Positions 1 to 64,000 of a DNA stretch of 64,000 nucleotides are shown in pieces. The notes beneath the pieces were generated by a model that was given only the letters and a program-made list of their open reading frames with translations, made no database searches and was not told the origin of the DNA. Source of the DNA: Cheilinus undulatus (Eukaryota > Chordata > Actinopteri > Labriformes > Labridae); contig NC_054885.1 in NCBI RefSeq assembly GCF_018320785.1, positions 10,662,421 through 10,726,420 of the forward strand, given 5' to 3'. The position numbers and the translations under genes were made by a program. Numbering within the stretch: position 1 is the stretch's first letter; every line of letters begins with the position of its first letter.

Positions 1-3000
1 GAATTGGGGATGGTAGCTCAGTTGCAGCCGCTGGCGAGTGGCCATGGATGGCGAGCCTGCATAAGAATGGGAAGCATGTGTGTGGTGGGACTCTGGTGGC
101 TGAAGATTATGTGTTGAGCAATGCCAACTGCTTCTCAAGGTGAGACAGCTAGAGTGATGTCACTCATGGTGCAGTGCAGGGTGGGAGGGGGACTCATTTT
201 CAGCCCTGGAGTTTTATCGGTCAGACCAGCGCAGTTTAGTTAAAGTTACCTGGACAGGATTTTGAACTGCAACCCTAACCCTAACCTAACCCTTCACTGA
301 AGTTTCACAAGAGCACAGTGGCCTTCATTAACCTCAAATGGAAGAAGTTTGGCGCAACTAGGACTCCTCAAAGATCTGGTTGCTTGACTAAACGTAGCAA
401 TCAGGAGAAAAGGGCTTTAGTAGGAGAGGTTATCAGTGATTCCTAAAGACTTCTTTATATTATAGCACCTTCTTTTTATCTTGAACAGTTCCCCCACACC
501 ATCTGAATGGACCGTCATTTTAGGTCGTTTGAAACAGAACGGATCAAACCCATTTGAGGTAATACTGAATGTGACAAACATCACTCTGAGCAACTTGACT
601 GGGTCAAATGTGGCAGTGCTGCAGCTGTCACCAAGACCCACCCTGTCGAACTACATCCAGCCCATCTGCCTAGACGATGGACGGACCTTCGCTGAGGGCT
701 CAACCTGCTGGGTTGCTGGGTGGAGCTCTGGGACAGGGGGCGGTGGGTCTAAATTCCCTGTGTCAGTTAACTATAAGATAAGAAATTCAGATGTTAAAAA
801 ATTAATCAACTTCATGCAGTATGTATGATAATTAGATATGCTAATAGTCCCTCTGTTTCACCATTGTTAGAGGAACAAGTTCTGCAGGAATTCCAGACCT
901 CAATCAAAAATTGTGGAGACAGTTCGTCAAGTGATGTGATTTGTACAGGAGTGTTCTCATTGGGAGAGGTGAGTAACAAAAGCAGGAAACTGCCAAACTT
1001 TAGTTTTTCAATGGTGCAGCACACACAGTACATACAATACCATACAATATGGTAAATATGATTCATTATAGTATGATATGAAGTGATTATATATGAAAGC
1101 TTTGGTGCTTGTAATATGATGTAAACAATACATTAGTTTACTCAGTTTACCATATTAGATTATACATTAGGATACCATATGATTTGATGTAATAAAATAC
1201 ACTGCAATAAAAAGCAGATACAATGCAGTATTATACTGCTCAGTATATCGCAGTACTACATTGAATTAAAGTACTTTATTTTATATTAGAAGATACGACA
1301 GAAAGATATGATAATACATGATACAATGAAGTACGATGCAACATGATAGAATAGGGTAAGGTAACAAACAATACATATATAATACAGATATGATACAGTA
1401 CAACACATTATGGCATAAGATGAGATATGACATGACATTATAGGATGATATACCAATGGTATCTAATATCTAAAGCCCATCTACGCTTTGCTGCTCCCTT
1501 TGCAAGCTTCTTTTTACAACCCTCCTCCACCCCAGCTCCTCCTGTTTTATACCTCTGACTTCAGCAGTGTCATTCTGTTGTCATTTATGCCTGTTCTGCT
1601 CTGTTTTTTGCTGCTTCTCTCCCTGCCCCAGGCTTGGCTTGTAGGCACAGGAAAGGCAAGAACATGTGGTGTTCCTGTTTGATGCTTTCCATGTAGACTA
1701 CTTTGTACTCAATCTTCATGCTAAACATTAGCATGTCCATCTTTCCTTTATTTTAAGGGGGATTCTGGTGGTCCTCTGATGTGTGAGTTGGATGGATCTT
1801 GGTACCAGGCATCTGTGTTATTGTATGAAGACGACTCCAAGAGTACAGCACGAGAAGATTCAATAATGGTCTTATCCAAACTGAGCCGCCATCAGGACTT
1901 CTTGACTAACTCTGTAGGGACATTCTTGATGCCAGCCTCCATCGCCAACACCACCAGCAGTACTGACAGCCCAGACAGCACTGATAGCACTGACAGCACC
2001 GCCAGCACTGCCAGCACCACCAGCACTGATAGCACCCACAGCACAGACAGCACAGACAGCACTGATAGCACTGACAGCACTGACAGCACCCACAGCACTG
2101 ACAGCACTCACAGCACCCACAGCACTGACAGCACCCACAGCACTGACAGCACTGATGACAGCACCACTCCGCCAGCCTCATCCGACCGTGAGTGCCTGCT
2201 AAATTTACCCATGCTGAATCCAAGCCTAAAATCCTGAGCTAGAAAACTACTGTTTGGGATAGTTTTGTGTTCATTTGACAGCAACTTAGTCAAGATCTTG
2301 TCACTTCATTGAAACCAAGGACTCTTTTGTGACTGCACCATTTCATTTGCCTCACTGTTCCAGATTGTCTTACGAAATAACATCTTCAAACATACTTTCA
2401 TCTCTACCAAAAAGTCAGGATAAAGATAGTGACAAGATCTGGCACTCAATAGACAAGCCGTTATATGCAGACTTTTTCCCCTTTTCTTCCAGCTGTGGTC
2501 TGCGGTCAAGCCTCACTGAATTCACGTATAGTAGGGGGAAGCTCAGTTGCAACAGCAGGCGAGTGGCCGTGGATGGCGAGCTTGCAGAAGAATGGGAAGC
2601 ACGTGTGTGGTGGGACTCTGGTGGCTGAAGATTATGTGTTGAGCAATGCCAACTGCTTCTCAAGGTGAGACACCTAGAGTGATGTCACTCGTGGTGCAGT
2701 GCAGGGTGGGAGTGGTCGTCATTTCGGCCCTGGAGTTCCATGGGTCAGACCAGCCCAGTTTAGTTAAAGTTACCTGGACAGGATTTTGAATTGCAACCCT
2801 AACTCTAACCTAACCCTTCACTGAAGTTTCACTGGAGCCTATCCCAGCTGTCATTGGGCGAAAGGCGGGACTGGTCACCAGTCAACAACAGGGCTAAAAA
2901 CAAACATATCAAACGTATTTATTGCACATAATACATTTTAATCTCTAACAATATCATATATACACAGTATATTATATAGTTTACCTATAAAGATCTATAT

Positions 3001-5250
3001 ACAACCCCAATTCCAAAAAAGTTGGAGCACTGTGTAAAATGTATATAAAAGCAATGCAATGATCTGCAAATGTCAGAAACACGTATTTTATTCACAATAG
3101 AATGCAACCAACACATCAGATGTAACTGAGACATTTTACCATTTCATGAAAACATATCAGCTTGTTTTAAATCTGATGGCAGCAACACAGTTCTCAAAGT
3201 AGGGATGGCGCACCAGGTCCAAAGAATCAAGAGAAATCTCTGTAGTCAAGGAGCAAAGCCAAAGGTCAGTATATGATGTTTGTGATCTTTGGCCTCTCAG
3301 ATGGCACTGCATTAAAAACAGGCATGATTCTTTAACTGGAAATCACTGCATGGGCTCAGGAACACTTCCAGAAATCATTGTTAATCAATACAGTTCACTG
3401 TGCCATCCACAAATGTAAGTTAAAGCAATATCACACAAAGAAGAAGCCATGTGAATGCAATCCAGAAGTACTTCCACTGTCTCTGGGCATAAGCTCATTT
3501 ACATGGACTGAGACAAAATGGGTAACTGTTCTGTGGTAGGCTGAATCAAATTTGAAATTACTTTTGGATGGAATAAAGGGGAGAGGGACCATCAGACTTG
3601 TTATCAGCACACAGCTCAAAAGCCTGCATCCCTGATGGTATAGGGTCACATTATGCCTATGATGTGGGCAGCTTACACATCTGGAAAGACACTTTCAATG
3701 CTGAAAAGTAGATCGAGATTTTGAAACAACATATGCTACCATTCGGACAGGATCTTTTTCAGGAAAGGCTTTGCATATTTTGGCAAGACAATGCTAAACC
3801 ACAACAAGAAGAATCCAGGTGCTAAATTGGCCTGCAGTCCAGACCTTTCACCATCTTTGAGAATAGTGTAAAAGGGCTGTAAAGGTTTAACCCCTGAATT
3901 AAAGTGATCAGTCAGTCCTAATGACTTCTTTCTACCTCCAACAGTTCCCCCACACCATCTGAATGGACCGTCATTTTAGGTCGTTTGAAACAGAACGGAT
4001 CAAACCCGTTTGAGGTAATACTGAATGTGACAAACATCACTCTGAGCAACTTGACTGGGTCAAATGTGGCAGTGCTGCAGCTGTCATCTAAACCCACCCT
4101 GTCGAACTACATCCAGCCCATCTGCCTAGACGATGGACGGACCTTCGCTGAGGGCTCAACCTGCTGGGTTGCTGGGTGGAGCCCTGGGCGAGGAGGAGGT
4201 GAGTTTGAACCCAGAAAAAACCTATTCCTTATGTGGATTAGATATTCAGACACTGAAAGATTCATAAAGTTCATATGTTTGCCCATGTGAGGTAGTACTG
4301 CTGTTTGATTCACTTCTAACAGTTTTTTGTTTCTACACTTTTAGGGGAACAAGTTCTGCAGGAGTTCCAGACCTCAGTTGTAGATTGTGGAAACAGTTCA
4401 TCAAGTAATGTGATTTGTACTGGAGTGTTCACACTGGAAACGGTGAGTAATTGTTATGACCTACACCTTTAACAAGCTGTTGATCAGCATTGGGTTTTTG
4501 CTTATCCTAAATCTGAAGCCATACCATACCATAGCATACCATACCACATTCGATACAGGACACAAGGTAAATCCTATACCAGGTGACATCACCAGCCCAC
4601 ATATTTGCCCTGCCCAAATTAAACCCAGACAAGAAAGGGGCGAAAAACTTTCTAACAGTCTAAATCCAAAATTTTGTCACATGTAGATCTCAGTGTTTTC
4701 ACGTATTTACAGCAACCTTATTCTAACATATCTAGTGTGTTAAGACGCACATTTTGGATTTCACTTTACAGGGTCGTTGAATTCAGCATGATTATCTATT
4801 GCTGTCTCATGAGGCCTGCAGACCAGACCTGCAGCAAAACGGCAATCAGTGTGAACTTAGAACTCAATTTCACATTGAAAATGAATGTGCTCATCTTTCC
4901 TTTATGTTAAGGGGGATTCTGGTGGTCCTCTCATGTGCAAGTTGGATGAGTCTTGGTTCCAGTCGGCTGTGTTATCCTTTGAAGACAACTCCAGGAGACA
5001 AGCGCGAGAAGATTCAATGATGGTCTTTACCAAATCTAGCTTCTTTCGGGACTTCCTGTCCAGCATCATAGGGACTTTCTTATCTCCAGCTGCCTCCTCC
5101 TCCACCCCTGCCAGCCCCACTCCAACCGCCACCAACCCCACAGCTACAGACAGCGTTACCACCAGCAGCAGCAGCGGCCCTGCTCACTCCTCTTTCTTCA
5201 TCCTTTTCCATCTTCTCGTCTTATCGTTGTGTCTCCAACTCTTTATATAG
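1..5250 (+). CDS. Gene A: polyserase-2/PRSS36-like serine protease homologue, 3' part (5' end outside window)
   Basis: Eight exons are visible by homology and splice sites: 1-139 (partial), 489-742, 871-968, 1758-2187, 2493-2664, 3945-4198, 4345-4442 and 4912-5250. All phases join in frame. They encode two tandem S1 (chymotrypsin-fold) domains, each made of four exons, and internal exon lengths 172, 254 and 98 nt recur. The His motif reads SNANC instead of AAHC and the Asp motif GSNVAVLQL instead of DIALL, while GDSGGPL is kept, so both domains should be catalytically dead. The protein ends in a Ser/Thr-rich stalk and a 20-residue hydrophobic tail typical of a GPI signal, suggesting a cell-surface protein. 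An active first domain may lie upstream of the window, as in gene B; that is inference. No canonical AATAAA was found just after the stop. The closest known architecture is polyserase-2; fish databases may label it serine protease 27-like or testisin-like. Confidence 0.85.
140..488. other. Gene A intron, paralogous to the intron at 2665
   Basis: The first ~165 bases match the start of the intron at 2665-3944 at high identity, including a run of CCCTAA-like units (about 273-295, also about 2805-2828). It is therefore internally duplicated intron sequence, not a telomere array. The rest holds nothing recognisable. Confidence 0.7.
1020..1470. repeat. AT-rich degenerate simple-sequence tract in gene A intron
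   Basis: About 450 bp of imperfect short repeats rich in atac, gata and tatga words within the intron 969-1757. No coding sense is seen. It resembles a decayed microsatellite; shorter 'ataccataccatag' words occur in the equivalent intron at about 4520-4545. Confidence 0.6.
1962..2150 (+). repeat. Coding minisatellite, 9-bp unit encoding Thr-Asp/His-Ser
   Basis: About 21 head-to-tail copies of a 9-bp unit (consensus agcactgac) in frame inside the exon 1758-2187. Most units read T-D-S; others read T-H-S, T-A-S, T-T-S or P-D-S. The tract follows the pseudoprotease fold directly and precedes the next domain, so it forms a flexible, potentially O-glycosylated and acidic linker. Repeat number is likely polymorphic. 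The equivalent linker in gene B is short and Pro/Thr-rich and lacks this repeat. Long open frames on the opposite strand here are by-products of the repeat. Confidence 0.9.
2830..2905 (+). repeat. Teleost interspersed repeat fragment
   Basis: The stretch from gagcctatcccagctgtcat through a GGCGAAAGGCGGG motif to 'tcaccagtcaac' resembles a very common fish repeat fragment. It marks the point where the paralogous introns at 140 and 2665 stop matching. Family assignment is from memory and not verified. Confidence 0.45.
3001..3875 (+). mobile_element. Degenerate Tc1/mariner-like transposon remnant in gene A intron
   Basis: It begins with the widespread fish terminal motif 'caaccccaattccaaaaaag'. 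It continues into a decayed transposase on the plus strand: fragments corresponding to WTE.K....VLW..ES.FE, then a DNAKP-like stretch ('cagcttacacatctgg', 'gacaatgctaaaccac') and a SPD/SP-like end ('agtccagacctttcacc'). Stops and frameshifts show it is dead. It lies wholly within the intron 2665-3944 and does not interrupt the exons. Confidence 0.65.
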
Positions 5251-6510
5251 AAACCTCTTCCTTTAGATAGTGATTTGCATGATGTGACTGGCACAAATGA
5301 ATGTAAAAAAACTTTAATACGACAGCATTTGTTGGCATTTAAGTAATTTATTAGTATATTGTGTGAATCCACTCTATGTATATGTATGTGATTGGTACAC
5401 AGCTCAAGTTTACGTCAAGGTATGCAAAAGTGGCAAACTGAGGAAGGTAGAAATGTGCTGTATAGTGTTATTTGATTATCCAGAAAATCCATTGACTGCA
5501 CCGAGGGAGATTTAATTATTTAAACATAATTTTAAAATCAAAACTTACCATTGACAGTATATCTGAAATAGACACTATTCAAGCCTTTTGAATAGCCTTT
5601 TTCAGTGCAGTTTAAGAGTGGCAATATTTGGAAAAATGGCTTGAATCTGAGAGATAGCTTTACTGTTTATACTTAAATTGTATAGTCCCACACAATCTGG
5701 CTTGGAAGTGATCCCTTGTCAGCTGAAAAAAAGGTTTATAGTGATCTAATCTAAGGGCAAACAAGTCATTATAAGGACAAATCACGACCCAAATCCCAAG
5801 AAAACAGCTTATTAATTGCAATAAAAAGAGGCAAATGATTTTAAATATTGTTAAAACATTTAAATGTACCCAATTTCACAGTAAAACTTGATAAATAAAA
5901 GGTATTGATGCATGCCCACTAAGTACGTAAGTACTTCATAGACTTTCTGCTACCATTTTTCTTTTTTTTTTCTTTTTTTTTTTTTACACGACCCACTGAA
6001 AACTCCTCCGCAACCCACTTTTGGGTCCCAACCCACCTGTTGAAAACCACTGCAGTAGATGACATTAACTTTAAGAACAATGATCCAGGCTGCTTTAACT
6101 TTCTATAGCATCAAAAACACAATTCTGTTTGTTTGTCTTTGATGTGACACAAATGTATGGTCATTAATTTTGTCTAAAGAGAAACTATGGATGCCGGCTG
6201 CTTTAAGTCTGATGTGTCAGGTGTAAAATGAAGAATTCCTGAAGCTGCACGGAAAAAAATGTTTGTATTATGTAGCCTATCACTTGACTTTTGCTGTTAT
6301 TGAAGCCACATATATCATAAGAATATAACATGATATTTTTATATTTTTTTACTGATTGAATTTTTTTTTTCCATACAAAGAAGAAAATGAGAGCAGTTTT
6401 ATTCAACAATAATGTGAAAAACACATTTTGAAGTGCTAAAAACACGTCTACCTGGTTCTGTCTGCAAGCTGCTGTACCATGATACTGTTTTGACTCAGTA
6501 CTGATGATGA
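5251..6510. repeat. 3' flank of gene A, duplicated at 57275-58870
   Basis: The sequence right after the gene A stop matches that after gene B: 5265-5410 matches 57289-57440, and 6185-6500 (including a 'gctgctgtaccatgat' block) matches 58540-58860. The match is interrupted in this copy by the hAT remnant ending at 6052 and in the other by a SINE. It probably contains the 3' UTR, but no canonical AATAAA was seen close to the stop. Confidence 0.75.
5740..6052. mobile_element. hAT-type non-autonomous element, right part
   Basis: It ends with GTTGAAAACCACTG at 6052, the inverted form of the CAGTGGTTCTCAAC terminus seen at 47431. The internal words 'ggtattgatgcatg' and 'cccacttttgggtc' are shared with the fuller copy at 47431-47902. 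A poly-T run (about 5960-5985) lies inside. The left end was not recognised. Confidence 0.6.
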
Positions 6511-8970
6511 CACAAGGGCGTAAAGCTGCTCATTACATAAGTTATAATAAACTGGTTTAAAATAAACACTTACAATTGTCCTTTTTCCAAGCATTGCTAT
6601 AAAACAGTTTTCACACATATGTAACCATACTGAACACATTAAAATAAACTGCTCACAAATAAAGTGAACATTATTTAGTTTCCCCCTTTTATTTTGAAAA
6701 GCCTGGAACAAACTTGGTAGCAATTTTAAGGGAAAACAAATAGATCATATTTTTCTTAACTAGCTATGATTGCAAGAAAATGGAGAAGACACTCTCTTTG
6801 TTTTTTGGAGTTTTTTTTTTTTTTTTTTAGCATTATTGAAATCCTAAACATTGTTTTTTTTTCCCTCAAAGATTTCTAACTTTTCAGTGGCTAAACATGC
6901 TACAAAACCCATAAAATTTGGCAGGCACGTCAGGCCTGGTGAAGAGTTTGATATTTTATGGGTTTCTAGTAGAGGTGGGGAGAATTGGCTCAATACCACC
7001 CCCAACAACTTCAAATATGCCAGCCTGCTGAGCAAGTTTCACCTAAAAAGATGCGATTTGGTTGGTATATCAGGCATCAAAGTCCCAAAAAGGTAAGTCT
7101 AGTCATGACATTGAATTTCCAACAAGAAGAACACCATTTGGGAAAATTGTATGATTTTCTCCTCCAAGGGGTTTAATCAAGTCTATTTTTAAGCCAACTA
7201 AAGAAGGCCTCACTGATTAAAAAGTTTTTTGGCTTATGTACAGTACTCAAAAGGTGTGACCATGGCTGCATTCAAATTTGCTTGATGTTCAAATAAACAG
7301 TAAGTAGTTTTTATCTTGGCTGCATGTAACAATATCTGACCCAAATTTGACCTAATCTGAGTAATTCTGCATCAAATCTGCCTCGAGAAACCCAGAAGAC
7401 ATTGGTCTTGCTGTTTAAGATCTGTGAGTTTACATCAGAGGGCGTAGACAAATTCATAAATAAATTTCATGTGTTTTCATGAGAGTTCACTCACGCCTGT
7501 TCGAGCAAGGACTGCAATGAATGAGACCAAGTCCAGCAAGACCGAGGTCAAAGGAATGAGCCAGTCTGTCATGCAGTCAGGGGCATAGCTAGGGATTTTT
7601 GGCCCCAAGAAAAAATATTACACAGGGCCCCCCTTAATCGTCTAGCCAGGCAGCAAATGTCATTTTTACAAACATCTATGCATTTTGATGTTTTTTTAAC
7701 CATTATTTCCCCATTTATGAGCAATATTTTTACTATGGTTAAATTTAATTTACTTGCATTATTTCACAGTGCTGGACTACAACATTTGGACATTTTTAAG
7801 GGAGGAGCAGGGGCCCCCAGCATTTTATTTTATTCTACTTGATACAAATTTCAGTCTTTTGACCAATTCATGTAGTGGCTTTGGATTCAATAATGACACT
7901 AATTACAAAGAAGAATAAATGAAAACACACTTTTTATTGCAGAATTCTCAGGGGCCCCAGCACGGGTAAACAGTACCCTTTTCCCTCTTTGCTACACCAA
8001 TGTATGCAGTAAATGCTTGTTGACAGATCTTACCTCTGATATCAAAGGGTCGTATTGGCACATAATCTGCCAAACAGGTAACAGGTGTACCCACCCACAC
8101 GAGTCTCACCAGAGCTTGGGCTGAGCAGGCTCCCTTGACATCTCAGGTATATCTGAGTCGAGGGGGGAAAGTTACGCTCCAGGTGCCGACCCCTCATCAC
8201 TAGCAGCAACGTTCAGAAGTACTGCATGCTGGAATTATTACAGTCCTGAGTGTGCCTGTGCTGTTGATTCTTGATGACTGAGCCACAACCGATAGTCAAT
8301 GAATGAGCAAAGACATCTTGATCTGCAGGACTTGAGCACACCTGGACAATGGGTCAATGTCCAGGCAGTGACTCCTCTCAAAGATGAGCAATGGTTCAAA
8401 TGGCTGTCAGTGGACTGCCTTAGGATGGAGGTTCTCCTTATCCTGCCCCCATGCAAACAACCTATTAAGTGTTTCATGGATGTAATTATGTCCAGAAGTC
8501 TTATATTGTTTCAGACAGAGGAATATTTGTTTCAAGGAGGAAAGGCATCAGGAGGTGTGTTTCTGTATGTTTGATACAAAACTTGAGTTAACTATTATTA
8601 ATAAATTAATTAGTATTTTTGCTATGCTTTTCTATGAATGTATTTTACAAAGTACTAAGATTAAAAAAAACATTGTAGATTGAAAAAAAAAATCTTCCTG
8701 TAGAAAGCAAAGTGGAGTTTTGAAAGCCAACTATCTCCCCAAGTTGTCACTAATAAATAGTTCATAGAAAGTATAAGGACACCCTTCATTTTTTAAATGT
8801 TACAGCTTGATGCTACAATTGTTTACATTCATTTCTTTTCTTATCAATCTTCACTCAGAACTCCACCATAAAGAAATGAAAACAAAATTGTTGACATTTT
8901 TTGCAAATTTATCCAAAAGAATTTCTCAAAAATGTGTTTTGAAAAAAAAAAAAAAAAGAAGAAGTTTCAT
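6511..8970. other. Gene A to fus intergenic region
   Basis: No protein-coding exon could be supported. It contains poly-T/poly-A runs (about 6815-6830, 6853-6863, 8940-8957) and, at 7579-8003, a probable repeat remnant: a 'caggggcatagctaggga' left edge, two GGGGCCCC-type internal blocks and an imperfect inverted right edge 'tttgctacacc'. The repeat call is weak. Confidence 0.5.
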
Positions 8971-9126
8971 GATGTTGCCCGCCATCTTCCGGTCGCGAGA
9001 GGAACTGCATCAGCGGGACACCGGCGCCCCTTCATCCATCTTCATCTTCCTCCTCCTCGGTTCAGCAGTCCGTTAACAACACGCTGATTCTGTGCGTCGT
9101 TCACGGCTATTTCACCGGCCGTCGAG

Positions 9127-26800
<17,674 letters not shown>

Positions 26801-29145
26801 AAAATTCTCGGAGGACAAACAGTCCCACCTGGGAACAAAGGCCAGAGTGTTTACCGCCCCAATCTGGACCCAGCCTGAATCTTTCACACCTTCTGTCAAC
26901 TTCTTTTCTGTTCTTGTTGACAAAAATGTGGCTGTCCCTGTTTCTGCTTTCTCTTGTTCACGTCACTCATTTCTTTCAAGGTATTTCACGTCGTCTATGT
27001 AGCAGGGCCTCAATTACAAAAACAATGTCAGGATCAAATTTCATCTGAAGAAAAAATTTTCCTTATTGCCATCTGTCAGAATGCTTGTTATAGTCTCCTG
27101 CTTAGTAACTGAATACTCACAGACTAAAAGAATTCAACCAAGAAGCTAAACTAGTTTTTACAGCATACTTGTGTGGGACGTTTTGTCCTTTTTTACCTGA
27201 TTGAAATCAAACTTAGGATTTATCTAAATTTCACTTCAGACCAATAGAATGTTTTTTTTTTTTTTTTATCTGGAGTAGTTCAAGACAATTTCTCACTAAT
27301 GATGTGAATGATAGAAACCGGAATTTTGCATTATGATTGGGATTTTCCAACAGAAGTATGAACCAAACACTTGCTTTTTTCAGTAGTTAAAGAATCTGAG
27401 ACTTTCAAGGCACACAAAAGGTCATTACTTTCAAACATTATTGATAGACCATGTTTTCCATGACTTTGCCTTTGCAAATATTCTTCATCCAAGTTCACTT
27501 TTGAAGGATCTTCCTGTATTTGACTTAACTCAGTTATCCAATTTATTCCAAAAAGTGCATACAAATATTTATCTGATCTTGACCAAGCTCATAGAGGATG
27601 AGTGAGACACTGGTGGACATTGATATTATTATCATTAATTATATGAGCCTTTCCCTCTACAAGCATAAACATTCAGCTAACAAGGTAATGTAGGAACACT
27701 TGTCTAAGAAATTGGATTCATCACCTAATTTATAAAAGATAAGATTATTTTTACAGCCTTATATTATTACTACTTTATTAGAAAGCATTCACAGCCCAGT
27801 TTCTTCTGAAATTTCATTCTCTAATTTTATAAATCAGTTTTTATTCTTAATCTTATTTTGGGGTTTGATCACTTAATCTACACACCTTTAGGTTTATTAT
27901 GCTCACACACATCTACCCCTTCTTGCCTTCTTGTATACAGTTTCTCTTCTCTCTTTACCTGTTTGTGTGATCTTTAACCTAAGACAGCAGCCTCTATGCT
28001 TGATAGATTTCTTCATTTACCACACGTGAAGTGTTTCTTTCATGCTTATCGTGATCCACTTGAGGACAATCCTCATTCATGTCAATCCAGGATGCAGAGC
28101 GTGTCAGACACTTCTACAACTCGCACAAAAAGTTTGCAGAGAAACAGGGGGGCTTATGGATGAGTTAATTGATCACAGAAGGTGGTCATGACTGTAACTA
28201 CACCTGGATGGGCTACGTAGGAGCTAGCTTGCTGACATCTGCAAGAGAAATACTACATTCATCAACAGCCACCTCTGCACAAACCCATGTGTGTGTTTAT
28301 GCAAATGAAGGGGAGAGATCATCAAGACTTTTGTTGCTCATTCTGTGGTGCCCCATTACTCTTTCCCTAATCATCCTTTTTCAAAACATTTGCTTTTGTG
28401 ACATAATGGGGCACTGTTAAAAATCATCGTTGGTTTGTACATTTATGCAGGCTTTTACTGCATTGTGAGAGCAAAACTTGTGTAAATTGTATATCTTGGG
28501 TGTGTTATCCACAGTCCCATGTCCAAATCCAAGCCAGTACTGGAGAAATTAAGTTAATACATTCTTAAACCCTCATCAGGAGGGAGTAGCGTAAAGAAGC
28601 CGAGGCTCAGAGCGAAATAGGCTCAAATGCCACAGCAGAAAACGCGTTCTCAAGACCGCTGAAGTAGGAAAATGCTGAATTGGCCCGTCAGTGTACTTGG
28701 CCTGATGTTAGTTTAACTGGGCGCACCCAAGTATAACCTATGTATGTGAAATGGGTGTAGCATATCATCATACTTAAAGATTATTACACAGGTGTGCTAT
28801 GCTGCTCACAATAAAAACCCTTTCTAATTGGTGTTGTTAAATCAAGCAACACATGGCGTTGTGTGCAAAGAAACACTCCAATTATTTTAAACATTGTAAT
28901 AAGAACACCTTTTTTCTGTTTGAGTATTTTCATGTTTATTGTATATGTTGTTACACATTTATGTGAGAATTCAGGATTCAGACGCTGTTGATGTCAGATC
29001 TGCATCATTTTCAGACATTGACCTGCTGTATTATACAAACGTCTTTGAATATAATGGGTGATAAATAATGACACATTTGGTGATGTGATTTAAAAACCTG
29101 CTTGACTGCTAATGTTCTGTCACTGTCAGCCTTCTTTAATAAACG
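26801..29145 (+). other. fus: fus 3' UTR and downstream region with candidate poly(A) signals
   Basis: After the stop at 26800 the first canonical AATAAA signals on the plus strand are at 28810-28815 and about 29138. A further AATAAA at about 26092 lies within the last intron and could serve a shorter transcript. No exon of another gene was found. Which signal is used cannot be told from sequence alone. Confidence 0.45.
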
Positions 29146-32100
29146 CTAAGACAGCAGCAGCGAGACAAGACGATAATGATGATGGGAACCTAGATTGTTG
29201 TATAATTAACTGTACTAAGTTTTATCTCAAAATCAAGATTGTCAGTTTTCTAGTTTGTGATTCCTCTAAACATCCAACAAATTAAAAGAAAGTTGTGGAC
29301 CTGTCATTCAAGTCACATACGGAGATTCTTAGATTTTCCATTGGGCTTGTAAATCACAGTACATGAGAAAAGAGAGGGGTAATCCAAATTTAACAGTAAA
29401 TTTATTTGAGAAGTTAACTGCCTGTCTTTGTTTTAATATTTTAAATTTGTATTCAAATACAGTAGCAAATCATACAGTGCAGAAAATGTTAGGTTAATCT
29501 GCAGATTATTTCTCCCTAACAAGTGATGTCTTTAAATACCTTTTGTCGTATGACTCATAGTATGAAACCCAAAGATTTTCAAAAGGCTTTAATGAAACAT
29601 TAATGTAATATGTTCAAAATGCTGGAATGACTATCTTTAATTAGAAGTTAGAACATATAAAGGATTGAATCTACTTTCAGAATTGTTATACCATTTAGGT
29701 TTAATCCCTTGTGTAACTCTCTAACCCATTTTTATGACTCTAAAGGATAACTAAACTCCAAGACCACTTTTTCTCAGCTCAAAACTCTATTGATGGCAGT
29801 ATTAAGAAGTGTTTCTGGTAAATTTAGTTTCAAATCTCAATATCTGAGGATCCATTACTTAAATACTGCATATTTTAGTAGAAGATAGAAAGGTTTCCGT
29901 TCAAATCCTTTGTAATTTAAAAAAAAAACAAAAACACACAACCGTTAACTTTAGTGGCAGCAGTCAACAGCTGAAAATTGCAGGGGCAGCAAATATTTTT
30001 ATGGTAACAGCGGGCTGCACCAATCGGCAATGTCGCTGTTATACTTTAGGATTATGGGTAGTGTGGCTGTATGTATGAATATATACACTCAAGTAGCTTG
30101 TGGTAAGTCTACCTTAAATGATTAAAATATTATGGCCCAATGACAGCTGGGCCATAAAGCTCACACTGGTTCTCTATCAGAACCAGTGTGAGCTTTTCAA
30201 CAACTAACCAACCATCCTCTGGGGCGGTTTGCATCTTCAACCACTCAAAGACAGTCCCTCACCTCCTCTGCCCCAATATGTCCTTGGCATTTGCTGTCTT
30301 ACTGTCTGTGACGATGGTTCAAACAGATAAAGCTCTAGACCGTCGAGATTATGGCCTACAGGAGACTCTGGGAGAGAAAATGACATTTTTGTTAGAATAT
30401 TGTCCTTGTTTCTCCACAAGTGAACCTCAGTGAAATTCAAGGATTTAGTTACCTTTTAAAGTCCTGGAGACCTCCATCTTTTGACCTTACTTAGACAAAA
30501 AAAATCTTTCAGCATCTTTGTTCATGGTAAACAGGTCTCTGTACGATTTAAAACCAGACCTTTTTCAGTTTGGTTTTATATATAAGGTCAGGACTGACAA
30601 CTTTTCACTTAAGAGCTGCTATACTCTAAAACACAACACTCCTACTAAACAGATGGTTCTATGAAGGTTGGGCATCTGTGGTTATTGATGAATCCTAATC
30701 ATACCTTAAACATCATGAAAAAAAGAACATTTAACACATTTCAAGACAATAGCTTTTTTTCTGTTTTTCTTAAACAGCGTTGTAAACTGAAACTGAGCCA
30801 AAGTAAATCCTACAGCTCCTTCACATACAGGAAGCAAACTGTAAAATTAGTCTGTCTTTTACTGGAACTTCAGCCAAGTGTCAAAACTATTTGGACTTGT
30901 GCCAGTATCACACCTGTCAAGTCGAAAACTGATCAGTTGAGATGCTAATTTTGCTCTCGATATATTTGCTTTCCATTTTGCCTCTGGTTGTAAATGTTTT
31001 ACTCTACTCTGTATCTGCTCCTGTGAAAAGATCTTATCATGAAAATGCATTTTTGTAAACGAGGCCTCTGTCTGGGAAGATTTCTTCAGTATTTTTGTTT
31101 CTGTCGTGACATTACTCTAATAATGTGTGTATTATTTATGAATATTTGTTATTTCCCCAGTGAAGTTTAAATGAAAGTGTTGACAAAAAAAATTCTGTCT
31201 GTTTTTGTATTTCACATCCTTTTTACATCAGTCAGGTCTCTCATTATACAAGGTGTTTATTGTAAATGAGGTTTGCTCTAACAGTGACATAAAGTTTTTC
31301 TTAAACATATACTGAATCCTTTAGGTGTCAGATCGAACAAATGAAAGAAAAATGAACAATTTAGTTTGCAGCGAAGGAGTTTCTTTCTTGTCTACAGGCT
31401 GCTTGGTTGAGGCATTCACTGTTTGATCAATGTGACAGCTACTCCTGTTCACACTTGGAAGCAGTCCAAGCTTACTGACTCAGCAGTATTTTGGCATTTA
31501 CCATCCCAGGTCTTTGCATTCTGGGAAAAAAATAGAGAATTCAGCAAAGTTTAACAGCAATTTCGATGAGGACTGTCAAATGATTTAAAGATTTAATAGC
31601 GATTAATCCCAGATTTTCTGTAATCACATTTAATCTCAGTTTTTCCACATTTTTAATTCCACTGTTTGCTTTTTAAACTGGTTTTGTTCAACTCGGGATT
31701 TATGCTCTTTCATCAACTTAGGGTAATTAACTTCTTGTTTAATTGCTTGCTTCTTTGGTTGCTTTTATTTTGAAAGAAAAAAGGAATTTTGGTGAGACTG
31801 AAGATTTTTGCATCAATTTAACAACGTAAAGAGGAACTTGTGATGGAGTGAAAAGGAAACAAGGTAAATGTCTAATAACCCAAGGTCTAGATGATTTACT
31901 TGTCCACTAAACTGTCTGAGTTTTTAGAAGTGAAATGAGACATTGAGGAGTTTAGACGTTCCAGGAGCCACACAAAATGTGATACATGTATGCCAAAAAA
32001 TAACATCAAATGTAAAAGTTTAGATTGTTCAAATTGATATAAAAAAAAAAACTCCACACAAAGTTTTTCTTATCAAGAGACCTTTTCATGATTTTAGTAA

Positions 32101-34440
32101 GTGCAACCAAATCTATTTTTGGCATCCTCAAAGCAGACAGAGCTCCCCGGACCGCAGGTTGGGAACCAGTGAACTAGGCAAGCAAGACAAACGTAATAAG
32201 AATGAGACCAATTTGGTAGCAATGTCTTGGTCCACACACTCAAGATGGTTTAAAAAATGTCAAAGGCCTTTAATTCACAGAGCTAGAAGCTTTGAAAATA
32301 CATCAACATGAATCAGCTTGCACCTCCTTCAGAAAAAAAAAATGTTTGCATATTTTTCAGCACAAGGTGGATCACCAATCAGTCTTTTTTAAGAAAGTAC
32401 CATTTCTTATCACACAGCGTGATGTGGGGTGTAACAAAACTACATTAAAATAGTTCCTGTTGGCTGCCTTTGCATGCGTGCTTCCTTGTAGAGTCTGCAG
32501 CCAACAAAGGACTCTAAAGCCTCTGACTCCACACATTATTTGCATGTTGTTCCAACTGCAGGTGAGCAGTGAACATGAACTCAGAACAGCAGAACATGAA
32601 ATCACACCACTGCATATAAAACCAGGGTAGCTTTCCAATAGAGTCAGTTTAAAGCAGCTATTGTTGTTTTGATAAGTGCCTGTGGCATATTAAGATAAGT
32701 GAGTGATTAATATCACAATGCTCATATTGTGATGAGACTTATGAAGGCTTCACTCTTACTGATATTTTGGAAAATTTATATTGACAAAGCTTTCATAATT
32801 GGTTATGAAACTCATTGGCAGAAACATAAATCAGGTGTATTTTGATTAAAACAAAATGCATTTTTCTCTTTTCCAATCTGTTTTGATGTTCAGCCCTTGC
32901 TTTTTTTACATTTGAAATAAAGGGACATTCTTTTGTGAAACTATTTGTAATTTCAAATTAACTTATCACAGTTTTCGCTGATCTAAAGTTTTGCAACTTT
33001 TGTACACAGCAACTTTTTTGTGGTTTGAATTGGATTTCTCGGCTATGTAGTGGATTACATTGAAATTTTGTTCATCCTGTCAAATTCTTTATGTCTTTGT
33101 CTGGGTTTTTTTTTTTTATGGTTCTTATTTATTTGTGCACAAATAAAACGGTTAAAATGAGATGGAAATATATCGTACATGCACACATGAAATGCACAGG
33201 TAGGACAAAAGAAACCCTGAATGGCTTATAAATGGATCCCATTAAGGATTTAAGACAAGGTGTCTTGTTCTTTATTTGCATTGGATAAATATTACCTAGG
33301 GACCTCTGGTAGTTTGTCATGATCACGCAGGATGTATTTGTTTTTAATCCCTGTAATTTGCAGAGCAAAAATTCCAGGGCAAGTGACCGACCATATTTCA
33401 GTGCACACAGAGATCCAAAGGTAATTCTAATCCAGTTCGAACAGGCATCTCTGTAATTTAGGGTGGTAATATTTTTATTTTTATTTTTTACAGTCCAGGA
33501 GGCTTTTTGTGAACTTCACTCTAATTGAAAAAAATGTCAGAGGCTTACACAGAGGCTTATGTGTAAAAATGTCTATTTACTCAATTTATGCTGTTCAAAT
33601 TTACATGCACACACTGTTGATCTGCAGCAGCTGATCTACACGAGGAAGGTTGTTGTGGATGTGTAAAAAATCCAAAATGAATAGAGCACAGAATAACACC
33701 AAGTGCATAAAACTAAAATCACAGCATTTTTTCCCAACTTTTTAGGACACATGATGTGTGCTTTTTCCAGTTGATCTTGTCATTGATGATGCAGTAAATA
33801 CCCACATTATACTAATTGCTTTTTTAAAGCTTGCTAGTCTTCTATCCTAGCTAAGGTAACAATAGACCTGCCTACTTTAAGTTAATTAAATACTTTATCA
33901 TTTCACTTGGGTAGATTTATAGAGCATTAATTTAACTTAAGTAAATTTTAACAACATAACTGCGTTTACTTGAGTACAGTAGTCCTATACTTTTTCCACA
34001 AATGTTTATCTCAAACCATGGCTCTTTTCAAGCACATGTGTTTTGGTCTTTATCAAAACTATTAAATTTTTATGACAGGGGTGTCACGGTGCTACCTCGT
34101 GCCCTCTAAACCGAGTACAGCATGCATGCATTAATGTAACAGCCTTTCTTTCAATACATCAAGCTGGCTGAGAGGTCTGTGTCATGTTAGCATAGCATTG
34201 CTAGCAAACAGCTACTTAGTTTAAAAAGCTCTTTCTGACAAACTAAAGCATATGAAACTGATTCAAGTATTGCTTGTTCAAGTCAAATAAACAGACATGA
34301 ATGCTGTTTTAACCCAAAAACACATTTATTCATAACTAGGGATGTCGAAGTGGATATGTTTGTTCACCTATTGCTCCATGTGTCTTCTTGTGCTTAGATA
34401 CTGAAACTATGAAGTGAACAGAATAGAAGCCTGCCTTTGA
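29146..34440. other. Intergenic region downstream of fus
   Basis: No gene recognised. Noted: a perfect 18-bp-arm hairpin at 30156-30196; around 31570-31660 a 'taatagcgattaatccc' word typical of fish repeats; near 32150-32170 a 'ggttgggaaccagtg' hAT-like terminus. The open frames are short and without resemblance to protein families. Confidence 0.5.
30156..30196. repeat. Perfect 18-bp inverted repeat (hairpin)
   Basis: The left arm 30156-30173 (aaagctcacactggttct) is the exact reverse complement of 30179-30196, separated by ctatc. A further small palindrome (tggccc/gggcca) lies just upstream at about 30132-30154. Function unknown. Confidence 0.85.
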
Positions 34441-34985
34441 CTTATATAGAGGTGTGCTGGGTGTAAGGCACCAAGCGTGGTGGAGTTGGAGGTGTGTTTT
34501 TATGGCAAACAGAAGTAAATGTCTTGTTTTAAATGAAATGTGAACATGTAACTTACCTTTGGTATTGTGTATGATAATATGAATTTGTTTGGTAAATGTT
34601 TATTCATTTAGCAGTCGTTCATTGTGTCTAGTAGAGTTAACTGATTTCAGCTTAGTCCTTTGGTATTGGTACCTTCCCCTCACTCCTATATAAGAGGAGG
34701 CTGGAGGCCTTCTGAGGTCGTTGGTCATCGGTGGTTGGTGTCAGAGCTGTTGGATTGTGAGAGCCATTTAAAGTGAAACAAAGTGTGTGCAGAGCTGCAG
34801 CAGAGCATTGTATAGAGCTCAGTCTTCTTTTGTGTTCACATTTTTTCCTCTTTGCAAGTTTTTAGAATTATTTTTCTCCATGCTTGCACTGTAAATACCA
34901 ATGCACATTTTTTCACTGTAAACAAATTCACCTGGACTGCATTTTTTGGAACCTTTGACTCCTTTTTGAACCTAACCCACTAGGC
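34440..34985 (+). mobile_element. Possible LTR-retrotransposon LTR fragment
   Basis: A TATA-like ctatataag at about 34687 is followed by a GC-richer 'ggtcgttggtcatcggtggttgg' region and a T-rich tail, resembling the promoter and R/U5 part of a fish gypsy-type LTR. No internal retroelement coding sequence lies beside it and the exact ends were not found, so the call is tentative. Confidence 0.3.
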
Positions 34986-34993
34986 CATCCTTA

Positions 34994-35499
34994 CAAGGGG
35001 TGTCCAGACTTTTTCCACTGAGGGCCACAAGTATATAAGGATGTTGGAGCCGCTTTTATATACTGCACCTTGAGGATATTAAAGTTATAAACCATATAAT
35101 GTAGATTAAGATTTTCTTAGTGATTGAGTATGCTCACATGGCTGCTTAGTGGTTGACAAGGCAAACAGCCAATCAATTTAAGAATTTTGGGAAGGCCAGT
35201 CAGATATCAGGCATTATAAATCAAGATAATGTTATTGATTTGGTTGCCAATATGTTCACCATTTACAGTGTAGTCACAAATAAAAAGAACATCAATAAAT
35301 TCTTCTTATTAAAATGTTTGTGTACAGATTTAGCATGGTTGCACTGCCTGCACTGAACTAAGAAGTACAATAAAATCAAACAAAAGCTTCATGATCTAAT
35401 GTGGGACATATTTCATTTTATATTCATAATTTGCCGTGGGCCAATCAAAAGTGGACCGTGGCCTCATTTGGCCCCCAGGCCATAGTTTAGACACCCCTG
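34994..35499. mobile_element. Non-autonomous hAT-type element
   Basis: The left end caaggggtgtccagactttt and the right end tttagacacccctg are imperfect inverted repeats of the CAGGGGTGTCCAAACT type known from hAT elements. The interior is AT-rich with a 'ggcctcatttggcccccagg' block near the right end and no coding capacity. No convincing 8-bp target duplication was seen. A diverged relative may lie at about 42128-42200. Confidence 0.6.
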
Positions 35500-36370
35500 A
35501 TTTATGAGCAAGTAAATGTATACGCTCATACTGATGTGGTTCACAAAGCTAATCCCCAGTTCAGTTTATAGCAGAAATTCTGCTAAGACATTAAATGTCT
35601 CTTAATCCTGATATTCTGTGTGTTTTCTTTTGGTCAGCTGTTGAGGTGCAATTCTAACAGGAACTATTTATGGTTCTTGCAGATAAAATGTAAAATTCTG
35701 GGGCAGTGGTTCCTAGCCTCTATTTCCCTTGAAGCCCTCTCCATAATTATCTAAAACAATGGAAAAATGATCCTTGTATAAACTATTTTTATTTCATGTT
35801 TTTAGTTGATACGTGCAAATAAATTTTGTCAGCCTCAGAACAGACAGAGCCTTGTGCCCCAGGGGACCTTTTAATAACCTAGACATGTCCTTGTCTTGTT
35901 TTTTTTTTCTATCTGATCATCTGTCCCCATCGGTCTTACTGGTTAATCCAGCTTTCATTTTGTTGCCTTCAAGTCATTTCCCGATGCCGTGTTGATTCGA
36001 TGACACATAGCTGTACTTTAACGGTAGGAGCTGACTTCCTCGATGAACTGAAGAAATTTTTGAAGTCTTCAACTTGAAGATCCGGTTTGCTGTGCATACG
36101 AAAATGCCTTTCCCATTCCTGGAAAAAATGACTGATGAATTGTCACCCTGTGAAAATACCCACATGCACAGGCGTGCACGTAGGTGTAATCTAAAATAAA
36201 TCAAACACACCATACCTCATAAACATACTCACTAGACCTATGTTAAATGTTGACCCCCTTAGAAGTTTTTATTATTTCTTTGTTCTTTTGAGTTACAGGA
36301 CATTTATTGACACTGATCAACAAAACTTAATTGTAAAATTAATACAGATTGCCTAAATAAGATTATTTAC
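35500..36370. other. Intergenic, with repeat termini
   Basis: At 35705-35870 there is a 'cagtggttcctagcct' hAT-like left terminus and related words. Nothing else recognisable was seen and there is no gene. Confidence 0.4.
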
Positions 36371-36379
36371 CCACCTTTA

Positions 36380-36850
36380 TTGCATCCAGGGGCAGGAATC
36401 CAGACGAGAGTGTTACCAGTCCATTATATTAGCAGGCATATACTTTTTTGTATTCAACCATCTCTTAGACTTTAACTCTGCTTTGGACACACTTTTGACA
36501 CTGTAGATCATGTCAGAAAGTTTTTTTATTATTATTATTCAGAAAAGGCAACTCTGTCCTGTGGTGTAGCTCAAGGATCCATCTTTGGTCCCATCTTAAT
36601 TCCACTTTACATGCTTGCCCCAGGCCATGTTACCAGACAGTTTCAGGTAGTCTCTTATCATTGTTATGCTGATGATACTCAATTGTATGTGTCTTTAAGC
36701 CCAATGAGATTCACAAATGCATCATTTTTCTCATCCGTCTGACTGGCAAAAAGGATTGGTTGAGTGACAACTCTTCAATTAAACACTCAAAAACAGAAGT
36801 CCTTGTCATCGCTCTTAACAGCGTTGCCTGCGGGGTTCTTAAGTCTGAGA
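36380..36850 (+). pseudogene. L2/Rex-like LINE reverse-transcriptase fragment
   Basis: The plus-strand translation gives decayed RT blocks in order: a LD.(N/S)ALDT-like segment, a 'CGVAQGSIFGPI' block (about 36560-36600), and HCYADDTQLYVSL around the catalytic YADD at 36665-36676. Frameshifts and stops occur between blocks, so it is a dead fragment of a non-LTR retrotransposon. Confidence 0.75.
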
Positions 36851-38210
36851 ATCTCTTAGCTTCTGTGTAATGGAATAAAAAAAAACACCTTTTCAAATTG
36901 ACTTTGAACTAGTTTGATTTTTTGAATCTTCAAAGGGGAAAAGGTTTAATTGTCCTGTGTTACGATTTCCATTTCTTTCAGCTAAGTCCACAGCTTTCAG
37001 CTCCTGTACAGCTGTGTGGCTCTTTCAGTATCATCTGTTTTTACTTTATAGAGTTTGCACATCTACTAGCTACAGTTTAGTAGTTTAGCTCTTGGTCTCC
37101 GGTGATTAATGTGAGACAGTCGACGAATCGCTCTGCCATCATCCACCTAACAGAGAAGAAAAGCGGTTAAAAAGTGGCACCAATTGTTTTGCTTATTGGA
37201 AGTAATCCCCAAAAACTTTCATGTACTTTTTCAACAACTTATAGTGACTATTTTAAGAGACTATTTCAACTTTCCAACCAGGCTGTACTTCTAAACTGAC
37301 AGGCGCACAGACATTAACCATGACGTACCTTTTATGGTTTCTAAAGTTTTCCTTGTTACAAAATAGTGCCTATCTGATGAAACTGACAGTGGCCTGTGAC
37401 TCATCTGAAGTACAAATGTAGTTTTACTAGTTTTTCTTGAGTAGAAATCTGTCCTCATCTCCCGCACTCCTCACTGTGTCCTTTCAGAAACAGAAAAAAA
37501 AAAAAGGTCGAAGGCGAGACCGTGACAGTCAGCTACCCCGGATCACTTCAGCTGTGGCGTACGCCTCAAAACTTTGTCACAGAAAAAAGTCTGTATCGTC
37601 ATAATGAATGGTGCAGTGATGAATTCTGATCATGTCTGTAGGTTTTTCCAAAGTGCTGACCTTATTCTTCCACTTAAAATATCTTTCTGTTTTATGGCTA
37701 AGAATCTTTTGACTTGATTTTAAAAGACACTGAAGTTATTAAACTGCAGTATTAAATGTTGATGAGTCAAAATGACTCATCAAATTACCTTTCTTGTAAA
37801 GAGTTCTAGCTCATGTGATTTGTCTGGGAGCATTTAGATGTGGTTAGTCCAGTTTTTATTGAGTCTTGGCATTATGCTAAAAAAACAACAATCTGTCAAC
37901 CAGATGCCTTCCTGGAAACGATGGATGGAAAATTGGTTGTGGTTTAGCCACTATCAATAAGAAATAATCTGCTTGAGTCAAACAATTTTTAATGTTTAAC
38001 ATTTATCAAACATTTTACCATGCTGCAAAATGTAGTTTTTGATAACCCAAAATTAAACACATTAAAGCTGTTTGGTTTGTGGTTTCAAAACAGTAAAATT
38101 CTAAAAATTTCTATGATTGAAATAATGGCTTGGTAAGGATAACCTTTAAACTAATTTAAAGGTGTGGAACTGAAAATATGAATTCTGGCATGTTAGAGAC
38201 GTTTGACAAA
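36851..38210. other. Intergenic, no gene seen
   Basis: AT-rich sequence without supportable coding exons. The only structure noted is an 11-bp-arm palindrome at 37759-37783 made of two opposed AP-1-like sites (tgagtca, tgactca). Confidence 0.5.
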
Positions 38211-38211
38211 T

Positions 38212-38530
38212 ACAGTGCCGTGAAAAAGTATTTGCCCCCTTTCTGATTCCTAATTTTTTTGCATTGTTATCACTCTTAAATGTTTCGGACCATCAAACCA
38301 ATTTTTATATTTCACCGAGACAACCCAAGTAAATACAAAATTCAGTGTCTGAATGATTTTTTTATTTATAATGTGGGGGAAATATTCCACACCTATCTGG
38401 ACTTGTGTGAAAAAGTGCTTGCCCCCTGAACCTAATAACTGGTTATGCCACACTTGGCAGCATTAACTGAAATCAAGCATTTGTGATAACTGGTGATGAG
38501 TCTTTGGCATCACTGTGGAGGATGACCAGT
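38212..38530 (+). mobile_element. Tc1/mariner-type element fragment
   Basis: It begins with the TA-flanked terminus acagtgccgtgaaaaagtat followed by ttgccccc, a well-known fish Tc1/mariner-type end. It continues with the usual companions 'aaagtgcttgccccctgaac' and 'taataactggtt'. No transposase is preserved and the right end was not found. Confidence 0.65.
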
Positions 38531-40940
38531 ATACTTATTAACAAGCACCTCCTTTGACCCAGCTTCAAAGTATCAAACTTTCACTTCAAATCCTTGTATG
38601 AAAGTAAATTATTCTAACCCTTCTAACACCATAGTTTGAGACTAACCAAAAAGTGTTTTTGGTAGTGTTTTTTTTTAATCTTTATTCCATTACAAATTCA
38701 CTTAAAATCTATAAAAGTATTAATGGAGGAGATGCTAAAGTTCAAAGAGATTGCATTCAAGCTTTAAGGATGAGCCAATGTATTAAAGCCCCATAAATAT
38801 TTTTAAAACATGTCAGGAAGTGGAACAGGCGGTGAGTGTCAAATTTGAGAAGACCAGTGCAAGAATGTCACCAGGTGAGACGCCATGACTGTCAGTCTTG
38901 TTAAAGTTTGGGGGTGGGCACTGTGGTTCAACCTGGAACTTCATCTTTTGGACCAAAACCAAGTGCTGCCTTAACCATATCTGTCTGTGGAAACAGGAAA
39001 GTCTGGTCAACATTAACCTTTGTTCAGGTTTGTAAACAAAAGTAGCTAAAATAAGAGTCTGTTTCAAGGTAATCTGAGGAACTTTTAGTTTGTGTTTGCC
39101 CCTGTAGACAAAGCGGTTTAAGGCCATTTAAACGCATCAGTATGGATTTCATTCTGTTTCATAATAAGCTAAAACACTTCACATGAGCTTTAAAGCAATA
39201 TTATGTCATTTTCACCCTGAAATAACAACTTAATGCACATTCTGGTAGCTCTCTAATTTCTCATTGCAGGAAAAGGTGTCTCTTATTCTCCGAAGTGAGA
39301 CAAACACCTGTCTGTCATTTAAATATGTGGTGTGATCTGTTGAGAGAGTTGCCTCAGGCTTTATGACTCTAGGATTTACCTGTCTCACTACAACGATGAA
39401 CCTGAATGATTTGTTTGTTTTTCCAGAAGCATCAGCATCATTTGACCAGAGATGACCTGAACAGGTTTCTCTCCCTCTGATGACCGATTTGAGCCAAGAT
39501 CAACTTGAAGCTCTTGTACGGAACTTTGAGAGGCAATTTGTGGTTTCACTATAGATGTACTTTTAATCTCTTTACTGATCATGTTTTTTACATGTGTTAA
39601 AAAAATCTCATCCTACTTTCTACAGATTGACTGTTGGTGAGATATTAATATCTCAGTGCTGTTAATGATTTAGCTCAATTTTTCTTCCTGGTGATGTTCC
39701 TGGAAGAAAATCATGTGGAACTTTGTCCCAAGATGATGACCTACTTGGAAAAAACAAATGCAAGCAGTTCTTTTATGACTTTGACTTTCCATTTTCAAAT
39801 CCTCCACATCTTAATTTAATACATACTGTATGTAAAGGTGCTAATGACTGCAAAAGAACTCATCAGTTGAGTATCTCCAGCTTCATAAGGATAGTTTAAT
39901 AGTAGAAGTATAAAATTCACCTCTATTCTCAACCTTGTGTCGATTTCTGAAGGCGGGTGTAAATAAGATGCCATTTGAAGAAAGGGCTGTACAGGTAAAC
40001 TTTTGTTGTAAGCTTGAAGTAGATCCACTAAGTTTCACCTCTGGCTTATATGAATGAGTTCAAGATCACTGTTAGTATCTAGAGATACACCCTTCATTTT
40101 GTATCTGTGATTCTCAGTCTTCCATGTTAACCAGGAACTGGCTAAATGTGAACATGATAAGATAAGATAAAATATTCCTTTATTAGTCCCACAAGGGGAA
40201 ATTCCAAAAAATATATGAAATATATTTTATAAATATAATATATATATATATTTTAAAAAATCAATAATAAAAAATAATAAATATATATAAAAATGATGTA
40301 TGTTCTCGTTGTAGACAGTGGGTTTCTGACGTTTCTCCAGATTTTACTGTCAAGTAGGACGGCCAGCAAGGGCAGTCTCGACAGTGTGCAGGCATTTGCC
40401 TGCAGTTTTTTGAAGTATTTCTTCGTCTCTGATGCCCCTTTCTTGTGGCAAGATGTAAGTTTTTGTACTTCTCTATCGTATCCGCCATTAAGATAATAGG
40501 GATTGTATTGAAACATATGATATTGAAAAGTATCAAAAATGTTAACAGTCTTACTACAGTATGCTCTGCTTCATGTATTTTAGTGTCACAGTAAAAGTAC
40601 AATAATATAACCTTTAAAGTACTATGTTGTCCATGGGTTCATGTTTTTGCATTATTGAGTGAAAGTACATTGCTATTCTAAGCTTCATGAAGTTAAAGTG
40701 CTGTTTGTAGAGTAATTGAAGGAGAAAGAAGAAAAGTTTTGATTTAGTAATATCTTTTAATCCAGTCTTTATTCTTCCCATGAGAGCACTCTTTAATAGA
40801 AGAGAGGAAGGCATGTGTTTGACTTGTGGTGAAGATGATAAGCAGTGAGGTGTTGGGTGTGTCATTGAACAGGTGACTGCGCTTGTCAGTGAGGCAGAGA
40901 GGTGTGTTTGTGTTGGAGGCAGAGAGGGAGGGCAGATGAA
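38531..40940. other. Intergenic upstream of gene B
   Basis: No gene recognised. At about 40155-40205 there is a gataagataagataaaat...ttattagtcccacaag motif typical of fish dispersed repeats, followed by an (AT)n stretch (40210-40300). Confidence 0.5.
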
Positions 40941-40943
40941 GCT

Positions 40944-40983
40944 TATATATACCTGAGCAGACCTGGCGATATGGACTTCAGTT
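40944..40983 (+). promoter_or_regulatory. TATA box and short 5' UTR of gene B
   Basis: A tatatata at 40944-40951 lies about 33 bases before the start codon at 40984. Initiation about 25-30 bases downstream of the TATA box would leave a leader of only about 10 nt, so either the leader is very short or a different start site is used. TATA use contrasts with the CpG promoter of fus and fits tissue-restricted expression. Confidence 0.5.
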
Positions 40984-43900
40984 ATGGCTCTGAACAAAGT
41001 GATCTACACAGCAACCCTGCTGGCTCTTCTCATACAAGGTAAGACCACCCTTAACACACCTGTAGCAATCATATTTAAGACTGCTGTATGCCAGTGAGAC
41101 TCACAGGAAGAAGCAGAGCAGACAAGAAGAGGAGCTTAGGGGTGTATAGTTGTATTCCATGTGCAAACTCAGGCGTCAGTTTTAAGGATAAAAAGTACAA
41201 ACCAAAGAAATCAGCGTTACCTGTGCCTTTGATGTAAAAAATGCATAGATCTGGTGTTTGAAAATAAGCAAATCAAGCTGAAAAATAGAGAAAATATTTC
41301 TGCCTGCTACGTTAGAAAGACAAAGAATTTAGCTGTAAAAATACTCAAGTCTTTAAATCATTTTTACTCAAATATGCTCTAAAGTGACCCAAGGGTGAAA
41401 CTGTTATCCAGCATACGATTCTCCATCATGACATGTAATTATAACTGAATTTCAAGCGGCTGATAAATGACTGTTGGCACTCCAGTCAATCAGTGTACTG
41501 ATAATGCTTTTAGAATTTTGTCACAGCATCCTCAGCCTATAATTATAAACTGTTATAGCACCATAAAACCAGTCAGGTTGAATTTATATGTAAACTCCCA
41601 GTGGCTTTATTATCTATACCTACTCAAATGCTGCCGTTAACGTAGACATCAAATCTGCCATATGAGGTTCACAGGTGCAGCTCACACCAAAATTTCAGGA
41701 GTTTTTCAGATATTTTTAGCATATGTCAAAGCGGCTATTTCTATTTTTATATCCAGCTCCTTTTGGCCTCTCTATATGGTGTCATATGGGTCATTTTGCC
41801 TTGTTGGTGTTGGAAATTGTATCATGGGAAGAACTGAGTAAGGAGGGGGGTTGCATGTGGCCCGTGGGCCACCGGTTCCCACTGCTGCTGTACAGTCCAA
41901 TAATATCCTTCAGCTTGTTACATTATGACACCTTGAGTCTGAGCTCGGGGACTAGGACTCCCTAGCGGAGTGTGAGGCTCCTCTGCTGTGGGATCAGATT
42001 TGTGCCTATTCACTCAAATCATCATGGCACACTTACTTGATGTCTTTTGGAAAGATCACATGGTTTACTCTAATCAGATTTATCAATGAAAGAACTGAGA
42101 ATATATATGTTAACTTGAAGTTAAAGCAGAGGTGTAAAAACATTATTCACTGAGGGCTGCATTCAGAAAAATACCCGAGTGACGGGGCCGCTTTAATGTA
42201 GCTGCTTTAGTGTGTTAAAGTTTGTAAAACCAGTCTTATATAGTTTAATATGCTCAAAAACTGACTAACTTGAAGAAAAATAACAGCCACATCAACAGCT
42301 GACAAGAAATACATACTCATTGTTAAGGGCTTTCAGCCAGCTGGATCGCCACATTCAGAGCTAATTGCACAAAGTTGCCAAATTTCTTTGGACTGTTGGT
42401 GCTTGAAAAAAACGTTATGATAACCTTTTTCAATTTGACCTTGAGATGGACTTTATGAGCCTCAGCAGCAAACAAGACCATCAGCATTGCTGAGTTTCCA
42501 CACTAAACAGGATTTTTTTGTTTTCACTTAAATGTTTAATCTATACAAACTGCTTTTTACCCTCATACCCTTTTACTCCAAGCGCATCGTCGACGACGTG
42601 CTGTTGAAGCACACTTTACATGACCATAAATGCATGACTGTTTGTGCTATTGGAAAAATTCAAACAATTTCTGAAAGCTAAGAAACTGTGCTTTACAGCC
42701 AGCATGCGGTTATTTCTGTAATTTCCCCTTTTCCCACTAAGATTCTAGCATGAAGTTCCCCTGTTTTTTGTGTTTCTTCATTTTAAACTGTTAAAACACT
42801 TAACATGCAGTAATATGTAAATAACTGCCATATATTAAAAGTTCTAAGTATTGTGGAAAAATGGGAAAAAATAAGTACTTACAGGATATTTTCTGGGCCT
42901 TTTATAGTTAAAATAAGAAAAGAGCCCAGAAACTCAGTTTTAATTTAAACAGCTAAAAAAACACTTTTTAAACATGCAGTACATTGTACACAACTGCCAG
43001 GTAATAAAGTACTCTGGAATAATGGGCAAAAACACTTTCTGTGCCATTTAAAGTTAAAAAAAAGAACGTGTCCAGAGGCTCAGGAGTTAAAGGGTTAACT
43101 ACAGTAAATTAAGTGTTGAAAACAGGGAGCATTTGTGTCCTAAAAAAAAGGAACATTTGTGTTGAAATAAAGGAATGTTTGTGGTAATAATGGATCTTTC
43201 TATCAGACATTACAGCAACTTAAAAATGCGTCAGCTCAGATTTTTGTCATGGTTGGTGGTTTAAAGTTAAGGTGGAGCCACACCTCGTCATGTTGTTGAT
43301 TGCAAAATGTTGACTGAGGAAAGCATCGACCTTAAACATTTAGGCAATCCAGCACCAGGGCGAGACAACATTCATATTACAGAAAAAAACACTACTTCAA
43401 AATAAGAAGTCCAACAGGAACTAATAAAAATGCAAATGCTGGGATTCCAAATCCAGAATGTGTCTATTAAAAAAGGTTTAACACAAATGAAATGTAGGGC
43501 AGTGATCACACAGAGGGTTTTGCTTACTTAACAAAATGATATTAGGCTATGATCAATACAAACATTAATTGTACATCAACTCATTTGCCGCAAAAGAAAG
43601 ACCGTGGAGACAAAAGGAAAGGATAAAGAAGCAATGTCAAAGGGAAGAAAGAAAACAGTCAACATACAAAGAAAGAAAACAATAAAGACATAATGGTGGA
43701 AAAAAGAAAGGAAACAAGGTCAAAGGAGAGAAGACAAAATAAAGGAAGAAAAAGGAAAGAAAATAGAAAAAAGGATGAACAAACAGGAAAATAGAAAGGG
43801 TAACAAAACAATGGAAAAACATTAGTAAAGAGGAAGAAAAGAAGAAAGGAAAAATGAGGAGAAAAGAATAAATGAACCTTGCCTACATTACTGGTAAAAA

Positions 43901-46900
43901 GGCAAAACGTTGAAGTGCTCCAAAATGATCAATGCATATAGACTGACGAAACATTACAACAAATGTAAACAATAAAACAAGATTAAAAAAAATGGCAGGG
44001 AAAAATCTAAATAAAAGAATCCCAGCTGACTTACAAAATCGACGTTCTTTCTGCAAATAGGTCAGGCAAAAACTGTTAACCTCTGAGTCCAGGTGAACTC
44101 AAACTGATCTGTCCCTAAAAGCCATGTTCTAAAGTCAACCTAAAAACCCGTGTGGGTGCATACCACATGTGTTTACATATAGTCTTTACTTAAACCTCTG
44201 AGCTCCTTTCTTTAAAGCCCTTATGCAACTCTCCTGTGATATTGATGACTCATAATGGCTTAACATGTCATGCACGTATGAATCTTAACTATGGGGAAAC
44301 CAGACACTAAACACAACAAGATTCCTCAAATGTTTGTCTTCCACTATTTCCTGAATTCCATAATCTCATGAAAGCATACTAAAAATGATTTAGTGTTGTC
44401 AACACTCCAGTAGCTTTATGGCTTTGCTTTTTCCGTGATGATACAGCATTTAGTGGATGGATATGTTCAGAGCATGTGCAAACAAATCATAAAGGCCTGA
44501 TGTTCTCATCACTCTGATGCTGCTGACAACCATTTAGAAGAATGTGTAGCTGTTTGGATCTTGACAAACCTGATCAAATATCACTTTTTATCTCCATCTC
44601 CCTCCCCTCTCTGACTCTTACTCTTCTCCTGCATTTTCTTTTTCTCTTCTTCTGCATCTCCGTCTTTGTGCATCTTCCTCTTCACTTTTATGCATCTCCC
44701 TTATCTTCATGCATGTCCCTTTCTTCTGCATCAACCTCTTGTTTTTTCCACATCTTCCTCTCTCTCTCTTTATGCATCCACCTAATCTTTCTGAAATCCC
44801 CTCTACTCTTTTCTGTGTCGGTTCTCCTCTTCTCTTGTCTCTGCATTTCCTCTTCTCTTTCTTCTGCATCTCCCTTGCCTTTTTCTTCAAATCACTCATC
44901 TCTCTCTCTCTCTCTCTCTCTCTGCATCACTTTCTTATCTGATTATTTTGCATCTTTCTAATATCTCTTTTCTACAGCTTCTCCTTTTTCCACAACTTCC
45001 TCTTATTTTTTCTGCATCTTCCTATTCTCTCCTTCTGCATCTCCCTCTTTTCTCTTTTCCACATCTCCTTCTTCTCTCTCTCTGTACCTCCCTTTTCTCA
45101 TTCTCGGCGTCCCTCTTTCCTTCCTCTCTTTATCTTCCTCTTCTCTTTGCATCTCTTTTTCTCTGCCTTTCCATCTTCTCTCTTGCTGCATCTCCCTCTT
45201 GTTTTTCTGCATATTCCTCATCCCTTTTCTGCAATTTCTTCTGTCTCTCTTTATCTCCCTTAACTTTACACATCTCCTTAACTCTTTCTGCATCCCCTCT
45301 TCTCTTTTCTCTATTTCTAAATCCCCATCCTCTCTCTTTCTGCACCTACCTCTTCTTTCTGAATCTTCCTCTTATTTTGTTTGTGCATGTTCTCCCTCTT
45401 CTCTTTTTTCTGCATCTCTCTCTTCTCTTTCTGCACATCCCTGTCCGCTCTCTTTCTGCATCTTCTTCCTGTCTTTTTCTGTATCCTAATATCTCTGTAT
45501 CTCCCTCTTCTCTTTTCTGCACCTTCCTCTTCACTCCTTCTGCATCTCCCTCCTCTCTCTCTCTACATCTCCCTCTTTTTTTCTCACACCACCACATTCT
45601 TTCTCCTCTCTTCCCCTGCACACCTCTCATCTTTTTTTCTGCTTCTTCCTCTTCCTTCTATCTGGACTTTGCTTGGCTTGAGTTTTATGCCTGCTAGAAA
45701 AAAAGTGTTTCCTTGTCACTATGACTTTGCTAAATGTTGCTTGTTGCTGAGTTTGTAGTGTATTACTGTCCTTATAAATAATTTAAGAAAAGAAAGAATA
45801 TGGTCTAGACCTGCTGTCTTTCAAAGTGTGTTTGGATAATATTGGTTATATGTATTTGTGCTATGCAGATAAATATTTACTAGCTGGAGTTGTTGCAAGA
45901 TTAACAATCAGTACAGTGCTGTTACTTAGACGGCACCACTGTGAATGATTTATCAATTTTAATTGCTAATTAATTATTTATTATACTATTGATATTGCTT
46001 TAAATTTTACGGTTCTATGTTTTAAAAAGAAAGAAAATAAGGAGCAAGGTTGTATAACTTTTATTTTTTACTTCCCTCCTATCTTGTGACAGTTGTGTGT
46101 AAAAAATTCATAACCCTGACAGACATGGCGAGCCCTCCTCTAAGCTCTGAGACATCTGTCAGTATAGTGCCCCCCTCTGCTGACACTCCCCCAATCATCC
46201 GTCATTATGATGGAAGCAAACACACATAAAGAGCCTTTTGAAGGAAAATGATGGATCTGTGCTCTGTACAGTTGGTATTCACTGAGCTTGAGACAGAGCT
46301 GGCACGTTAACAATCCGGTCAAACCAGGCAGTTAAACCCGTCTGATAGCATATACACACGACACACCACCACACAGCAGGGAGATCTTTTAGAACAGCAG
46401 TGAAGTGTGAAAAAGACTAAAGAAGAAGGACACTCAGAGAATGGTGAAACCACCCACACATATACAGTAGCACATTTACTTTGTCAGTGCAGGAAGTTCT
46501 GTCATTAAGGCCATAGAAACCTTTTTGTTCTACTTTTAAAGGAAATTCTGTAACGTCGGGCTTTAATGACAGGTGCTGTCGATGTTCAGAGACACTTTTT
46601 TTCCAGTCTCTGAATGATGAATGACTTTACCTGCATATGATTTTTCTTCAACTTCAAACCCATGACTCAGGCAGAGGGTCACCTTAGGTTGGTGACGTAC
46701 TGGGACTTTTTTACATGTTTGTTTTTCCACTTATAAACTTTGAAATATCCTCAAGTCTAACAGAACAAAGCTGTGACACTCACTGATGACTCTAAAGCAG
46801 GGCTCATTAACTCCATCCGCACAAGGGCCAGCTTATCGTGGCAGACGCTGTGCGGGCCGGACATTGAAATAAACTCAACTAAAATTAATATTTTGCTCGA

Positions 46901-49900
46901 ATTAACATATTCTTGTAAAAATATTATTTATTTTAAAAATGAATGGCCATGTCTACTTAACACCTCTTATATACTCACCTATACTGAAGCCAGCCACAAG
47001 GGGGCGTTTTAGATATTTTACCTATATATTTCTGGAGCCCATCATTGAATTTGATGCCAATAAGCTGTGCTGTGATTGGTCAAATACACATGCAGGAAAC
47101 AGATCTTTTATGTAGATTCTCAGAATGAAAAATTGTACTCTAAAACAACAATGCTCAACAATAGCATGCTATATATTTTCCTTCTCAAATGTTCTAAATG
47201 TAATTATCCTCTGAGGGCCACATGGGAAGCCATGGGGGGCCCGATGTGGCCCCCTGCCTCCTGTTGATGATCCCTGGTCTAAAGTCTATTGGCCAATCAG
47301 CATCCATCACCGTTATGCTACCAATAACTTTCTTTATTTCCATATTTCACATACAGTGCCTACAGAAAGATTTCACCCCCTTGGATATCTTAACCTTTCA
47401 TTGATTTTATAAATCAGTCATGGTCTATACCAGTGGTTCTCAACTGGTCCCGCCTCAGGACCCACAAGTCTGTCTTATAACAGATCACAACCCTAGTTTC
47501 CAAAAAATGATAATAAGGCATGTGTAATTTATTAGATATGTTTTAGTCTGGAGCATGATTAGACCAAAACACCTGGTATAAAAAAGGAAAGGGACAAAAC
47601 TGACAAATCTTATAAGCTCTTTCCCCAGAATTATGTGTCAATTTTTGCCAATTTTCCAGAGAACTTGTGAAAATACTTCATTATCAAGGGAAAAGCAGCC
47701 ATTTATTGCAAGAAGAGAAGATAAAATAGTAAAATAGGGAAAAATTTCACAGTAAAACAAGGTAAAATAAAAGGTATTGATGCATGTCCAATAAGGACTT
47801 CTGGATTTTTGGCACCATTTTTTTTTCTGGCCACTTAGTTGGACTGACTGAAAACTGCTCTGTGACCCACTTTTGGGTCTGGACCCACCAAGTGAGAACC
47901 CCACAAAAATACAAAACATCTCTAGTGTCAAAGTGAAAACCGATGTCTGCAAAGTAATGTCATAAATTTTCACCCCCTTCAAAGTGACAAACCTTCAACA
48001 GAGATCCAGCTACTTGCTGCTAGTAGTCTCACTGTTAGTGAAATTGGTTCACCTGAGTGCAGTGAATGTGTCTCAAGTGATTGCAGTATAAAGACACCTG
48101 TGTCTGGAAGGTCCAGTCACTAGTTAATCAGTATTCCTGGCTACCATTACACCATAAAGAAAAAAAGAACACACAAGCAATTTCGAAAAAGGGTTATTGA
48201 AAAGTAATAGGCTGGGGTGGATACAAAAACATTTCCAAAGTACTGAATATCTCCTAGAGTTCAACTGAACCCATCATCAAGAAATGGAAGGAAATGGCAC
48301 GTGTGAATCTGCCTAGATCAGGCTGTCCTCACAAACTGAGTAACCGTGCAAGAAGGAGACTAGTGAGAGAGGCCACCAAGACACCTATGACTACTCTAAA
48401 CTAGCTCCAAGCTTCAGCAGCTGAGATGGGAGACTCTTCATACAACAACGGTTGTCCTGGTTCTTCACCAGTCAAAGCTTTATGAGAGAGCGGTAAAGAG
48501 AACGCCACTGTTGGGGAAAACTCGGATCAAATCTGGACAAGAGTTTACTAAAAGCATGTGGGAGACTCCATTGTCAAGTGTTACTAAGTTCTTTGGTCTG
48601 TTGAGACCAAAATGGTGCTTTTTGGCCATCAGATAAGACGCTATGTTTGGCAGACGCCAAACGCTGCACATCACCGCAAACACACCAGCCCCACTGTTAA
48701 GCACAGCAGTGGCAGCATCATGCTGTGGGGCTACCTTTTGTGGCAGACTGACTTTAGTATCATTTAACTGTTTCCAGTTAAACAATCCATTTTAAAGGCA
48801 AGACATGAAGAAAAAAAGGTTAAAGACATCTAGATATCCAGAAGCAACACAAATAATCCTTTATTGAAGGTGGGAGAAAACAATCACTTATACGCAGTAA
48901 AAAAAGAAACTTTTATTAAATCACACGAAATTAAACTACTAGAAAGTGATTCCAGTGTGTGCTAACAGAGGCGATGGTGTTGAAAGTTTTTCTCTTTCAT
49001 AAACAAATCAACCCCATCTCTTGTATATATTGCTGATTATTTTAGAGAAAATATCAATCTAAAACTGCTATCTAACCATTATCTTTCTTTTTTTTTCAGA
49101 GTGTCACTCACAGCAAGTTGGTAAGTCATCTGTTTATTACTCCCTCTCCTATGTGGCATTTTAAATATGCTGTGTGGGCTTTCATTGTGTTGCTACGTGT
49201 TTTTATTATTATTATAACCTCCAATGAGAAAATTGGCTGTGATTTAAAACAGTAAAACAATGTTTTTATGTTGGTCTGACACCCTTTAGCTTGACAAAAC
49301 AATTAAAGAATAAATGTGAACAAATCATTATACAGTGTAAATGCAATGCTGTTAGCCAGACTAAAGAAAACAGATATTTAAAATTTTATGTTGAATGTAA
49401 ATGATCAACTTAAATGCCGGAAGAGGCTTTCATTTTCTTTTGTCATTTTGTGGCCTGAGAGTGTCGGAGGCCTCACAGTTCAAGTGTGAAGCAGACCGTC
49501 TTGTTTTGTTTCACTAGTTTTGATGGTGTTGGTGCAAATTGATTTTTTATTTTGTATATTTTTAATCTACCCATTTTAAAATTCAAATTCAAATTTGTGT
49601 CTATATTTAACTGTGTTCGAATTTATTACCCTTAGTGATTCCCACTCCTACAGGTTATACGGAGCCTTAACAGAAACAATATGTCTGCATTTTGTGAATC
49701 ACTCCATCTAGAGATATTAAGAGAAAGGATTAATCTCATTAGTTTTCTTTATATATACAGAGGTGAGCCTCTGTTTACATTAAAACAAGAAATAAAAACA
49801 GAGCTGAAGACGCTGAAGCCTCACTACCCAGAGTGCAGTGCAGACTAAATTATGGTGGTAAAAATTGCATTTAGAACTTCACGTCAAAGTGCAGATATCA

Positions 49901-52900
49901 AGTGAGTTTTTTGTTTAATATAAATATAAGGAATACAAGTAAATCCAGCATGGGGAATTTATCTGACTTTTAAGCTCATTAAAGACAATTATGGCCACTT
50001 CAACAAACATAAAAGAATATCTTCAGTATTTTTAACCAAATTTTGGGGTTAAATCTTTTAAAGGGGACATATTTTACCCCTTTAAGACAAGTTTATATCT
50101 GTCTCAGAGGTCCTGCAAACATGCCTGTGAAGTCTGTTGCTGAGAAAAAACTTGAGTATTGGATTTTTGCATTTCTAAAAAAAACCCCTCTGTTTCAGCC
50201 CTGCTCAGAACGAGCCGTTTCTGTGTGTGTTTCTTTAAATGTCACTAAGCTGTCTAACTCCACCCCTGACTACGCCCTTCTCAGGAAATGGATGTGGCAC
50301 TCTTGATCCTCCTCAGCTGGCAGATGAGAGGAGGATCAGGAGAGGAGGGTGGCTCTTTCTTCCAAGGGTGGAGGGCCAACTGAACCTGGGGGCGGGGCTA
50401 AAACCCCACATGACATCATGAGGGGAAAATCTAAGAACGGCTTGTTTCAGCACACAGTTTCTGAAAGGTGGAGAAAGAGAGGAAGAGGGAATGGATTTTT
50501 CTGGTACTTGAGGGGATTGTGGCCGGCCAGGGGCACATATTTTTGTCATTATCAACTTCAGCCTGAATCAAAGCTAACAAATATTTAAACATTATTTTAC
50601 TTTGTGGAAGTAGATATTTTTACCTCAAGGTATTAATATATTTTAAATTTGAATCAGACACTGCACAAACCTTATTAATGTGTCAGAATCAATTTTGTTG
50701 CCCTTTCATCAGTGTGTGAATGTAGAGTGAAACAACAGTGGCATTGTTATCAAACTGGCTTTTTAAGAACACCATTTACACTTCATGCTAATGCTCATCA
50801 TTTGTCTCCTCTGTGTCTTTAGAGTGCGGGATAGCTCCTCTCAACACCCGCAACACCCGCATCGTTGGAGGGCAGGTGGCCGCTGCAGGCTTTTGGCCGT
50901 GGATGGCCAGTATACACGGATCTGGAAACTTTCACTTCTGTGGAGGGTCACTCATTACAAATGAGTGGGTGATTTCTGCTGCTCACTGCTTCCAAGGGTA
51001 ACCGAGAAAAGGAAGGAAGACTTCCTTCATACATGATTTTCAATTAAACAAAAACTTCTGAAACCACAGAACATGCAGCATTTATTCTGAGGTGTTGTCA
51101 GCCAAATCAGGTTGCTAAATGTGCTACCAGGAGTTTAGGCTACATTTAAAGGCTTCTTTTAGCTCTAGTTAGCATGCAAGGACGGTATTTCAGTGGCCAT
51201 TAAGATCTCTTGCATGACAAAAATGAACATATCCTACAGACATCTGCGGTGTAGACCATAGCCTCTTTCCACATTTAAACAGGGACTAACCACTATTAGC
51301 AAGCATTTGGCAGCTGTTAAAAGAAAAGCTCACTTTGAACAGGCAGAAACCTCAAGCAGGACCAAACTCACAGTGAACACCCGTTTTAACTGTATGGGTG
51401 GAGAAATATAACCAGAGCTTCCTTTTTGCTACAAATTAGAAAGTTCACTTACAATGATGTTGCACACCACAGTTTTCCATGTCTGAGCTCTGTTTTTTTC
51501 CATTCCCCAACACTCTAGAACCATCCCGAGCAGTTTGACTGTGTATCTTGGTCGACAGACCCAAGAAGGAACCAACTCCAACGAAGTGGCTGTAGGAGTC
51601 TCACAGATCATCAATAATCCTAACTACAACAGTGCTACCAGTGACAATGACATTGCCCTCTTGAGGCTGGCCTCAACTGTAACTTTTACAAACTACATCC
51701 GGCCCGTGTGCCTGGCAGCCTCGGACAGCACCTTCTTCAACGGCACTGACACCTGGGTCACCGGCTGGGGTAACATCCAATCTGGAGGTGGGTCAGAAAA
51801 CAGCTGTTCTTGAAAGAGCCATGGCCTTTTATATGTTTAGGTATAAAACTGTAATTTCTTTTTAAAAGTGGGGCAAAATAGTTACATCCCTTTGTATTAC
51901 AGCCTACAATAAAAAATGCACTCTTCAGATTACAGCCAATCACAGCAGAGTGAGGCTTTGCTGTATTGGGAGAAATAAAAGCCACAAGTCTTCATCCAGT
52001 AAACTAAACAAACAAAATAGAGTCCTTGGTTAAAAAAAAAAAAAAACCTTCAATATAGAATATTACCTGGGGGTAGCCTTAACCAAAAGGGTCCCTTACA
52101 ATGAAACCTAGAAAGTGTGGCCAAATACTTTTTGGCCAGAGAGTGTAGCTCAGACTCACATAGAGGTGGTCTGGGATGTCTTTATTTAGATTGGATGATC
52201 TGATCTGAGCCGTTTTCTGCTAGTACACAAAAGCATGGCTTTATTTGTGTCTGTCCAGCCTCCAAAAGAATGATGGGAATTGCGGCTCTTTTTCGAGAAG
52301 TAATAAAAGCTTTTCTTGGCTCCTAAATTGCCTTTTTATGTCTTTAAAACAAAACAAAAATTAAAAAAGAAGGAGACTGTCTCTTAAACAGGAGCCTGCT
52401 CCCATTGCTCACGAATGGTACATCACAACTCCATCGTAACTTGTCATCTTGAATTAAGTTGTGATTTCAATCCATGGTATCCCACATGTTTTATTTGCTA
52501 AACAGTTTAACACAGTTTCTATTAAAGGATGTTTATGGTAACATGGGGGGAAAGAAAAGCCATTAAAGAGGCACTGCTAGCTTCTTAGCTAGAAGCTGAA
52601 TCCCCTTCTTCTCATTTCTTTGTTGATGATCCTGATATATACTGCTGTGCTCATATGAAATAGCTATGACTATTCAATGCTATGACTTGTTCTAAATGCA
52701 GAGTTCAATTTAAGAACAGTTAAAATAACACTGTGTGAAAAAATGTTGCCTTAAAGACCCTGTAAAGTGAAAATGAACCTGTATGTAGGTTTGTTGTATG
52801 ACAGGTCAATGTGTTATAACCAGTGTTGGGGAGCATTACTTTTGAAACTAACTCGTTAGATTACTGCGTTACATACTGAGAAAAGTAATTTGTTACATTA

Positions 52901-55900
52901 CCGCGTCACCTTCTTTGAAAACTAACACATTAGAGTACTTTTGTGTTACTAAATATTAAAACCCTTCAGCCACTCGTTCCACTCAGCGGTTGTAAAAAAG
53001 ACAGATAATAACCACACGTCTGCATTTAAATGTGCAGACTGTAATGCCAATGTACAGCGTAATTTAAAGCCCATAATCTGTATCTCTGCAGCCTGAGAAC
53101 ACCACTAACAAACAGGAAAACCTTTATATCTTTTTAACATGCTCACAATCTGACAACAAGCTGAGCAGAGGCAGACAGAATCATAACAGCGCATAATTGG
53201 AACGGCTGAACAGCTGATTCAATGAAAGCAAAAGGAGCTTTTAAACTTACGTTTCACCAGGATGCTGTCCTTGTCCCTTTCATCCAAAAGTCCATCATAA
53301 TGGGGATAATTACACAGTGGCCTGCTGTCCTCTCTGTAATCTTGCTGGCTCAACAAGCTAACAATGCACGCGTAATGGCACAGAATGTTTACCTTCTGCT
53401 GGCACGTGCCAATGTGACTACAGGAAGAGAGAAGGACAAACAGAGCAGATGCTTCAAGGAGCTTCTTTTTTTTCTTTCTCTCTTTTTTGAGGCAAGAGGA
53501 AATTTGGGATTTTTCTTTCAGTGACAGATTACTTTAATAAAAATGTAACTAATAATGAGATTACTTGAATTTTAAAACTAACGCGTTACGCTACTCGTTG
53601 CTCCAAAAAAGTAATCTGAGTACTCTAACTGATTACTTTGTAACCCTTTACCCCCAACACTGGTTATAACCCCTAAATCAAATTTCAGTCAAATAAAAAA
53701 ATCTTTAAATTTATAAAATTATGCTTCAAAATCATGAAAAATGAGGCAGTAAAATCTGCTCCAGGATGGTGTGGGCATGTCTGTTGAATGAGCTGAAGCC
53801 ACGCCCACTCAGGAGAAATAGGATCCTCTCAGATTTAAAAATGTTACAATCTGATTCATGACCTTATGATCAGAACGGCTCTGTGCCAGAGAAGAGACAA
53901 AGTCTGTTTTCTGGCTCAAATCTCTGTTATGATACTTTAAATGACCCGTACGCTACCGTAGCTGATAGATTCAGAAAATTAACAATGAGCAAAAAACAGC
54001 ATTTGACTGACTTCACTTTCAACCAAGGCAGTGGCATCAGTGAACGACAGACTGTAGTGAGATGAGCCACTCTGTAGTAGTATTGTTTGTATTGTATTGC
54101 AGTGTTAGAGGAGTGGGGTCATATTTTCCCTGCCCAAATTAAACCCAGCCAGGAAAGAGGTGGAAAAACTTTCGAATGGTCTAAATCCAGAATTCAGTCA
54201 CGTTTACAGTAGGGCTGAACGATTTGGGAAAAATGTCTTTTATTTAACCTTTATTTAACCAAGATTTATTCCCACTGAGATACAAAAATCCCTTTTTACA
54301 AGGCGATTTTTTTACCCAATATTGCAATTGCAATTTGAAATGCGATTATTCCTTAAGTTCCTCATCTTGTGTATTTTCCAACAAACACAAGCAATCAATT
54401 ATTCTATATCACAGCTAACCCAATATTAAACTAAATAAGGGCTGAAAAATTTTGAATAAATAACTGTTTGTGATGATGTTGACTCATATTGAAAACTAGA
54501 TATGGGTTGGTGTATTACCATTCTCATATTTGATAAGAAAAACAAATAAAAATGAAGAGAGTAAGATTTTTTTGTAGACTATTCTAAAAAAAATACACTT
54601 GAATCATTGCATAATTATGTCATGCATAACATCTCTGCCGCAAAAAAAGTTTTACACTGGTATTTTGACATAAATTTCAGGTTAAAGAAATATTAGACCT
54701 TTTGGGATTTGAAAATTGCTGCAGGCTATATTGTGATTTAATCTAAACTAGTTTCCTAGTTTGCAGCAACCTTATTCCAACATATCTAGTGTGTTAAGAT
54801 ACGAACTTTGGATTTGACTTGTTGTTATTCAACAGTTGGTTATACTATGGGGCTGTCACAAAACTACATATCATTTTTAAATGACTTATTCAAAATTAAT
54901 TTGTGTGTCAACAGTGTCCCTTCCTTCTCCCGGAAACCTCATGGAGGTGGAGGTGCCAGTTGTAGGAAGCAGACAGTGCAACTGTAACTACGGAGTGGGC
55001 ACTATCACAGACAACATGATCTGTGCTGGGTTAGAAGATGGAGGAAGGGACTCCTGCCAGGTGATCATTTTGAACTCCAGTATTTATGTCAGATTTGAAA
55101 AGCTGTGAGGACAGTTCTCCTAAAGGTGCTTCTCTTTACTCAAAGGGGGATTCAGGAGGTCCAATGGTGAGCAAGCAGAACGGGCGCTGGCTCCTGGTCG
55201 GGGCTGTGAGCTTTGGACGAGGATGTGCTGAGCCTAATTTCCCAGGAGTCTACGCCCGTGTGTCTCAGTACCAGACATGGATCAACAGCCAAATCGTCAC
55301 CAACCAGCCGAGCTACATTACCTTCACATCCACAGGGACCGACGGCGATTTAAGTGTCAACTGTGCTGGGCTCCCTCCAGCACCAACCAACCCTCCAACC
55401 ACACCTGCACGTGAGTGCCTGCTATCAGTTTATACACACTGATTTAAGCCTAAAACTTTGAACTGGAAATCTGCTGTTTGGGATATTGTCACATTTATCT
55501 GGCAGCAGCTTAGTTTGTCTTTGGCAGGATTTACAAGGCCCAACACTCAGAAGGAAATAGAAAGCTCCAGATACCCTTGTAGTTTAGAAAAAAAATGTAT
55601 TAGACCAATGCATTATTTTAGCTTAAAGCCTTCATCAGGATCATCCAGAAGCACATTGCAAACGTCCTTTAAATATAGTAGTATTAGAGTAGTAGTCAGT
55701 CTAATAAAGCTGTTCATGGAGATTTCTGTTTTCTTCAAGACTTTATTCATCCTCCATGCACCTTTGAAGCTTTGAAGTTGTGCCAGAAATACCTACGTCA
55801 GTCTACACTCAGAAAGAAAACTTTATTTGCATATTTTGCTTTTATTTCTTTCTAGCTGTGGTCTGTGGTCAAGCCCCATTGAATTCTCGTATAGTGGGAG

Positions 55901-57274
55901 GAAGCTCAGTTGCAACAGCTGGTGTGTGGCCATGGATGGCGAGCCTGCAAAAGAATGGGGGCCACGTGTGTGGTGGTACTCTGGTGGCCGTAGATTCTGT
56001 CTTGAGCAACGCCAACTGCTTCTCAAGGTGAGATACCAACAGTTTCACCACTCAGACCAGCCAGCCCAAAACTGGTGATGTAAAATCTAGCCTTACGAGT
56101 ACAAAAGTCTAAAATAGTGCACCAAGAAGTGCTATCTTGCTGAGCATCAGTAGGTCATTAGGTCAGTCCTAATAACTTCTTTCTACCTCCAACAGTTCTC
56201 CCACACCATCCGAATGGACCGTCGTTTTGGGTCGTTTAAACCAGAACGGATTGAACCCGTTTGAGGTGACGCTGAATGTGACAAACATCACTCTGAGCAA
56301 CCTCACTGGGTCGAATGTGGCAGTGCTGCATCTGTCATCCCAGCCCACCCTGTCAAACTACATCCAGCCCATCTGCTTGGACAATGGACAGACCTTCGCT
56401 GTGGGCTCAACTGCCTGGGGTTCTGGTTGGAACTCTGGACGAGGAGGGGGTGAGTCTAAAGCAGAGTAATATTGATATTGATCCTTGTATCACTTCATCT
56501 CTTTTCATAAGATATTTAGGCATTGAAAAAAACCATTAAGTTGATATATGCTCATTTGAGGTAGCTACCAGGGTTGGATTCACTTCTAATAGTCCTTTTA
56601 TTCCTCCATTGTTAGAGGAACAAGCTCTGCAGGAGTTCCAGACCTCAGTTGTAGATTGTGGAAACAGTTCATCAAGCGATACAATTTGTACAGGATCATT
56701 CACGCTGGAAGAAGTGAGTATTAAAGGCATTTTATTTTAACTTCCTGTTTTATCAAGACGTTGATCATTGCGTTTTTTGCTCATATTTTGTAAAATATCT
56801 GGAGCTTTACTTTGCACCTTACTTTGGGTGGGTTATTCCATTTTTGCCTTGCAAGGTCTGCTGGGAAATGATGCAAAACAGCAATTAATGTGAACTGTGT
56901 ACTTAATTTTTAAGTTCTCCACATTTCCACCTTTCCTTTATGTTAAGGGGGATTCTGGCGGTCCTCTGATGTCAAAGGTGGATGGATCCTGGTTCCAGGC
57001 GTCTGTGCTATCATTTGAAAATAACTCCACCAGAATCGTGAGAGCAGATGCAGTGATGGTCTTAACCAGACTGAGCCACTTTCAGCAGTTCTTGTCCAGC
57101 ACTATAGGGACTTTCTTATCCCCAGCCTCCTCCACCAGCAGCAGCACCACAGCTTCAGCCAACACCATTGCCACCACCACTACCAGCAGCAGCGTGGATG
57201 GCCCTGCTCACTCCTCTTTCTTCATCTTTTTCCATCTCCTCGTTTTATCGTTGTGTCTCCAACTCTTCGTATAG
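40984..57274 (+). CDS. Gene B: polyserase-2/PRSS36-like serine protease with one active and one dead domain
   Basis: The ten coding exons are 40984-41038, 49100-49120, 50823-50997, 51519-51787, 54915-55060, 55146-55410, 55856-56027, 56196-56449, 56616-56713 and 56948-57274. They total 1782 nt (593 aa), all in frame. The N-terminus ([18 protein letters not shown]) is a signal peptide. Domain 1 is a complete trypsin-like protease, followed by a Pro/Thr linker. Domain 2 has a dead triad. The C-terminus is a Ser/Thr stalk plus a hydrophobic GPI-type tail. It should be a secreted or GPI-anchored surface protease cleaving after Arg/Lys. Human PRSS36 has three protease domains; this has two. The start is chosen because the upstream ATG at 40971 gives no signal peptide. 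Fish orthologues may be named serine protease 27-like or testisin-like. Confidence 0.9.
43598..43870. repeat. Polypurine (GAAA-rich) tract
   Basis: About 270 bp dominated by A and G on the plus strand, built of gaaagaaaac, ggaagaaaaagg and similar words. It is degenerate simple sequence with no coding sense. Confidence 0.7.
44581..45664. repeat. 1.1-kb homopyrimidine minisatellite
   Basis: An almost uninterrupted C/T-rich strand built of degenerate units of roughly 22-35 bp resembling 'tctgcatctccctcttctc', with the purines confined mainly to the recurring 'gca'. Long open frames on both strands here (including a 249-codon one) are artefacts of this composition. Such tracts can adopt triplex (H-DNA) structures. 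Confidence 0.85.
46798..47275. mobile_element. Non-autonomous hAT-type element with target duplication
   Basis: The termini cagggctcattaac (46798) and gttgatgatccctg (ending 47275) are imperfect inverted repeats. The flanking 8-mers ctctaaag (46790-46797) and gtctaaag (47276-47283) match at 7 of 8 positions. The interior contains 'gggcc' blocks at both sides and no transposase. Confidence 0.75.
47352..48760 (+). mobile_element. Degenerate Tc1/mariner transposon, interrupted by a hAT element
   Basis: The left terminus tacagtgcctacagaaagat plus 'ttcacccccttgg' starts at about 47352. Its sequence is broken at 47430 by the hAT element and resumes after about 47902 with 'tttcacccccttcaaagtg'. From 48150 to 48750 a decayed transposase is readable: a helix-turn-helix-like KKWKE..., RPR, AT..AP..S segment, and near 48700 a [10 protein letters not shown]-like block. 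Many frameshifts; inactive. Confidence 0.65.
47431..47902. mobile_element. hAT-type non-autonomous element nested in the Tc1 remnant
   Basis: It starts with cagtggttctcaactggtcc at 47431 and ends near 47902 with a decayed inverted copy (ggacccaccaagtgagaacc). The body shares 'ggtattgatgcatg' and 'gacccacttttgggtc' words with 5740-6052. It splits the Tc1 element, so it inserted later. Confidence 0.65.
50060..50575. repeat. Common teleost interspersed repeat in gene B intron 2
   Basis: It begins 'aaaggggacatattttacccc' and contains 'gctcagaacgagccgtttct' and 'ggggcggggctaaaacccc' blocks characteristic of a repeat seen across many fish genomes. No coding capacity. Class not assigned. Confidence 0.55.
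52150..52420 (+). repeat. Dispersed repeat copy 2 (shared with 15780-16210)
   Basis: Lies in gene B intron 4, same orientation as the copy in fus intron 6. Blocks 'tctgggatgtcttta..tagattggatga', 'aaaagcatggctttatt' and 'gaaggagac.gtct' are shared. Just upstream, 52110-52150 is a 'ccaaatactttttggccagagagtgta' Tc1-like terminus. Confidence 0.5.
52821..53662. mobile_element. Intact-ended non-autonomous hAT element with perfect 8-bp target duplication
   Basis: Perfect termini cagtgttgggg (52821) and ccccaacactg (ending 53662) are flanked by identical 8-mers gttataac at 52813-52820 and 53663-53670. Subterminal 'gttaga/ttactgcgttac' and 'gtaatctgagtactctaactgattac' blocks are typical of a widespread fish hAT family. 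The 842-bp interior has no transposase. Confidence 0.9.
54214..54765. mobile_element. Interspersed repeat inserted in gene B intron 4
   Basis: The flanking sequence (54120-54205 and 54765-54830) matches gene A intron 4616-4770 continuously, but here about 550 bp intervene, beginning 'tagggctgaacgatttggg' and containing 'attgcaattgcaatttgaaatgcgatta', a familiar fish repeat motif. Comparison with the empty paralogous site supports insertion after the A/B split; exact ends are uncertain. Confidence 0.6.
55856..57274 (+). other. Gene B pseudoprotease domain and GPI-like tail
   Basis: Exons 55856-56027, 56196-56449, 56616-56713 and 56948-57274; the first three have the same lengths as the gene A cassettes. 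Cleavage site NSR/IVGG and propeptide VVCGQ are intact. His57 is Asn (SNANC), Asp102 is Asn (SNVAVLHL), Ser195 is kept. Unlike gene A, Cys136 (TAWGSGW) and Cys201 (GGPLMSK) are both missing, a coordinated loss of one disulfide. Cys191 and Cys220 are also missing. The tail after a Ser/Thr stalk ([10 protein letters not shown] then a hydrophobic end) fits GPI attachment. TAG at 57272-57274. Confidence 0.85.
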
Positions 57275-58870
57275 AAACTTCTTTCTTTAAACAGTGATTT
57301 ACATGATGTGACTGGCACAAATGAATGTAAAAAATCTTGGATTTGAAGGACTTTGTTGGCTTAAAACTTAAAATAATTTATTAGTATATTGTGGGAATGC
57401 ACTGCATCCATGTATATGTATATTATTGATACACAGCTAGTGTTTATTTAAAGGTTTATTAATCTATTACTATTTAATTATGCAGAAAAATCACTTTTTC
57501 TATTGGAGAGTTTTTGATAATTATTTTAAAATAGGAATTTGCCATTGACTGCATATTGGAAGTGGACATTTTTTGAAGCCTTAGGTCTTTGATGGTTATC
57601 GATTAACAAACTTGCAGTAATGTTGTGTAGCAGAGTTTACAATTGCTTGATTTTTTCAGATTTATTTTGGGCTTTTTGTGCCTTTATTTGATTGAGGAGG
57701 ACAGTGGATAGAGTCAGAAACAGGGGTGAGAGAGTGGGGAGAGACATGCCAGAAAGGGCTGCAGGCTGGATTCGAACCCGGCTGTCCATACCCCCAAAAC
57801 CACTAGGCCATCTGCGCCCCACAATTGCATGACTTTATACACCGGTGGCAAGGAGTCTGATTGAAACCCCTGAATTCTAAAATGAATAGGTGAGGTCAAA
57901 TACTTTTGTCCATATACTACAAAGGAGACACTTTACTGTGTGTTTGTGAGGTTTTGAGAACGAGATAAAATACACGCCATTTTTAGTACCTTTACCTCAT
58001 GTACATTTCTGACCATTATCCTTAGTTATTACTGTAAATTTAAATGAAACTGTAAGGAAATCTAAATTTCTAATATTTTTCTATAAAGATTCACAACTCA
58101 GATCTTTGAATGTTATATGTAGCCTGCAAGAAATGTGATTGGCTCATGGTGTTAGAGGCATGAAAAGCTGACAGCAGTTAGCTCTTTTTTTCTGTCAATG
58201 TCCTTGAAACTTTGGATTTACACCATAAACCCATTGGAAAAAATCTCTTTCCTAATTAAAGTCACAAATCCACTTAGAAACAAGGTTTTTCCTCCAAATC
58301 TTCCTTAAAATTGCTCCATTATCAGCAGGTTTATAGTGCAGCTAACATCCACACAGGCTTCTGCGTCAATATTCAGACCCAGGCTTAAAGTTCACTTCTA
58401 TAAAGCAGGTTTAAATTACCTTCTTGGACAGTAACCTCCAGACCACTTTACCTCTCTATAGTAACAAGAAAACATGATTCCACCTGTCTGTGTTTACCAC
58501 AATACTACTGTCTGTTCACTTCTTTTGTCTATAGAGGAAATCATAAGTGCTGGCTGCCTTGAGTCTGATGTATCAGAAGTGAAATGAAGAACTCTTTAAG
58601 CTGCACAGAACAAATGTTTTTTATAGTTTATCTCTGTTTTTGTAGGGTTTTGTACGTGTCAAATATCACAGGAATTTGAAGCGAAATCTGTATTTTTTTT
58701 ACTGACTAAAGAGGATTTTGGACAAACATAGAAAGGAAGTTGTGAAACAGGAAGTGCCTTTCTTAAATGAAGAAAAAAATATACATTTGAAGGTGTAAAG
58801 AACACGTCTACCTCATTGTGTCTGTGAGCTGCTGTACCATGATGCTGTTTCTATCAGAAGTGATTCAGCA
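57275..58870. repeat. 3' flank of gene B, duplicated at 5251-6510
   Basis: Homology to the gene A flank is visible at 57289-57440 and 58540-58860. This copy carries a SINE (57650-57822) that gene A lacks and lacks the hAT remnant found there. It probably includes the gene B 3' UTR; no AATAAA was seen near the stop. Confidence 0.75.
57650..57822 (-). mobile_element. tRNA-derived SINE, reverse orientation
   Basis: Same family as 21611-21845. The B-box complement ggattcgaaccc is at about 57769, the minus-strand tRNA-like head 'ggcgcagatggcctagtgg' is on the right, and the 'aaataaaggcacaaaaagcc' tail on the left. Present in the gene B flank and absent from the homologous gene A flank. Confidence 0.75.
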
Positions 58871-59901
58871 CTTATGTGACCGCATAGTCTCTGCCCTGCA
58901 AATGTTTGAACTGCATTTTGCATGTCATAGTAATTAGTAGCCTTTTGCACCAACTATGTGTAAATTACGTATGAAGTTATGATTCAAAGTCCACATTAAA
59001 CTGTACTATGAAAAGCCCTTTGAGCAAACATTTGACATCCATGATATCAACTAGTTTTTCACTATATTAATTTTTGGGCACTAGTCCATGACTAGGCCTT
59101 ACTAGTAAAGCAAAAGGTCTTACTAGTAGTACTAGTAGGGCCAAAAATGTACTGGTACTATACTAGTAGACTGCGATTTTGCCTTATTAGTGGGATTACA
59201 CTGTAAAGAATCCAACTTGATTCACGTTGGGTTAAAACATTATGGATTATTGGGCACACTTTCCACACTAGTTTGAGTTTCTTTATAACTGCATACCAAG
59301 TGAACTCAGATTTAAGTTGAGCCAAAATTTTCAGGGGGCTCAACTTTAATGGTTGGGGCCAGTTTTTTAGTTGAGCCAACTCATATATTTCCATATGAAA
59401 AATTTTCTGCCAACTCGATTTTTTTTTTCCTATCTCATCTGGTGCAACATCTTAAATATTAGTAGAGTGTGAACTTAAACATAACTGGTGCAACCCCTAG
59501 CTGGTTTGAAAATATAAATATCCGTCCTTATTTTTCCAAAAACAGCTAAAACATACAGATGTGATAGTGCCAAAAAAATGAGAATAATAAACTGCAAATA
59601 AATGAAGTAACAGTGATTTTTTTAAAAGGGTTTTTGTCTAGTGAGAGTTTTTATTGTCAAAGTCAGCACAGTGATACTGAGTTTTTGTAAATATTTTCAG
59701 AATTAAAAAGAAGCACAGAAATTTGTTTTTTTGTTTGTTTGTTTGTTTTTTCTCTATTTTCTTCAGCACACACTGGCATGTTAGCCAATTACAAAACTGG
59801 TCAGGTACACACACAAACAAGTCAACAAAGGATTTTACAGTTTCTGCTGTTGTTTAAGGTAAAAGTGTCAAGTGGAAAAGGCCTCAATCTCTTAAATATG
59901 G
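58871..59901. other. Intergenic, no gene seen
   Basis: AT-rich. Contains 'actagta/tactagt' repetitive words (59050-59170) and a stretch with recurring 'gttgagcc' (59310-59390) that looks repeat-derived, plus a (TTTG)n run at about 59725-59750. Confidence 0.45.
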
Positions 59902-60459
59902 TAACCTGGCACGCCAGATGGATTTGTTTCACACATCCATCTGGAAAACCTTCAATAGACGGCGTTTGGGAAAGGGCAGAAGCTTTGAAAAAAAAAACTC
60001 GGAGGGTGATTGGATGAACGTTTTGTCTGTCTCATCTTTACAGGCCAATCAGAGCAACAAAACGCGTGATGTAGCCGCGACCGAGGTGTGTCCGTGCCCC
60101 TACTAAAGGAGTAAAACTCCATAGAGAACTGCATAACGCAAACCATGGTGACTGTAGACAACTTTATCTTTTCAAAAACAACTCGATGCCGTTCTTTGTT
60201 CCTGTTCTTTGTCGTCAAGTTCTGATAAAACTTACGCTTTAGCAGCATACACGCTAATGTCTTCTGACATAATTGCACCGGCCTCTTCTCGCTGCTTGCT
60301 TATGTCACGACTCTGCCACGCCCGAAAGTACTGCCCCTCGATGCTGATTGGTCCTGTCACTTTCTAACTTGGCCCAAACGGTTCAGACGGGAGCTTTGCA
60401 AGATGGATTTGCCATTAAGAAACACGGAAATGGGTGAATCCATATGCTTTGCAAGGTTA
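59902..60459. mobile_element. Probable MITE with imperfect ~25-bp terminal inverted repeats
   Basis: The left end taacctggcacgccagatgg and the right end (read in reverse) taaccttgcaaagcatatgg agree over most positions. The interior is CpG-richer than its surroundings, includes 'gattggatgaacg' and 'gctgattggtcctgtcac' blocks, and has no coding capacity. Family not identified. Confidence 0.5.
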
Positions 60460-61908
60460 TAAATATAGGGCATGAGTATCAATATTTGAAACACTGAACA
60501 CATGATCCCTACTGCAGATTCCTACCTCTGAGGTGTAGCTCACCATCTGTGAGCTACACCAAATGGAGACTGCATGGCTAGGTTCTTAATTTTTTTCAAC
60601 AGGTCTGAATTCAATAATTAACAGGTGTGTCCAAATACTTTTGTCCACATAGTGTATGGCAGTAGAGGCTTTGAGTTATATTGACACTCATAAGTTAATA
60701 TGAAAGTGCTCACAGTTCACTAAAGCCACTCTACCCCATAGCTAAAGCACAGTTTCAGTGAAGACAGAGCTTGAGATGAAGTAAAAACTGATGCATCTGT
60801 GTATCTAAATAACTGAGAATTTAATAAAGCTTTCAAAAGCCACAATGTATAAAAAACAAAGAGCACAAGACAAGGAAATCATATAAATTCATTCAACAAA
60901 AGCACCAAAGGAGTACTACACCGCTTCTATTAATAGTCCACAAAAATGCTCTGCTTCCCCCCACTGGTTTGAGTAAAAACTGCAGCTTTGAGAATGACAA
61001 GACTGTAGACTGAAAGGCACTTGAGCACTGAAGATGCAAACACCTAGTGTCTTAGGAAAACAGAGCTGTACTGGAAAGTTTTTTGGCAAAAGTAAAAAAT
61101 ACAAACAGCCTTTCATATTCAGAGTCGCACTGTCAACACCAGGTACTTCCTGTTTAGATTTTAAGCTCTAAAATGCTGATTATCATTACAGATTTGATAA
61201 AAAAAAAGAGCTCAAATGAACATACCATAAGGCAATATAGATTTGTCCAATGTCAGAGATGTTTTCAATCCATTTGTACTGCATCAGTGTCAAGAAAAAT
61301 GCACATTATATAGTCCAGTGCCTTAAATAATCTGACTGCAGAGCTACAGGAAGCTGCCTTTGACGTTTCCTCACAATGGGACTGTGAAGTCAGCAAAAAG
61401 TATGTTTTAAAGAGCAGACTTGGTCTTCTTGAGCTACAGATTTATCTACAACCTTGTACTTAAAACATGTATATATTAAATATGGGAGCTTGAAAATGAC
61501 AGTACCATAGTGTGTTAATATCCACACATTAGTGTCATGATAGAAAATAAATAAATTGTGTCCTATCACGATAAATTCTGATATTGTGATAAACTCATAT
61601 GAACTGTGGTGAAAGATTTTATCTTTTTTAAGCTACTACAAGTGAATACTGAACCAGTTTATCATTAAAAAGATATTTAAAGATAGCCAACAGAAGAAGA
61701 CACACCCTCTAGAAGTAGATCTGACTAATTTTGTGAGGTATTAAGTCCTTTTAAGGAACAGTTTAGTTGTAACAGTCCAGTCATGTTGGTGCTCCATAAG
61801 AAGACAAAGACGTGTCGGTTCTCCAGTGGGGGTACCTCCTTCCTATGAAAGGCAAATGTTTTATAAGTCACTCTGATGATGCTATCAGCGCGCTTCCACC
61901 GTCTTCCT
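60460..61908 (-). other. Region 3' of the Cys-rich gene, likely partly its 3' UTR
   Basis: No coding exon seen. Includes a 12-bp-arm perfect hairpin at 60532-60560 (ggtgtagctcac/gtgagctacacc) and a Tc1-like terminus 'tacttttgtccacatagtgta' at about 60635-60655. The poly(A) site of the minus-strand gene could not be fixed. Confidence 0.4.
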
Positions 61909-63671
61909 CTACGTGATCCTGATCTCGAAGCAGAGGCAGTGGCACGTGTCGCAGTCAGGAGATGTACATGTACAGCTGCAGAGGCTGCCCCAACAATCAC
62001 ACTGTAGAAAAACAAGAAATCACAGGGACAAAATCAAACATGAAGCCGGCTGCTTTGGGTAATTCATAGAGGTCAGTTTTTTGTGCTTACATGATGGATT
62101 TTGTTCTGTTTTGCTTCTTTCAGCTCAAAAATACATCCCATCTTCCCTGTCTGTCTGATGAAGCCTGTAGGGAGTCTAAACTGTTCAATGCTGATGGCAG
62201 TCAGAGCTCAAACCCTAACAGTAGGCGTTTCTGTTGAAATATTATGATCAGGACAGTCAAGCTTCTAACAGTGAGTTAAATGCTGCCTATAAATCACTGC
62301 TATGTAGACAATCCTGATAATGACAGACAGACCAGGGGCGGACTGTTGGACTTTCATCGGTCTTTATTGCTAACCTTAACCTCCTGAGTAGCGCACTTTT
62401 GTTTGGAATCCATTTTTAGTTTCTCCCACTTATTTGGGTAGAAGAGGAACCAGATAAGTCTTCCACTAAATGCTTTTTGAGGTCTTGGAAAATTTCCTTC
62501 AAAATTATAAGAAAAAAATTCTGAAACATATTTTACAAAAATTTTCTTCAAATATACCCTAAACATTTGAGTGAAAGTTTCTAAAAAAAATTATATATTT
62601 AAATAAAAAACATAAAAAAACACACAAAAAATTGGGAAACAATTCCCCCAAAATTTCAAAGCAAAATCCCAATCAAATTTCTAAAACTTTACAAATAAAT
62701 TCCCCCAAAGTTCCATAGAAAATAATGAAAAATTACCATGCATATTCATCCAAACATTCCTGCAGATTCTGTCAAATTTCCATGAAAATTCTGGAACATT
62801 TCAGAGGCAATTCCCCCCAAAATTTCCAATCATATTCTAAAAAACTGCATCTATTCATACATGTTTTACTCAAATTCTTGACATTATATGCGTATTTTCA
62901 GAAAATGTTACATTATGAGGGAAAAACAAGCTTTTTTTTATCCCAAAACAATTTGCTAGATAAGGCTAGATCTCAAGAAAGCAAGTCAAATTTACTTACT
63001 ATCACAGCAAATGAGGAGTAGATATATAAAAATGGGTGCATGTCCAGCTGAGGTTTCCATTTTTCCATGCACACATTCATGACCCACTATAAACAGCCCT
63101 GTGACCCACTTCTTGGTCCTGACCCACCATTTAGAGCTCATGTTACTTACAGAAGGACAGGAGGGACATCTGTCCCAACATGCTTTCATGTCAGGCATGC
63201 TGCAGTCGCACGTCTCAGCCACTTTATGGCACTGATCGCATATAGAAATGTTTTCACAGCAGCCAAAACAGTTACAAGAACATCGGTCCTGCAGGAGAGA
63301 AAGAAGTAACATCGAAATCAGATAGCAGAGCTAACTAAAATTCAGTTATGAAGATTAGAATATGTTTACACGGAGTATCAACTAGCTCAAACGTATTCTT
63401 TAAATGTTGAGAAATAGACAAGAAATAAATAAAACCACAAGGTAGGTGTCAAGCTGGGTAAGTAACAGGAATCAACCAATTTTTTTTTTTTTTTCTACAT
63501 TCTTATCAGTGTTAAGTTCCAACAAATAAAGGCCTGAGAGACCAGGCCAGCTGTACCAACCTTAAGGCAGTATCGGATCCAGAACCCGATGGCCACAACG
63601 ATCATATAAAGACTCACAGTGATCATCAGCACAGCTGGGAGAGGGATGGCAAGCCCCCAAATAGGAAGCAC
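61909..63671 (-). CDS. Cysteine-rich single-pass membrane protein, unrecognised (5' end outside window)
   Basis: Three phase-0 exons on the minus strand: 63561-63671, 63151-63288 and 61909-62001 (stop tag at 61909-61911), with ag acceptors and gt donors (gttggt, gtaagt). They give 113 residues. The first exon is a transmembrane helix (AVLMITVSLYMIVVAIGFWI followed by RYC). The next two carry 21 further Cys in C-x-C and C-x-x-C patterns (RCSCNCFGCC, CDQC, CDCS, then CSCTCTSPDCDTCHCLCFEI), ending ...EIRIT. The dense Cys tail after the membrane helix could be palmitoylated, metal-binding or disulfide-rich. I do not recognise the family. No upstream exon or start codon could be identified between 63672 and 64000. 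Confidence 0.7.
63070..63140. mobile_element. Short hAT-type remnant beside a coding exon
   Basis: The words 'catgacccactataaacagccctgtgacccacttcttggtcctgacccaccat' correspond to the right part of the elements at 5740-6052 and 47431-47902. It lies in the intron, about 10 bases from the donor of exon 63151-63288. Confidence 0.5.
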
Positions 63672-64000
63672 CTGATGGAGAAGGGAGGAGAGATCATTAC
63701 GAATGTAAGCAGCAAGGATGTCGCATTGGTTGGTAAAACTGCAGATGATCTTTTCCCATGTCTACACCACTTTTTTCAGCTACTGAAGTTGACTAAGAGA
63801 AGTCAAAAGCAGATACAATTTATGCTGATGTAATCTAAAGAGATATTTCAGAACTCCAAAAATCAAGTTTCAGCGCAAGAGAAATACCAAATAAAGACAC
63901 AAGCAGCGACCAAAACAGGAACGTGAAGGTGGTGACAGTCTGTAGCTCCAACAAAATCTGACTGGATAGATTTTGAAACTGATATTAAAAATACGGAGAG

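Follow-up and report, generated by a model that had tools for sequence, protein, structure and literature searches.

What keeps a serine protease (S1) domain in a gene when its catalytic residues have been replaced? The question is raised by a 64,000-nucleotide stretch of the Cheilinus undulatus genome (C21:10662421-10726420, hereafter the window), which we analyzed against the whole genome (1.17 Gb, 46 contigs). A motif scan combined with exon reconstruction placed SNANC at the catalytic His, SNVAVL at the catalytic Asp, and GDSGGP at the catalytic Ser in each of three pseudo-S1 domains (P3, P4, and P5), where the sequence-only reading of this DNA had put them. In all three domains, exons 2 to 4 measured 172, 254, and 98 bases and the frame had no stop codon, again as had been claimed; the splice sites were GT-AG. 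The features of the window are as follows.

1..2187, + strand: P3, first pseudo-S1 domain of gene A; exons 1-139, 489-742, 871-968, 1758-2187
2493..5250, + strand: P4, second pseudo-S1 domain of gene A; exons 2493-2664, 3945-4198, 4345-4442, 4912-5250
40984..41038, + strand: putative signal-peptide exon of gene B (18 protein letters), with a phase-1 donor
50823..55410, + strand: A9, active-looking S1 domain of gene B, with linker; exons 50823-50997, 51519-51787, 54915-55060, 55146-55410
55856..57274, + strand: P5, pseudo-S1 domain of gene B; exons 55856-56027, 56196-56449, 56616-56713, 56948-57274

Exon 2 of P3 starts 32 bases upstream of the window and ends at 139, and the last exon of this domain also codes for a Ser/Thr/Asp linker that continues into P4. 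This linker is encoded by 22 tandem copies of a 9-base unit (window 1958-2155). P4 and P5 each end with a Ser/Thr stalk, a GPI-like hydrophobic tail, and a stop codon. A9 carries H57, D102, S195, and D189, and A8, the active neighbor in gene A, lies 0.3-3.4 kb to the left of the window. The P4 intron at 2665-3944 has 1280 bases, compared with 349 bases in the matching P3 intron, and by eye the extra sequence resembles a dispersed repeat.

Gene models and copy number

The window belongs to a tandem array on C21 with nine active-looking (A1-A9) and five dead (P1-P5) S1 domains, all on a single strand. The array consists of four genes in tandem, which contain 4, 3, 1, and 1 active S1 domains and 1, 1, 2, and 1 pseudo-S1 domains, respectively. 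The spliced gene models, all in frame and without an internal stop, resulted in products of 1432 aa (A1-A2-A3-A4-P1), 1156 aa (A5-A6-A7-P2), 909 aa (gene A, A8-P3-P4), and 586 aa (gene B, A9-P5). These models use the true codons; the single-domain translations open with a codon whose first base was filled in as G. A polyserase has at least two S1 domains per polypeptide, and the spliced models hold 2 to 5.

A conserved hydrophobic start exon has a single copy upstream of each of A1, A5, A8, and A9, and it was absent from the five scanned spacers between neighboring active domains. On C21, every active domain (nine of nine) has a last exon that leads into a splice donor; in all four genes, the tail and the stop codon sit in the last exon of a dead domain. 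In P1, P2, P4, and P5, Ser, Thr, Pro, and Ala make up 82-90% of the stalk, which leads into a hydrophobic tail and the stop codon; the last 17 residues have a mean hydropathy of 2.01, 2.46, 2.54, and 2.46, respectively. The GPI tail and the signal peptide were judged from composition, and both are putative.

The dead domains scanned against Pfam, P4 and P5, matched PF00089 with 130 and 108.3 bits, respectively, and A9 with 242.9 bits (curated cut-off 20.6). The scan of the whole of gene B gave two Trypsin stretches and the families Trypsin, Trypsin_2, and DUF1986 only, with neither an LDL-receptor A module nor a clip domain in this gene. NCBIfam gave no match, and Rfam gave none in the window.

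The active-looking domains differ among themselves. Six of the nine on C21 (A2-A7; C21:10601910-10639655, left of the window) have Gly in place of Asp189 and therefore should not be trypsin-like, and the gene A5-A6-A7-P2 contains no Asp189 domain at all. Asp189 is kept in A1, A8, and A9, as well as in the domains A10, A12, and A13 of contig C20. Each of the 12 aligned active domains has nine cysteines, an odd number (for example, window 54915-55410), and the C21 active domains have one more Cys in the following linker, which suggests a linker disulfide that the dead domains do not have.

A fifth gene was found on C20. It has five near-identical active modules and then a dead domain, P6, that ends in a hydrophobic tail of its own (mean hydropathy 2.35); the domain order and tail of this gene are those of the C21 genes. 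P6 reads SADC, SNIALL, and GDQGGP, and its frame is open. In two of the active modules, A11 and A14, one-base indels break the frame as assembled (C20:18518001-18528000), and a start exon of the C21 type was not found in the 11 kb searched. The C20 gene may represent a recent amplification with decay or an assembly error, and the frameshifts, together with the start exon that was not found, mean that P6 may not be translated.

The count of three dead domains was right for the window, and the genome as a whole holds at least six, in five genes. Of the 173 candidates in the whole-genome search with P4, 150 were scored. A possible seventh copy, on C4, was rejected as an ordinary serine protease with AAHC and GDSGGP. 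An 18-base degenerate codon pattern for SNANC matched 13 genome positions, four of which are P2-P5, compared with one match for the reversed-pattern control. The other nine matches coincide with none of the trypsin matches listed; they exceed the control and could include a repeat.

Three further features of the region were recorded. The interval 44001-48000 of the window has a GC skew of -0.26 and an AT skew of -0.16, with CT-rich tandem repeats at 45010-45577. The interval ~59860-60460 and two places outside the window share closely similar short translated stretches, probably one dispersed repeat. To the right of the array, at about 10.7395 Mb of C21 on the + strand, there is a 286-codon open frame with a GTPase P-loop near its start, which we take to be of the GIMAP/AIG1 type.

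Extent of the catalytic loss

We surveyed 27 landmark positions in the six dead domains (P1-P6) on a corrected alignment. None of the six has the complete His57, Asp102, and Ser195 triad of an active S1 domain. Position 57 is S, N, N, N, N, and D in P1 to P6, position 102 is N in all six, and position 195 is Ser in five and Gln in P6. The double loss with an intact Ser195, which the sequence-only reading had described for the window, is therefore the pattern of four of the six copies, the exceptions being P1 (Ser57) and P6 (Asp57, Gln195). Similarly, GDSGGP is exact in four copies, with GDSGSP in P1 and GDQGGP in P6.

The losses far exceed two triad residues. Asp189 is absent from the six domains, and Cys191, Cys220, Pro225, and Gly226 are replaced in all of them; Gly216 is replaced in five, although a nearby insertion makes these last columns less sure. 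Exon 4 has 98 bases in all six dead domains, compared with 146-149 in the 12 aligned active domains, and the shorter exon removes part of the 168-189 region. The exon borders of P6 were set by hand with the frame as a guide, so that its exon lengths are partly a choice. With the catalytic base and the pocket gone, the usual chemistry is not expected and the retained Ser195 is best read as a passenger; the suggestion that this residue is meaningfully preserved is not supported, given the Gln of P6.

Other parts of the fold are kept. Cys1, Cys42, Cys58, Cys122, Cys182, Gly193, Asp194, and Arg15 are present in all six copies. Arg15 is preceded by Ser in the dead domains, and the following Ile16-Val17-Gly18-Gly19 is whole only in P4 and P5. 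The cysteine count is eight in P1-P4 and P6 and six in P5; P5 lacks both Cys136 and Cys201, whereas the other five copies have the two, and loss of cysteines in pairs is expected of a protein that folds with disulfide bonds. Every dead copy has a Cys to partner Cys182, the gap at position 168 being produced by the aligner, which sets the dead-domain Cys under the second Cys of CNC/CSC. An NIT sequon in the 99-loop is kept in the six dead domains, with up to two more close by. In the NIT column, no active domain has a sequon, whereas A1, A2, A3, and A5 have one elsewhere in this loop.

Common origin and selection

In the protein tree, the six dead domains, including the C20 copy, fall on one side of a branch with a support of 100/100. 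The tree has one distant outgroup, and the long branches of P6 and of the outgroup make exact places unsure. This single origin removes the argument from parallel preservation in genes A and B, as the two genes do not represent independent cases. P3 and P4 share 96.5% of their exon 3 sequence, whereas the remaining nine C21 pairs share 84.6-94.1%, a difference suggestive of exchange between copies; the 77.2% identity of P3 and P4 in exon 5 is uninformative, since this is the most divergent exon in each of the ten C21 pairs. P6 has only 44-59% DNA identity by exon to the C21 dead domains. It provides the stronger evidence for a maintained fold, since it is divergent yet keeps an open frame, the cysteines, Arg15, and the NIT sequon.

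For the codon models, tree topologies were fixed beforehand, and the omega of the stem between active and dead domains, which rests on a branch at its upper bound, was left out. A11 and A14 were dropped from all domain alignments, A12, a near-copy, from the tree and the codon models, and A13 from the joint model. The dead domains P1-P5 resulted in an omega of 0.607 (2dL = 13.4 against omega 1, p=2.5e-4), and IQ-TREE also returned 0.607. The active domains A1-A9 resulted in an omega of 0.656 (2dL 18.7, p=1.6e-5). In the pairwise comparisons, dN/dS ranged from 0.30 to 0.62 among P1-P5, with a bootstrap upper bound <1 in nine of ten pairs, the remaining pair P1-P2 being indistinguishable from 1 (0.62, 0.36-1.12). 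Among A1-A9, it ranged from 0.40 to 0.99, with an upper bound <1 in 27 of 36 pairs.

By exon, from exon 2 to exon 5, the omega of the dead domains was 0.40, 0.60, 0.58, and 0.69 (2dL 9.9, 3.4, 2.4, and 2.5), so that only exon 2 differs clearly from 1 when taken alone; the corresponding values for the active domains were 0.67, 0.59, 0.52, and 1.08. In the joint model (224 codons), the recent dead and active branches did not differ (2dL 2.41). The deep branches to C20 gave an omega of about 0.10 for the dead and 0.125 for the active domains (2dL 0.08), values obtained with synonymous change near saturation. The NG86 dS between the C21 dead domains and P6 was 2.19 and 2.48 in two pairs and undefined in three.

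Additionally, we simulated neutral evolution on the five-copy C21 tree, with P4 as the ancestor and branch lengths scaled from the codon tree to approximate dS. All five copies were stop-free in none of 1000 runs (mean of 21.3 stops), and chance is thus an unlikely source of the open frames.

The proposal that the dead fold is selected for is borne out by these values (omega 0.61 in the dead and 0.66 in the active domains, both different from 1). Neither an omega near 1 nor stops or frameshifts, which had been named as outcomes that would speak against it, were found for the six dead copies of this genome. Purifying selection on the dead fold, about as strong as on the live domains, is well supported by these sequence comparisons. 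An omega of about 0.6 is moderate and does not point to a particular function.

Candidate roles and known systems

The dead domain probably has a non-catalytic job at the cell surface. The reading we favor, at about an even chance, is that these genes encode GPI-anchored polyserases whose dead domain serves as a membrane-proximal platform and may dock onto its active neighbor. Of the roles offered by the sequence-only reading, a scaffold is thus the one that fits best. The chain, if expressed as modeled, would consist of a signal peptide, one to several active S1 domains, a dead S1 domain (two in gene A), a Ser/Thr stalk, and a GPI-attachment tail. The dead domain would fold like a protease, with its disulfides and a surface glycan, and would hold the active domains at the cell surface even after a cut at Arg15: since Cys1 and Cys122 are kept, established S1 architecture predicts that the cut chain would stay attached through a disulfide. 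Gene A counts against the platform, as it has two dead domains and P3 lies away from the tail. In addition, the retention of Arg15 in all six copies is no less compatible with a cofactor that is cleaved than with a passive platform.

A wider reading, tentative and rather unlikely, takes the pseudoprotease as a common membrane-proximal adaptor, fish-specific or older, through which a freely expanding set of active S1 domains of changing specificity shares one GPI anchor and whose dead domain controls assembly or activation. If it were true, a single GPI anchor would present several joined proteases, differing in specificity, at the cell surface.

A regulated cofactor, in which the dead domain is switched on by a cut at Arg15 and then assists its active neighbor, is a possible but doubtful alternative. 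It is suggested by the Arg15 that follows Ser in all six copies although IVGG is whole only in P4 and P5, and by the non-catalytic S1 homologues of insects, which act as cofactors after cleavage (PMC6901238). However, P1, P2, P3, and P6 have no intact IVGG, on which the usual activation switch depends, the Pfam scan showed no clip domain in gene B, and the insect proteins act on separate enzymes.

We consider it improbable that the dead domain merely hitchhikes, persisting only for its frame and for the anchor signal and stop codon of its last exon. The anchor-like tail does lie in the last exon of a dead domain in five of five genes, and the other dead-domain exons cannot simply be skipped because the preceding module ends in phase 1 and the last exon starts in phase 0. 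However, hitchhiking would keep the frame and not the amino acids, whereas the amino acids are constrained (omega 0.61 for the whole domain, 0.40 for exon 2), and both contigs retain the cysteine pairs together with the NIT sequon.

A decoy or trap that binds serpins, Kunitz inhibitors, or substrates through the former active cleft is very improbable. Gly193 and Asp194 are kept in all copies and Ser195 in five, but the S1 pocket is missing, which disfavors an inhibitor trap: Asp189, Cys191, Cys220, Pro225, and Gly226 are gone from all six copies and Gly216 from five, and P6 is without Ser195. Serpins require an acylating enzyme. One to three sequons also lie in the 99-loop beside the cleft, and these count little alone because A1, A2, A3, and A5 have a sequon in that loop as well. 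An inhibitory or serpin-binding role, as suggested in the sequence-only reading, is thus unlikely to work through the cleft.

Lastly, that the domains are decaying copies caught before stops appear is scarcely credible, since, although the one-base indels of two C20 active modules indicate that frame loss occurs in the family, none of the 1000 neutral runs left all five copies stop-free, omega = 1 was rejected, and P6 is still open with dS between the C20 and C21 copies near saturation.

For the platform as for its alternatives, the family offers material for experiments. One genome provides six dead copies in five genes, active parts of one to five domains, and measurable selection. The role of the dead domain is testable through the built-in variants (one or two dead domains, the losses at positions 57 and 195, and the cysteine pairs), and the anchor-like tail would make surface assays simple. 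To our knowledge, the function of polyserase inactive domains is an open question, and we found no role described for the dead domain of fish polyserases in searches of open-licence PMC papers.

Genes of this type may be filed under another name in fish annotation. The label 'tmprss9-like' is used for a Stegastes partitus protein, and a salmon probe of that name rises in the hindgut on a plant-meal diet (PMC4911373); the full name 'transmembrane protease serine 9-like' also occurs in fish expression papers. Fish annotation under this name may hide the dead domain and the C-terminal tail. We compared the salmon primers (PMC4911373) with the domains, and the best sites, in P4 and P5, matched 16 of 20 bases; for shuffled primers, the 95th percentile was 14 matching bases and the maximum 16. 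The two best sites in P5 are ~320 bases apart, compared with a reported distance of 194 (PMC4911373). The possible link between the salmon probe and the dead domain is only a lead.

Among single-domain proteases, prostasin and testisin have a signal peptide, one active S1 domain, and a C-terminal GPI-type tail. This plan resembles the genes described here, but here the tail follows a dead S1 domain. In a comparison of P4 with solved structures, prostasin was among the best 60 of 495 matches, the top ones being TMPRSS6 and enteropeptidase. The insect clip-domain homologues share with the dead domains a non-catalytic S1 fold; they need cleavage, and the cleavage point is retained here. They carry a clip domain and are separate proteins (PMC6901238), whereas here the dead domain is fused to an active one.

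Human polyserase-1 (TMPRSS9) is similar to these genes in its tandem S1 domains within a membrane-bound chain. However, TMPRSS9 carries a type II transmembrane motif along with an LDL-receptor A module, and release of its domains is described (PMC1435904), whereas in gene B the anchor, if any, is at the C-terminus and the Pfam matches are to the trypsin-type families and DUF1986 only. Human polyserase-2 (PRSS36) is the nearest of these systems in plan; the comparison with it, which had been made for this locus, holds for the overall plan but probably not for the anchor. In polyserase-2, as here, several S1 domains share one chain, the first active and the later ones inactive by triad loss (PMC1435904). 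It is secreted, and its inactive domains are described there as without R-IVGG (PMC1435904), whereas the genes described here have a GPI-like tail, Arg15 in six of six dead domains, and a whole R-IVGG in two of six (P4 and P5). The number of active domains before the dead end domain also varies from 1 to 5 here, which differs from polyserase-2. As predicted from their sequences, the wrasse genes are a variant within the polyserases, with a GPI-type tail, a variable number of active domains, and a dead end domain.
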